A stretch of DNA of 64,000 nt from Thysanoteuthis rhombus. Its lineage: Eukaryota; Mollusca; Cephalopoda; Oegopsida; Thysanoteuthidae. The first letter of the stretch is position 1. Each line of letters starts with the position of its first letter. The stretch is taken from the NCBI GenBank assembly GCA_963457665.1, contig OY735231.1:39077906-39141905 (forward strand), in the 5' to 3' direction. Below the pieces are notes generated by a model. That model saw nothing but the letters and a program-made list of their open reading frames with translations. It did not search any database and was not told the DNA's origin. A program made the position numbers and the translations under genes. Of the stretch, positions 1-64,000 are shown piece by piece.

Positions 1-1040
1 AAGGAGCTTTTTAACTCATGTCAGATTTCTTTCCTCTCTCTTGTAATCCATATTTCTTTAGACATTTTTTCCTAACTGGTGGCATCTACCTATGCTACAC
101 ACAAGTCTTTCTGGCATTCCATAGTTCTCAAATAGCGACTATTGATCAAGTATTATTGATTTTTGGCTAGTGTTTCTTTCATCTTAATTTCTCACCGAGA
201 GATTATTCTTTATTTCCGATCGGGGCTATTTATTACGGGTGTAGAATGACAGCTCGAGAAATTGTTATGAAAAGTAACTGAAAATAAGTTGAAAGAAATA
301 CTAGTCAAATATTACTAATGGCTGACCATGCTTTATCTTGTGAAAATAAAATTCTGGATGATGGTATTAATATTCACTTAATCTGGCCCAAGGTCATAAG
401 AATAAAGCACTTAGTGAGGCTCAAATTCACTATGATGGGAGTGGTCTCTGAGACTAAATTAATAGCATAATTTCGGAATTGTTCCCCATGAAAAAAAGAC
501 AAAAGTGAAAAGAATAAAGCTTAAGAAACTGAAGAAATTAACAAAAGGTAACAAGAAATAGAACAGATTATGTTCAAAACCTGCGACATTGTATATACAA
601 TTTTTACAGCATTAGGTAACTCTAATCAAAATTTGTTTCTGTAATGAAAATATTGATAATATTTAAGACCATTTGTTTTTTCAAGTTGGTCCTTGTTAAA
701 ACATCTAAAACAAATAGATAATAATTGCATCTAATATAGGAGGAAAAATGCAATACAATTCATTGGGAAATAGAAAAGTTATCAATGTGAATATATGAAG
801 TGTATACATTTATTATAGATGATAAATAGTCTGCTTCTTTCCTTCCATTCTATTTTATTATCTCGATAATTGATCTGAAAAAAAAGAATAATATGATAAA
901 AGAAATTCCCCTTTCTTCGCCCGCTTCTTCTATCCATCCATATGAACACCATGAACTGGTTCGAATTTGGTCTTAACGGAAAATTCTTTGACATCAGAGA
1001 TCTGTTGGCTTTTCTCACATTTAAAAAAAGTTTTAAAAAA
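1..1040. other. AT-rich sequence without recognised features
   Basis: Only short chance ORFs, A-runs and no repeat matching other parts of the window. It probably belongs to the upstream intergenic region or a 5' intron of the gene. Confidence 0.5.
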
Positions 1041-1320
1041 GTGATACCCTTATGCTGGCTACGGCTTCAGCTGTCCCTGCATAGATCCTACATATCACAA
1101 CGCTACTTACTTGTCCTGTGTGTGATATATGAAATAGACTCAGAGGCGACCAGCACCCGGAGTGGCATCACCCACTTAACCTTGTGCTATTTTACTCTTA
1201 GCTTGGAGGGGAGGTGGACCCATGCCTTTACTAAGGGCATTAGTGCAGAGTAAACTCAAGCTGTCTTGGCCGTTCACTCTCCATGCCAATATCCACTTGG
1301 CCACCACCTATGAATTAACA
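1041..1320. other. Unidentified G+C-richer patch, possibly a repeat
   Basis: This is the only G+C-richer block in the first 10 kb. The segment around 1213-1245 reads like GGTGGACCCATGCC followed by CTAAGGGCATTAG. A weak echo (CATGCCTTTCTCAAGGGCATT) occurs near 37192. The + strand is open from 942 to 1253, but the translation shows no domain I recognise. A SINE or other retroposon body is more likely than an exon. Confidence 0.35.
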
Positions 1321-1410
1321 TCGGAAAGAAATCAATTTGAATGAAATCGCAAGGCTGAATAAATGAGAGAATGAACCTGCAGAAAATAGACAGCGAGAAA
1401 GAAGAAATAT

Positions 1411-1865
1411 GCCAGCTTAGTCACTCAATAGAAGCTGTCACGTGACTAACGTCTTTTGACAGCATGCTGTGTTAGGGGTGATCAGTTAGTAAATTGGAAG
1501 AAGGGCTGATCAATAAATCAGTTATTTCTCTCACATTTTTTGGGGGCTGTGATCACTAAGAAAAGTCTGAATATTAAAAAAAACAAGTGTGAACATTGCC
1601 AGACATAAACCAAGGGATCAGTTTAGCATAAACTTACATTGTAAATTGAACCCATCACTAAAAAACTTTTTAAGGGAGGATATTTTCAAAAAAACAGTGA
1701 AAGAGTGAATGTTTAAACTTTTAGTCATCTAGTTCCATTAGTGTGGCTTGTACTTGTCATGTATATATACGTAGTCAGCAAGCCAGCCGGACCAACCGGA
1801 CCAACCGGACTAATTTGGGTAACTGAAGAAAACTATGGTGACAGTTTTGGTTGACGGTTTCTGAG
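1411..1865 (-). repeat. Family A repeat, minus-orientation arm of an inverted pair
   Basis: It runs from TTAGTCACTCAATAGAAGC to TTTTGGTTGACGGTTTCT. The order of shared blocks is the reverse complement of the plus copies: GTGATCA..., TTTAGCATAAACTTACAT, GGAGTGAATG-like, AGCCAGCCGGACC. It is paired head to head with the plus copy at 2296-2670. Confidence 0.85.
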
Positions 1866-1980
1866 AGCAAGCAAGAAAGAAAAGAGAAAGAAAGAAAAAA
1901 AGAAAACAGAAAAAAGAAAATAAGAAAGAACAAAAAGAAATAAAGAAAAAAAAGAGAGCTAGGTAGAAAGAAAGAAACTA
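1866..1980. repeat. GAAA-rich purine tract
   Basis: An imperfect run of AAGAAAG-type units on the + strand, lying in the spacer between two inverted family A copies. Confidence 0.8.
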
Positions 1981-2295
1981 GATTTTAAAAAAAGTGCTAA
2001 AAAAAAAAATCTTGTGATACCGACACAATTAAAATGGCAGAAGATAAATACGAAAGCACTTAATTCCCAAACTCTGAATGCGATGTTTTTCAAAAGAGAA
2101 TCGACCGCCATCAAAACGGCCTTGGTATTCTACTTAGTTGCATGGCAACACTTGGCCCCAAACAGTTTTTCAATTCAGTCTGATGAAGCAGTGAGTTTTC
2201 AGGTTTTCAGAAATGATCACGTGAACACTCACTCAAATCTACCTTACATTGTGGCCTTGATACCGACATCTTAGCTCTAACATAGGATTTTACTA
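1981..2295. other. Spacer between inverted family A arms
   Basis: Contains an open frame 2014-2274 with no recognisable domain and no splice support. It is not shared with the spacer of the other inverted pair (8361-8634), so it does not look like a fixed element core. Confidence 0.5.
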
Positions 2296-2670
2296 ATTAG
2301 AGACTGTTAACCAAAACTGATAACATAGTTAACAGATTTCTTCAGTTTTTAAGTGATACTGGTTGGCTGGCTCGCTGGCTTGTTACAAATGTCTTTCTTA
2401 TATAGGCCATACCAATGGAGGTAGTGTGCTGGAAATTTAAACATTCACTTCATAGGTTTTATTTGGACTTCAATTTACTAGGTAAGTTTATGCTAAATTG
2501 GTCCCTTAGTTTGTGTCTTAAAATGGTACAACAAAAGGCATGAGAAGTAATTTATTCATTGATCATCCAAACTGAGAAAAAAAAAATTTGATTGACCATC
2601 CCCGACATGGCATAATGTGAAAGACATTGCACACATGATGATTTCTACTGTGTAACTAACCAGACTCATC
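2296..2670 (+). repeat. Family A repeat, plus-orientation arm
   Basis: Starts TTAGAGACTGTTAACCAAAACTG and ends GTGTAACTAACCAGACTC. There is an internal deletion relative to full copies around 2450-2480. Confidence 0.85.
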
Positions 2671-4100
2671 TTATGTGCTTTAAAAATCCAGTGGTAAAGT
2701 CTTTATTATCATTTTTCATTACTGGTATTTACCTATAGCTTTTCTAATGGTATACCTAAAACTACAATCTGTATCAGACTATTTATACAGCAATAAGTTT
2801 AGTAAAATACCAATTTCTTTGCTAATAGTATACCTAAGGATGAGAAACTAAAGCAATTTAGTATCTGGAAAAACTCATAGGAGTGAAGAGCAACAAAACT
2901 ATATTAGCTAAAATTAATATATATAGGTATGTTGATGTTAATGTCCAACAGGTGAGGAGAAAAGTAATAATTATGGTTATGATGGTGATGATACACCTGA
3001 GTAGAAGTGAAATATAGTTGTCACAAAGGACAAAGGAGTCTGCCCCACAAGTGTTGAGTACGATGGAAATCACCATCTAATTTAGATGTAAATATCCAGT
3101 CTTCATGTTCCTTTTGTGAGAAGGCATAGTTCTATGTGCCACATTCTAATTCGGACGTGGAGATTAAACTGAGTTCATAATTGAAATGAAGACAAATGCA
3201 AATGTTTAGACACTTAACTAGAATGTATATTTAATATTTTGACTATTGTAGGTTTATAAACAGTACATATAGAGCTGAAGAGGAAATATAAATATTAGTA
3301 CGATTGTTGATAGAGTATGCCTGATTGGTAAGTTATGAAGGAAGGAGATCGGACCTCAGATAGAAGGATATATATTGGAGTTAGTGGCTAGGTAGAATGG
3401 AAAGATAGACGTAAGCTCTTAAGTGAATAGGTTGGAGCTCTCTGTAATGTATACAGTTGCAGCCATTAGTTAATGAAGTGGAGATAACTGGAATTTTTTG
3501 AATCCAAAAGGCTTGGTATTTTGAAGATCAATGGAAAATTATTAAGACAAGGTTATCAGTGTTATGCCTACACCCAAATTTATGATCACCGTAAGCAAAC
3601 TTGGGGGCCGTTCTCAGGTACTAAAAATCATATGACAGAAAGACTATATAAATCACAGAAAACAACATTGGGTTTTGACCCATGAGCCCTTCCTGAAGTA
3701 AGGATAATTAAGACAGAAGAAAAGAGAAAAAGGAAGAAGGTAACTGACTCTAAGTCAGGGCTGAATGAGCGATGGTTACTGGAGGTTACTACTTTTATAA
3801 ACTGCTACTAAAGGAAGTGATGTATTTCATATTTGGCTAGATTTGAGGTTTTGTATCTAAAGCTAATACTCATTTATTTTTATATCTAATTCCAACTAAA
3901 AGTAAACAAGATACTACAGATTACTTATTGCAAATGATTTAACAAGTTACCTACTTAAAAATTAACATATATAATTAAAAAACAATGATATTGTAGGGAA
4001 GATCACTGTAAAGTCCATTTTTGCAAAGTAGCCTCTCTAATGTCACTAACGCACAGACACACAGAATATTATATTGTAGAAGAATGAATAAATAATGCTG
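2671..4100. other. AT-rich sequence, no recognised feature
   Basis: Short chance ORFs only on both strands. A GTATACCTAA motif occurs twice (about 2750 and 2829) but does not extend into a clear repeat. Confidence 0.45.
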
Positions 4101-4640
4101 TTTTTGCAACCCAGTTAGAATCAGAAATGAATCTGTTTATGTTAAAGTAACATGAATGGTGCTATAAAAAGTGTTATTCGTCCTTTACTGTCATCAAATA
4201 GAACAAGTAGTTTTTCTTATCTATGGAAGTCTTTAAGGGTAATTTTAACTACTAAAAATCATAAAATAGACGAAGTAAATGAAATTTTAGAAGAATTAAT
4301 TGTTCATAGAAGTATGGATTCAGTTTCAAGAGGGGATCAAAAAGCATTTTATCAGACACAGTTGCCTTAACTAATACTAACAGTCTTTAAACAACCAGAA
4401 AAGTAGCCAGAGATAATGCAGGTCAATTATTGTACATTCCCTGTGTATGGTGAGGTAATTTGTCAATCAGGTTGTAGAGAGTATTTGTTTTCAGGCTTTA
4501 TTGTTATTGAATAGGGAAAGTAGTTTTTCCATCCCAGTTAGTATCAGAAATGCATTGGTGCATTGTATGGCAGTTAGTGAATCGAGTTGTAAATAGTATT
4601 AATCATCAGTCTTCATTGAAATTGAATAGAGCAAGGAGTT
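4101..4640 (+). repeat. Degenerate tandem array of a long unit
   Basis: Blocks resembling CAAGTAGTTTTTCTTATC and CAGTTAGTATCAGAAATG recur near 4108, 4207, 4518, 4530 and 4632 with diverged spacers. The open frame 4152-4370 overlaps one unit and shows no domain. Confidence 0.5.
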
Positions 4641-4682
4641 TTTCTATCTCAGAAACAAAATCAATCTTAACACAGTAAGTTT

Positions 4683-4900
4683 TCTCTCACTTTTAACTCC
4701 TAAAAGTGGGATGAAAAAGTTTACCTTAACTTTAGATCTAAAGAAGTGGGAGAAAAGTTTCCTCTTCACTTTTGGCCCTAAAAGTGATGAAAAATGTTTC
4801 CCTTCGCATTTGACTCCTAAAATTGGAACAAAGTTTCCCTTCACTTTTTACTTCTTGGAAAGAAAAGGAAAACGTTTCCTCACACTTTTGACCCCCTGAA
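4683..4900 (+). repeat. Minisatellite of about 40 bp, roughly 5.5 units
   Basis: Successive units follow the plan CTTCACTTTTGACTCCTAAA, then GTGGGAGAAAA, then GTTTCC, with 10-25% divergence. The array explains open frames on both strands here, which are therefore not genes. Confidence 0.8.
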
Positions 4901-5261
4901 TTTCAAAAGGATGCAGGATCAGCATATGAGGTTAAGTAAAAAAAAAAATGAATATTGAAAAAAAGTTTGCTCAGTGTATGAGGCCAGGTATAGAAACCAA
5001 ATTAAAAAAAGAATTATGATCAGAATAGATATTCTAATATGACATCACAGCATTGTTTTACGATGTCACTGCAACTGGTGAATAAATCACATCACCCCCT
5101 TCCTTTCTCTTTCCATTGATGTTATGGACTCATAAATTATAATAAAGATGATTAATCTTTAATTAGTCTTTTCTTAATCTTATTACTCTTTGTACAAATT
5201 TTTAAGTCAAATACCATGTGACTGTTAGTTTACCAGTCTGTTTATATCAACCTCTTTTCTT
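4901..5261. other. AT-rich sequence, nothing recognised
   Basis: Homopolymer A runs and short stretches only. Confidence 0.45.
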
Positions 5262-5545
5262 TCTATCTATCTGACTTCCTGTCTATCTATTCATCATTTT
5301 GTCAGTATGTCTATTTATTTATCTGTCTATCTGTCTTCCTACATATTCATCTATCTATATAGCTAGCTAGCTTTCTTTCTATCTATTTTTCTTTCTTCCT
5401 ACGTACTTTTCCATTTTTCTTTCTATGAATTTTTCTATCTTTCTATCTTTCTACCTATCTATCTATCCATTCTCTTTATCTACCCATCTATCTATTGAAC
5501 TATCTATCGATCTATCTATCCATCTATCTCTGTCTGTCTATTAGA
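5262..5545 (+). repeat. Imperfect TCTA/TTTC microsatellite
   Basis: About 280 bp of TCTATCTATC and TTTCTTTCTATC units with many interruptions. Confidence 0.9.
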
Positions 5546-6995
5546 TGTAAAAATACTTTTACACATCAAAGTATATTTGTACTTACCTATCAACTGGTAA
5601 GCACAAAGCAAGAATTATTTCGTTTTTACTGCCACTCTGGAAAATTTTTCTAACACAAAAGTTTTGAGACTTGCAAAGGGTGAGTTTTTTTTTTCCTCCA
5701 CTTATCTGTTCATTGTTTGATGCAAAAAAAAGCTGCTTCCCCGACCCCCAACGGGCAACATTGCCAGTTTGTATTGTTTAAGAACATTGATTCCGTATTT
5801 TTTGTGCATTCTCTGCCTTTTGTAGCCCACCAGACACGGCCAATATAGAGTTTCTTCGTAAGATTGCTTCAAACTCCGAGTTTTGTGTCTGGTTACACAT
5901 TGGTTTGATCAATAATATACAATGAAGCTGAGAAAGTAGAGAAACTGACATCGTACAAGATCCACCGTATTTCTTTGTGTAGAACATGGAAAATTTTATA
6001 ACTAAACGTGAACGAAAATAGGGGGGTTCATGCTATACATGAATGTACACTGGAAAAATTTTATGTTACAAAAATTGAGCCCATTTGATGACAGAGGTGA
6101 TACAATTCCCCATCCCTTGTTAAAAATATATTTAAGTAAAAATGGAATGAATTAGACAAAAACATTTCAGTAGTCAGTGAACAAAACTTTTTTAAGATTG
6201 ATTTGAGCTTCAAATCGAGTGTACAAATTGTACAAAGGTTGATATTTTTTTCTTATATTATTTTATTTGAAATTGCAATGATTACCTTTGTAACAGTCCA
6301 CAATGTAGAAATAGTGGACACTCATTGTACTACAGTATTACAGTACACAAATTTGAAACACTGAAGCAGAAAAATATGGGGGACTGTCGAACTGTAGTAC
6401 CGAATCAAGTACCTGTGTTATACGAGAGGCTATATTTCTATACCTATTTTTCATCTCAAAATGTAATACACGTTTATCTGAAATGCCTGGGACTAAAAGT
6501 GTTTTGGATATCAGTTTTTTTCAAATTTTGAATACTTACTTCTACATCATGAGATGAACATAAACTCTTTTTCTTATCATATTTACTCATATTTATAGCA
6601 GCAACTTTTTTTGCATTTCCAACAATATCATTGAGAATAAGCAAAATAGAGTGAACAATGAATGTAGGTCTGGTGTTGACGATAATTTGTTTTCTTTTGT
6701 CTTTCATTGTTTGTGAAGTAAATATAGTTTTACACTCCCAAGTTTACACTACAAGAGGTAAAGAATGTTAAGCAAGCCTTTACTGTAATCAGAATGAGTT
6801 AACTGCCTTGAAAATTGGCCGTTTTTCTTTTCTTTGAATCATACTTCAGTGAGGTCAGGTGTGGAATTCTCAACTTGTGACACCTTGTTGGCTTTGGAAT
6901 GTTTTGGTTTTCATAGTTTTAAATGAGGGGAACTCAACCTGTACTTGTATGATACAATCATGTTATACACAAAGAAATGCAGTATCATGCTATTT
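5546..6995. other. AT-rich sequence, nothing recognised
   Basis: Several 60-80-codon open frames on both strands show no domain, no splice support and no coding-like composition. Confidence 0.45.
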
Positions 6996-6998
6996 GTT

Positions 6999-7000
<2 letters not shown>

Positions 7001-7074
<74 letters not shown>
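7001..7074. repeat. Compound (CA)n(TA)n microsatellite
   Basis: A CA run to about 7030 followed directly by a TA run. It gives dipeptide-repeat ORFs on both strands that are not genes. Confidence 0.95.
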
Positions 7075-7077
<3 letters not shown>

Positions 7078-7278
7078 GAAGAATTTTCCATTTTTTGAAA
7101 GTTTGCTTTATGCCATTTTTTCGCTTATTTAGAAAAAAGTGAAAATTGAAAATGGTGTCCAGCATTTGTTTTGTGCTTAACACTATTTCAGTTTACAAAA
7201 TTTTCTCCATAGGAATGCCCTACTATTCAATAGTAGATAAACATACACATATATATATTTTGTTATAGTGGCAATACA

Positions 7279-7322
7279 TACACACTCACTCACACTCACA
7301 CACACACACATGCACACACGCG

Positions 7323-7369
<47 letters not shown>

Positions 7370-7376
7370 ACACACA
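7279..7376. repeat. (CA)n microsatellite
   Basis: CA repeats with CTCA and CGCA interruptions. Confidence 0.95.
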
Positions 7377-7917
7377 AACTGAGCTGTAAGATAGAGTAAT
7401 GGTTTTTTTGGTATTGAAAATGGAATTCGTTTATGTTCTCTTTATTCTATCATTCTTGGGAAAGACATGAATCTACTTCTTTCTGCACTCTGCCTCATAA
7501 CTAGATATTTTGATGAAAAATTGGTATTTTTCTAACGACTTATTTGGCCTTGGAAGATGAATTCTCCGAGAAATATTTATTTGTAGAAATCCAGTAGTCC
7601 GGGTCAACATTGAAAGGCTGAATTATTTGTTTGTAAAATACGATTCAATCTTAAATCTTTATCTGATTCTAGAAATAACTAATTTAATGTTCTAACGTCT
7701 TTTGAAATGTATGAATGTATTTTTAGTACTGTTTGGATTTAGCTTTAGTCAAATATAGCTGTAGAATACGTGTAAAAGGAATACAAAGACATGTTTTTCT
7801 TTAAAAATATAAACATCTAATTATGAAGAAAAGAGAGTAATTGAGAAATGAAATGACATGCATGTTAAGTTACAGAACGTGGATAATACAAAATGATTGA
7901 TAGCGAACACAATAGTG
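7377..7917. other. AT-rich sequence, nothing recognised
   Basis: No repeat or ORF with support. Confidence 0.45.
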
Positions 7918-8360
7918 AACAGGTCTGGTTAGTCACTCAGCAGAAACCGTCACATGACCGATGTGTTTTGGCGGCAGAGCAGGCTGTTTTGGAAGAAAGG
8001 ATGATCATTCGATAAGTTACTTCTTTCATCTTTAGTTGGGCAGTGATCACTAAGAAGTCTTCATTTTCAGAAAAAACATGTGTGATTGCTACTGGTTGCA
8101 AACTAGCAAACAAAATGAATCCCCCTTCCCCCTTATTCGTGGGGGGGGAGATTTTGGAAAAAAACAAAATAAAACATGTTTTCTAGACATATTAAGGAGT
8201 AAATGTTGAAATTTTCAGCCGTCTAGCTCTATTGGCGTGGCCTGTACATATGATACATGCTTACGTCCCAAGCCTGCACACCAGCCAGACAGAACAGCTC
8301 AAAAACTAAAGAAACCTATCTTGACAGTTTGGTGACAGTTTTGGTTGACGGTCTCTAATA
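7918..8360 (-). repeat. Family A repeat, left arm of the best inverted pair
   Basis: Begins AACAGGTCTGGTTAGTCACT and ends TTTTGGTTGACGGTCTCTAA. The outer end is the exact inverse of the outer end of the copy at 8635-9079. Confidence 0.9.
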
Positions 8361-8634
8361 ATTATTTTAAAAGGAAAATGGAATCAATTTTGAAATGAGG
8401 AATCACCGTAAATTAAATTTAGACTGTCAATTCTATAAAATCTTTTTCTTATTGTTTTGATGTTTAAAATTTGTTTAAGCTTTCATTTCTTGAATTTTTA
8501 ATAAAAATTAATTTCTTTGACAGTTTTAATATTGCTTTAGAATCTGTTTGAACATCTTCATATTAATGTTTTTCTTTATGGAGGCGGGAATTTCTCATTT
8601 TGTGTTTTTATGATTGAAATCGTGTTAGAGACCA

Positions 8635-9079
8635 TCAATCAAAACTGTCTACATAGGTTTCTTCAGTTTTTAAGTTGATCAGGCTGGGTAGTATGTATAC
8701 ATGATTGTATCACCTATAAAGATGGCGTCAAGGCAACTACAGGGCTGATAATTAAAGCATTCACACCTTATTATATATCTACAAAAAGAATTTTTTTTTC
8801 TAACTTAATTGCTGACCATAATAGAGTTTTTGTGGAAGGTTCAATTTGCAATGTAAGTTTATGGTAAATTGATCCCATAGTTTGTATCTGGTAGCATTTG
8901 TGTTCAACTTTTTCTTGAATATTTAGGCATTTTTAGTGATTTCTTCCCATCAAAAGGCGAGAGAAGTAATTTATTCATTGATCACTTTGTTTTCCAATTT
9001 TTTCTATTGATCACCCCCAACACTTGCTGCTGAAAGATGTTGATCATATGTTTCTGTTGAGTGACTAACCAGACCTGTT
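8635..9079 (+). repeat. Family A repeat, right arm of the best inverted pair
   Basis: Begins TTAGAGACCATCAATCAAAA and ends GAGTGACTAACCAGACCTGT. With 7918-8360 it makes a structure of about 1.16 kb with arms of about 445 bp and a 274-bp AT-rich centre. Confidence 0.9.
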
Positions 9080-9504
9080 AATTTTTCTTTATGGTGGAAG
9101 GATATTTTCATTTCATTTCGGAGTTGTTGTTTTTATTTCTACCATATTTTTCTTTTAAGGAAAGTTCATAATATAAAAAGCTTTTCACAGACAAACCTGC
9201 ATTTCCTCAAAGTGTCAGTATTTTCAACAATGATTTCAATATTGTATATCATTAATTTCCTGAAATTCTGATGGTTTTCTGCTTCTGGTGAGACTGTTAA
9301 AAAGCATTGAACATTGAAATAACCCTGAAAAAAAGTGCTTGAGGGCATTATTCCCTCTAAGCTCTTGCAAACAGTGCACAAAGGAAATTATTGTGCACAA
9401 AAAAGATAGCTTACTGAGTTTTTATTGAAAAAAATATTGATTCTCTTCAAGAGTGTACACATACGTTTGCCACAGGAAAGGAATTTACATAATATAAGAT
9501 CACA
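9080..9504. other. AT-rich sequence, nothing recognised
   Basis: An open minus frame 9166-9381 has no domain or splice support. Confidence 0.45.
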
Positions 9505-10015
9505 CCAATCAAACTAGAGGCCTGAAAATGTTAAACATTTACTTCTTATTTCTATTATTATTCCGACCATCCTCATCTTGGTTGTTTTTCATACAACGTT
9601 TCGGCCGTTATACTCTACGGCCTTCATCAGGTATCATCTGGTAGGTGTGGGGAAGTAACAAACCGAACCCTTCATTTAACCGACGGGGGTATATTGACCG
9701 CACTCCCCTCTTATTAAATGTCTAGAAAAGACTTTTTTTTGTTTTTTGAGAATACCCCCAAGTAGGTTTCTAGTGGGGGGTTCAATTTGCAATGTAAATT
9801 TATGCTAAATTGGTCCCTTAGTATGTGTCTGGCATCATTCACGTTTGTTTTTTGAAAATTCAGACTTTCTAGTGATCACTGCCCAACAAAATAGGAGAGA
9901 TGTAACTTATTCATTATCAACCCTTTTTCCAATTTTTTAATTCATCACCAGGCATGCTCTCAGAAGACATTGATTACTTAACAGTTTCTATTGAGAGACT
10001 AACCAGACCTGCTTT
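9505..10015 (+). repeat. Family A repeat interrupted by a family B element
   Basis: The family A body (GAAAATGTTAAACATTTAC ... TGAGAGACTAACCAGACCTG) lacks its first 70 bp. It is broken at 9551-9708 by a family B insertion, after which the family A sequence resumes (ATGTCTAGAAAA...). Confidence 0.85.
9551..9708 (-). mobile_element. Family B retroposon-like insertion with 7-bp target duplication
   Basis: The insertion is flanked by TCTTATT at 9544-9550 and again at 9709-9715. On the minus strand it runs from GGGGAGTGCGGTCAATATAC through CTGATGA (9624-9630), a GGCCGT/ACGGCC stem and GAAAC (9598-9602) to a GGAATAATAATAG tail. The tail and short target duplication fit retroposition. Confidence 0.75.
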
Positions 10016-10540
10016 GTTGTTATCTTAGTGTTTATCTACATAGAAAAGTGTGAAGAAACAATCAAATGTTGGCAAATCTCGAACATCTCTTAACTAATCT
10101 GATTATGTTCAACGTGATTTTTGATTAACGTGGTCAAATTATTTACAACCATCCCTCGAAATACGCAGTAAAAATGCTGATCAATATGTTCTGTTTGGCA
10201 ATGCCTGATAATTTACAAATATTTTGAAGTCAAGATCAAATATTTTCAAACTTACAAATAAAACCAAATAAACAGTAGCAATCCATTCCATGAAACAGGA
10301 TCTATAACACTTTTGAGTTACGATTTTTCAACTTACAATTTCATTTTAGATTCCCAACACTATTGTGATCCAGGGATTATCAGTATTTTAAGTCACTAAT
10401 AATTAAATGCAGATCAATCTTAATATCTTCTATTTATTGTTGAATTTAAATAATGCGGTTTTGATACATATGAGGTAATATCTAAGGATTGATTAATTGA
10501 GTTAATCAAGGGAAACCTGTATTTGTTTATCTGACAACCA
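10016..10540. other. AT-rich sequence upstream of exon 1
   Basis: No convincing coding exon with a phase-1 donor was found here. Confidence 0.45.
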
Positions 10541-10715
10541 TTTTTTTCTTCCTCTTCCTTCTTTGTATTTTCTGTCTCTCTCCTTCCTTTTTTTACACCT
10601 TCACTCTTTTCTCAATTTTGTCATTTCTGTCTGCTAATTTTTCAGTTACGCACAACATGCGATGAGTACGATCAAGATTTCTGTTATCTATCTGTCTGTA
10701 TATTTTCTTCTTCAG
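10541..10715 (+). promoter_or_regulatory. Pyrimidine-rich tract with two competing 3' splice acceptors
   Basis: A long C/T-rich run (10541-10645) ends in CTAATTTTTCAG at 10645. A second acceptor, TATTTTCTTCTTCAG, ends at 10715. From 10646 the exon-1 frame is open without a stop, so either acceptor can feed the same protein. The upstream site would add 24 residues with phase 0, while the downstream one keeps phase 1. No in-frame ATG exists in exon 1 before 11165, so an upstream coding exon is required. Confidence 0.55.
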
Positions 10716-11744
10716 ATGGAAAATGCTCAAATAAACAGTCGACAAAGAGCAGTGAAGCTCTCGCTCAAGAAGATAGACTTCCGACATCATCGCCACAAAA
10801 CAAGGCCGTGTCTCTGGAGGAACTGCTGCAGAAAGTCGGCCTAAGTCTTAAACGGCTCAGCACCCCAGACGACATTGACCTGCTCAATACAGACTGCTAC
10901 AACGACATCAAAGTGGTGTGGGAAGCCTCGCAGTATAACCCAAATATCCACATCCGCAAATCAGTGGCCTTATGCCTTGTCCAGTGTAAGTTTGTGAAGA
11001 TCTTCAAAAATGTCTGGCTCTCTGTGCACCAAATACACTTTTTCCATAAGGAAAACATAAAACAATGGCGCAAACTGAAGAAGTGCCTGTCGGTGCTGTG
11101 GAACACCTGTGACATCAACTCTGACGTCTGCCAGGATGTGTGCAACATAGGCCTCATATCGATTATGCTGCATGCCCTCACGGCAGTCTCGAACACTAAG
11201 TACTCGGACGACGACAAGAAGCAGTACTACATAAAGTCCATTCTTGGGATCCTGCATAACGTCGTCCGTCATAACAGCGACGGCCGCCTTCTGCTGCGCG
11301 AGTCAGGTGGGGTTCGCGCCTTGCAGCATCTTTTTAAATCCGAACTTGAGATGATCCGCGCCAAATCATTGATCGTTCTCTCGTACATTGTCGACGAGAC
11401 GGAAAGCGAATTGCTCAACTCCAACAGTCAGTTGCTTAGTTTCATTCTGGACATTTTTGACCGAGCGCTCAACTCGCCCAATCATTTCAGCAACAAGTAC
11501 GGGATGTGTGTGACTGAAATTCTACGAGGACTTTTTAACTTATCAGCAAGTGATGTCAACAAGGTGCAATTGGTTCAGAATGGCATCTTAACATTCTATG
11601 TGCGGCTGCTGCAAGAGGAGGTGTTGTCTGAGGCGAACCCCCTGTCTGAAGAAGAGATTCTTTTGGTAATCAATGGACTCTGGGCTTTATCATTTAATGG
11701 AAAAAATAAATCCCTCATTCAAAAAGAACCAGGATGCATCGAAG
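10716..11744 (+). CDS. Exon 1 (first visible): N-terminal linker and most of the ARM-repeat domain
   Basis: This is one long open exon giving 342 complete codons before the donor AAG|GTAGGT at 11745. Residues 1-35 are polar and rich in Ser, Lys and Gln, probably disordered. From about residue 36 (SLEELLQKVG) the sequence is all-helical and leucine-rich. Recognisable ARM-repeat patterns include ILHNVVRHNSDGRLLL followed by SGGVRALQHLF, AKSLIVLSYIV, EILRGLFNLS, and INGLWALSFNGKNKSLI followed by PGCIE. ARM repeats form a superhelical scaffold, and in SARM1 they act as the autoinhibitory, metabolite-sensing part. The exon starts after TTCTTCTTCAG at 10715, which keeps the phase-1 pattern of the later introns. 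A second strong acceptor lies at 10645 and leaves the same frame open. Base composition is clearly richer in G+C than the surroundings. The frame runs on past the donor to 11863, but that tail is transposon sequence. Confidence 0.9.
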
Positions 11745-11780
11745 GTAGGTTCAATCCCTTTTTTGTTATATCTCCTATAG

Positions 11781-12297
11781 CGGTAGTTTCAGAACTGGGG
11801 TCTGTAGACCTGAGGGTTCAACAAATGATTCTTGGGGGTCTGCAATGTTCCTTTCAAACCTGACATTGGGAATCTTATGGCGGATAAACATCCATTGTAC
11901 AACTATCAGAAAATTATTTCTATTGATATTCGGACCATCCTCATCTTGGTTGTTTTTCATACAACGTTTCGGCCGTTACACTCTACGGCCTTCATCAGGT
12001 ATCATCTGACGAAGGCTGTAGAGTGCAACAGTCGAAACGTTGTATGAAAAACAACCAAGATGAGGATGGTCCGAATACCAATAGAAACATCAGAAAATTA
12101 TTGTACAGAAAACTGAAACCATTTAGTAGAATTCGAATAAATGTAATCCATTTAGAATAAATATGATTCTTGAAGGTAAACAGTTGTTATTATTGTAGTT
12201 CATTGATTACAGTATAAAAACTGGTAAAAATAGGGTCCCACCAGAATATTCCCTTTATATATGGGGTCCTTGACTTTTCAAAGTTAGGAAACCACTG
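11781..12297. mobile_element. hAT-type MITE with near-perfect 8-bp target duplication
   Basis: The ends CGGTAGTTTCAGAACTGG and AGTTAGGAAACCACTG are inverted and of hAT type (CAGTGGTTTC). Flanks are TCCTATAG (11773-11780) and ACCTATAG (12298-12305), 7 of 8 identical. A family B hairpin (11928-12076) is nested inside. It starts only 37 bp after the exon-1 donor. Confidence 0.75.
11928..12076. repeat. Family B hairpin: 71-bp arms around a 7-bp loop
   Basis: The left arm 11928-11998 and right arm 12006-12076 are almost exact reverse complements (ATTCGGACCATCCTCATC ... GATGAGGATGGTCCGAAT). Each arm contains the CTGATGA-type box (CTGACGA in the right arm), an intervening stem and GAAAC. Confidence 0.9.
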
Positions 12298-12384
12298 ACC
12301 TATAGTGTTTAGAAATTCAAATTATCCATTAAAACTCCAAGGTAAGCAATTCACTTCAAATCAGGCAATTTTTCCATCATTTTG

Positions 12385-12423
<39 letters not shown>

Positions 12424-12935
12424 TTTAGCATCTATCATTGGACATAGACTTACCCCATGATTCACCGGACCTCTCTATTATAGGCGTCGTTGAGCCAATA
12501 CCTTTTGAACTTGTCTTGTTTTTCACACCATCTTATTTTTTGCCGACCACACTTTTGCCTATGATCTCTGGGGATCCACCTCTTGAGTCATGATATTCAG
12601 TTGCCTGACTTTCTTGCAACATGACCAACCCATTGCCATTCAAATTTTCTAATGGTTTCAATGATATCTCGGACTCCCATTTTTCCTAATATGAAATGCT
12701 ATTTTGTGATCTCTCCATGTGATGTTGAGCATGATTCTCTCATGTGCACATTGCATGGTTGAGAATCAATCTTCTGGTTAGATTCTATGATTCAGCTCCA
12801 TAGGTGACTATCAGGAGGATGCATTGGTTGTATACCCTTCGTTTTTAGGGCTAATGGGATTTTCTTTTTCTTGAATATTGAGCTAGCTTTGCTAACAGCT
12901 TGCCAATAAGACTATGATTCTTACTTTACTTGAGC
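12385..12935 (-). mobile_element. RTE-type LINE 3' end, 5'-truncated
   Basis: Read on the minus strand, it carries the decayed C-terminal reverse transcriptase tail (pattern R-V-Y-N-Q-C-I-L ... YGAE and W-A-G-H-V) and ends in a TGA-repeat tail (12385-12423 as CAT on the + strand). Many stops and frameshifts. Confidence 0.8.
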
Positions 12936-13215
12936 TGCTTTTTTAGAAGACCTGGAATTGAAAATGCAAATGACAGATAGGTTTACAAGCTTTTGCTTAC
13001 AATGACTTTGTAGCCTTAACATAGATTTAAATCTTTTAGCACTAAAAGTGTTAAAGCTTTGACATATCTATGTATTGATATTCAGTGTCATTAAGCCAAA
13101 ATACCTGACATTTTGAGGAAATTTTCTACCTGAAGTATTTTTACTATTATGATTTTATTGCTAGTTTTTCTCCATCTTATTACTGTAGCTTTTTAGATGA
13201 AGTCTTGAACAACAA

Positions 13216-13580
13216 TAGTCATGAGTAAAGGGTTCTATCATTTTTTTTATTTGTGCATGTGTTTGTTTGTTCATTCTCACACTCTTGGCCATACTGTTTT
13301 GTCTACAAACTAAAAACTGGCATCAGTACTCCCCTATACCCCTTCTAGAAACATTTTTTTTTTATTTTTGGAAAAAAAGCTCTTTGGGGTCTTATTTTGA
13401 TGGGTTTATTTATGAGATTTAAATTCTCCAGAATGTAGATATTACTAGATTCTTTTTACACTTAGATGTTTTCCAGTGGAAAACGCCATTCTCAACATTT
13501 TTAATCTTTGATTGAATTCTTTTTACGTGTGACTTTGATGCTGCAATTGTTCAATTATTGACTGTGATGGTGAGTTTTGG
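13216..13580 (+). repeat. Family C repeat
   Basis: Shares long blocks with 24778-25130 and 37380-37775: GGGTTCTATC, TGGCCATACTGTTTTGTCTAC, TTGGCATCAGTACTC-like, GATGTTTTCCAGTGGAAAA, GTTCAATTATTGACTGTGATGG. No coding signal or terminal repeats seen. Confidence 0.8.
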
Positions 13581-13589
13581 TGATTATCA

Positions 13590-13912
13590 TTAGAAACCTT
13601 CCATCAAAACTGTCACCAAAACTGTCCACATATATTCCTTCAGTTTTCAAGTTGGTGTGGCTGGCTCAATATGTATGTATCATGCATGCAGGCCGCACGA
13701 ACGGAGGTAGAAGACTAAAAATTAAAACATTTACTCCTCATTATGTCTACAACAATTGTTTTTTTGTATTTTGAAAATCTTAAATAGGTTTTTAGTTGGG
13801 GGGGTGGTCAGTTTTCAATGTGAGTCACATGATACATGCATAACCATCCAGCTAAAAGAGCTAAAAAACTGAAAAAATGAATGTTGAGAGTTTTAGTTAA
13901 TGTTGTCTAATA
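13590..13912. repeat. Compact fold-back of two family A 5' parts
   Basis: A plus copy (13590-13825) is followed at once by the reverse complement of the same 5' part (13826-13912, ending GAGTTTTAGTTAATGTTG). The order plus-then-minus is the opposite of the pairs at 1411-2670 and 7918-9079. Confidence 0.7.
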
Positions 13913-14349
13913 TTAAGACACAGACATTTTCACTTGTGTAGTAAAGTATATAAATTTTGATTTCATTTTTATCTATGTACAGCAGCTATGACTTCAGTTT
14001 CAAATACCTTTGTATTTATATGTTGTATATATATTACAGGGATATCACATTTCAATAAATTACTCTATTAAAATGATCTTCAAGTCATGGTGATAATCAG
14101 TTAAAATTGCCAATTTTAAATGCATAGTTGTTCATAAAAGTTGATGGCAGTATAGTATTACAGTGATAGAAAAGTGCTGCCACCAATGAGCATGGGGTCC
14201 CTGAAATTGTGGGCCCTAAGGTTACTTTTGTTACATAAACTCTCAAGAAAAAAGAAATAAGCTGAGCTTTTTCTATCAAATTTTTTGCAATTATTCTTTT
14301 ATACTAACGATTATAGATGAAAGATTTGATAATGATATACAACATTGCA
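13913..14349. other. AT-rich sequence, nothing recognised
   Basis: A minus frame 14097-14279 has no domain. Confidence 0.45.
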
Positions 14350-14820
14350 TGCAGTGTTTGTGTGCAGGGCGCATTCCAGTGTGGGATAGCTTTTCCCTTA
14401 TTTTCCTTTCAGAAAACTGAGCCGTTTGGTCAAGCTGTCCGATAGTTGTTTACAATGTGCTGCACAATGTTGTCACCTTCATCTCTGATTGTTTGCCACA
14501 ACTGGTCGATATTCCCCAAATTTCTCCCAGCCAGTTTGGCCTTAACATATGACCATACGATCTCTATGGTGTTAACATATGTTATATGATGGAGAGTGCT
14601 TGGCTCATTTTTTTTTTTTTTTGTCCCGGAGTGAAGTTAATCCAGCTTTGCTTGTAATTTCGATGGAAATACTTTAGCTGCAGCTGGTAAGGACAAAAGC
14701 CATCAATTAATGACTAATGCACTCTTCCAAATCTACTTTGTTTGTCGTCAAATGTTTGCAGAGTTAAGTTCCAAGATTTGGTAATGGCTGCTAATGTCTG
14801 TGACAGCCAGCCAGCCTTAT
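14350..14820 (-). pseudogene. Decayed DDE transposase (Tc1/IS630-type) remnant
   Basis: The clearest part lies at about 14430-14590. On the minus strand it reads NTIEIVWSYVKAKLAG, then NLGNIDQLWQTIRDEGDNI. This matches the NPIE-x-x-W-x-x-(L/V)K ... L-x(3)-I/V-x-x-E region near the third catalytic residue of Tc1/IS630-type transposases. Stops and a T-run break the frame. Confidence 0.65.
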
Positions 14821-14886
14821 GCACAATGTGCAGCCATCTTGGGCAGAGGAATTCAGTGGGAGGAATTATGCTAAGGATATCAACTT

Positions 14887-15141
14887 ATTAGAAACCGTCA
14901 ACCAAAACTGTCAACATTGGTTACTTCAGTTTTTAAGCTGCTCCGGCTGTGTATGTATGTATTGCACATACAGTCCGCACCAACAGAGCTTGGAGGCCGA
15001 AATTTTTAAAATTTACTCCTTATGTAAAAAGAAATAATGTTTTTTCTTTTACCCTCCCCCTTAGATAGGTTTTTAATGAGAAGTTTGATTTGCAAAGTAA
15101 TTTTGTGCTAAATTGGTTCCTTAGTTTAGACTTTTTTTTAC

Positions 15142-15175
<34 letters not shown>

Positions 15176-15650
15176 TATCATCATTCTTTCAATATCCGTC
15201 ATTGGACATCCTTCCCCAGGATTCGCCACACTTCTCCATCATGGGCATCACGGAGCCAGTACTTTCTGAATTTGTCTAGCTCGTCTCTCCATCAAATATT
15301 CTGCCGGCCTCGGTTCCGCATATGATCTCGGGGGATCCATGTCATGATCCGCGATGTCCATCGGTTGTCCGCCATTCTTGCAACATGGCCAGCCCACTGC
15401 CATATGAGATTTTTAATGGATTCTATGATGTCCCTGACTCTTGTCTTTTCCGGATTTACTGTGCTGTCTTGTGGTCTCTCCATGTAAGGCCCAGCATAAT
15501 TCTTTCTTGTGCACTGCCCATCAAAAAGCAAGATTCATCGATCGTCCCCTTTTTCAATTCTTTTATTGATCACCCCTGACATAGCATGCTGCCACTGCTA
15601 AAAGTCATTGGTCGGAGGACGGTTTTATTGAGTGACTAACCAGACCAGCT
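14887..15650 (+). repeat. Family A repeat interrupted by an RTE 3' end
   Basis: Starts TTAGAAACCGTCAACCAAAA and ends GAGTGACTAACCAGACC. It is split by the RTE fragment at 15147-15516 and then resumes with CACTGCCCATCAAAAAG. Confidence 0.85.
15147..15516 (-). mobile_element. RTE-type LINE 3' end nested in family A
   Basis: The minus-strand reading includes DIIESIKNLIWQWAGHVARM and ends in a TGA-repeat tail (15147-15183 as CAT on the + strand). Confidence 0.85.
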
Positions 15651-15887
15651 GTTGCTGTAAAGATTAATGCCTGCTAGTCCCAGAGTGGATACCAAAGTGA
15701 GATATAGTTGTCTCTGTCAAGTACAGACTTCTTATTTCATAGTCACATAGCAGTTTCTGGGGTGGAGAGACTTGCCTGTGACCTAATAGGGTGACCCAAT
15801 AGGGTATTCTGTTACATATTAATGAGGGTTGTTGTGATGGTTGCAATAGTTGCTTTACCTTGGTAATATTGATTATAATGATTATAT

Positions 15888-16225
15888 TATCGAATCACCA
15901 TAGCCCCACAAATGGCCTGACAAACCAGACAAGTGGGCTACAGATTCTTCTCTCTCTCCGAGTGTATGTGTCTATCTATGTGTCTATATGTATGTGTGTC
16001 TCCAATTATTCTGGGTCACATTTTTCAGGCCACAACCATGAAAATTGAATTTGTATAAAGTACCTTCTAAAAACTTTTTTTTCCAAAAATGGTCTTTTTT
16101 GGAGTCTCTATGGTCATTTTAGGACCAACAATGCCCTAATCTTGTGCTTGTATTTTTTAGGTAATTGTGATTGATTCTTTTAGATAATTAGTCCTTGTAC
16201 ACGCACAAGCTATGGTGATTCACTC
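15888..16225 (+). repeat. Family D repeat
   Basis: Shares CACAAATGGCCTGAC, GTGGGCTACAGATTCTTC, TTTGGAGTCTCTATGGTCATTTT and GTCCTTGTACACGCACA with 18715-19050 and 30121-30440, in the same order. Confidence 0.8.
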
Positions 16226-16265
16226 ATGTGAAGTATGGATATTGATTATATTATGATTCATATAG

Positions 16266-16270
16266 ATTGA

Positions 16271-16332
<62 letters not shown>

Positions 16333-16565
16333 GTATATGTGTGTGTGTATCAAGAAATAGATATATGTGTTCGACGGAATGATTATAAATAGCATCACAT
16401 AATACAGAAACTCGTTTGAAATGATTTCCCCTCATTAAACTCTTAATGTATCCCTCACCCTAGACAATGTGAATAGAATAAACATGTAATGAAAATGGGA
16501 CTGCTGCAGGAATCAAACCTGTCATTGATTGGGTAGTTGCTTTAATGACTGGAGATCATATCATA
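16266..16565 (-). mobile_element. tRNA-derived SINE with AT tail
   Basis: The reverse complement has the B-box-like CAGGTTTGATTCCTGCAG (16505-16522), the body block GTCTAGGGTGAG, and a long TA tail (16266-16325). Same family as 21808-22060. Confidence 0.7.
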
Positions 16566-17190
16566 TAAGTTTCTATATAATATAACGCTATTCATAATCG
16601 TATATTTGTACGTATATACATACATATATATACTATGGCTGAGCAATATTGCAAGAATTAATGTACCAGTATAGTCAGGCTAAATACTGATATATGATAT
16701 ATTCCCAGTATTTTTCTATGTTCAATTGCAAGAACTTTTATCAAAACAAACTGAGATCAAAATTATGATTGATAAATAGATGGAAAATAGACATATCTGT
16801 AAGAATGCGGCTCTTCCAACTACAAATAGAACACAAAATTCTCTGATTATAAGAAACTGAAAATAAAAATCCAAATAGAGGAAAAAATAGTTTTCTAGTG
16901 AGATAGATAGTTTAAGGAACTATGAGGAAGAGAGTGTTTGGCACACATGTGTGTGGAATTGTGCAGAAAATTTGGAATGGGGACAGGCAAGCCCACAAAA
17001 AAACTGACTTTGAATTAGCTCCAAAATTACTAAATTGGCATCATTGTGGCTCTGTGATATAACGGGAGGTCATTTCAAATAGGGTTTTGAATAATATAAC
17101 GCATTCATGAATATTCTATTGGATTATACATTTATAATTATAATGATATATATGTGTATATATACGTGAGAGAGATAGAGTGAGATTGAC
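16566..17190. other. AT-rich sequence, nothing recognised
   Basis: Short TA runs and one imperfect GA run. No coding signal. Confidence 0.45.

Positions 17191-17194
<4 letters not shown>

Positions 17195-17220
<26 letters not shown>
17195..17220. repeat. (TA)n microsatellite
   Basis: Pure TA run directly before a family G copy. Confidence 0.95.
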
Positions 17221-17221
<1 letters not shown>

Positions 17222-17223
<2 letters not shown>

Positions 17224-17320
17224 TGTTGTGGATGTGAAGCGTCTAACAGAATATTGATGAAAAAGACAATTGGAAGGTGAAGAGAAAAACTCAAGAAATA
17301 AGTGTTACATCTCAAAATTT
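17222..17320 (+). repeat. Family G repeat (partial)
   Basis: GTTGTGGATGTGAAGCG, CAACAGAATATTGATGAAA-like, GACAATTGGAAGGTGAAGAG and GTGTTACATC are shared with 55955-56140 and, inverted, with 29455-29650. Confidence 0.75.
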
Positions 17321-17327
<7 letters not shown>

Positions 17328-17398
<71 letters not shown>

Positions 17399-17423
17399 GT
17401 ATATGTATACATATATATATATA
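17328..17423. repeat. (TA)n microsatellite
   Basis: A long TA run with GTATATG interruptions between a family G copy and a SINE fragment. Confidence 0.95.
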
Positions 17424-17530
17424 TAGGATTATAAATGGCCTTATATTGTATTGAAACTCTTATTTGAAATGATCTTCCGTTGTTACATGGTGAATGTATC
17501 ATTTGGTCTAGACAACATAAATAGACCGTA
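17424..17530 (-). mobile_element. SINE 3' fragment
   Basis: Reverse complement shares TTTCAAATAAG, GTTGTCTA and GCCATTTATAATCC with the tail half of 21808-22060. Confidence 0.6.
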
Positions 17531-17954
17531 TTCTATCTATGTTGTCTCGGCCTAATGATATATCCAGTTGGATCATATATCCATTTCTTTATATATACAT
17601 ATATATTCAAAAGAAAAATAAAGTGGTATTGACACAAATGTATATCTATACATATAAAAATACATATATAACAGAAAGTTTTGCTAAGAAAGACCTGAGA
17701 ACATTTTTTTCCTTTCCATCTAATCCACTCATCTTGTACTCCTTAATTTGTTTTTGCTGTCAGGATTTGAGTGGCTTCATCCATGCAGTCCTGATTCATT
17801 TATCTGCTTTGCTTTTAACCAAACTTTGACAAGAAAAGCACTTGGTCGGTCGCATAGAAGACCCGATTTCTCCTTCTGCCTTCTTCATGTATCTGACTTT
17901 GACATTCCCCATTATTATTATTATTCATTCTTATAATCTTGCTTAATTTCAATC
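17531..17954. other. AT-rich sequence, nothing recognised
   Basis: Overlapping frames 17539-17829 and 17748-17936 have no domain. Low-complexity T-rich sequence explains them. Confidence 0.45.
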
Positions 17955-18147
17955 AAACACAAGCGTGAACACTACCAGACACAAACTAGAGACCAATTTA
18001 GTATAAATTTACATCACAAATTGAATCGCCTTCTGAAAACAAATTTTGAAGGGGATTAAAGAAGAGAAATAATGTTTTTTCTCAACATAATAAGGAGTAA
18101 ATGCTGAAATTTTCAGTCGTCAAACAACATTGGTTCAGCCTGTACAT
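17955..18147 (-). repeat. Family A repeat (partial)
   Basis: Covers CAAGCGTGAACACTACCAGA to TTCAGCCTGTACATGAG. It is followed directly by a second minus copy. Confidence 0.8.
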
Positions 18148-18545
18148 GAGGTATGACCAACGTCATTTGGCAGCATGCTGTGTCAGGCTTGATCAATCGG
18201 AAAATTGGAAAAGGGGGTGATTAATAAATAAGTTACTCCTTTTAACCTTTTGTTGGGCAGTGATCACTAAAAATATCCAAAATTTTTGAAAAATCAAATG
18301 TAAATGATGCCAGACTAAGAGCCTAATTTAGTGCAAATTTACATTGCAAATAGACCCCCTCCTCCTTTATAACACAAAAAAAATTTTTTTAACGCATAAT
18401 AAGGAGTGAATGTTAGAATTTTCAACCCTCTGGCTCCATTGTTGCAGCATGTATGCATGATACATATATACATAGCCCATCAGCCAGACCAACTTGAAAA
18501 CTGATGAGACCTATGTTGGCAGTATTGGTTGACAGTCTCTAATTA
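18148..18545 (-). repeat. Family A repeat, tandem with the previous copy
   Basis: Runs from TATGACCAACGTCATTTGGC to TTGGTTGACAGTCTCTAA. The two copies share orientation. Confidence 0.85.
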
Positions 18546-18714
18546 TCTTCTACCTTCTACAGGTATTCAGTCATGAATCTAAGATCACAAATACTAAAGT
18601 TGAAATAATTTCAATCGTGTGATTGTTCAGAATCATTGATGGAGAAATAGCCTTAAAAGTGATATTATGTAAAGTGAAAAATTGCATTATATACAATAAA
18701 TAAATAAAATATAT

Positions 18715-19050
18715 CAAATCACTTTAGTTCCACAAATGGCCTGACCAAGTTGCCAAGTGAGCTACAGACTCTTCCTTTTGAGTGTGTGTGTCTCCGGGTG
18801 CTCCTGGTTATATTTTTGGGGCTTGACAATTTGCAAGAGTACACCACTAAGCATCTAAAATCTTTTGTATCTGTTTTGTTTTGTTTTTTCAAAAAACTGC
18901 TTTTTGGGGTCTCGATGGTCATTTTGGACCAGCAATGCCCAAATATTGCGCTGGGATATTTTAGATAATTTTAGATAAAAGATCTAATCTCTTTTAAATA
19001 ATTAGTCCTGGTACCCGCACAGGCTATGATTCACTTATGTGAAGTACGGC
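18715..19050 (+). repeat. Family D repeat
   Basis: Second copy: CACAAATGGCCTGACC, GAGCTACAGACTCTTCC, GGGGTCTCGATGGTCATTTT, GTACCCGCACAGGCTATG. Confidence 0.8.
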
Positions 19051-19974
19051 AATTCAAAACTCTTTTTACTTACAGAAATAGAGGATGAATATTGTGACTA
19101 CTAAATTATATAAATAAGAGCAAGTTTTGATTGTGACTGTTTCACATAGCTTGGTGAGAAGTAATGATGGCTAATTTAAAAGCATATCCACTAAATTAAG
19201 GTTATTAAAAGTCCTTTTGATTACAGCCCAAGTAGCAAATTTAAGCCTTTTCTATGACATGGTCAGCTGTTGGCTAATAATACCATCTGATCAGAAAATT
19301 ATAGCTCTAAAATGTTTGAAGAGCTTGTTGAACTCTTAAATGAAAAACTGTGTTGGGAAAAGACCACCTCCTTCTGAAGTATTCAACCTAGGCTCAAGAG
19401 TGATGTGTGATGTGACAGGTTAGAGACTTAGTCCACTTGAGTCGTTGGACACTGGCTGGAATTATTTGTTGACCCAGTGGCCTTAATACTTGATGACAAC
19501 TTAATGCATGTAACGTCAGTGAAGCCTTGCAGCTGTATAAATAAAAGTAACTTGACATGGCCACATTTCATACTTCACTTGGCACTTGGATGATGACCTC
19601 CAATTATAGAACAACAATGAATGATTGCAGTGCTTTCATCAAATAATATTGAGTTGTGTACACAGTGAGTTTGGCTACCACATGACATAATTTGCCCTAG
19701 AACTACATGACTGCTGCAAACCTATACAAGTTGAGGTTAATTCATTGTATGCAAGGAATATTTGAAACCTTTCATTGCCATCATTATTAGATTTTGACTT
19801 CCATCTTATTTTTATTTACACCCAGTAGTAAATGCAGTTTTAGAAGATGTCTGAATTTCTTAGATGAAGCATTGATAATCACCGCTACCCACAACAGACT
19901 GGTTTAAACATTGTTGCTGGGTTTAGGTTATTCATGCGTTTTGACACTTATATGTATATCTATTTATCTATGTC
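19051..19974. other. AT-rich sequence, nothing recognised
   Basis: No ORF above 60 codons, no shared repeat noted. Confidence 0.45.
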
Positions 19975-20190
19975 TCTTGACTTTGCTCAGCCCCAACAGT
20001 CCGGAGTAGAAATTTGCATGCAACGAAAACATTTTTTTGGTATCTGAAAAATACCCTCCTGCATAGGTTTTTAGTTAGGAGTTTGATTTGTAAGATTATT
20101 TGTAAATGTATGTTTATCCTAAATTGACCCCTTACTTTGTGTCTAGGAGCATTTACACTTATTATTTTTAAATTCAGACATTTTGCATGA
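19975..20190 (+). repeat. Family A repeat (partial, divergent)
   Basis: Shares TAGGTTTTTAGT, TTATCCTAAATTGACCCCTTA and GTGTCTAGGAGCATT with other copies. It is followed by a GATCATGAATTTATG segment also present in the copy at 59183-59645, defining a subfamily. Confidence 0.7.
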
Positions 20191-20872
20191 GAAGTAAATT
20201 ACCCACTGCTTTTTTTCTTTGATCATGAATTTATGTTTCAAACCATACTGGTAATTAATTTTACCACCACTACTACTTAAAAGCATGTATGGGTGGTGGT
20301 GATTCATAATTTCCCTTGGAATGCTAGTTATTATTATTATTAATTTTATACTGGTTTGTCTATTATCTTTTTTTTTACACCCTATAGACATTATATGTAA
20401 AGAGTATAATGAGGTAGCAATCCTTTATTTAAATACATCTCGTTAAAAATAACAGATGAACTCTATTCAATTTTTTTGTTAATTTTTTTAAGTTGACAAA
20501 AAAAATTGTGTAAAGTTTGTCTGTTATTATTACTAAATTGAATCAAAACATCTTCATTCCTGTATATTGTGTGTCTTAAACCATGAACTCGTTTCGGGAT
20601 GATTATTACATCAAACGTAGATTTTTGGCAGATTGTCACTAATTGCACAATGCATCTTTGTAATTCAAGAATAGAAAACAAAAGTTGTAAAATTCAGGAA
20701 GAAAGGAAGAAATCTTTCAGATAATGAGTTATTCATTCATGGCTTCATTCATATTTGATGAAAAAAACACAATTATCTTTAATTATCCTGAGTGTTAGTG
20801 TAGGAGGAAACCCAAGTGCTTCATGTACATAGCAGAGTTGTGGTAAGTTTATATATATTTTTTATTATTAGT
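20191..20872. other. AT-rich sequence, nothing recognised
   Basis: Open minus frames 20143-20391 and 20463-20681 lack domains. Confidence 0.45.
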
Positions 20873-20873
20873 C

Positions 20874-20940
20874 CTACACATCTGTTGAGTACTCAGTGGG
20901 ATTGAGATCTGTGGATTTTAGTGGCCAGGGCAACACACAC
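20874..20940 (-). pseudogene. Tc1 transposase fragment
   Basis: On the minus strand it reads [19 protein letters not shown], the W-P-x-x-S-x-D-L-N-P-I-E signature around the third catalytic residue of Tc1/mariner transposases. Only about 20 codons remain, cut by a microsatellite. Confidence 0.75.
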
Positions 20941-20953
20941 AAACACACACACA

Positions 20954-20992
<39 letters not shown>

Positions 20993-21163
20993 GTATATAT
21001 ATATATATATATATACATATGTATATATATATATATATATACATATGTATATATATATATACATATGTATATATATATGTATACATATGTATATATATAT
21101 GTGTATATATATATGTATATATATATATGTATATATATATATATACATATGTATATATATATG

Positions 21164-21199
<36 letters not shown>

Positions 21200-21203
21200 T
21201 ATG

Positions 21204-21252
<49 letters not shown>
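20934..21252. repeat. Long compound (CA)(TA)/ATATGTATAC microsatellite
   Basis: About 310 bp of TATA with regularly spaced CATATG and GTATAC. It is near-palindromic and produces dipeptide ORFs in all frames, none real. Confidence 0.95.
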
Positions 21253-21257
<5 letters not shown>

Positions 21258-21454
21258 CATATTATATTTAACAGAATGTGATAATTATGAAGACATTTAA
21301 TTAGGAACTAATTCTCAGCAGCCATTTTACTCGTTAACCAATCGAGCAGCTTCAATCAAAGAAATGAGTGCGTGTAGTGTTTGGATATGTATCATCTGAC
21401 AGGATGGTGTTAACAATGACAATGTGGAGAGCAAAATTTGTGTTAATCAAATTG

Positions 21455-21548
21455 TTTATTACATTGACATGTTTTATCGGGTTACCAATTTCTTCTGCAT
21501 TCTGAAACAGTTGATAACCTGATGAAACGTGTCTATGTAATAAAAGAT
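21455..21548. repeat. Small inverted repeat element
   Basis: TTTATTACATTGACATG and TTTATCGGGTTACCAA on the left are matched inversely by TTGATAACCTGATGAAACG and TCTATGTAATAAAAG on the right, with about 25 bp between the arms. The right arm carries CTGATGAAAC. Confidence 0.6.
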
Positions 21549-21589
21549 TTCATTTTTGACAAGGAATTTTGCTTTATACATTTATATAT

Positions 21590-21705
21590 GAATTATGAAT
21601 TGCATTGTATTATACGGAAACTTATTTGAAATGATCTCCTGTCATTGCATGTTTAGTGTATCAATCACCCTAGATGCTCTTACCATTGAGCAAAAAATTT
21701 CTTGA
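21590..21705 (-). mobile_element. tRNA-derived SINE fragment, inverted relative to 21808-22060
   Basis: Contains the inverse of the A-box block (GATGCTCTTACCATTGAGC) and of the 3' body (GAAACTTATTTGAAATGATC), with an internal deletion. Confidence 0.65.
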
Positions 21706-21807
21706 TACATTACTGTCGTATTGGAAGAAGCGAAGAGACCGAGAATAAACAAGATGAGATTTTGGTGTGAAAGCAGTCATTTGAGCCTTTGCATCATTGA
21801 CGACTGT

Positions 21808-22060
21808 TTAGCTCAATGGTAAGAGCATCGCTGCATTGAAGTGGCTACTCTATCGGTGGCAAGTTTGATTCCTGCAGCAGACTCATTTTCTCTAGTTGTT
21901 TATTCTATTTACGTTGTCTAGGTTGAGTGGTACATCAACCATATAATGAGGGGAAATCATTTCGAATAAGTTTCCATATACTATAACGCAATTTATAATT
22001 CATTCTTTTGGATCACATATATCTATTTCTTGATACACATATATATATATATATTCATGC
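21808..22060 (+). mobile_element. tRNA-derived SINE with TA tail
   Basis: An A-box-like TAGCTCAATGGTAAGAGCAT (from 21810) and a B-box-like GGCAAGTTTGATTCC (from 21858) are spaced as in a tRNA gene. A tRNA-unrelated body follows and a TATATA tail near 22050. The anticodon arm is not that of a working tRNA. Confidence 0.75.
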
Positions 22061-22172
22061 GAGAGAGAAATGTTCAGCAAACTAGTCTTGTGCACCAATA
22101 CTACTGCAATGAATTTAGTCCTAACTGGGTGCTTGTTCCTTGTGCAAGACTATACTAAGTTTAGTCAATGCA

Positions 22173-22212
22173 GGCACACACACACACACACACGCACACA
22201 CCACATACACAC
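22173..22212. repeat. (CA)n microsatellite
   Basis: CACACA run with CG and CC interruptions. Confidence 0.9.
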
Positions 22213-22297
22213 GTATGTATATAGATATACAATAAGAAAAATAGGTAATATTTTTTTAGCATTTACAGTACAGGATGATACTTTGACTTTCCTTTAG

Positions 22298-22800
22298 CTT
22301 GTTTTAAGAGCAATAACTTGTCTTTGCATAGAATTAATAATTACTGAAATGGTAGTTTGAGGTAATTCAGATCATACTTGATGTTAGAGATCAAGTAAAT
22401 CTGAACATGTTGCTGGATCTTTAGACTCCTTACTCAAGTCCTTATCTTATATTCCGTACATGAGTTCAATAGCATTCATATAAGAGTAATGATTAAAAGA
22501 GCTTCGTTCTGGCTGCTGGTCCATAATAACCAAGTTGTTGGTGATACATTTGTGCTGGTCTAGAGCTAATTTAGAATTTTTCTGTTTCTCCTGAAGCTTT
22601 TAAATAAGTGTTGTTTTCGAAAGGGGGACGCAAAAAGCAGTTTAGGTGAGATCCTTCTGGAAGTCCATGAACATTAGCAGAGGCCTTGTTGGCTGCAGAC
22701 ACATGAGTTTCGTTTACAAACTATGTTACATTCTGATGCCCAGGGAATTGTGACCAACTGATCTAATCTGATCTGGGGACATTGATCTGTCATAATACAC
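22298..22800 (-). pseudogene. Decayed Tc1-like transposase remnant
   Basis: The minus strand ends with LPQTTISVIINSMQRQVIAL-K-T-S-stop at about 22298-22370. This matches the C-terminus of Tc1 transposases (IP-x-x-x-I-x-x-L-x-x-S-M-x-R-R). Upstream parts are frameshifted. Confidence 0.75.
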
Positions 22801-23038
22801 ATTGTATTAGCTGTTAGTTTATCCATATGAGCTTTTGTGTTTGCGGTAATGTGGCCCTGACTCAGAGATATTGATCAAATGCAGCGCATGCTAAATGACG
22901 TCTGGGAGACAAATATGTGAAGGGGTTAGCGTTCAAAGACTGACGATGACAGACAAGGAATTTTTTTTTTCAACTTTTTAGTTAGATTTTCTCCTTTATG
23001 TATGAAAGAACATATATCTGGATCTATTGCATGCAAAT

Positions 23039-23462
23039 ATTAGAAATTGTCAGCAAAAAAAAACTATCACGAAAAGTATCAACATGGCTTTTTACAGTTT
23101 TCAAGTTAGTCAAGGTGGCTGTATCATATATATCTCATGTACAGGCCACATCAATGGAGCTAAAGGGACGAAAATTTCAACATTTACTCCTTATATCTAT
23201 CTTTTGAAAATTACTTTCATATAGGTTTTTAGTGCAAGTTCAATTAGCAATGTAAGTTTATGCTAAATCAATCACATAGTTTGTGTCCATCAGCATTCAC
23301 ACTTGCTTTTTAAAAAAAAATTCAGATGTTTTTAGTGAAGGCGAGTGAAGTAACTTGATAATTAATAACCTTTCTCCAATTTTTAAATTGATCACCCCTA
23401 ACATAGCATGCTGCCTAAAGATATTGGTTATGTGATGATTTCTTTGACTAACTGGCCCTGTT
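23039..23462 (+). repeat. Family A repeat
   Basis: From ATTAGAAATTGTCAGC to TTTGACTAACTGGCCCTG, with the usual ATGCTAAATCAATC and GATCACCCCTAACATAGCATG blocks. The open frames inside are repeat-derived. Confidence 0.85.
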
Positions 23463-23829
23463 ATCCAAATCTTTATGTCCATCTTGAAGACTGGGGAAAA
23501 CGTTTGATGTTATTAATTTTTTAGATTTTAAATACTGGTAAACTTGGCGTTTGCCTTTGTTGCATTACGTTGATATCATGAAGAGGGGGTTTGGAAGGCA
23601 AGAAGGGAATTCTTCACCCTGCTAAATGTATCTATCATTTGTTAAACACATTTAAAATCCTAGTTCTCAAACTGAAGATCTTTTAAAGTTTTGTGAAAGG
23701 TCATTAACATCCTGAAGAGTTTTTGGACAATGGAACCCTTTCTTGCAGTTAGTAATATTAACACAACATTTGGGTCGGGAAGAACAGCAAAAGAAGCAAA
23801 TCCTAGTGTTTCTCTGAATTTTTGAGATG

Positions 23830-23945
23830 AGGTATTATTATCATTTCTATTATTGTTCGGACTGTCCTCATAGAGTACTACGGCCAAAACGTTGTATGAA
23901 AACCAACCAAGATGAAGATAGTTCGAATAATAATAGAAATAACCA
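23830..23945 (+). repeat. Truncated family B fold-back
   Basis: TTCTATTATTGTTCGGACTG on the left and GTTCGAATAATAATAGAAAT on the right are inverted. The middle keeps GGCCAAAACGTTGTATGAAA, and the CTGATGA box has been lost by deletion. Confidence 0.7.
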
Positions 23946-24160
23946 AATCCTACATTATGAGCTTTGCTACCAGAAGAAAGAAGGAAAAAATTTCTGTTCA
24001 CCAACGCTACCATATCAGGATAGTATACCTGAAGAAGGCCATAGAATGGATTGGCTGAAACATCATGTTAATAACACAAACAACAAGGACTTCAATTGTC
24101 TGAAAAACTCTTTGAATGAAAATCTCGTTTAGTTTTGAATTTCTTGGTTTTATGATAAAG
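23946..24160 (+). repeat. Family H repeat
   Basis: Shares TACCTGAAGAAGGCCATAG, GATTGGCTGAAACATCATG, ACAAACAACAAGGA and a following CTGAA-rich block with the inverted copy at 39490-39715. Like family B it carries a CTGAAGA ... GAAAC core. Confidence 0.65.
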
Positions 24161-24477
24161 GCTTCAAGAATCTGAAACCTTTTTATTTTTTCAGTTAATA
24201 TTGTGTAGTATATACGCGTATCTGTTATGAGTATGTGTTTGCTGTTTGCTGCTGGAAATATCAAGGCCTAACACACACACACACAATAACACGTGTGATC
24301 TACCCAGGAGAATAGACAACTTTGATGTAAGTATACATCAAATACTGCCCAGGAGATAGAAAGAAAAAGTTGATTTGAGCCAGTTAGTTGTTATCATACT
24401 ATTTGGCAGGTGTTACAGATTTTCATTCCTACCAACTCCTTCCAACGCTTAGTCCAGTTTCTTGTCTGCTGCCAGTC
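24131..24477. other. Mixed AT-rich sequence
   Basis: A short CA run (24272-24285) and nothing else recognised. Confidence 0.4.
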
Positions 24478-24770
24478 CATTCCTTCCCTCACCAACAAGT
24501 CATTCATGTCTGCCCGTTTCCTTTTTAGTTTTCATTCAATTCCCTCTGTTGCTGTTTGATCGCTCTCAGAGGCTTTTCTCCTTTTTTTTTCTCAATCTTC
24601 TTCTCTTTCATCTTTCTGATAACTTTAATTTCTTTCCTTCTTTCATTACATTGCCTACAGTTATTCCACCTTCTACCCCCCCTCTTTGTTCTTTCAGTTT
24701 TCACTTTGTTCATTTACCTCTCTTTCTTATCGCTTTCTTTATCTACTTCTTTCTAGTATTCATTTGAATG
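24478..24770 (+). repeat. Pyrimidine-rich low-complexity tract
   Basis: C/T-rich on the + strand, which gives parallel open frames rich in Leu/Phe/Ser on + and Lys/Glu on minus. No gene. Confidence 0.8.
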
Positions 24771-24777
24771 ACCATAG

Positions 24778-25130
24778 CCACCAGAGGTAGTGAAGGGTTC
24801 TATCTCTTTTTATATGTGCTTGTGTTTGTGTATTTCAGCGCTCCTGGCCATACCATTTTGTCTACAGACTTGAAAATTGGCATCAGTATCCCACTAGAAA
24901 AAAAACAACTTTTTTAACCCTTTCGGGCCTTATTTCCACGCGTTTATCAATAACATCCACATTTTTCTAGATGTTTTTACCTTATTTCAGATGTTTTACC
25001 GTGGAAAATACCAGTGATATCATAAATAGAATTTATTCTGACCATTTTCATTCTTCAATGGAATTTTTTTACATGATGTCAAATTTTGACGCTATGGTTG
25101 TTCAAATATTGACTGCCATGATGAGTCTTT
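24778..25130 (+). repeat. Family C repeat
   Basis: Second copy, with TGGCCATACCATTTTGTCTAC, TTGGCATCAGTATCC, GATGTTTTACCGTGGAAAA and GTTCAAATATTGACTGC. Confidence 0.8.
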
Positions 25131-25139
25131 TTCTTCATT

Positions 25140-25227
25140 ATTTTTTGCCTTTCCTTCCTTCTTCCTTCCCTTTCTTTTCCCTACCCCTTCCCTTCCATTT
25201 CTTTTCTCCTTCCTTTCCCTTTCCAGG
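25140..25227 (+). repeat. CCTT-rich microsatellite
   Basis: TTTCCTTCC and TTCCCTTTC units following the family C copy. Confidence 0.85.
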
Positions 25228-26166
25228 GGATTTGTTTTCAATTGAGTTAATGCATTAGATTGGCTCGGGGTATGCACTCTCTCAGTGCTTTCTAATTTCA
25301 CTAATAATATCCCTGACGGCTTTCTTTGAGAAACCTGACTCTAAAATTCTGCTGATGATTTCCTAGCAGATTATTTTACAAGGGTTAGAAAGCTTTGCTT
25401 ATAGGCAGGGGGAAGATCCAGACTATTGAACAGACTGTATTCCATAATTTGAAAATAGAAAAATTCAATGGAACTGCTGTTAATTAATGAACTTTTGCTG
25501 GCGATCATTTTTGCTAATTACACTATCTTAATGAAGATCTTTAATTTTCAAAGTCACAAATACATTGTTTTGTCATCTAACTGTATAATCAGCTTATATG
25601 CTATTTTTTTTTTATATGTTTGTTGCTGATGCATCTTATTGGTCAGAATTGAGACAGTATTATCAAATATCATAGCACACCGATTATATTTGGTCAGAAT
25701 TAAAAATGACCAAGAGGGTCAAGTGACAGGTGGTTCCTGCGAGAGATGTCTATCACTTCCTCAATATTGATATCCATTCTCTAATCAGGAAACAGTATAC
25801 ATGAAAATTCTTGGAAGATTCTGGCCAACTCCTGGAAGAGAGTTGTCTGAATCTGCCCCTGTATAGGTTACAGCTGGCTATATTACCTATGGCTATTATT
25901 AAATGTATTATCATTAAAAGTATCATCCCTGTTTCTCTAATTTCTTGCTTCTTCTTTCTATTCTATTTATAAGAAATATCTGGCATCAACATTTCTCTTC
26001 TTTCCCAACAAATATTCATGTACTTGAATCTATTTGAAAGAACTTATCGTGATAGAAAGAGACAATTTTCAGATTATCTCTGAAGCATAAAAGAGCTTGT
26101 CTGTTTCTCACTCTCATTTTCTCCCTCTTTCTCTCTTTTTTTTCCGTCTCTGTCTGCTGATCCTCT
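25228..26166. other. AT-rich sequence, nothing recognised
   Basis: No shared repeat or supported ORF. Confidence 0.45.
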
Positions 26167-26608
26167 TATCAAAAACTGTCAACCACAACTGTCAACATAG
26201 GTTTCTTCAGTTTTTAAGTTTGTCTGGTTGTCCGTTTGTATCAAGCATACAGACTATGCCAGATAGAAAACTGAAAATTTCAACATTTACTACTTATTAG
26301 TCGAAAAGAGAACATTTTTTTTGTTTTTTGAAATCTTCCTTCCCAATTGGTTTTTAGTGGAGGAAGGTTTCAATTTGCAATGTCAGTTTATGATAAATTG
26401 GCTCCCAGTTTGTATCTGGTGGCATTCGCACTTGTATTTTTGAAAATTCAGACTTTTTAATGATCACTGCTCAAGAAAAGGTGAGAGAGGTAACTTATTT
26501 ATTGACCACTTTTTTGGCAAATTTATCAATTAATCATCCCCAACATGGCATGCTGCCAAGAGAAATTGATCACATGATGGTTTCTATTGAGTGACTAATC
26601 AGACCTGT
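26167..26608 (+). repeat. Family A repeat, near complete
   Basis: From AAAAACTGTCAACCACAACT to GAGTGACTAATCAGACCTG, containing all the family blocks uninterrupted. Confidence 0.9.
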
Positions 26609-26791
26609 CTTATTTTTTCTTTAATGAAGTATCGATCCTTAAATTGCATGCTTCAGGAACCAATAAAATATGTTATGACGTGTCCAAATGATTTTTTTTT
26701 CTCAAGTGTTTTTTTTTTTTTAATATTTAAGTTCTGAATATTTCTCTGTGTTTTCGCCATTTACTTCAGCTTACTTCAGCAATATTGGTAA

Positions 26792-27696
26792 TTAGAAATT
26801 GTTAACCAAAACTGTCAACGTAAGGTTTTTTCAGTTTTTATGTTGGTCTGGCTGGCTGGCTGGCTATGTATGTACGGGGTGTTTATTCTCTGTCGCACAG
26901 CAGCAAAATATGACACAAGGTCGAGCTTAACGTGGGAAGAATAGGAATGTATGTATGGACTAGAGTTCTGAACATTCATTGTGAATAGTCCTGAAAAGAA
27001 GAGTATACAACCGATGCATCCTCATGATAGTCACCTATGGAGCTGAAACATGGAACCTATCCAAGACACTAAACCTCAAACTGAGAAGCATGCAACGAGC
27101 ACATGAAAGAATCATGCCCAACCTCACATGGAGAGTTCACAAGACAGCACAGTATATCAGGGAAAAAAACAGGAGTCTGAGACATCATAGAATCAATTAG
27201 AAACCTCAAATGGCAATGGGCTGGTCATGTTGCAAAAATGGCTGACAACCACTGCACATCATGACTCACAACATGGATCCCCGGAGATCACATGCGTAAT
27301 TGAGGCTGGCAGAATATAGAATGGAGAAACGATCTAGATAAGTTCGAAAAGTACAGGCTCCAGCAGGCCCATGATTAACAAATCTTGGGGAAGGTCTATG
27401 TTCAAAGACAAATGATAAAAGACTGATGATGATGATGATGATGTCTAAAAAAAAAGGATTTTGTTTTTTGAAAATTCACCCTCAAATTAATTTTTTAGTG
27501 GGAGTTTAATTTGCAATTAAAGTTTTTGCTAAATTGGTCCTAGTTTGCGCCCGGCTTTTTTAGTGATCCAACAGAAGGCAAGAGAAGTGACTTACTCATT
27601 GATAACACATTTTTCAATTGATCATCCCCAACATGGCATACTGCCGAAAGAAATTGGTCATGTGACAGTTTCTATTTAGTGAATAACCAGACCTGT
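26792..27696 (+). repeat. Family A repeat interrupted by an RTE 3' end
   Basis: Starts TTAGAAATTGTTAACCAAAA, is broken near 26873, resumes at about 27443 (GTCTAAAAAAAAAGGA) and ends AATAACCAGACCTGTT. Confidence 0.85.
26990..27442 (+). mobile_element. RTE-type LINE 3' end
   Basis: Translated fragments include the RVYNRCILMIVTYGAET pattern and NLKWQWAGHVAKMADN, followed by a TGATGATGATGATG tail. Stops and frameshifts are present. Confidence 0.85.
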
Positions 27697-28269
27697 TTTT
27701 CAGTGCTTTATTCTGCAATATTGGTAATCTATTAATGTTTCTGTCTGGAGACATTTGATTTTTGTCCTCTATAATTCCCCCATGATTTTTTATCTTTCCA
27801 AGAGTTGTTCGGATTATTGTTCTAGTTATTTTTGTCGCTTTCGTAATGGTAGTTGTAAATTTTTGGATGGTCTATTCTACAGCCTTCTTCATGTGTTCAA
27901 TACCTTCAGGAAGCATGGGTGTCTGCTTCCACTTTTCCAAGAAGGTGGGGGGGAGGATACATTTTTTTTTTAGGTTTGATCATAAGGATATATTCGGAAT
28001 ATATGCTAGTAAATGAGTGTTCGATCAACATCTTCAGATGGAATTTCGACTTCGACAAAGAAAAATTAAATATGCTTGGAAGTACTTGATTATTTTGGCA
28101 ATTTCAAGCCATTTTTAGCGTCTTTTTGGAGATTTTTGATGCTTTGATGGCTAATATGTACATAGCATTTTTAGTACTTTTCGGAAATCAAACTAGTGTG
28201 AAAATATTTTTTGAGTTTGCAATACTAAGTTTCAGTCTTTGCAATTTTTTTCTACCAACACTCATGCTA
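27697..28269. other. AT-rich sequence with a family H fragment
   Basis: About 27852-27905 matches the inverse family H core (CTATTCTACAGCCTTCTTCA). The rest is unrecognised. Confidence 0.4.
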
Positions 28270-28385
28270 GTAGCAACCTGCAACTGTTACCAGTTATAAA
28301 TAATCTTTTTATATAGGTACATTAGGTTATGATTGTAAAAAACAAATTATACTGTGCCTTATCCTTTATTGATTATAGGGTTCCA
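28270..28385 (+). repeat. Repeat shared with 35270-35390
   Basis: Both copies share AACTGTTACCAG-like start, CTTTTTATATAGG, and a final CCTTATCCTTTATTGATTATA-type block. Confidence 0.6.
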
Positions 28386-28630
28386 ACTTTCACCCCCCCC
28401 CCTCAGAAGAGCCTGATCCTCTTGGTCCCCCCCAGCAGATGACCATGTCAGTAAGGTGATTATTTCAGCCTGCCTTGTGGCTGAAATAGTCATATATTTC
28501 TAACTGGTGCCCAAGGTCAATTTTTGAGTCACCGCAAATTTTCTAGGCAAGCATTAGAACATAGTGGTCCCAGCCTTTCCTTCCCAAACTGGTCTTGTCC
28601 CACATTAATCTAAGCTAGGTATATGCACAC

Positions 28631-28812
28631 TCATATATATATATATATATACATATATTGATGAAAATGATGATTGGAAGGTAAACAGATAAACTCAAGA
28701 TTTTCAAAATTTTCAATCATACCATGGGTATGTTTTGATGCATTCCAACAGGAGCTAGCCATCCTCTTCAGAGAAAATTTCTGCTGCAATTCACAGAAAA
28801 TGAACGACTGAA
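28631..28812 (+). repeat. TA microsatellite and family G repeat
   Basis: A TA run (28631-28660) leads into ATGATGATTGGAAGGTAAA, CTCAAGATTTTC, GTATGTTTTGATGCATTCCA and TTTCTGCTGCAATTC, as in the copy at 55955-56140. Confidence 0.75.
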
Positions 28813-29454
28813 AGGACAAACGCCCTGGTCTAATATATAGAAACATACACAACCACAACTTCAACTCATCTCATCTTTGATACGTAGTTGTATCAAAGCA
28901 GTCCTTATATCCCAATGCAATATTACAACACAAACGTATGGTCACTTTCAGATTGTCAGCCCTCTAAATGAATTGATTTTAAAACAGAATCACATAGATG
29001 CAATACATTATGACACCAAGATACATGGTATTGGCTAACAGCCAACTGTCCATTTAAGAAACGGTACTTGCACACATACACCAACCCTATCAACCAAAAA
29101 GATTAAATAATAACAACACCCTACTTCCTACCTGCCCCACATATACAAACACCTATCAATTAAATGCTAGAGACCACCTCTCCATCCTATGATAAAAAAT
29201 AGAAAATAAAAACACACTCTTCCTGAGAAATTACCATTTCATCCCCTCTCCTCTCTTCTCATCTAAGACAAGCCAAACACACTCAGAGACTGAAAACAAA
29301 CATTGTCTGACCCTACCTCTCACCAACCTATCCCATTTCAAATCAAATATTACTCTCATCTACACAGATATAAACACCTCCCATCCTACTCCTACTATAC
29401 AATCAAATAATACAGAAATCCCACCATTTCTCTCCTTAGCATGTAAATAGCAAA
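28813..29454. other. C+A-rich sequence, unrecognised
   Basis: The + strand is notably rich in A and C (CACATACACCAACCC, CTCTCCTCTCTTC). This hints at a degraded retroelement body, but no conserved protein pattern could be read. Confidence 0.4.
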
Positions 29455-29650
29455 ATTTTTTATGAACTGTAGTGAATATTTTCTCAGATAAAGATGGCTG
29501 GCTCCCAACAAAATGCATTGAAACATGCCCATGGAATAATAAAAAAATTTGAAATGTTACTCCTATCTCTTGAGTTTTCCTTTTCACCTTCCAATTGTCA
29601 TTTTCATCAACATTCTGTTGGATCACTTCACATCCACAACAGAAACACAC
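29455..29650 (-). repeat. Family G repeat, inverted
   Basis: Inverse of the family G blocks: TTTTCTCAGATAAAGATGGC, ATGCATTGAAACATGCCC, CTTCCAATTGTC, CATTCTGTTGGATCAC, TTCACATCCACAAC. Confidence 0.75.
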
Positions 29651-29769
29651 ACACATATGTATGTATATAGTAAGCTTATGCAATGCTCTTCCATAGGAAT
29701 AGTGCACTCTCGTGGATGGGGAATTTCTGTGTTATTAAATATATCACTTAAATTCAGCCCTACTGACTG

Positions 29770-29890
29770 CCCAATTCCGTAGCCCAGAGGTAGGATATCG
29801 GTCTCCAGGTCTGAAGCGAAGGTTTCAATCCTGCTTCGTGGTACTGGATGGGATAATGGAAAGTCTATAGCCACACTGAAGAGATGTAAT
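29770..29890 (+). mobile_element. tRNA-derived SINE head
   Basis: A-box-like GTAGCCCAGAGGTAGGATA and B-box-like GGTTTCAATCC at tRNA-like spacing. Not a functional tRNA, because the arms do not pair fully and no anticodon stem is intact. Confidence 0.65.
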
Positions 29891-29932
29891 ACATCGAAAC
29901 AGCTTTCTGTGGATGACACAATATATATATAA

Positions 29933-29968
<36 letters not shown>
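29933..29968. repeat. (TA)n microsatellite
   Basis: Pure TA run after the SINE. Confidence 0.95.
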
Positions 29969-29972
<4 letters not shown>

Positions 29973-30077
29973 CTGTGTATTCATTCATTCTCAAATTTTC
30001 AAAAAAGACTGCTGGTAAGAAGACATTGAAGGAATTTTTCAAACTGTGACAAGTCTAATAATAAATGTATAAAAAAT

Positions 30078-30089
<12 letters not shown>

Positions 30090-30118
<29 letters not shown>
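30090..30118. repeat. (TA)n microsatellite
   Basis: Pure TA run immediately before a family D copy. Confidence 0.95.
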
Positions 30119-30120
<2 letters not shown>

Positions 30121-30122
<2 letters not shown>

Positions 30123-30440
30123 CAAATCATAGATTATTCTCTCTTTGTTCATCTGTATGTCTGTCTGTGTATGTCTCTGGGCACTCCTTGTCACATTTTG
30201 AGGGCTAAAACCACTAGATATTGCATGAGTTCACCACTTAGTACCATCTGAAAATGTTTTTGGAGGGTCTTTATGATCATTTTGGATCAACAGAGCCCAA
30301 ATCTGATGTCAGTATTTTTTTTAGGGTAATTTTAGAAAAAAAGCACCATTTTTTGTGAGATAACTTTGGAAATACTTTTTTTATAATTAGTTCTGGTACA
30401 TGCACAGGCTATGGTGGTTCATTTATGCGAGGTACAGATT
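30121..30440 (+). repeat. Family D repeat
   Basis: Third copy: GTATGTCTCTGGGCACTCC, GAGTTCACCACTTAGTACC, GGGTCTTTATGATCATTTTGG, GGTACATGCACAGGCTATGG. Confidence 0.8.
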
Positions 30441-30525
30441 GTATATTTTCATTCATCTTTACTATTCGTAAGTGTTGCTTTTATCTATGAGGATTGTGCT
30501 CAATTTTCAGAAATAGATTGTGATT

Positions 30526-30783
30526 AAAACTCAATTGGCAATGGGCAGGCCATGTTGTTAGAATGAAAGACAACCGATGGACGTCACGTCTCACAATGTG
30601 GATCCCGGGAGATCACATAAGAAACCGAGGCCGACAGAACACAAGATGGAGAGATGAACTGGACAGATTCAGGAAATACTGGCTCCGCGACGCCCATGAT
30701 AGAGAATTGTAGCGAATCTTGGGGAAGGTCTATGTCCAACGATGGACATTAAAAGACTGATGATGATGATGATGATGATGATG
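30526..30783 (+). mobile_element. RTE-type LINE 3' end, strongly 5'-truncated
   Basis: It begins within the tail motif (LNWQWAGHVVRMKDNRWTS pattern) and runs through GACATTAAAAGACTGATGATG into a seven-unit TGA tail. Confidence 0.85.
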
Positions 30784-31683
30784 AGATTGGTAGATATTTG
30801 CAATTTTGTTGTTACTGATCAGTTTCACGTAACCATTGCGATCGATCGACAACTTTTAAAAAAATTTCCACTTGCTCAATGGAGTCTTTTCGTGGTGTTT
30901 ATAAAAGATTGTTACTTTTGTTGAGTTGGTGCCAGTTTGGCTTGTTATTTCAAAATACCCACTTCCACTTCCTAAGAGATTCTGTTGATGGTGAGCTGTC
31001 TGACTTCGATAAAGATAGCCTTGAGAATTCAATGTATTTTTTTATTGTTAGGAACGTGCAATATTTTCACGTTATCAACGAGGATCTCACAGATATTGGA
31101 AGAGGGGCAATGGTTCTTTTTGATATGATGATAGATCCTTGTCGATAACAGAAAAAATATTGCACAATTGGACAGCTCCTTTGCTCTTGTGATCCTGCGA
31201 TAAAAACAGCTTGTTAGCAAACGAGAAAAACTATTAAAAAACTTGACTCAACAAAATTTATCCATTGAAACAGTTGGGAGTCTCAAGCACCATCTTTTCT
31301 GCAATGTTAGGGAATGCAAACAAATAAATAATGAATTAAAACACATTTAATTGAATTTTTGATTAGATTAGCTTCAATGATTTTATTGAGACCCATCTTT
31401 AATGATATGCAAGAAGATTAATAGAATTTCAATATTTTTATATCAGAGTTTTTCTTGCAAAATCCTATCTGTTTCAACTGAATTTGTGTGTGTGTTTATG
31501 TGGATTCTTAATACATACAGGTAAATAATCCATGAAAACTAATCAAATTTTTGATTAGATCACCTCAAATGATTTTATTCAAAACTGTTATTAATGATCC
31601 ACATGGAGATGAATAGAATTTTAATGTTTCTATTCTAATTACAAAAGATTATCTGCTGTGCATAAACAATAGACTTCATCAAC
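30784..31683. other. AT-rich sequence, nothing recognised
   Basis: The open frame 30879-31148 shows no domain and no phase-1 splice pair that would insert it in the ARM-TIR-SAM frame. A segment with GATTTTTGATTAGAT is repeated near 31355 and 31545. Confidence 0.45.
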
Positions 31684-32660
31684 ATCATCATCATCATCAG
31701 CCTTTTAGTGTTGAACATAGACCTTCACCAGGATTCACCAGACCTCTCTAACATGGGTGTTGTGGAGCCAATACTTTTTGAACTTGTTTAGTTCGTCATG
31801 CCATCTTTTTTTGCCGGTCATAGTTTTGCATTTGATCTATGGGGATCCACATTGTAAGTCATGGTGTCCGTCAGTTGTCCGCCATTCTTGTAACATGACC
31901 AGTTCATAACCATTCGAGTTTTTCTATGGATTCTATGATAGCTTAGATTCCTGTTTTTTCTCTAATATACTGTGCTGTTTTGGGATCTCTCAATGTGATG
32001 TTAGACATGATTCTTTCATGTGAACATTGCATGGTTCTAAGTCTTTTGGTTATTTTCCAAATTTCAGCTCCATAAGGGACTATCAGGAGGATGCATTGGT
32101 TGTAAATCCTTCTTTTTAAAACTAATAGGATTTTCTTGTTCTTAAAAGTTGAGCTTGCTTTTTTTCAGGTCTGCGTTTTTTATTAGAATTTTTGTATCCT
32201 GGTCCACAACATGTTTGTTGTACATGACATTTGTCTTAATGGAGTTCATTTGAAAACCAACTATCTTTCTCTCTTCGTTCAGTTTGTCTAGCATTACTTG
32301 GACATCATGAAGGTTCTTTGAAAAAAGGACGATGTGGTCAGCAAGTCTAAGGTTACTTAGTTATTCACTTTATTTTTCCAGTCTAGATTTTGGAAGATCA
32401 TCTCGAAACAGGCTGTGAAATGATTAGGTAGGCTGGTATCACCTTGTCCCATTCCCTTTTCAAGCTGAAAGGGTTTCAACGTAATCTAATAAATGAAATG
32501 CTGTGTTGGTATATATGTTGCAAGACTCTGACATATACTGGGACTACACCTTGTTGTATGATAGCATCAATGACTTAAGGGATTTCCCTGAGTTTAGGTC
32601 CTTCCTAAAGTTGACAAATGCTACAGCAGTGACATTTTGTATTCTGTTATTATTTCTCAA
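31684..32660 (-). mobile_element. RTE-type LINE fragment including part of the reverse transcriptase
   Basis: The longest RTE copy. The minus strand begins at its TGA tail (31684-31700) and extends upstream through the tail domain to the RT core, where patterns of the type AFVNF, then K-G-M-G-Q-G-D-T and LFTACFE can still be read in broken frames. Confidence 0.75.
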
Positions 32661-32877
32661 TTTTTAGGTTGGCTTTATTCTGACATCAAATGTTTGATGG
32701 CCAAATGCGAATGTGAATCAATTGCTAAATTCAATCTATTTTAACTTGGCATAAATCTTTGTATGCAACATTATTCTTCTATAATGCAAGTACTAGATAA
32801 GGTGAAAAATAGGTATAAAATTGTAACCCCTTGTATAACACAGGTACTTGATTTGGCACTATAATTTGGCAGTCTCA

Positions 32878-32878
32878 A

Positions 32879-32918
<40 letters not shown>
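32878..32918. repeat. (TA)n microsatellite
   Basis: Pure TA run of about 40 bp. Confidence 0.95.
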
Positions 32919-32924
<6 letters not shown>

Positions 32925-33039
32925 AACTATAGTAAGTGAGACAGACTCAAGAGGAAAAGTGTATGGAAACCAAGCTTATTAATCCATAAATGTTTTCATT
33001 GATGAGATAGACATATTTTGGAAGGTATTCCAATCCTCA

Positions 33040-33851
33040 ATAGTGTATGCTGTGTGCGTGTGTGTATATGTACCATTTAGTGGTTATAAGTTTACCATGG
33101 AACATAAATCCACCATCAAATGCTATGCTAGTGAAGGTGTTGGTGTACTTAAGGTGGTTGCAACACAGACTATTTCTTTTGTCGTATGGTTGACAGAATT
33201 TACTGGTTTTAGGGATGTTGTTGTTTGAGACTTTACTGTTTATTATATTGTTGCTGCTAATCATGTCTTTGATGTTTTGGGATCTGAGGTAAGTGATGAC
33301 ACACGGATATATGAATATTTCTTTGAGATTTATTTCAAGAGTGAGGATGTTCTATCTCATATTGATAATGTGTGCTAAGGTGGGAGTGTGTTGTTGAAGG
33401 TGGTTACACGTGGTATGCAGTCAGGTTTATTATTGTTAGAGAGCATTAGTGTTTCATCTCTGGGTATTGTAGTTGTCTTTTTATTTGGTTATTTGTATCA
33501 TGTAGTGAATATCATTGTTTGTGAAATATTGTAATAAGCTATGGTTGTGACTGTTGAGTTCACTATCGGTGGAACAAATTCTTCTAATTCTAAGAGCTTG
33601 TGAAAATGGTAGGCTTCTTTTTTACAGTTGGGGTGGGCTGATTTAGAGTGGAGGTAATTATGAGTGTCTGTGGGTTTAGTGTAGAGGGTAGTTTGGAGGT
33701 TTCTATAACTATCTATGTATATGCAGGTGTCTTGGAAGGTTATGGAGCCAGTGGATGTCACGAAATCAAATTTGATTGAATCGTGTGCAGAGTTTACATG
33801 TGCAAAGAAATTCTCTACTTTGGCTTTATCTCCTGTGTATATGATATTCAA
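33040..33851 (-). pseudogene. Penelope-like element reverse transcriptase fragment
   Basis: The minus strand is open from 33851 to 33498. It reads FFAHVNSAHDSIKFDF, then ITFQDTCIYIDS, then TTLYTKPTDTHNYLHSKSAH. These are the N-x-x-H-x-x-I-K-F, I-x-F-x-D and L-Y-x-KPTD-x-H-x-YL blocks of Penelope-like RTs. A second frame (33264-33037) keeps KYTNTFTSIAFDGGFMFHGK, the linker after the RT. No GIY-YIG endonuclease could be found. Non-functional because of truncation and a frameshift. Confidence 0.8.
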
Positions 33852-33859
33852 GATAAAAG

Positions 33860-33955
33860 ATCTATTTTTTTAGATAATTTAAGGAAAATTTTCTAATAAC
33901 TAGTTCTTGTTCAAAGATGAGCTAAAGTGATCCATACATGCAAGGTACGGATGTA
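33860..33955 (+). repeat. Family D 3' fragment
   Basis: Shares TTTTAGATAATTT, CTAGTTCTTGTTC and GATCCATACATGCAAGGTACGG with the ends of other family D copies. It abuts the Penelope fragment. Confidence 0.65.
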
Positions 33956-34564
33956 GACTTTTCTCATCCTTGATGGTTCTATCATTACATTTCAGACATT
34001 GTGTTCTTTGGCCTTACTCAAGTATATCATTTTTCTGTCAGGAAAGAATATCTTACTGTGGATAGTTCGAGAACAGCGCATCAAAGATTCCTCTTGGCAG
34101 TGTCATATTCTAATTCCAATACAATTGTTTCTTTGTGCATTGCTCTGTTATCTACCAGCACCATCTTGTTCCTCTAATGAGAAGAAACAGAGGCAAGGGA
34201 GATAAGCCATAAATGAATAAAAAGGCAAGCATTTTTAGTTTGATTAAAAGAAACATGTATTTACATAATGAGTTGATCAACATCTTATCTTCTTAGTACA
34301 CATGTGAAACATAGGAGATGAGATTTTTTTCAATCGTTTGGGTCCCTGTGCCATTATTTTTCTTTCCTGAGCAAGGGTACCCATATCATGTTGAAGCCTA
34401 TTAGTTTACATTGCTTTCTATCAACTTGATGTCGTTTACAAACCTAAAACATGATTAAGAATCTAGGAAAATATTTTACGTAACCCCTCTTTCATAATAT
34501 AGGTACTATCGAGACTACATATAATTTGTCTTTAGCTGCAATCTAATAGTTACTAAACATAGAA
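33956..34564. other. AT-rich sequence, nothing recognised
   Basis: The open frame 33999-34205 has no domain. Confidence 0.45.
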
Positions 34565-34800
34565 ACAAACATCCATACCTCACATAAGTGAACCACACTA
34601 GACTGTATGTGAACTAATCTAAGAAAATCATCTAAAATTATCTAAAAAAATAGATCTTTTATGTAAAAGTATCTTAAGAAAGAAAAATTGTTTATCCAAA
34701 TTATCTAAAAAGATTTGGGCATTGTTGGTTCAAAATGACTGTAGAGAGTCAAAATAGCACTTTTTTGAAAAAAACAAAAATCAACTTCCCAACTTTTGTT
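34565..34800 (-). repeat. Family D repeat, inverted
   Basis: The inverse of family D is visible as ACCTCACATAAGTGAACCAC, TCTAAAATTATCTAAAA and TTTGGGCATTGTTGGTTCAAA. Confidence 0.75.
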
Positions 34801-35269
34801 TGGATAATCCAATCTCTTCTCTCAATCTTTGTTGTTGTCATAACATTTTGAACGACTCATTCTGCGAACTTCTTCAGGTGTAAAATGCAATAGCTGTAAG
34901 GAAAGATATCCTCCCTTTACAGTCTCTCCCTTCAGTAATTGTTACTATATTAATGACCATAATTTCCTTTTCTACTCAACTGAGAAATGAGACAGAATTC
35001 CTTGTTTAGCAAAAAAAGAAAATGAAAACTTCTCCATGTTGAAATTATCAAACAAGCTGTACCGTATGCAGTGCTAACATTGAATAATGTATTCACTAGC
35101 ATTGCGGTTAATGTCTAAATTTTCTGTGTGATATCATTTTTTTGCTTTGCACCACTGGAAAGAGAGACCAATAAAGGAGACTCTTTTTCCTTACGAATGT
35201 TGCATTTTATATTCAAAGAAAGCCATAGAATAAAAGCTGCTATTTCAAAAAGACATGATTGGTATATAT
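34801..35269. other. AT-rich sequence, nothing recognised
   Basis: Around 34865 a GCGAACTTCTTCAGGTG block resembles the inverse family H core. Otherwise unrecognised. Confidence 0.4.
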
Positions 35270-35390
35270 CTTGGTGGCAACTCTATTACCAGTCAATAAT
35301 AATAGTCTTTTTATATAGGAACGTCAAGTTGGAATTAGATAAAACAATTGTACTGCACCATTATCCTTTATTGACTATAAGTCCTTGTTG
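35270..35390 (+). repeat. Repeat shared with 28270-28385
   Basis: Second copy of the CTTTTTATATAGGAACG ... ATTATCCTTTATTGACTAT block pair. The overlapping open frame 35128-35391 is not a gene. Confidence 0.6.
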
Positions 35391-35713
35391 ATACAGGCTT
35401 GATCTGTGGGAAGTCAAATGTCCTATTTTCCCCACCTACGAGTTGCCCATGGATTAGAAACAATAATTGTCCTCAGTTCATGACATCTTCCTTGTTTTGT
35501 TATTGATTTCAGAATCAAGGAAGTCTTAATTGTTTTCTGATTTTTAAAAAATGTTATCAGCAACTTATTCTATGAAGAAACCATATCAATTTTCTGGATA
35601 TCAGTTCATAATCTCTCTCTAACGGAAATCGGAGTAATGAGTTTAAGAGTTTTATCGAATTCCTTGAGTTTCTGTGTAAATTCAACTTGTGTTTTTTTTT
35701 TTACCACCCCCCC

Positions 35714-35715
<2 letters not shown>

Positions 35716-35754
<39 letters not shown>

Positions 35755-35845
35755 GTCATCATCATCACCACCTTTCTTTCCTTCTGTCTTTCCTTCTTTC
35801 CATCTGTCTTTCCTTCTTTCTTTCTTCATTTTTTTCTCTCTTAAG
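35716..35845 (+). repeat. (ATC)n followed by CTTTC-rich microsatellite
   Basis: A pure ATC run (35716-35768) then TTTCCTTCTTTC units. It explains the His/Ser-rich frames. Confidence 0.95.
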
Positions 35846-36011
35846 ATATTTCGTGCCTTTAAAGTGTTTTTGCTGATAACATTGACATATCAATAACATG
35901 AAGGCCATTTTATTTCTCATTTTTTTTTCATCTACATGGTAGATAAACATTGTCTCAGTCTTTAGCTATGAATTCCTAGAGAATCTTTTTTCTTTCTTTG
36001 GCAAATAGCAA

Positions 36012-36787
36012 TTGTTTCTGAATGAAAGAATTAGTGCAGATTACACTGTCCTTTTCACTGAGAACCTACATGACCTCCAACGAATGCTAGATGAACTAAA
36101 TGAAGAAAGCAAAAAAGTAGGTCTACACATGAATTTCAGTAAAACAAAAGTCATGTGCAACGATCACATCAAGAAAGAGAACATACTGTCAAAATCAAAG
36201 ATGCAAAACTTGGGGAAGTTGACCACTATGTCTACCTAGGACAATAAATCTCCATGAGATCCTCAAAAGAAGAAAGCAAGCAAAGAATCACACTAAGATT
36301 GCAAGCCTTTGGCAGAGCAAGGTCAACATCCAAAAACAAGACAATCCCAATAATCCTAAAAAGAAGAGTATACAACCAATGCATTCTCCCGATAGTCACT
36401 TATGGAGCTGAAACATAGAACCTAACCAGAGACAGACCTGCAAACTGAGAAGCATGCAACACGTGCATAAGAGAATCATGCTCAACCTTACATGGAGAGA
36501 TCACAAGACAGTACAGTCTATCAGGGAGAAAACAGGAGTCCGAGTCATCATAGAATCTATTAAAAAACTTAAATGGTAAAGGGCAGGCCATGTTGTAAGA
36601 ATGACAGACAGCTGATGGACATCACGACTCACAACATGGATCCCCAGAGATCAAATGCAAAACTGAAGCTAACAAAATACAAGATGGAGTGATGAACAAG
36701 CCAAATTCAGAAAATGTGATTGAGAATTATTGCGGATCCTGGGGAAGGTCTATGTCCAACAACCAATGATAAAAGACTGATGATGAT
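36012..36787 (+). mobile_element. RTE-type LINE 3' part
   Basis: Starts at the remains of the RT active-site block (ADYTVLFTENLHDLQRMLDE, the FADD aspartates partly lost) and continues with NEESKKVGLHMNFSKTKVM. It then passes through RVYNQCIL and YGAET patterns to a short TGATGATG tail. Confidence 0.85.
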
Positions 36788-37379
36788 CACATAAACTATA
36801 TATTCTAAATATTGTACTTGTAAAATCAGATATTGGCATTGTTTTTGTTGTGGTGTGTAGATCTTTGTTTGAATATTTCAAGAACCAATCTTATTCGCCA
36901 ATTACCTCAGTAGCTGCTTCTGCACTTTTGTTTAGATTAGGATTGTTTTTCATAGCCATTTGAAACTACCTTTTGCAAGAATCCATGTCACACACTCTCT
37001 AGTTTAAATATGATCTGTCATGGCTGACAATGGAATTAGCAGCTTTTTTGCTGCCAGTTCTAGGGCAGATAAGGTCATTTTGTTAAAATAGGTTGCACAT
37101 ATACTCACTCACTTTTCTGTCTATCATTGTGGAATTTCTGTGACAAGACCATTACCAAAATGAGACAGAGTAGAGAGAGAGTTTGATACATGCCTTTCTC
37201 AAGGGCATTGGTATGAAAGGGATATGAGCAATGATTTGAAATTTAAGCTCTGTCCACCATTTGTATTTTTCCAACTGAAAACCATTATGCTACCTCTGCA
37301 CACTGCTATGGTGTTAATGGACTAGACGAGTGGTTTCTTAACCCACCTTGACAAGTCAAAGAAGTAGATGTTGAACAAC
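36788..37379. other. AT-rich sequence, nothing recognised
   Basis: An hAT-like end (GTGGTTTCTTAACCC near 37331) without a partner. No ORF with support. Confidence 0.4.
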
Positions 37380-37775
37380 CATGCCATGAAAGGTGGTGAA
37401 GAGTTCTATCCTTTCTCATGTGTGGGTTTATATGTTCCTTCTAGCACACCTGGCCATACCGTTTTGTCTACAGACTTGAAAATTGGCATCAGTACTCAAC
37501 TCGACCCTTTCCCCCAATTTTTTTTTTTCAAATTATTTTTAGATGAAAAGCTTTTCTGATCTTTTAGGGGCTTCATTCTGATGGGTTCATTAATATCTAG
37601 ATTCTCAATAATCTGCATGTTTCTAAATGTTTTTTTTTTTTTGCTCCCTTTCAGACGTTTTCCAGTGGAAAATACCAGTGATGTCATAAATAGAATTTAT
37701 TCTTTGATGGAAGTTTTTTTACATGACTTCAAATTTTGATGCCAAGGTTGTTCAATTATTAACTGTGATGGCAAG
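37380..37775 (+). repeat. Family C repeat
   Basis: Third copy: GAGTTCTATCC, TGGCCATACCGTTTTGTCTAC, TTGGCATCAGTACTC, GACGTTTTCCAGTGGAAAAT, GTTCAATTATTAACTGTGATGG. Confidence 0.8.
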
Positions 37776-37978
37776 TCTCATTTACAATGAAAAATTATTT
37801 ACTAGCATTCTAAGGGAAATTATGGACCACCACCATCACTCATATATCCTTCTTTTTACCTTGCAAATTAGGCAATGGTGGTTTTGATAAAATTAAGTTT
37901 TTTTGATGAAAATGCTACATATTCAGTTTGGAACATATACCATATATTCATGATTTGAAGAAAAAAAAAATGAAGGGG

Positions 37979-38405
37979 CCTAGTTAGTCACTCAATAGAA
38001 ACGATCACATCACTTATGTCTTTTGGTAGCATGCCATGTTGGGGGTGATCTATTAAAAAATTGGAAAAACAGGATGATCACTGAATAAGCCTTTTGTTGG
38101 GTGATGATCACATGAAATTCTGATTTTTCAAAAGGTGGGAATACTTGGTACAAACCAAGGATCGATAGCATAAACTTACCTTGCAAATGGAATCCCCGCC
38201 TCTAAAAATCTATTTTGAGGGTGATTTTGAAAATACAAAAAAAAACGTTTTTTCTAGAAATGATAAGGAGTAAATGTTGAAATTTTCTGCCTACTAATTC
38301 CATTAGTTATCGCTATATGCGTGATAAATACAGAGACACATATTCTTATGTACATACATATAGAGCCGGCGAGAAAAACTCTGAAAAACTGATGACATTG
38401 GTAGT
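37979..38405 (-). repeat. Family A repeat
   Basis: Runs from TAGTTAGTCACTCAATAGAA to GAAAAACTGATGACATTGG, in inverse block order. Confidence 0.85.
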
Positions 38406-38499
38406 TATTACTATTATGTGTCAAATTTTGCAAAAAAACACTGTTATAAAGACTTTGGGGCGCTCAATAAAATTTTTGTAATTTCTCCATTTTGTGAAA

Positions 38500-38710
38500 T
38501 TAGTGACAAGAAAGCAATTTTATTATCAATTTTGACTAGTTTTGACAACTTTCAGTTGCTCTTTATGACAATTTTGGCTTGGACTGTAATTCTATAGCAA
38601 CGATCAAACAGCATAATCCGAAATATAAAGTAAGGATACTGTGAGAATTGAACTCACATCCTCACAGAAAAATCCAGTATCCGTCTGGCTGTTTAATCCT
38701 TGCTGTAGAG
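38500..38710 (-). mobile_element. tRNA-derived SINE (second SINE family)
   Basis: The reverse complement has a B-box-like GAGTTCAATTCTCAC, then TTTATATTTCGGATTATGCTG and CAACTGAAAGTTGTCAAAAC, as in the plus copy at 42747-43010. Confidence 0.65.
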
Positions 38711-38810
38711 TCAAAGTTTTGATAAAGAGCTACTGATAGTTAGAGTGAAGGTAAAAACTAATCAAAATTATTAATAATTTTGCAAAATCTCATCTAACTA
38801 TTCGAAAAGA
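38711..38810 (+). repeat. SINE tail fragment, inverted to its neighbour
   Basis: GTGAAGGTAAAAACTAATCAAA and TTGCAAAATCTCATC match the 3' part of 42747-43010 and the fragment near 60845-60935. Confidence 0.6.
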
Positions 38811-39489
38811 ATCAACAAAAGAAATGACCTCATCATTTTTATATTTTGCATAGTTAATGAATTAAGCATTTTTTATTATAGTTTTTGTCTACAGTAAAAT
38901 TAGTAATTAATGGTTTTGTATGATTAGAAATGAATGAGTTAAACTTTTACACCTCTCAGCTATGAGCTACAGAATGCTTTTTGCTCTTTGCATCTGAATT
39001 CTGAATTGCACCCCAATGTATCCAAATTGTCCTCTTGTGGGGAAGGCACAATGATGCACTCCATGTTATGAAACACTGTGCTAACTGTTATATTTCTATG
39101 CAAGTTGTCTTAATTTGAATTGCCCCCAGGGACTTCCGCTTATAGAAAGGAGGTCTTAAAAAAAAAACAAAGGGAAAGAAATCAAAATTGCAATGTCTGC
39201 CAACTTTCAAATAAAACTCTTTTGAACAACAACATCATTTATTTCTTGTAAATCTAGAAAAAAGAGAGTAAAAAAATGTAATGTTTGTATCTGATGGGCA
39301 TTCGTCCAAGTTAACACATTGTTGTGCTGTTTGCTCAAAAGCAGAAATTATACCAATGAAGTGGTTATCGTTTGGCGTCTGGGAATCATTTGTTCAGCTT
39401 TAAAAAAAAAAGAATTGTTTGTGTTGGTTTATTTGTTTTCTGTCTTTGTAAATTCTCCCTGCGTATGTTACAATGAGATTATGAAAATT
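38811..39489. other. AT-rich sequence, nothing recognised
   Basis: The frame 39319-39501 has no domain. Confidence 0.45.
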
Positions 39490-39715
39490 GTGAATTTGTG
39501 AAATCACATGCAATTTCGTGAAATTCCAAAACACTTCAGTAATTTCATGGAAACTAGTTTTACAATCAGTACAATAATGCTCAGAGATTTGTCTGAACCT
39601 CTCCTTGTTGTTTGTGTTGCTAAAATAATGTTTTGGCTGATCCATTCTACAGCCTTCTTCAGGTGTACTTTCTGAATTTGATGGGGGATAAACAGAAATT
39701 TCTTACTCCAGCGGT
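39490..39715 (-). repeat. Family H repeat, inverted
   Basis: CTCCTTGTTGTTTGTGTTGCT, ATGTTTTGGCTGATCCATTC and TACAGCCTTCTTCAGGTG are the inverse of the copy at 23946-24160. Confidence 0.65.
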
Positions 39716-40805
39716 AGCTATGCTTAAAACATTTTATTCGGTTGGTTTGCTTTTTCTTTCCTCATTAGGTTTAGATTTCCAAACCTTATCTCTGTTGGGT
39801 AAAAGAAGCCACCTCAAGTTGAACTCTGCACTTGTCTGACATACATTCGGCCACCATGTTGATGTATGCTGCTTCTTTGATTTCTCTCAATTTTCAACAG
39901 CATCTCCTGTCTATAATCTGACTTCTTCCCAGTGAGAATAGTGCTTGCCCTTTTGTTCAAAAAACTCTTCGAATGTTAACGACCCTTCTCAAAACCATAG
40001 ACAACACAGTAATGGTTAACAAACTAGTGAAGCTGGTCATTACTACAGTTCAATACTAACTGGATTTTCCACTGCTAAGCTAAACTTGGTAGATATATAC
40101 TGATGTAGAATATACTTGATGTTTGCCACAATATTTCTGTACGATGTTATATCAGTGAAAAATCATGTCAGCTGCTCTAGATCTATCATCGATTTCTGTG
40201 TCTTCATCGACACTGACAAATTATTTTGAATCGCTATCCAATTTAATGCTAAATCATAAATGCCCTGAGAACAGAAATTTTTCTTGTTAGCCACTCCAGC
40301 ACAAAGAAACTTTTTGCTATATACCTCATCAGCCACTCCCGTGCCTAATCAACTTTCAGCTTTGTGTTTTGAGGTGTCTTTTAGTGACAAAAGATCAGAG
40401 CATTAAAAATAAAAGTGGTTTAAAAAAACATACCGGCATCTAATTGATATTTGAATAACTGAGAAAGAAATACTGGTGGAGGTTTTTTTCTTTCTGTGCA
40501 TGACGTCCAAACATATAGCAGAGATGAAAAGTTCATTTAGAGTGCAGTAATTTTCCTCATACCATGCGGGTATTTTACCGCCAATGGTACTGAGAAGAAA
40601 ATCTGATGTCTTCAGCAAAACCTTTGAAATCTTGTCAAAATTAGATCTTTCAACAAGATAACAGCGCAAAACACTTAGAGTCAAGTTTACTAGATTGAAA
40701 CAAAATTAAATTTTCAGAGAGTCCATTACAGATTTCTAACTTCAATCCCATAAAAATATGTTGGAGGAATTTAAGCTCAGATTGCACTCTAGCAGTAGTG
40801 GATTA
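39716..40805. other. AT-rich sequence, nothing recognised
   Basis: The minus frame 40403-40684 (93 codons) has mixed composition but no domain I recognise and no splice support. A decayed transposon is possible. Confidence 0.4.
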
Positions 40806-41016
40806 ACTCATTCAGGCCGGGAGTGCACATAGGTGCACCGTACATTTTATGGCCATTTTGAATATAGCAACCATTTCAAATGAGGCTATATGACCATTAT
40901 ATTTGTATAATTTTACCATAACTAAAATCCATATCTTATAATGTTCAAATTGATATATGACTTTGCAAGAAAACTTAAATCTTTGTAACCCTTAAAAAAC
41001 CCAGGCCTGAATGAGT
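40806..41016. mobile_element. MITE with 13-bp inverted ends and TA duplication
   Basis: ACTCATTCAGGCC (40806-40818) is matched exactly by GGCCTGAATGAGT (41004-41016). Both sides are flanked by TA (40804-40805 and 41017-41018). The 211-bp size and TA target fit a Tc1/mariner-type MITE. Confidence 0.75.
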
Positions 41017-41248
41017 TATATATTTAGGAAAAGGAGCATTTGATTTGGGTACTGCAATTCCAATGGCCCTGTGCTAAATGCTTGCTAACTATCAATTCCG
41101 ATTCAGTGATTCTGCACTTGCTCTATTATAATAGTACTCAATTTGCCTCCAATTTCTATGAACAACTGGGTGTTTAAAGACAGCAATTTTAGCCAAAGTT
41201 TTTATTCAGACATGGTTATTAGTTATAGTGAAGTATCTATAAGTTATA

Positions 41249-41546
41249 ATTTTTGGTGTGCAAACCATAGAGTCAGTGACATCATAGAATCCATTAAAAA
41301 TCTCAAATGGCGGTGGGCTGGCCATGTTGCAAGAATGGCAGACAACCGATGGACATCACGACTCATGACATGGATCCCAAGAGATCACATGCACAACTGA
41401 GGCCGGTAGAATATTAGATGGAGAGACAAGCTAAAGAAGTTCAGGAAGTACTGGCTCCGCGACGCCCATGATAGAGAAGTGTGGCAAATCCTGGGGAATG
41501 TCTATGTCCAACGATGGACATTAAAAGACTGATGATGATGATGATG
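41249..41546 (+). mobile_element. RTE 3' end with 14-bp target-site duplication
   Basis: A 298-bp insertion flanked by ATCTATAAGTTATA at 41235-41248 and 41547-41560. It reads SDIIESIKNLKWRWAGHVAR, then MADNRWTSRLMTWIPRDHM and ends in a TGATGATGATGATG tail. The perfect duplication shows target-primed insertion and relative youth. Confidence 0.92.
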
Positions 41547-41560
41547 ATCTATAAGTTATA

Positions 41561-42746
41561 GTCAGTGCAAAAAAGATCAAGAAGAAAACTGTAGTATATA
41601 TTTGTCATACTAATTAGCTGTATAACTGGGAAGAAAATTAATCACTTTATTAAGCTAGTAAAGAATTTATTTCTTAATATTTATGTGCTTTGTCTTAATT
41701 TAGGGCCCCTTTATATCATATGCTGCAGGCCATACACAAGTTTAATCCGGTCCTGCCACCATCTTTAAATAGTCTAATTACTTTTTTCTTAAATCATTAT
41801 GTTCAGAGTTTATCTTTTGCAGCACAAACCAAAAAATGTCTTTGCAAACCATTTGCTACAAAAACCAAATTCAATGCTGAAACTTCTAGAGAATGAAATA
41901 AAGAAAAATGCTGAAAGAAAAACAAAGCAGAAGAAAACAGATTCACCTTAAATAAAGGTCAACAGCAATAACAGTCGATATCCTTGAGAAGCAGAAAAAT
42001 ACATTATATGTATTTTTTACTTATTGATTTTCTAAAACAAATCACAGAAAAGACAAACAGAAGTCCCTTCCAGTCATACTTCCTCAAAGATAACGTGATA
42101 TTCCAGCTAATGAATATATTCATGAAAAAATTCTCACTAATTTTTCATTTTTTATTTTTTAAATCTCTGTACTTTTTAAATGCGTATTTTATTTGACCTA
42201 ACAAGCCAAAAGTTAGATGAAGGTACTTGTCAAAAAAGGTTTGAAATGATGAATATGCAGTAAACCCTCAAAATAACAAACCGATTGGGGGGAAAGGGTT
42301 TTTGTTGAACCCTAAAGTCGTTCATACCTGATGGTTACCCCTTGTTCGGTAAATAAGAAGTGCGTTTGGTAGTTCACCATATTTAATGATCATTATTGCG
42401 GTAAATCCAAAGGCAGTTGTGTTGCCCTCATCTAATTTTTGAAATAAGAAGAAAGTTCATCACCATAATGTTTTCTGAGAACTAAATCTCCCTGAAAGAT
42501 TTTTTTTGGTTTTCACCAATTGTGAGGATAAAATGTCACATTCTATATTCATGTTTTAACAGAGTTTTGTTTCATTTTTGTTCACAAAATAAATAAATGC
42601 AGAGTCTTAATTTAGTCAAAATTCAATTCAATCAAAACATGGATGCCCCAATCAAGAATTGGTAATCCTAAATAAGTGGCGAAAATTAGGATCCTATGCC
42701 TCCCTTATTATAGCAGCATAAATTATTTGTTCAACTATTAAGTCTC
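41561..42746. other. AT-rich sequence, nothing firm
   Basis: 42260-42420 has a MITE-like composition (AACAAACCGATTGGGGGG, CTTGTTCGGTAAATAAG) but no clear inverted partner. Confidence 0.4.
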
Positions 42747-43010
42747 TGTGACTGAATGGTTAAAAGTGGCCAGGTGTATACTGGACCCTTTCTGGCTAGA
42801 GGATGTGAGTTTGATTCTCACTGATGGTTTGCTCTTTATTTTCCGATTGTGCAGTTTAATGGTTGCCATAGGATTATGGTCTGATTTAAAGTCGTAATCA
42901 AAAGCAACTGAAAATTAGGATGAAGGTAAAAAGTCAAAATCAATGATAATGTTGCAATACTTCATCCTAGAACAAATTTGAAAAAAATTAGAAATCTTGT
43001 TATATGAATT
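42747..43010 (+). mobile_element. tRNA-derived SINE (second family)
   Basis: A-box-like TGTGACTGAATGGTTAAAAG and B-box-like GTGAGTTTGATTCTCAC, then the body block CAACTGAAAATTAGGATGAA and an AATCAATGATAATG tail. Inverted relatives lie at 38500-38710. Confidence 0.7.
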
Positions 43011-43570
43011 ATTTGATCATGAAAAACTGTATGTTTGAACATCAACACAAATGCAATATAACTTTTCAAATAGTTTTCAACTGACTCATTTGTCCTAATA
43101 TTTGATCGTTTTGATACAATCTGACCGATAGTTTTAAGCAGATGACCTACTCACTTGATTTACCTATTTTAATTCCCTAAAACCTCTTAAATCAAATGAA
43201 GAATCAATAATCCTTTTTTTTGAAACTATACTTATTTCACGTTTTTTTTATCTTTATTTTCAAAGTTATTTTCATCCTTTCATCTATGTCTATTGGCAAT
43301 ATTCTTCACCTGTGTGAAAAAAAGTGTTATTTATTTACATATTTTCTTTGATTATTTAATTCCTTCTTCATTCTTTTATTTTCATTTTTCAATTTTCATT
43401 TCTTAATTGAAAAAAAAATCATTTTTATTTTTTCATTTTTTGATTTATTTTTTCATTTTAAAAATTTTTCATTATATTTTTCATTCTTCTATTTTCTATC
43501 TTTCATTTTTCTGTTTCATAAAATCATTATTTCATTCTTTTATAATTCATTCATTCTTTTTTCAAAACTT
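43011..43570. other. T-rich intron sequence upstream of exon 2
   Basis: Strongly T-rich from 43380 on, forming the long pyrimidine region before the exon-2 acceptor. Confidence 0.6.
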
Positions 43571-43577
43571 TTTCCAG

Positions 43578-43682
43578 CTTTGCAACGAGTGATCAGTCAT
43601 GGAAGTGAGGCCACAAGACATGCAGGGCGTGGCATCTTCTGGGAGCTTCAGTCAAGTAGTGTATACATTCCTTATACTCCAG
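43578..43682 (+). CDS. Exon 2: small exon completing the last ARM repeat
   Basis: This is a 105-bp exon between the acceptor TTTTTCCAG (ending 43577) and the donor CCAG|GTGCGA. Phase is 1 on both sides. Joined to exon 1 it turns PGCIE into PGCIEALQRVISHGSEATRH (residues 338-357). The following segment, residues 358-366 (AGRGIFWEL), completes the H2-H3 helices expected of an ARM repeat left unfinished by exon 1. A short proline-containing linker (residues 371-377) then leads directly to the TIR domain in exon 3. A long pyrimidine-rich tract precedes the acceptor. The exon sits 31.8 kb from exon 1 and 5.5 kb from exon 3 and is easy to miss by ORF length. Its fit to the unfinished repeat and to both phases makes it convincing. 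Confidence 0.85.
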
Positions 43683-45137
43683 GTGCGACAAATTTTACTC
43701 TCAGATTTTACTCCTTCTTTTTTACCCTCATGTTTTTTTTCTTCCTGAATTTTATAAAATAATGTGTCAATTTGAAGTCCCCAGACAAAATTTATTTCCA
43801 ATGTCTGCATGTTGTCCTCTCTTCTTAGCACAGAATTCAATTCCTCCATAAATCAATATTTCTGCTTTGATTGTTCAAGTAAATGGCACACTCAGCAATT
43901 CCTCGGAACTGATAAGCTTGTAATTTTCTATCAAGCTTTGTACGTTTTCATAATCTGGAATAATGTGCATTTTACTGTTGAATGTATATTTTAAATTCCT
44001 CATAAAATCCATATTTCTGCTTTGGTTGTTCAAATAAATGACATATTGAGCCAATGTGAATTATGCCTGGAGATGCTCATACAGGCATTTCTATTTGATA
44101 AATAAATGAATTGATCATAATAGCACAAAAAGACATCAAAATGCCACACCCAATGATCAAGATAGCACACTTGGTCATCAAAATGGCACACTCAGTGATT
44201 AAAATTCTTGATTTTTCTTTATGATTCTACAGTTGGGAAATTTTGGTAATAAAATGCAGTGCATTTAGATCTATATCAGGCAACTCATCGATTTAAAACT
44301 CTAAATTTTGGTAAATTTTTAAATTGAACATAATACTATTATATCTCTTCAAATGTATGCATGTTATATTGGACTGGACAAGTCACATCTCCTTTTTGTA
44401 TATCTGGGTTGTGTTTTGGTGTCAACTTCATAGTTGAAAACAAACAGATTATCCAAGGGAAGCAACTCAGAATTTGACCCCAAAAACACAACCCTAACAT
44501 GCAGGATATATAAAAAATGGAAAAAATGAACTTACAGATGATGAAAATTGTTCATCCTCACCATATATAATGATTAGTACACCTTATCTAGCTAAATCCA
44601 ACAAGAAATACAAATCTATTCCGGGTAGTTATGTAACTATCATACACATATTTTTTACTGAAACTCAACTCCAACTTTGTGGGCACAACAAGAAGCTCCA
44701 GAAACTTATAAGAAAAATCTGTTTTTGGAACAAGGCGGTGGATGACTCAAATGCTTTGCCTTAAGCAATAATTAGATCACCTTCTCTGCTTATTTTCAAG
44801 TGGAGATGGTAGGGTTATGACGCATAAGTTATTACCTATCGATAATGATTCAATGTTTCATGATTTTCCTGACTGTGGATTGTCAAATAGCTCAGAGGGT
44901 CTCTTTTGAAAAGACTTTTGAGACAATCCAGTGCACTAACTCTACATGATGTTCTTGTGTTAACGGACAGCCAGAATGGTTTTGTGTTGAGAACAACAGT
45001 GCTAGGTGCTTTTCGTTGTCTTCCAGAGGAATGAAATTTTCTTTATTAAAAGGCTAAATAAATGTAATTGCAGGGGGGCAATATCTAGTTATAAACATAA
45101 TATGCCAAAAAATCTTACTTACGTTCTTCTATCTTCA
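43683..45137. other. Intron 2, first part: AT-rich with a small inverted repeat
   Basis: GGGTTGTGTTTTGGTGTCAA (44407-44426) is inversely matched by TTTGACCCCAAAAACACAAC (44474-44493). CAAAATG/GGCACACTCAG-type phrases recur loosely at 44140-44210. Otherwise nothing. Confidence 0.5.
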
Positions 45138-45559
45138 TGAGAAATCATCAACCAAAACTGTTAACACTGGTTTCTTCAGTTTTTAAGCCGGTCTGGCTGG
45201 CTCCATATTTATGTATGTATCATGTGCACAAGCTACACCAATCGAGGCAGAAGGCTGAAATTGAAACATTTACTCCCTATTATGTCTGTTTTTTAGCCCC
45301 TTCATAGAAAAAGTGTGGGGTTCAATTTGCAATGTAAGTTTATGCTAAATTAATCCTTCAGTTTGTGTCAGATAGCATTCATTCTTGACTTTTGAAATCC
45401 AGACTCTTTAGTAATCATTTACTAACAAAAGATGAGTAAATTAACTTATTCATTGATCACCCCTTTTCCGATTTCTCAATCGATCAACCCCAACATGGCA
45501 TGGTTCCAAAAGACATTGGTCATGTGATGGTTTCTATTGATTGACTAACAAGACCTGTT
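45138..45559 (+). repeat. Family A repeat
   Basis: From ATGAGAAATCATCAACC to GATTGACTAACAAGACCTG, complete in block order. Confidence 0.85.
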
Positions 45560-46024
45560 GGAGTTTTTTTCCCAAAAATGTACACTGATATGGCAGTGGT
45601 CACAAAACGAAAAAAAAATTTTTTTGAATGAAGTTAGTTAAAACTAAATGCTCCTAAAATCATTTTCCGGTTCCAGTTTGTGCTTTGAGTCACTACATAA
45701 CACCAACCACTACTGGTCAAATCTCTAACATTGCTTTATACCAACCATTGTAAGTCTCTATGGAGGTTTACTTACACTTAGTTGATAGTAGTTGAAAGCA
45801 AAGCATTTGGTTACCATACCTACTCTGACTTTATTCTGAGCTTAAAATATTCTCTTACCTTTTGATTGATTTCTTCTTAATTTGTTAATATGTACTTTTG
45901 AGTTGATGATTTCCCAGACAATTAATGGCATATCAAATAAATTCTGAGAAATCTTAATTAACTGAGCAGCTGAATTAGTTCAGTGTGGCAGGTAATATTA
46001 GGTCGTTACATATGAAATGTCATT
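45560..46024. other. AT-rich sequence, nothing recognised
   Basis: No shared repeat or ORF. Confidence 0.45.
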
Positions 46025-46252
46025 TTGCTAAATCCAGCCCAAGCTGGAGTTAGCTTTGTTTTTTTTCCCATAACAAGTTCAATAATAATCCTCACCAAAT
46101 TTAGGGGAGTGAACTCTTCACTATTTGACTATCATGTCATGCTGAACCAAACTCATGCATAAAATGACCATTTCCTTACTGGGATTCGAAATCACGACAA
46201 AGTGATTGGAGGGCAGTTGTCTTACCAACTGCGCTAAACTGACAAGTCTTAC
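46025..46252 (-). mobile_element. tRNA-derived SINE (third type)
   Basis: The reverse complement reads TTTAGCGCAGTTGGTAAGAC (A box) and GTGATTTCGAATCCCAGT (B box), the best-preserved promoter pair in the window. It is followed by a non-tRNA body ending in CTAACTCCAGC. The cloverleaf is incomplete. Confidence 0.75.
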
Positions 46253-47094
46253 ATACCTATGAATTTATTTATTGCAAATACAATACAAAAGTTGCAGTAA
46301 TCATCTTCAGTTAGAATAGAAGTAGGAGTGGAGTTTGGTCGTGCAGCCTAGCTTGTTTTTGTCATCATATAGATCCTAATAATAAACCTTAAGGGAGCCC
46401 TAAACTGCTTCTTAATAATGAAGAATTATTGGCATCGATTACCAGTGACCTACAAACAATGGTCCAAGCAGTTCTGGAGATTTTAGGACTTCAATCATAT
46501 CATGTCATTTCATGGTAATAGGAAAAGCTACCAAGTTGGAAAAATGGGTCCTTCATGAACTGAATGAAATACTCTGAGGCTGCATCTGACCCCAAAGCTG
46601 CTTTTATCTAAGCTTAGAGAATTGGGATACGAAGTCTTGCAACATCCTCCATATTCACTTGGCATTTCTCTAATGAATTATCACCTTTTCAATTTTATAT
46701 CCATGATAAAATGTTCAATAATAGGGAAGTCATAATTCATGCTTTTATATGAATTTGTGACCACTAAACCAAAAGAATTTTATTGAGATGTCATATTATA
46801 ATTACAGGATCATTTGGGAAGGATAATTGCTTAAAATGGGTCATATTTTAATCAGATATTTACCAATTTTTGTTTTTTATATCACCCTTCATCTCGCTAT
46901 TCAAATAACAACATTTCATACATAACAATCTTGATGGATGGAGCCAGGGTTGCCAATTTAGCTCATTTAGAGCTAGATCTAACTCCTGTTTAGCACACTT
47001 AGCACTCAAAAGACTACATCTAGCTCTTAGCTCTGAATTTAGCTTCTTTTCAAATTAGCTGACTTTTTAATTTTCTTATTCAAGAAATGATTAG
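46253..47094. other. AT-rich sequence; TTTAGCTC-type phrases at the end
   Basis: 46950-47060 contains repeated TTAGCTC/GAGCTAGA phrases. The same phrases reappear at 48128-48175, on the other side of the RTE insertion. An older element may be split by the RTE. Confidence 0.4.
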
Positions 47095-47902
47095 AAAATA
47101 TTAGATGAGTAAAATTCTTCCGAAACCTGGACTGGGAGAATAGAGGAATTGAAATAGGCAGTGAATGTCTAAGCAACCTAAGATTTGCAGATGACATCGT
47201 CCTTTCCGCAGAGAAGCTACACAACCTCCAACTAATGCTAGATGAACTAAATGAAGAAAGCTAAAGAGTTGGCCTACACATGAACTTCAGTAAAACAAAA
47301 ATCATGTGCAACGATCACATTGAGAATAAGGACATAACTGTCGAAATCAAAGATGCAAAACTGGGGAAAGTAGACCACTACATCTACCTTGGACAACAAA
47401 TCTTTATGAAGCCCTCAAAAGGAGAAGAAATCAAGCAAAGAATCACCCTGGGATAGCAAGCCAATAATCTCAATAATCCTAAAAAGAAGAGTATACAACC
47501 AATGCATCCTCCCAATAGTCACTTACGGAGCTGAAAGGTGGAACCAAACCAAGAGACAGACTCACAAACTGAGAGGTATGCAATGTGCATATGATAGAAT
47601 CATGTTCAACATCACATAGAGAGATCACAAAACAACACAGTATATAAGGAATAAAACTGGAGTCAGAGACATCATAGAATCTATTAAAAAACTTAAATGG
47701 CAAAGCGCAGGTCATCCAGACTCACAACATGGATCCCCAGAGATCACATGCGAAACCGAGGCCAACAGAATACAAGACGGAGAGATAAACTGGACAAACT
47801 TAGAAAATACTGGTTCCGCAACACCCATGATAGAGAAGTCTTGTGAATCCTGGGGATGGTCTATATCCTAGAACGGACATTAAAAGTCTGATGATGATGA
47901 TG
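47095..47902 (+). mobile_element. RTE-type LINE 3' part with FADD active-site motif
   Basis: The reading ECLSNLRFADDIVLSAEKLH keeps the FADD catalytic box at 47184-47195. VGLHMNFSKTKIMCNDHIE and LGKVDHYIYLGQQ (thumb region) follow. Internal stops and a deletion break it, and it ends in a TGATGATGATG tail. Confidence 0.88.
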
Positions 47903-48529
47903 AAATTGAAGTTATGTGAAAACACCAAATGATTATATTTCAACTGATTGTAAATTAAGAAGCATTAGGTTTTAGTCATATCAAGTGAATTTTCTTATGG
48001 AATTCTGTTTTTATTCACAGTTTTCTGAATGAGTGGACAATAACATAAGCAAAAATGTTGTGGTCCATGACCCACCCACCTCATATTGTAACGCTAAACA
48101 AACAATATTATGTCAAAGAAAATCCGTATTTAGCTCTTTTTTAGCTCCTTTTTTTTGTGGATTTAGCTCTAAAATCTATTATCAAGTTGGAAGATTTGGG
48201 TTGAGCTGAAAGCCAGTAAGTTAAGAAGATCCAAAATAACCAGGTAATTCATCCTGATGTCATATGAGTGCTGCTTAGGATTAAGAATGTAATAGACGTA
48301 GGCTGAAATAACTTTCAGATGAGCATGAAAAAATTCAAGGTGGTAGGATTGAAATAAACACAGTTTATTCATTTTAATTTTTGAACAATCACATTTTTTA
48401 AAAACATACTCATAAAATCTTTCATGGTATTAGCTGCGCTCATATACATAGACATGTAAGAAGTGAATAAATACCAACTGTTTTGCTTCAACTTTATTTG
48501 GGTATTTAAAGTACAAAATGAAGATCTGA
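47903..48529. other. AT-rich sequence, nothing recognised
   Basis: Includes the TTTAGCTC phrases noted at 46950-47060. Confidence 0.4.
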
Positions 48530-49010
48530 CTATTCTTTAGCCCTTTTAAAAGCAACAACTTGTCTTAGCAGAGAATCAGTAAGTTCTGAAATAGTATTTT
48601 GAGGTATTTTAGACTATGCTTGATGTTTGAGAATCAGCAAATCTGCACGTGTTGCTTTGCAACTTCTTATGCAAATTATTATCCAATATTGCCCACATCT
48701 GTTGAATGGGATTTCTGCCAGGGGACTGACTTGGCTGAGAAAGTTGTTTGATGCAGTATCTGAAAATTGAGCAAACCTAAATCTGTCTATAAAAATTAGG
48801 CTGTGCCAAAAAGCTAGGGACTTATGTTGATCTTAATTGCTCACTCAGTTCCTCATCTTGATATTAGTGGCAATGAAAAAGAGCTCCCTCCTAGCTGCTC
48901 GCCCGTAAAAACCAAGTTGATAAAGATGATTATTTGCTGTTCTTTGGCTGAGTTGAAATTTTTCTGCCGCTTCTGAAGCTTTAAAACAAGGTTTGTTCTC
49001 AGCATAAAAC
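48530..49010 (-). pseudogene. Decayed Tc1-like transposase
   Basis: The minus strand reads LNNHLYQLGFYGRAARREL (HTH/linker region), QSPGRNPIQQMWAILDNNLH (third catalytic region) and KIPQNTISELTDSLLRQVVA (C-terminus). All are in the Tc1 order but in broken frames. It ends about 140 bp before exon 3. Confidence 0.8.
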
Positions 49011-49147
49011 TACAGGTGTCTATTTACTTCTTGCATGTCTCTGTATATATATACTTGTGAAATCATTCCTGTTATTTTTTGTATTGTTACCAGTGAAAAA
49101 TTTCCTTTCATTCATTTTTTTCTTTGTGTCTATTTTCTCTCCGGCAG

Positions 49148-49270
49148 ACAATATGTCCGTCCCACACATAATGATCAGTTACCAGTGGGATGCACAGCCG
49201 ATAATGTTAATGATCAAGGAAAAACTGGAATTGGCTGGCTACAAAGTTTGGATGGATGTGGAACATATGA
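49148..49270 (+). CDS. Exon 3: start of the TIR domain (betaA strand, alphaA helix, betaB strand)
   Basis: The exon lies between the acceptor CTCTCCGGCAG and a consensus donor GTAAGT at 49271, phase 1 on both sides. It encodes residues 378-418. The box-1 strand HIMISYQWD (383-391) is the canonical TIR opening. The amphipathic helix IKEKLELAGY (residues 399-408) and the strand KVWMDVEHM (409-417/418) match the FIDVEKL stretch of SARM1 that leads into the BB loop. The intron falls in the BB loop, a region that mediates TIR-TIR contacts in known assemblies. Just upstream (48530-49010) lies a decayed Tc1 transposase in opposite orientation. Confidence 0.92.
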
Positions 49271-50149
49271 GTAAGTGATGACGTCTCTGCTAAGGGGAGG
49301 GAACTCTGCAAAGCTTGAAACCCAAACGAGGCTTCAGGAGGCAAATGGATTTTAGGTGTCCATTCCACATGGTAGGCTAACAACAAGGTCAGTGTTGATA
49401 CAAAATAAAGTTCTGGGCACAGTTGTTGTATCCCTGGTTTCACTTCAGTTTAGTCAATGGTCATTTTGCTCTCTCCTGACCATCACTTCTAGTTTGCAGT
49501 CGACTCAGCAGAGAAGACAGTTGCCTCTTACTACATGGGAATGTAGTTTCCGTTGTTGTCAACACTTGATGTTGTTGTTGATATAAGCACAGGGGAATGA
49601 ATTCTCAGCTCACTTCGGACACACTGTCCGGTCATGTATTTTTATACTATGTAGAGTCTAAAGCAGTCGTATTCAAACTGTTCCGCAGAAACCCACTGAC
49701 ATTTTCGCAATATACTTAATAATTCTTCATTACATAAAAAGATTCCTTCATTCCTTGCTTTTACACATTTTTATTTTATTACTTTGACATGAACAGTACT
49801 TTTCATATAAGTAAAAATCCACAACATTTTAATTCGAAACATCATTATTTACATGATAAGGACGCTGTTAAGTCATCAGTTGCTCCTTAGTAAGTTTCAT
49901 TTGTACTTTGCCATTCAAGTGTGTATTTTCTTTTTAGGTTAATAGACATTCAGATAATACAAGGACAAAACCCAATAGTTACGTATTTATTTGGTGAATA
50001 CTTTTCATAGTTTGTTTTCGTTGGTCCTTACACATAGATGAGCAGAGTATCATGTGCTGAGTTATCCTAGCACCTAGCAGTCATTCACCAAGAAGTCAGT
50101 GTTCAGTTTTCAGCGCTGAGTAGACTTGCGCAGAGAAATCTGGCAACTA

Positions 50150-50186
<37 letters not shown>

Positions 50187-50891
50187 GCCTTTGTGTGTGT
50201 GTACACACTACTGGACCATTTATCTGGCAAGTAGAAACTGGTGATGTCACAAATTTCTGGAATTTGCGGTTTTCTGGACCAAGACTTGATATATACTTGA
50301 AATATAAAATGAACAGTGGAAAATAAAGTACGAAATTGTATTTAACAGATATAGATCTATACACTTCTGAAGCAGGGCCTGTTTGATCTTATCAATCTAC
50401 TTAAAATTCTTTGAATATAGAATATACATACCACAATCATGGCCAAGTAGGTAGTCTGGTATTATTCTCTGCTGATTGTGTTTCCATTCTGGAGATTTTT
50501 GTAATTCTTACAAATTAATCTACTTTAAACACTTGGTTTTTTAAATCAATATTAACCTGCTAATATTCATCTGAAGACAATTCAACATCTGGAGTGACAG
50601 ATACAAAGAGAGAAGACATACATGTATTGGAGGTCAGTCTTGAGGCTCAGGCTGGACAATTAGAAGTTTCTCAGTAATCTTTGAAAACATGTCCAGATTC
50701 TGTTGTTTCATAAACTTTGGTCTTTCCTCAATGAAAACCTCGTGAATACTTTATGCTCTGGGCTAGATTAAGGTGTTTGGGGGCCTAAGCACTGATAAGA
50801 TATGGCCTTGTATATGTAGCTCAATGATGAAGTTTTTTTGCTCCATTCCACGAATCAGTTCCTCGATCAAGCTATCCACCTATCCACAGAC
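49271..50891. other. Intron 3, first part: AT-rich, one TA microsatellite
   Basis: TA run at 50151-50182. Frames at 49356-49586 and 49207-49443 show no domain. Confidence 0.5.
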
Positions 50892-51161
50892 CAGAGATTC
50901 TCAACCTTCTTTTTTCCATATCAACTCCTTTTGGTTATTTTTTTAAAAAAATCTTTCGCATCTCTTGGCTCAATTTTTTCTTAGTTAAATATGACTATTC
51001 TGCATAATCCAAGTTTAGATACTCACATCAAATAACTTGACTGTACATCTTCTGAAAGGAATATTGCGTAAAGCCTATCGCCTACTTTTTTTAAAAGGAA
51101 TCCACTTGTATGTATCAATTAGCGTCCCTTGGGGCTATATTGCCCCCTTTGAGAATAACTG
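50892..51161. mobile_element. Probable degraded hAT MITE
   Basis: CAGAGATTCTCAACC at the left and GAGAATAACTG at the right are inverted and of hAT type. No 8-bp duplication can be seen, so the call is tentative. Confidence 0.45.
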
Positions 51162-51205
51162 TAAGTAAATAGACACTTTTTTTCTCCTCTCAGAGCACTA
51201 TTATC

Positions 51206-51236
51206 ACCATCATCACCATCATCATCATCATCTCTC
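51206..51236. repeat. (ATC)n microsatellite
   Basis: Short ATC/ACC run. The Asp-rich minus frame here is not a gene. Confidence 0.85.
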
Positions 51237-51583
51237 TCATCTGGTTTGCCCACATAAACATTCATTATTATGTCTATAATTTCACTATCAGCGTGTTGGA
51301 GAATGACTGGAGCATCTCTATCGATATTTATACACTCTTTTATCACCCTTTCATTAAGATGTAATTATTTGCTAATAAAGGGAAACAACCCACTGATAAC
51401 CGTAACAGAAATTTGCACCTGATTATCAGGCAACTAGCCGACCGCACCTGCGCCTCTGTTGTTCCTTATACAATCTGTATGAATCCACCCTTAATGCCAA
51501 TATTGCTTTAAGCATTGATACACTCACAATCCAGTAACAACCTGAAACCTGACTTGGCTAATCACATGACAAATATATTGCAT

Positions 51584-51865
51584 ATTAGAAACTGTCAACT
51601 AAAACTGTCAACATCAACACTGGTCTCTTCAGTTTTTAAGTTGGTTTGGCTGACTGGCTAGCTATGAATGCGTCACATGTACAGGCAACACCAATGGAGC
51701 TACAGAGCTAAAAACTTTGATATTTATTTGTTATTTCTTCAGAAAACCCTTTTTGTGTTTTTTGAAAATTATCCATAAAGTTTAATTGATCACCCCAAAT
51801 GTGGCATGCTGCCAAAAGATGTTGGTCAAGTAACAGTTTCTACTGAGTGACTAACCAGACCTGTT
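51584..51865 (+). repeat. Family A repeat with internal deletion
   Basis: TTAGAAACTGTCAACTAAAA ... GAGTGACTAACCAGACCTG. The middle third is missing (joined near 51780). Confidence 0.85.
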
Positions 51866-51939
51866 CTAATAAATTCTCTATCTATTCTTCTCTATTTCTT
51901 CCTCACAAGACATGAAAACCACAAAAATCAGGTTCATCA

Positions 51940-52855
51940 GGAAATAAGGATGATGGCCATAGTTTATACCAGCATCCTTGGGGACATTGTCCCTGGATGT
52001 TGCCGCACTCAAAGTGCATCTTCATTATTCAATGGTTTCGGAATTTTTTTTACCCCTGTGCCGTGGTTGTAAATGTCTAGCCTTCTCTGTGGAAATACAT
52101 CCCTGTCCTTGCACCTGAACACTGACATTGCCTCATCAGAAAGCAACTTGGCTAATTCATCTAAATACGCCTCTGCAGGTTTGTGGTCTGCAGAAACATT
52201 TTGACCACAAAGATTCAGTTTGCAAATACTGTGCCTCTGTTTAAATCTATCAAATCATCCAGATGAATATCCATAAAAAGTTGTCCTTGTGGAAAAGTTT
52301 AGCTTTGGCCATTATCAAGGCTGAATTAAGGTTTTTGCAGTTCCTTGGCACTAATGAGATCTGGTTCTCCCTAATATTTCAAAATGTATATAATTTCATG
52401 ATGTTTTGATACATAGATTTTGTAATGATTTTAAATATACTTTTGGTAGGAACCCAAATTTTTTGTTTGGGCCAAGGCATTGTGCCTGGTGTGCTTAATT
52501 GATAATACAGCCTAGGCCATTACAATGAAATGACTTCGTTAGGTGGAATCTTCTCTCTATGATGCTGCCTAATCCATTCAAGCAACACTCTGTCCATGTC
52601 TACACTCTCTGATTGGTGTAAGCTTTTTCACTTGTCTCTTAATCTAGACACATCACTATCACTGTAGAATCTAAAAATCTCTTCCTTCTCTTTCTTGATA
52701 TCATAGATTACAGATGTACCAACACTCACTCGAATGCCACACTTGAGCACTTTTATTGAGTCTCATAAGTAACTGTATCTCCTTTGATATACTGAGTGCA
52801 AAATGTTTCCATTTTGGTTTTCCACCAGCAAGTTTTCTGCTGGTCTCTTAGACAT
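51940..52855 (-). pseudogene. Pogo/Tigger-type (CENP-B/jerky-like) transposase remnant
   Basis: The minus strand begins with ATG at 52855 (MSKRPAENLL). It continues VGTSVIYDIKKEKEEIFRFY (first HTH), VDMDRVLLEWIRQHHREKIP (CENP-B HTH) and RHSICKLNLCGQ with AEAYLDELAKLLSDE (linker to the DDE domain). Stops and frameshifts occur in every block, and the DDE core is nearly lost. It fills much of intron 3, and its 5' end is 121 bp from exon 4. Confidence 0.85.
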
Positions 52856-52975
52856 GGTAATGAATGAAAACTTGATTTATACATAATTTGCTTTATACTA
52901 AATCCTTCCCTCTGATTACCTGCTTGTTATCAAAACTGTTATTTTGTATCTAATCAGTTTATATTCGGTTGATAG

Positions 52976-53077
52976 GTGGATCGACCCTGGAAGCAATGGC
53001 CCTTGCAGTGGAGAGATCAGCACTGATTTTGATTGGGGTCTCCCAGAACTACAAAGACAGTCCAAGTTGTCGGACAG
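52976..53077 (+). CDS. Exon 4: central TIR segment (BB loop, alphaB, betaC) up to the SxxCRT motif
   Basis: This is a 102-bp exon after the acceptor TTGATAG, with donor GTAAGG at 53078 and phase 1 on both sides. It encodes residues 419-452. SGSTLEAMALAVERSA is the BB-loop end and alphaB helix. LILIGVSQNYKDSPSCRT is the betaC strand and the loop that leads to the catalytic glutamate in enzymatic TIR domains (S-x-x-Y-x-x-S-x-x-C in the family). A pogo/Tigger transposase remnant on the opposite strand ends about 120 bp upstream of the acceptor. The acceptor's pyrimidine tract is weak (TATATTCGGTTGATAG), so exon definition may rely on other elements. Confidence 0.9.
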
Positions 53078-54240
53078 GTAAGGATGATTTTCACTGAAAT
53101 AGCCTGGTTTATGTGTAAACAAGTGGCATATGTAATGTCCATGTATTTCATTTCGTTCATTCAAATGTAAATAAAGGGAATCAACTTATCAAATTGTAGC
53201 TGTTATGGCAGTTATCAGATGAAGCCTCTTTCTGGATAACTGGAGCTGGCTACTCTTGATTAGCAGCAGCCATTATGATCACACGTTTCTTCATTCTTTT
53301 CTTATTTCTGTTGCTACTAACACAGTTAAAAACAATTGTGTTTTAAGCAGCAGATATCTAACCAAACAACCAAGCAAAGATATAACTGCGCATTATCTCA
53401 TAAAGAGAATATTATAAAAATTTTTGTAGAAAATTGTTTAAAAAATCTGTATTCTGTTGACACTGAACAAAAATTTTCTTTGAATATACAAAAAAAAAAC
53501 ATTTGGATTTTAAGAAATCTTTCACTAGAAGAGGCAAGTCAGATATTTCTTGATATTATACCAATCCTTTTTATATATGGATCTTTTCCAACTGGTGTCC
53601 TCATCTGCTTGTTGTACTTGGTAACTTTCTGGAAATTTCAAACTGAACCCTTTATTCAGTTCTCATAGATGGATTGTTTTCTTCCTGTTGTCCATGTCAA
53701 ATAAATCATTGTATAATAATGATAATTGCTCTTCTCGGAAATTTTGACAGAGTGTATCAATGTTTGTTTTAGAGTTTTAAGTGGAGACATCGTCAGCATC
53801 ACCTTCATTCTGTTCTCTGTCTATCATCATGGCATACAAATGGTTGAAATGACTTAAAATAAGAGACAATATTGAAAAGGTTTAATTCATGGTTTTATTC
53901 TTATTTAGTCATGTTCCTTAGTGATGATGTAATACAATATACTGTTTATAAGTAACTAGTTACCCATGTCATAAAAAATGGCGGCAAATATGAAATATAC
54001 GGATGCATATCGCACATTATTTATGTGAATAATAGAGATTTGAATCACAGTGAGCTGAAGGAATAGCGTTGTGATGATAGAAAATGAATTCTATCATTTT
54101 TTTTGTTTTATTACTTTGTATATTTTTATTATTTTTTATTTCAGTATTTTCATTTTGTCATCAGATCAACAAATTCTATTTTACTACGTCAGTTACGCCC
54201 TTTTGAGTGACAGAAGACAAGCACACATTTCTAAAAATTG
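53078..54240. other. Intron 4, first part: AT-rich, nothing recognised
   Basis: The open frame 53336-53668 (110 codons) has no domain. Its composition is like the flanks and the ARM-TIR-SAM frame does not need it. Confidence 0.5.
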
Positions 54241-54780
54241 TATGAGTGGATGATGCAATATGACACACTGTTTATAAGTAATGATACAATATAATGCATT
54301 ATTCATCAATAATGATACAATATGATACACTGCTCATAAGTAATGATACAATGTAAACACACAATAAGTAATGATACAATATAAACACTTGATAAATAAT
54401 GATACATTATAATACACTGTTTATAAGTAATGGTGCAATATAAACACTTAAGTAATGATACAATGTAAATACTTACTAAGTAATGATACAATGTAAACAC
54501 TTACTAAGTAATGATACAATATAAACACACAATAAGTAATGATACAATATAAACACTTGATAAGTAATGATACATTATAATACACTGTTTATAAGTAATG
54601 GTATAATGTAAACACTTAATAAGTAATGATACAATGTAAACACTTACTAAGTAATGATACAGTGTAAACACACAATAAGTAATGATACAATATAAACACA
54701 CAATAAGTAATAATACAATATAAACACTTGTTAAGTAATGATACATTATAATACACTGTTTATAAGTAATGCTATAGTGT
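54241..54780. repeat. Minisatellite of about 24-28 bp next to exon 5
   Basis: About 20 units of the plan AAGTAATGATACAATATAAA followed by CACTTA or a variant. Some units read ACACTGTTTATAAGTAATG. The array ends about 80 bp before exon 5 and explains the Tyr/Ile-rich minus frames. Confidence 0.92.
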
Positions 54781-54858
54781 GATATACACCAATTAATATG
54801 ATATCACATGATATTTGACATGCTTTATGGCTTTGATTATTATTTTTCTTCATTCCAG

Positions 54859-55074
54859 AATCCGAATATGTTTTCCGGCTGCGAAAAGATATGATCCCAA
54901 TAATGGTTCAAAAAAATTATATTCCTGATGGTTGGCTTGGTATGCTGGTGGGCACTAAACTCTATTTTGACTTTAGTCATCCGACAGACTTTGATGCTCA
55001 AATACCACGTCTCATTAAGGAAATTGGACCGAGGGGCTTGCTGGTCCCCAATGAGGATCTCAATGTACTCAACG
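54859..55074 (+). CDS. Exon 5: catalytic-glutamate region and C-terminal half of the TIR domain
   Basis: The acceptor is TTCTTCATTCCAG and the donor GTTTGT is at 55075, phase 1 on both sides. It encodes residues 453-524. The first residue, Glu453, is made from a codon split across the intron (G|AA). The junction reads CRT-ESEY, so Glu453 and Glu455 are both candidates for the glutamate that performs NAD cleavage in SARM1 and plant TIRs. RLRKDMIPIMVQ is the betaD strand. DGWLGMLVGTKLYFDFS is the betaE region with the W-L-G-M-L signature of the metazoan TIR_2-like group. QIPRLIKEIG is the final helix. A polar linker follows (about 513-524). A 24-28-bp minisatellite lies just upstream of the acceptor. 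Confidence 0.92.
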
Positions 55075-55142
55075 GTTTGTAATCCATTATTCCCTTTATA
55101 ATGCTCTATCTTCTGGGTGTCTCTTTCACAATTATTATCAGT

Positions 55143-55344
55143 GTGGCAATTGTTACCTTTCCTGTTTTTAAATGGCTGCTGTTTCAGCTGTACAATAACA
55201 GATGCTGATGATAAACTAACCCTAACACTTACCCTAAAAATACTAATCCTAATCATTACCCTAAAAGTACTAACTCTTACCCTAAGAATACTAACTGTAA
55301 CCTTAAACCTAGCCGTCTGGGAAATGGAAAAGGTAACAATTGCC
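55143..55344. mobile_element. MITE with 19-bp inverted ends and telomere-like core
   Basis: TGGCAATTGTTACCTTTCC on the left is matched inversely by GGAAAAGGTAACAATTGCCA on the right (one extra base). The centre (55212-55305) is an imperfect array of ACCCTAA and TACTAAC units. Confidence 0.75.
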
Positions 55345-55954
55345 ATTAAAGCTCCATTTATTGATTAATGGATTAATTTATTTTTATATAATTGGTCTGA
55401 AGGTGCTTAACATAGAATGATTATTCACAAGTGATATTAGCTGGTAATATGCGTTTGATTCTTATGTGTCCGACTATTATAACCTTGTACAAAACTTATC
55501 TAAGCCCAGTAAATATCTGTGTAACAAATCAGAAAAATCTGGGCTATATGAAGTCTGTCAGACTACTTTGAAAAGTGGAAGGGAGGCTGGAATACGTGTA
55601 TGTGTGGTCCCAAGAGGACTACATTAAAGTGGACTAAGATGCCACTGCTCTTGGTAGGCTATTTTTTGTTAACACAGGTGTCCACTTTCATAGTGCGCAT
55701 GTTATGGTCCAAGAAAGCTAACTATGTAATGACGGAATTACATCACAGCTTGATTGTAACTACATTACAATCAAACTGCAAAATAATTCAGCCATTTTGA
55801 AACTGAGTCTAGCTATTTTGGAGCTAGAATAATAGTTAGGGGTCGAAACCATCTACCCACATTAAGACACAAACTGTGCAATAACAAACCATTTCATGAA
55901 GAGGGAGGCCTGTAGTATATGGCTGGATACTCTCTGAACAGCCGTTGTACATAT
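55345..55954. other. AT-rich intron sequence, nothing recognised
   Basis: The frame 55600-55800 has no domain. Confidence 0.45.
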
Positions 55955-56140
55955 ATATTGTGTAGATTTGAGATGATCCAACAGAATATTAGTAATTTGA
56001 CAATTGGAAGGCAGAGAGGAGTAAGAACAGGTGTTACATCACAAGAATCTTTATTGTCATCTGAGCATGTTTTGATACATTTTGATGGTTGCCACCACCT
56101 TTTTCAAAAAACTTTGCTGCAGTTGCAGAGAAAGCTGTAT
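55955..56140 (+). repeat. Family G repeat beside exon 6
   Basis: GAGATGATCCAACAGAATATT, GACAATTGGAAGGCAGAGAG, GTGTTACATC, GAGCATGTTTTGATACATT and TTTGCTGCAGTTGCAGAGA match 28655-28812 in order. Confidence 0.8.
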
Positions 56141-56191
56141 GCAGTTTACATGTTACCTCTGAGAGTTATTATTGTATCATTATTATTTTAG

Positions 56192-56312
56192 CCCAACCAC
56201 ACGTGTGTTCATGTAAAACCCAGGGTACTCATCACCAGTCGTACGGATTATGGAATTCTGCTCAAGTTGCCAAATGGCTCGATAATTCTGGCCTGAAACA
56301 TGTGAAAGAGAA
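56192..56312 (+). CDS. Exon 6: linker and first half of the SAM domain
   Basis: The exon begins after ATTATTTTAG and ends before GTACGT at 56313. Phase is 1 at the start and 2 at the end, the only switch in the gene. It encodes residues 525-564. A Cys/His-containing linker (HVCSCKTQGTHH) is followed by LWNSAQVAKWLDNSGLKHV. The W-x(3)-V-x-x-W-L-x(3)-G-L pattern is the first helix pair of a SAM domain. A copy of repeat family G (55955-56140) ends about 50 bp upstream of the acceptor. Confidence 0.9.
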
Positions 56313-57324
56313 GTACGTTAACAATTTTGTCTCGGATTTTTTCCCTCATTTTTAAAGTTCTTTCTTTTCTTTCTTTTACTTCTCACTCCTTTTATCTTTT
56401 TTTTTAATGTTTTATACATTTAAATCTTGTTTTTTTTCTACCTTTCTCTCTTTTTACTCTTTCTCTTTATCTACGATGTTGCTTTGTAATATAATGCTAT
56501 ATTCTTGTTCATAATCAAGTGTGTAGACCAGCTACACCTTACATATGTTGCACACATAACCCCAATATATATTTAGACATGATAAAAAAGAAATTTGGAA
56601 AATTGCCTTCTCCAATAACAAAATTCACCTTCAACCCAACCTTCTTCCACCAAGTCTTATTCACAACCAATTACTCATATAAACCAAATGCTTCATTATG
56701 TAGTTAAAATGCAATTCAAATAAAAAATGCTTAGTTAATTAATTTGCATGAATTTCATTTCAAATGCTCATGATAGATTTAAAAGGAAACATTTGTGAAT
56801 TATTTCTACTCATTCAAATATTTTTGCATTACTTATCGCAGGTGTCAGACTGTTTTAGAGTCTCTGTACTCAGGATAGGTGATCAATATCATGGCCGATC
56901 AGTTTTCTATTCTTATTAAGTGATAAACTGAACACCCCAAGCATTAATAAATCTATTTATATCAACTTATATAAACATTAGTGTCTGTTGCTTTGCAAAG
57001 CTAAAATGGTCATGATGTATTTGCGTTTATATTTAAGTGTATAGACCAACTATACCTATAATATTTTTCACACAAAACCCTAAATTATATCTGAATAGAA
57101 CGATCAATTTTTTTCTTGAATTGCATGCTTAAACCAGTTTTTCTACTGTTTTAAAAATCTCTGTACATGAAAGGGGGATCAATAAAGTGGTGAATCAGCT
57201 TTCGATTGTTACCATGTGATTAACTGAACCCCCTCTTTAAAACGTCTTGATGTAAGATGTTCCAAATAATGAAATCCACACACGTCCAACCAGTTTCTAC
57301 CTGGTCTTATTCACAGCACAATTT
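56313..57324. repeat. Intron 6, first part: diverged tandem duplication
   Basis: GTGTAGACCAGCTACACCTTA (56520) and GTATAGACCAACTATACCTA (57039) begin similar segments. CTGTTTTAGAGTCTCTGTAC (56850) corresponds to CTGTTTTAAAAATCTCTGTAC (57147), and AACTGAACACCCC (56928) to AACTGAACCCCC (57223). Confidence 0.55.
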
Positions 57325-57365
57325 ACATATATACATATATATATACATATATATATATATATATG
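57325..57365. repeat. (TA)n microsatellite
   Basis: TA run with CATATA interruptions, followed by a short family G-like phrase (GTGTGGATGTGAGGTGATCC). Confidence 0.9.
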
Positions 57366-58170
57366 TATGTTTGCTGTGTGGATGTGAGGTGATCCGACTT
57401 TTTTTTCGTATGCACCCATTTCATTATACAGTGGATTCCAGTTCACAGGACCACATCGAGAATTATGATTTGGACCTAATAACCTGCTGGTCCAATTAAC
57501 CAAACATCTTCATTTTCATGCACAAAACACTAAAGATTTTTTAAATCCAAGGAGAACAACTTGCATAAAAACCAGAACAAATCAACTCCTATTAATTTTC
57601 TCACAAACTAAAAATATTTGAAAGATTGTTTTGAGAACTAAACAAATATATATTTTAGTAATTCCATCACAATTTTATCGAATTAGTTCTTACAAATTGG
57701 TCTTATTGGGTAGCTAGTCCTAAAGACTGATAGAGCTATTAAATGGAGTCCACTACATTTCGGAATATCATTTTCCACTTCCAGGATTGTGTGACTCAAA
57801 AAGTGCATTCTAGAATTTTACCTTGAAGAAAGATCGATATTCCCACAATTTAGATATGCCAATCTGTGGTCCCAACCCTGCCCCGAAATCCTAAAATTCC
57901 TGCTGGTTAATGGGGCCCTGGTTGAGAACCTCTGATATAAATGGTGAGAAGGCCTGATCCAGTTGAGGGCAAATGTCTTGATGGCACCTCTAGTAGATAC
58001 TCAAAAAACTCCACTCAGCCAGTAACTCTGTCATAAACATAACTGTAACAACCCCCAATATATTTTTATTGCTTAAGTTAAATGGAAGCTTACCTTTTTG
58101 AATGTTAGTGCAAGCAAAAATACCCCGTGTTTTCTATCAAGAAAATCAATCACTTGTATTTATTTTCCAG
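57366..58170. other. Intron 6, second part: AT-rich with a single hAT-like end
   Basis: CTGGTTGAGAACCTCTG (57912-57928) is a typical right end of an hAT element, but the left end was not found. Confidence 0.45.
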
Positions 58171-58330
58171 TTTTGCTGCTTTCGATGGGGAACTCCTTGA
58201 AGAACTGTGTCGGGTCCAAGTAACAGCACCAGAATTTTTCTACAAAATCCTTCAGACAGAATTTAAATTAAACTTAGCAGACATTCTCAAGTTATCCAAA
58301 GGCATACACCACTTGTCATCAAAACGATAA
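58171..58330 (+). CDS. Exon 7: second half of the SAM domain, C-terminus and stop
   Basis: The acceptor TTATTTTCCAG joins AA|T to give Asn565, and translation ends at TAA 58328-58330. Residues 565-617 read NFAAFDGELLEELCRVQ, then a helix containing FYKILQTEF, then NLADILKLSKGIHHL. The pattern F-x(3)-DGE-x-L-x-x-L is typical of SAM helices 2-4, and the final helix holds the usual end-helix interaction surface. Only a few residues follow the domain. SAM domains drive polymerisation, and in SARM1 they form the octameric ring. A similar scaffold role is inferred here. Confidence 0.92.
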
Positions 58331-58472
58331 TAATCAGCCATTTTTTTTTTTATTTCTCTTTTTTTTTAAAATTCTTAATCTATTTTATTTTTTATTTAAA
58401 AAAAAAAAAAGAAAAGAAAGGAAAAAGAATTGTGTGAATGAAGTAAAAGGTGCAGCTACATTTGCAAGTACT
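58331..58472 (+). other. Proximal 3' UTR
   Basis: T-rich then A-rich sequence after the stop codon. No AATAAA follows until 60849-60854, which sits in a SINE-like fragment. The poly(A) site is therefore unknown and may use a variant hexamer. Confidence 0.5.
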
Positions 58473-58682
58473 ACTGTATATGCCGGACTATAAGACAAAT
58501 ATTTTACAAGGATATTTGGAGGACTATCGCTCACTGCAACACATCTAAGCCCCATAACTGTCCATATCAAGCTTCGGTAGATGACCCATTAGTCATGAGA
58601 CCAGCATATTGGACGCAGTGTAATATTTGAATGATTTTTAAAAAAAAATTGAATGTCTGTCTTATATAATGGCATATACAGT
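58473..58682. mobile_element. MITE in the probable 3' UTR
   Basis: ACTGTATATGCCGGACTATA with AGACA on the left is matched inversely by TGTCTTATATAATGGCATAT with ACAGT on the right, 210 bp apart end to end. Confidence 0.7.
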
Positions 58683-59182
58683 TATCACTCTTTACTGCTA
58701 TTACAGATCTGTGTTACCCTTTCAGATTATATTTGTACAAAGAAGATTTGAGTCAGTAAATCTCTTGGATAAGGTGCTGCTCAAAGTTTTGGGGAACCTA
58801 AGGTACAAAATGGCTTCCTCAAGAAATGAAAAAAAATTGATATAAAATGAGGTTGTTTATCTCCTGGTGGAGTGAATTTGAGGGATGTGTCCATCGAGAC
58901 ACAGGAAACCCTGGGTAACTCGACAGATGAACAGATTGATCCAGCAGTTCAAATTCCCCCAAATACCCTTTCGGGGTAGCACATCGTAAATAATCACCTT
59001 GCCATCGAGCAGCGATTAGCAAGCTCATCTCAAAGACCATTAATAGTTTATTAATTTCGATATTCATTGGGTTGTCCACATTTATGGTTTTGTGTCACAC
59101 TAAATGAGGTTATTGGATATCTAGTATACTTGGAATCTAAATATAAGTTTTGCTGTGATTGTGGAATGAACAAGCTTGTGTG
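58683..59182. other. 3' UTR or intergenic, nothing recognised
   Basis: The minus frame 58819-59079 has no domain. Confidence 0.45.
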
Positions 59183-59645
59183 TTAAAAACCGTCAACTAA
59201 AACTGTCTACTCATCATCATAGTCATCATCGACATAGGTTTCTTCAGTTTTAAAGTGGGTTTAGATGGTTGGCTATCTATGTATGTACCATGCATACAAA
59301 CTGCACCAATGAAGCTAGAGTGCTTAAAATTTAAACGTTTACAACTTATTATGTCTACAAAGAACGTTTTTTTTGTTTTGTTGAAATTCAAACTCAAAAT
59401 AAGTTTTCAGTGAGGGATTCAATTTACTATGTAAATTTAAACTGGTCCCTTGGTTTGTGTCTGGCAGCATTCACGCTTGTATTTTGATAATTTAGACTAT
59501 TTTAGTGATCACTGTCCTACAAAAGGCAAGAGAAGTAAATTATTCATGTTTTTTTTTTCAATCATGAATTTATGGTTCAAACCATATTGGTAATTAATTT
59601 TACCACCAGCTCTGCTTAATTTAAATTGGTCACTTGACCAGACTC
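59183..59645 (+). repeat. Family A repeat (subfamily with GATCATGAATTTATG-like segment)
   Basis: Starts TTAAAAACCGTCAACTAAAA. The distal part carries AATCATGAATTTATGGTTC and TTACCACCAGCTCTGCTTA, as in 20191-20280, instead of the usual distal blocks. Confidence 0.8.
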
Positions 59646-59771
59646 TTTTTTTCCTTTTTTTCTATTGGAAAAAATTTCATTTGAATCAGACATTTCAAAG
59701 ATAATTATTTAGTCAAATATGTCCCATAAACTTATCAGCTTGTAACAGTAAAATACAAATGATTATTTAAT

Positions 59772-60422
59772 CTTTAGCACTCTGTAGATGACTAAAGGTG
59801 CTATCACGTCACATGACCTCATGCAAGCTCACAAGGCCTCAAAACCATCAAAATCAGCCGTAGGATTCATACTTGTGTCACGTCATGTCACCTAAGGTGA
59901 CTTAAATTTGAAATTTTGATTAGATTTAAATTTATAAAGATCTTTGTTTTCTGTCATTTCCAATCAGAAATTCTTTTATTTGTTGATAAGAAAAAATGCT
60001 ATCTCACACTATTAAGCATCCTACAAAAATGAGCAGACACAGAAAATGTGAGTCATGAAGTCACATAACCATCAAGGACTTGTGATATCACATGACTTGA
60101 CAGCACAGCAGTGTTTCTTTTAGCTATTCAAATAAGTGTTACACTGGCCTATGCCCTGCTAACGCTCATCTGAACTCACGTGAATTCATATGGTGTGATA
60201 GCAATCTGTTCCCACCGCTAGTCCAGCAAACAAAAATTTTGTTATGCCACTGCAGGTGACTCTGATTGCCAAATGATAGTGTGTTTGAATTTTGTAGATG
60301 TGTTGTCATATCAATTTCATTTCAATTCAAGTCATACATAAGCAGACATACAAGTTGAAGGCTTTCAGTTACCAAGTGCACAAAATCTTGGCACCCTTGA
60401 AAAAGAATACAGAGTGCTAAAG
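59772..60422. mobile_element. Possible DNA transposon remnant with 15-bp inverted ends
   Basis: CTTTAGCACTCTGTA (59772-59786) and TACAGAGTGCTAAAG (60408-60422) are exact inverses. Internal TCACATGAC and CACGTGA phrases recur. No target duplication was noticed. Confidence 0.5.
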
Positions 60423-61580
60423 GTCAAGAATTTTGCTATTATCTTTTAGAAAATACATGAGAAGAACTGAAATAATATAATTAAGAAGCAGCCGGTGTTG
60501 TTTTGAATGAATTGTGTAAAAGTTGAAAACAATGACTAACACTACAGCATCTGTTGGAATTCATCAATGAAAATATTTTTATATATGATTGCAGATCACT
60601 GTGCTTACAGATTACAACTGAGGTATTTTATATGATGCTTCTTGAATATTGGAATTATAGCCATCACAGCAGTGTGTCTCCCCATCGACAGTTATAATTG
60701 ATTTTGTTTATGAGTTTCAGAAGAGTCATTAATATTTCAGATTTTAATTTTAAATTTTAATTTATTCTTATTATTTATTGGATGAAATATCATAACTCAA
60801 TATTTTTAATATTTTTTCTTTTTATAATCTTGACTTGTTTTTTGTGATAATAAAAGCAACTTAAAACTAAGATGAAAGTAAAAACTGATCAAAATTAATG
60901 AAAATATTTCAAATTCTGTTTGGACGATATAACTTCGTTTTTTTTGTGTCGATTTTCCTGAGAAATCAGTTTCATTTTCCTTTTTTCTTGCGAATTTACC
61001 CGATGAAGGCTGAAGAATATTGAGCTCCTTCAATTATCTTCCAGAGTTGTCAGGTTAAACCAAGAAGGGACATAATCCAAGCTTCATATTGGAGATTTTG
61101 ACTGAGATGAAGCTCGGATTACCTCCCCTCCTAGCAAAATCCAGTAACCCTGTCTCTTACCATTCATCTGGCATCTAGAATTTGATGAAAAAAAAAAGGT
61201 TTTTCTGCTTTGAAATTTTTTTTGTGAAATTCTGTTTGTTTTTCTTTGTTTTTTTTTCAATTTTTTTTTTTGCCAGGGGTGGGGCAATGAATTCTCTGAC
61301 CTCATCAAATCTGATAATGTTCCAACCATTTTGGACAAAACCTTTAATTTGGCTCAATATCTAAGAATGATCAGGCAAACCACATTTTGTTCCTGAGCAA
61401 ATTCAAAGTAAGGTTAGCAAGTTGAATGTCATGACTGGCAAACTAGAGGAATGATAAAGCAAGCAAATTGAAAGATAAGGTATGCAAATAAGGTATGCAA
61501 ATTAAAAAATATGCCATGCAAATTATAAAAAACAAGCAGTCTGAATCGAAGCACAAAAGTCACACATATGTTACGCTGAA
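60423..61580. other. AT-rich sequence with a SINE-tail fragment
   Basis: 60845-60935 matches the tail of the second SINE family (GATGAAAGTAAAAACTGATC). 60998-61025 (GATGAAGGCTGAAGAATA) recurs at 62958-62975. Otherwise nothing. Confidence 0.45.
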
Positions 61581-61758
61581 TTGGCAAAATTGCCTCATTG
61601 GAGAAGTTTAACAAATAATGAATGAATACTTAATTTTAATTTAATGAAAAGTTTATTCAACCAAAACAAGCATAAAACCGTTTTTTGCAATCAAAAGTTA
61701 ATGTAATCTAACATCTTTTATAAAATAATGAATTTTACCAATGAGGCAATTTTGCCAA
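61581..61758. mobile_element. MITE-like element with 21-bp perfect inverted ends
   Basis: The left arm TTGGCAAAATTGCCTCATTG+G (61581-61601) and the right arm 61738-61758 are exact reverse complements. The arms are themselves partly palindromic (TTGGCAAAATTGCC). Confidence 0.75.
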
Positions 61759-62342
61759 TTGGGCATATCATACATACTAACTGTGACAATCGATGCAAAT
61801 TTTGATTTTTCTTGTCAAATTATTTGAAATTTATTTTTTCATATATTTTGTTTGAATAATAATTTATTCTTTTATTCTTATATACTTTTGTTCATCGATT
61901 GAGTTGGCTTTTCCTTTCAATTTGTATGTCATTTTTTTAATTTGTGTGTTGTAATTTGAATGCTGTATTTTTGAATTTGTTTGCCATTTTTTTCAAATTT
62001 GTTTAGGAAGTGGTGTAGTTCGAACAGGATTTTGGTTTTCAATTTGTTGGCTTTAAAAAATATCTGGTTTAAAACATTTTGTTCTCATTTCTGTAGCTGA
62101 TTAGATGTTTTATACTCCTGTTGTAAGTTGGAGAGATTACCTGCTGACACGTGAGGTAAATAATTTGGATGTTAGTCTGGGAAGATCATTTGAACTTGTT
62201 TCTTTTCTTTTATTCTTTATTGCACTTGATGTTGATTTGTGAACCCTATAGATCCAGTCCAATTCTTTGAACAAAGAGTTCTCACTTGGTATTGCTGAAT
62301 GAAGACTGGTTCACATCTTTTATTACAATGCTTTTTTCAATT
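61759..62342. other. AT-rich sequence, nothing recognised
   Basis: No shared repeat or ORF. Confidence 0.45.
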
Positions 62343-62350
62343 GTCTATAA

Positions 62351-62798
62351 CAGTGGTTCCCAACCTTTTCAAGGTCATTACCCGCTTTTGTCTAAAAGAT
62401 TACTAGTTTTCCCCCTTCCATTCAAGTAGGTACAACTAAGAATGATTGCAAATAATTATTTCATTTTGCGTATAATTATACAGATTTATAATGAGAATCA
62501 GTTCAGTTTTATAACTGTAGATTCTAGGAAGCAAATATCACAGTCTTTTATGAAAATTAGATTTTTTTTTTTTCTGACAGAATGACGAAAAGCTAATACT
62601 ATCACCCAATTACTGGTGAGGAAAATCCAGACTTTTGTTTGCACAGTTAATGCTTCTTCTTGCATCACACAACCCCAGTACCTTTAAAACCCAAGCATTA
62701 ACCATAACTTACATTTTTATCCAACGGCCTTATTCCTCATTTGGACTACTTAAATCCTCACTCCTTGGCCCTATCCTTCTCCTGGTTGGGAACCACTG
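62351..62798. mobile_element. hAT MITE with perfect 8-bp target duplication
   Basis: The ends CAGTGGTTCCCAACC and GGTTGGGAACCACTG are exact inverses and hAT-type. Flanks GTCTATAA (62343-62350) and GTCTATAA (62799-62806) are identical. The 448-bp interior has no transposase. Confidence 0.95.
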
Positions 62799-62806
62799 GT
62801 CTATAA

Positions 62807-63377
62807 CATTCCATTGTCTATACAATTGCAAATTTTGTTTGGATATTGAATTTATTATTTGCATCAAACCAACCATCTATTCAATCCATTTTATTTGACA
62901 GCACTGGGGCAGAAAAAATGAACAAAGGTTTGTTTTTCTCCTCAGGTTATGCATCAGATGAAGGCTGAAGAATAGATCATCCAAGATGTTGTGTCAACAA
63001 CATCAAGGATGCAAAGAAGAAATTCAATTATCCCAGCAAAATTGATAATGATTTTTTTCCTTCCTCAAGGCAAAATGAAAATGTTTTCTTTTAAAACAAT
63101 GCAGCTATTATTGTGTTAGAAAGGTGAAAATGTTTTCTTAAATTTTTCTTTTATTGCTGGACGGTGATCTTCAATATGGTTGATGCAAACCCCTAGGGCC
63201 AAAGAAAACTTTTAATTAAGGCTCAGCCTTTGATAAATATCAAGGGTCAAGCAAGTTGTATGTAGAATCTTAAGGATCAGAAGTGTTCAAATAATCAATG
63301 AAATTGTAAGTGCTGAATTGACTGGTTATAAAATGGAAAAAAATAGACTCAATGATTACTTGTTAAAAAATTTCATC
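62807..63377. other. AT-rich sequence, nothing recognised
   Basis: Short chance ORFs only. Confidence 0.45.
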
Positions 63378-63720
63378 CCTATTTTCAAAATATACGTACT
63401 GACTATAATACAAAAGAATGCTTTTGATGAAGCATTTTCACTATTATTATGATCATTATTATTATTATTATCATTTTTATGACTAGTTATATTCAATCTT
63501 TTTATTTTTTGCTTTATATCACAACATGACCCTAATTTCATCTCTACATAATCCTATTTTCAAAATTCACATAATGACTATAATTTTAAAAATACTTTTG
63601 ATAAAGCATTTTCATCCACTCATTCTCAATATTTTATTACTTATTTTATTCAATCTTATTATTGTTACTTTCCATCACAACACACAGCATCAATACACAC
63701 TAATCTTATTCCCATATAAT
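63378..63720 (+). repeat. Tandem duplication with a period of about 174 bp
   Basis: CCTATTTTCAAAATATACG (63378) and CCTATTTTCAAAATTCACA (63552) start two diverged units. Each continues GACTATAAT, CTTTTGAT-AAGCATTTTCA and TATTCAATCTT. A third partial start may lie near 63710. Confidence 0.75.
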
Positions 63721-64000
63721 CTAATATTTTGTTTTTAAAATCTTTAACATTTCACTTGTTCCACCATCACCAAAGACAATCATATTTCTACCAAATCTAT
63801 TTTGTTATTATTGATATAATACACTCTATAGATTTTATATTTCATCTACAAAAAGGTGCAAGTAGCAAACCCAAGATGCATCAAAAGCATTTTAATATTG
63901 CTGAATCTTGCCAGACCTCAGAGTCAAGATTGGGTTGATGCTATATTTTGCATAATGGATGAAGACTTATTCAACCACCAAGGCACTTATACTGACTTCT
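63721..64000. other. Window end, nothing recognised
   Basis: AT-rich. The frame 63729-63938 has no domain. Confidence 0.4.

What the first reader, a model, noticed from the sequence alone, without database searches (positions are those of the whole stretch)
10716..58330. ARM-TIR-SAM protein: SARM1 parts in a different order
The seven-exon model joins ARM repeats, a TIR domain and one SAM domain. SARM1, the animal TIR NADase, is ARM-SAM-SAM-TIR. With TIR in the middle, autoinhibition by ARM and assembly by SAM would act on it from opposite sides. If the TIR is enzymatic, this could be a separate NAD-consuming immune or cell-death sensor outside the SARM1 lineage.
Basis: partly seen in the sequence, partly recalled or inferred. 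Interest (0 to 1): 0.85.

Follow-up and report, generated by a model that had tools for sequence, protein, structure and literature searches.

The report
Octopus ARM-TIR-SAM protein beside SARM1
This is a real octopus gene for an uncharacterised protein that carries the same three kinds of parts as the cell-death enzyme SARM1 in a different order; relatives in many animals keep that order, and the same genome has an ordinary SARM1 as well.

Summary
The seven-exon, 617-residue ARM-TIR-SAM model holds up. Six GT-AG introns keep frame, and the whole model aligns to a 631-aa Argonauta protein (484 of 616 residues identical). The order ARM, TIR, SAM is found in 174 of the 193 relatives that the searches listed; none shows a family-type SAM before the TIR. 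They come from molluscs, annelids, nemerteans, brachiopods, hemichordates, amphioxus, echinoderms, a tunicate, lampreys, eel-like fish, corals and some non-animal transcripts. The start codon is missing; it should lie in an upstream exon that I could not find.

It is not a rearranged SARM1. The same genome has a SARM1 on another contig in the order ARM, SAM, SAM, TIR, whose TIR groups with vertebrate SARM1 (100/98), apart from this family (100/99). A second family gene lies on a third contig.

Whether the TIR is an enzyme is open. The candidate catalytic glutamate (E453) is kept in 192 of 192 TIRs, but the tryptophan four residues before it in SARM1 is absent from all 192.

ARM-TIR and TIR-SAM proteins are in print; the three-part name gave no paper. 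Most likely: an autoinhibited, SAM-assembled TIR enzyme of a family parallel to SARM1; a scaffold is the main rival.

The parts
10716..11744 (+). Exon 1 of the model (not the first exon of the gene): ARM/HEAT-type helical repeats, residues 1-342
   Evidence: Open frame, AG before and GT after; octopod-free family ARM profile 303.7 bits on this ORF; 284 of 342 identical to Argonauta
43578..43682 (+). Exon 2: last ARM repeat, residues 343-377, after a 31.8 kb intron
   Evidence: Frame and splice sites; 25 of 35 identical to Argonauta, no gap; at chance level on its own, 8.4 bits
49148..49270 (+). Exon 3: first third of the TIR (SYQW, VWMD), residues 378-418
   Evidence: 56.5 bits with the octopod-free TIR profile; 37 of 41 identical to Argonauta
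52976..53077 (+). Exon 4: middle third of the TIR, up to CRT; ends inside the codon of the candidate catalytic Glu453
   Evidence: 51.8 bits; 29 of 34 identical to Argonauta
54859..55074 (+). Exon 5: last third of the TIR, from Glu453 (split codon) through PDGWLG, residues 453-524
   Evidence: 86.0 bits; 52 of 71 identical to Argonauta with one gap; Glu453 in 192 of 192 family TIRs
56192..56312 (+). Exon 6: linker and first part of the SAM domain
   Evidence: 19.5 bits; 19 of 41 identical to Argonauta; frame and splice sites
58171..58330 (+). Exon 7: rest of the SAM domain and stop TAA
   Evidence: 56.9 bits; 38 of 52 identical to Argonauta

Best explanation
The gene encodes an octopod member of a widespread ARM-TIR-SAM family that runs parallel to SARM1. 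Shown: gene structure, domain order, its conservation, separation from SARM1, a predicted TIR fold and an invariant glutamate. Inferred: the ARM repeats hold the TIR inactive and sense a cue; release lets the SAM domains assemble the protein; the clustered TIRs then cleave or convert NAD+ or a related nucleotide, giving a death or danger signal. The TIR sits between regulator and assembler, so it would be controlled from both sides.
Confidence: 0.58

Rival explanations
1. The TIR is a non-enzymatic scaffold: ARM binds partners, SAM clusters the protein, and the TIR recruits other TIR proteins such as MyD88 or Toll receptors.
Against: The Glu is invariant in 192 of 192 at a median 58% identity, whereas the same survey says it is rare (under 10%) in MyD88 and TIRAP. 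Sequence-wise the best solved matches of the TIR profile are bacterial Cat1 (8.5e-7) and a SEFIR protein (8.2e-4), then plant RPS4 (0.0024), SARM1 (0.0079) and MyD88 (0.026).
Confidence: 0.3
2. It is SARM1 with exons rearranged by assembly error or by a recent local shuffle.
For: Same three kinds of parts; the SAM resembles SARM1 SAM1.
Against: A SARM1 in normal order lies on contig C47 of the same genome; TIR tree splits them at 100/99 and 100/98; the order recurs in 174 of 193 listed relatives.
Confidence: 0.01
3. It is a decayed or unexpressed copy.
For: No start codon found; large introns; no transcript data were available here.
Against: No stop or frameshift in 617 codons; 484 of 616 residues identical to Argonauta; a 97% match over the ARM part (56% of the query) in an unnamed ENA protein, P0003.
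Confidence: 0.03

Closest known systems
SARM1 (ARM-SAM-SAM-TIR NAD+ hydrolase)
   Same: ARM, SAM and TIR parts; Glu at the TIR active-site position; SAM like SARM1 SAM1 by profile
   Different: Order ARM-TIR-SAM, one SAM, TIR in another clade, no Trp before the Glu. The family ARM profile hits 0 of 120 SARM1 proteins (all vertebrate), the TIR profile 4 of 120, the SAM profile 110 of 120
Invertebrate 'ARM-TIR' proteins (oyster PMC4346834, Aplysia PMC9334734) and ecTIR-DC proteins of Gerdol et al. 2017 (not held)
   Same: Intracellular TIR with armadillo-type repeats in molluscs. This family is probably among them (inference): Pfam SAM_2 reaches E 0.01 in only 17 of 52 members, so the SAM is easily missed
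   Different: The passages I saw name no C-terminal SAM; ecTIR-DC family 6 is given as ARM repeats, Death and two TIRs (PMC6836662, passages)
Amphioxus TIR-SAM hybrid gene (PMC2575513)
   Same: TIR with SAM, cDNA recovered (passages); amphioxus has ARM-TIR-SAM family members (P0034, P0249)
   Different: No ARM part is named in the passages; whether that gene model is a family member was not checked
Uncharacterised eukaryotic TIR clades 10-13 (PMC13142454)
   Same: Diverged TIRs found among others in molluscs and cnidarians, none characterised (section 5)
   Different: Assignment of this family to one of the clades not tested; supplements were not open to me

Membership tests
SARM1 | Order ARM-SAM-SAM-TIR with TIR last | tested here: not met
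   ARM 30-377, TIR 382-510, SAM 542-614
SARM1 | Tandem SAM domains | tested here: not met
   One SAM match only
SARM1 | TIR within the SARM1 clade | tested here: not met
   Separate at 100/99 and 100/98; SARM1 rows are four vertebrates and this genome's own; branches between groups are long
SARM1 | Catalytic Glu | tested here: met
   E453, 192 of 192 family TIRs; equivalence by alignment to the Glu of Cat1 and RPS4, not by structure
SARM1 | Trp four residues before the Glu | tested here: not met
   0 of 192
SARM1 | Allosteric NMN/NAD+ pocket in ARM | not tested
   Profile comparison did not align the two ARM regions; no coordinates were compared
SARM1 | NADase activity | not testable with these tools
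   Needs an assay
TIR domain proteins (Pfam TIR_2) | Score above the curated cut-off | tested here: met
   69.9 bits against 28
SAM domain proteins | Score above a Pfam SAM cut-off | tested here: inconclusive
   17.8 bits against 20.5 for SAM_2; family SAM profile 81.8 bits without octopods; five helices predicted there in P0259; similarity to SARM1 SAM1
ecTIR-DC families (Gerdol et al. 2017) | Membership in a numbered family | not tested
   Paper not held

The most novel reading that the evidence does not exclude
A second family of autoinhibited TIR enzymes, older than animals, built from SARM1's kinds of parts in another order, with its own active site (invariant Glu, no SARM1 Trp, near-invariant SYQW, VWMD and PDGWLG motifs) and perhaps its own nucleotide chemistry. 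It is kept beside SARM1 in this octopus genome and reaches lampreys and eels.
Probability: 0.45. Interest if true: 0.78.

Novelty: new variant of a known kind. Interest (0 to 1): 0.56.

Why it matters
SARM1 is treated as the ARM- and SAM-controlled TIR enzyme of animals. A widespread family with the same kinds of parts in another order would let one ask which features of autoinhibition and assembly depend on order, and whether animals hold a second NAD-linked death switch. The unusual active site makes the enzyme-or-scaffold question directly testable in an octopus, bivalve, coral, amphioxus or eel protein.

Tried and rejected
SARM1 by misassembly: rejected. Start exon: looked for by similarity to Argonauta's N-terminus and by a scan of ATG-to-donor frames in the window; five short frames with a common donor turned up, none resembling Argonauta. 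Bacterial origin: the one scan of genome contigs (two peptide patterns, so low reach) gave 7 loci. L001 and L002 (42 and 48% identity) come from MAGs labelled bacterial but encode long repeat-like proteins with a TIR, L002 also a SAM-like tail by eye; I take them for eukaryotic contamination, an inference. L003-L007 are bacterial TIRs at 26-32%. Full-length fold search with the Argonauta model: the VIA rows are generic ARM repeats; Foldseek's first row is human SARM1 at TM 0.26 and rmsd 28, so no shared arrangement; hence the second model from P0259, whose Foldseek list again begins with SARM1 at rmsd 23. Whole-protein profile comparison with SARM1 aligned only the SAM. Bacterial rows change place between trees, and the program warned of long branches meeting. 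Literature: all 10 searches used; 'ARM-TIR-SAM' 0 papers. That the three-part family is not named in print is claimed only for in that library.
Full report
The observation. The window lies at G000:C36:39077906-39141905 of a 2.73 Gb genome in 514 contigs. The closest named protein is from the argonaut Argonauta hians (79% identity), so the source is very probably an octopod; the assembly is unnamed. The seven-exon model was rebuilt from the DNA: six GT-AG introns, no stop in 617 codons, TAA at 58328-58330. Its 5' end is missing: the first exon opens in mid-frame and no in-frame Met stands before the ARM part. Argonauta has 13 residues more at the N-terminus; the leader exon was not found in the window or in the 20 kb before it.

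Is it more than chance? Family profiles built without the two octopod rows find the exons in six-frame translation at 303.7 and 8.4 bits (ARM exons 1 and 2), 56.5, 51.8 and 86.0 bits (TIR exons), and 19.5 and 56.9 bits (SAM exons), all in order on one strand. The best hits in 20 windows shuffled in blocks of three bases were 11.3, 9.4 and 10.3 bits for the three profiles. Exon 2 by itself is therefore at chance level and rests on its splice sites, its phase and Argonauta (25 of 35 identical).

The family. The search with the model gave 483 proteins at E 1e-3 or better, of which the best 120 are listed; a search with the TIR region of the Capitella member gave 186, best 120 listed. Together these are 193 distinct proteins; many are unnamed ENA rows that resemble the Porites coral proteins, so they are not independent cases. 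With profiles from 23 seed rows (the octopus included), 172 are ARM-TIR-SAM, one ARM-TIR-SAM-SAM, one ARM-TIR-TIR-SAM, 14 ARM-TIR, three TIR-TIR, one ARM-TIR-ARM-TIR, and one ARM only (the fragment P0003). No row has a family-type SAM before the TIR; a SAM of another type could be missed. Of the 14 ARM-TIR rows five were scanned with Pfam: P0306, P0307, P0311 and P0314 carry a SAM after the TIR, P0304 shows none at E 0.01. Named hosts include Haliotis, Lottia, several bivalves, Owenia, Capitella, Lineus, Lingula, Ptychodera, Saccoglossus, Branchiostoma, Acanthaster, Lytechinus, Styela, Petromyzon, Anguilla, Megalops and Porites, and an EukProt transcript labelled Phypoly, which I recall as the slime mould Physarum polycephalum. 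I saw no arthropod, nematode or tetrapod among the names listed there; many rows have no name, and this is not a test of absence.

Against SARM1. A SARM1 protein (P0203, Pleurodeles) finds six stretches on contig C47, one strand, in the order of query residues 85-356, 358-428, 391-461, 459-537, 571-640, 634-677: by position ARM, SAM, SAM, TIR. Three of the six stretches run past exon ends into stops. The two TIR pieces are 62.5 and 48.8% identical to the amphibian protein. In a tree of 30 TIRs this genome's SARM1 joins four vertebrate SARM1s (100/98), and the window gene joins 19 family rows (100/99); an earlier tree of 47, with vertebrate SARM1 only, agrees (98/96 and 100/98). The branches between the groups are long (over 5 changes a column), so the trees show separation, not which group is older. 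The family profiles hit 0 of 120 SARM1 proteins with ARM and 4 of 120 with TIR, but 110 of 120 with SAM (all 120 from vertebrates). Profile comparison likewise aligns only the SAM, with SARM1 SAM1.

A second family gene. On contig C22 near 23.86 Mb, minus strand, pieces match the family profiles in order: ARM 61-106 (weak, 10.5 bits), 137-167, 172-204, 213-255, 254-338; TIR 2-25 (weak, 9.5 bits), 23-74, 72-127; SAM 4-19 (weak, 9.7 bits), 17-42 (14.2 bits), 41-72 (36.1 bits). Its ARM is cut into several exons, whereas the window gene has one large ARM exon and a small one. In the tree it joins a bivalve row (90/81) and not the window gene, so the two copies look old, on moderate support.

The TIR. 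In 192 family TIRs the Glu after C-R-x is invariant (E453), as are W412, D414, M426, K445, Y456, P466, G477, W478 and L479. By HMMER alignment it falls at the Glu of RPS4 and Cat1, which both have Trp four residues earlier. SARM1 has W638 four residues before E642 (numbering); a survey names the pair at these spacings as ligand-binding (legend, match by spacing mine). The family has N, S, A, P or G there in all 192. The same survey says that the Glu stands in over 70% of all TIRs and does not track activity, but is rare in MyD88 and TIRAP. So an enzyme is likelier than not, and if so its pocket is not SARM1's. The Argonauta model has mean pLDDT 83.8, pTM 0.62, with a low-confidence TIR loop at 431-433; the starfish P0259 model 82.8, pTM 0.47. 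VIA-align puts the P0259 TIR closest to SPARTA TIRs and Hydra TRR-2 (tied), then MyD88 and SARM1; Foldseek ranks full-length SARM1 first, then TRR-2, and only two matches reach E 0.001. A shared fold shows no function.

Mechanism. By analogy with SARM1 (established knowledge: ARM inhibits, SAM assembles, TIR cleaves NAD+), ARM should restrain the TIR and SAM should cluster it. This is inference. The order places the TIR between the two, with a low-confidence linker on either side (pLDDT under 50 at 385-393 and 531-552 of the Argonauta model), so both neighbours could move against it.

What is known. ARM-TIR is a listed class in oyster (a legend) and Aplysia (passages); a TIR-SAM cDNA was recovered in amphioxus (passages); ecTIR-DC proteins are described as widespread in invertebrates and apparently absent from vertebrates (PMC6321704, passages); a 2026 atlas calls TIR clades 10-13, found among others in molluscs and cnidarians, uncharacterised (section 5). 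No held paper has the term ARM-TIR-SAM. Gerdol et al. 2017, the likely place of a prior description, is not held, so I do not claim first description. If this family is one of the ecTIR-DC families, its lamprey and fish members sit oddly with 'absent in vertebrates'.

Verdict.

Noticed in passing
G000:C22:23851000-23870900 (L016, L017), minus strand: A second ARM-TIR-SAM gene in the same genome, with its ARM split into several exons, outside the window gene's subfamily in the TIR tree.
   Followed up: partly
G000:C22:40573370-40573489 (L013): A third, more distant TIR stretch: profile 3-40 at 36.2 bits and 53-114 at 19.7 bits.
   Followed up: no
G000:C47:31538993-31617481: SARM1 of the same genome, spread over about 78 kb in order ARM, SAM, SAM, TIR.
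   Followed up: partly
window 36009-36236: Remnant of a reverse transcriptase (RVT_1, 2.9e-5, below Pfam's cut-off). Similar-looking fragments near 26985, 30524, 41110 and 47109 were seen by eye; the last three gave no Pfam hit and the one at 26985 was not scanned.
   Followed up: partly
window 46393-46732: Looks by eye like a broken mariner-type transposase; the part scanned (46568-46732) gave no Pfam hit.
   Followed up: no
P0275, P0301, P0282, P0288, P0297: Lamprey, Aldrovandia, tarpon and eel members of the family, though ecTIR-DC proteins are said to appear absent from vertebrates (PMC6321704, passages).
   Followed up: no
L001, L002: Contigs in MAGs labelled Planctomycetota and Verrucomicrobiaceae encode repeat-TIR proteins of eukaryotic look; probably contamination (inference).
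   Followed up: partly
P0306, P0307, P0311, P0314: Unnamed environmental ARM-TIR-SAM proteins with a basic, possibly organelle-targeting N-terminus; perhaps from green picoalgae, a guess.
   Followed up: no
window 20872-21297 and elsewhere: Long dinucleotide-type microsatellites that read as IYIYIY in several frames.
   Followed up: no
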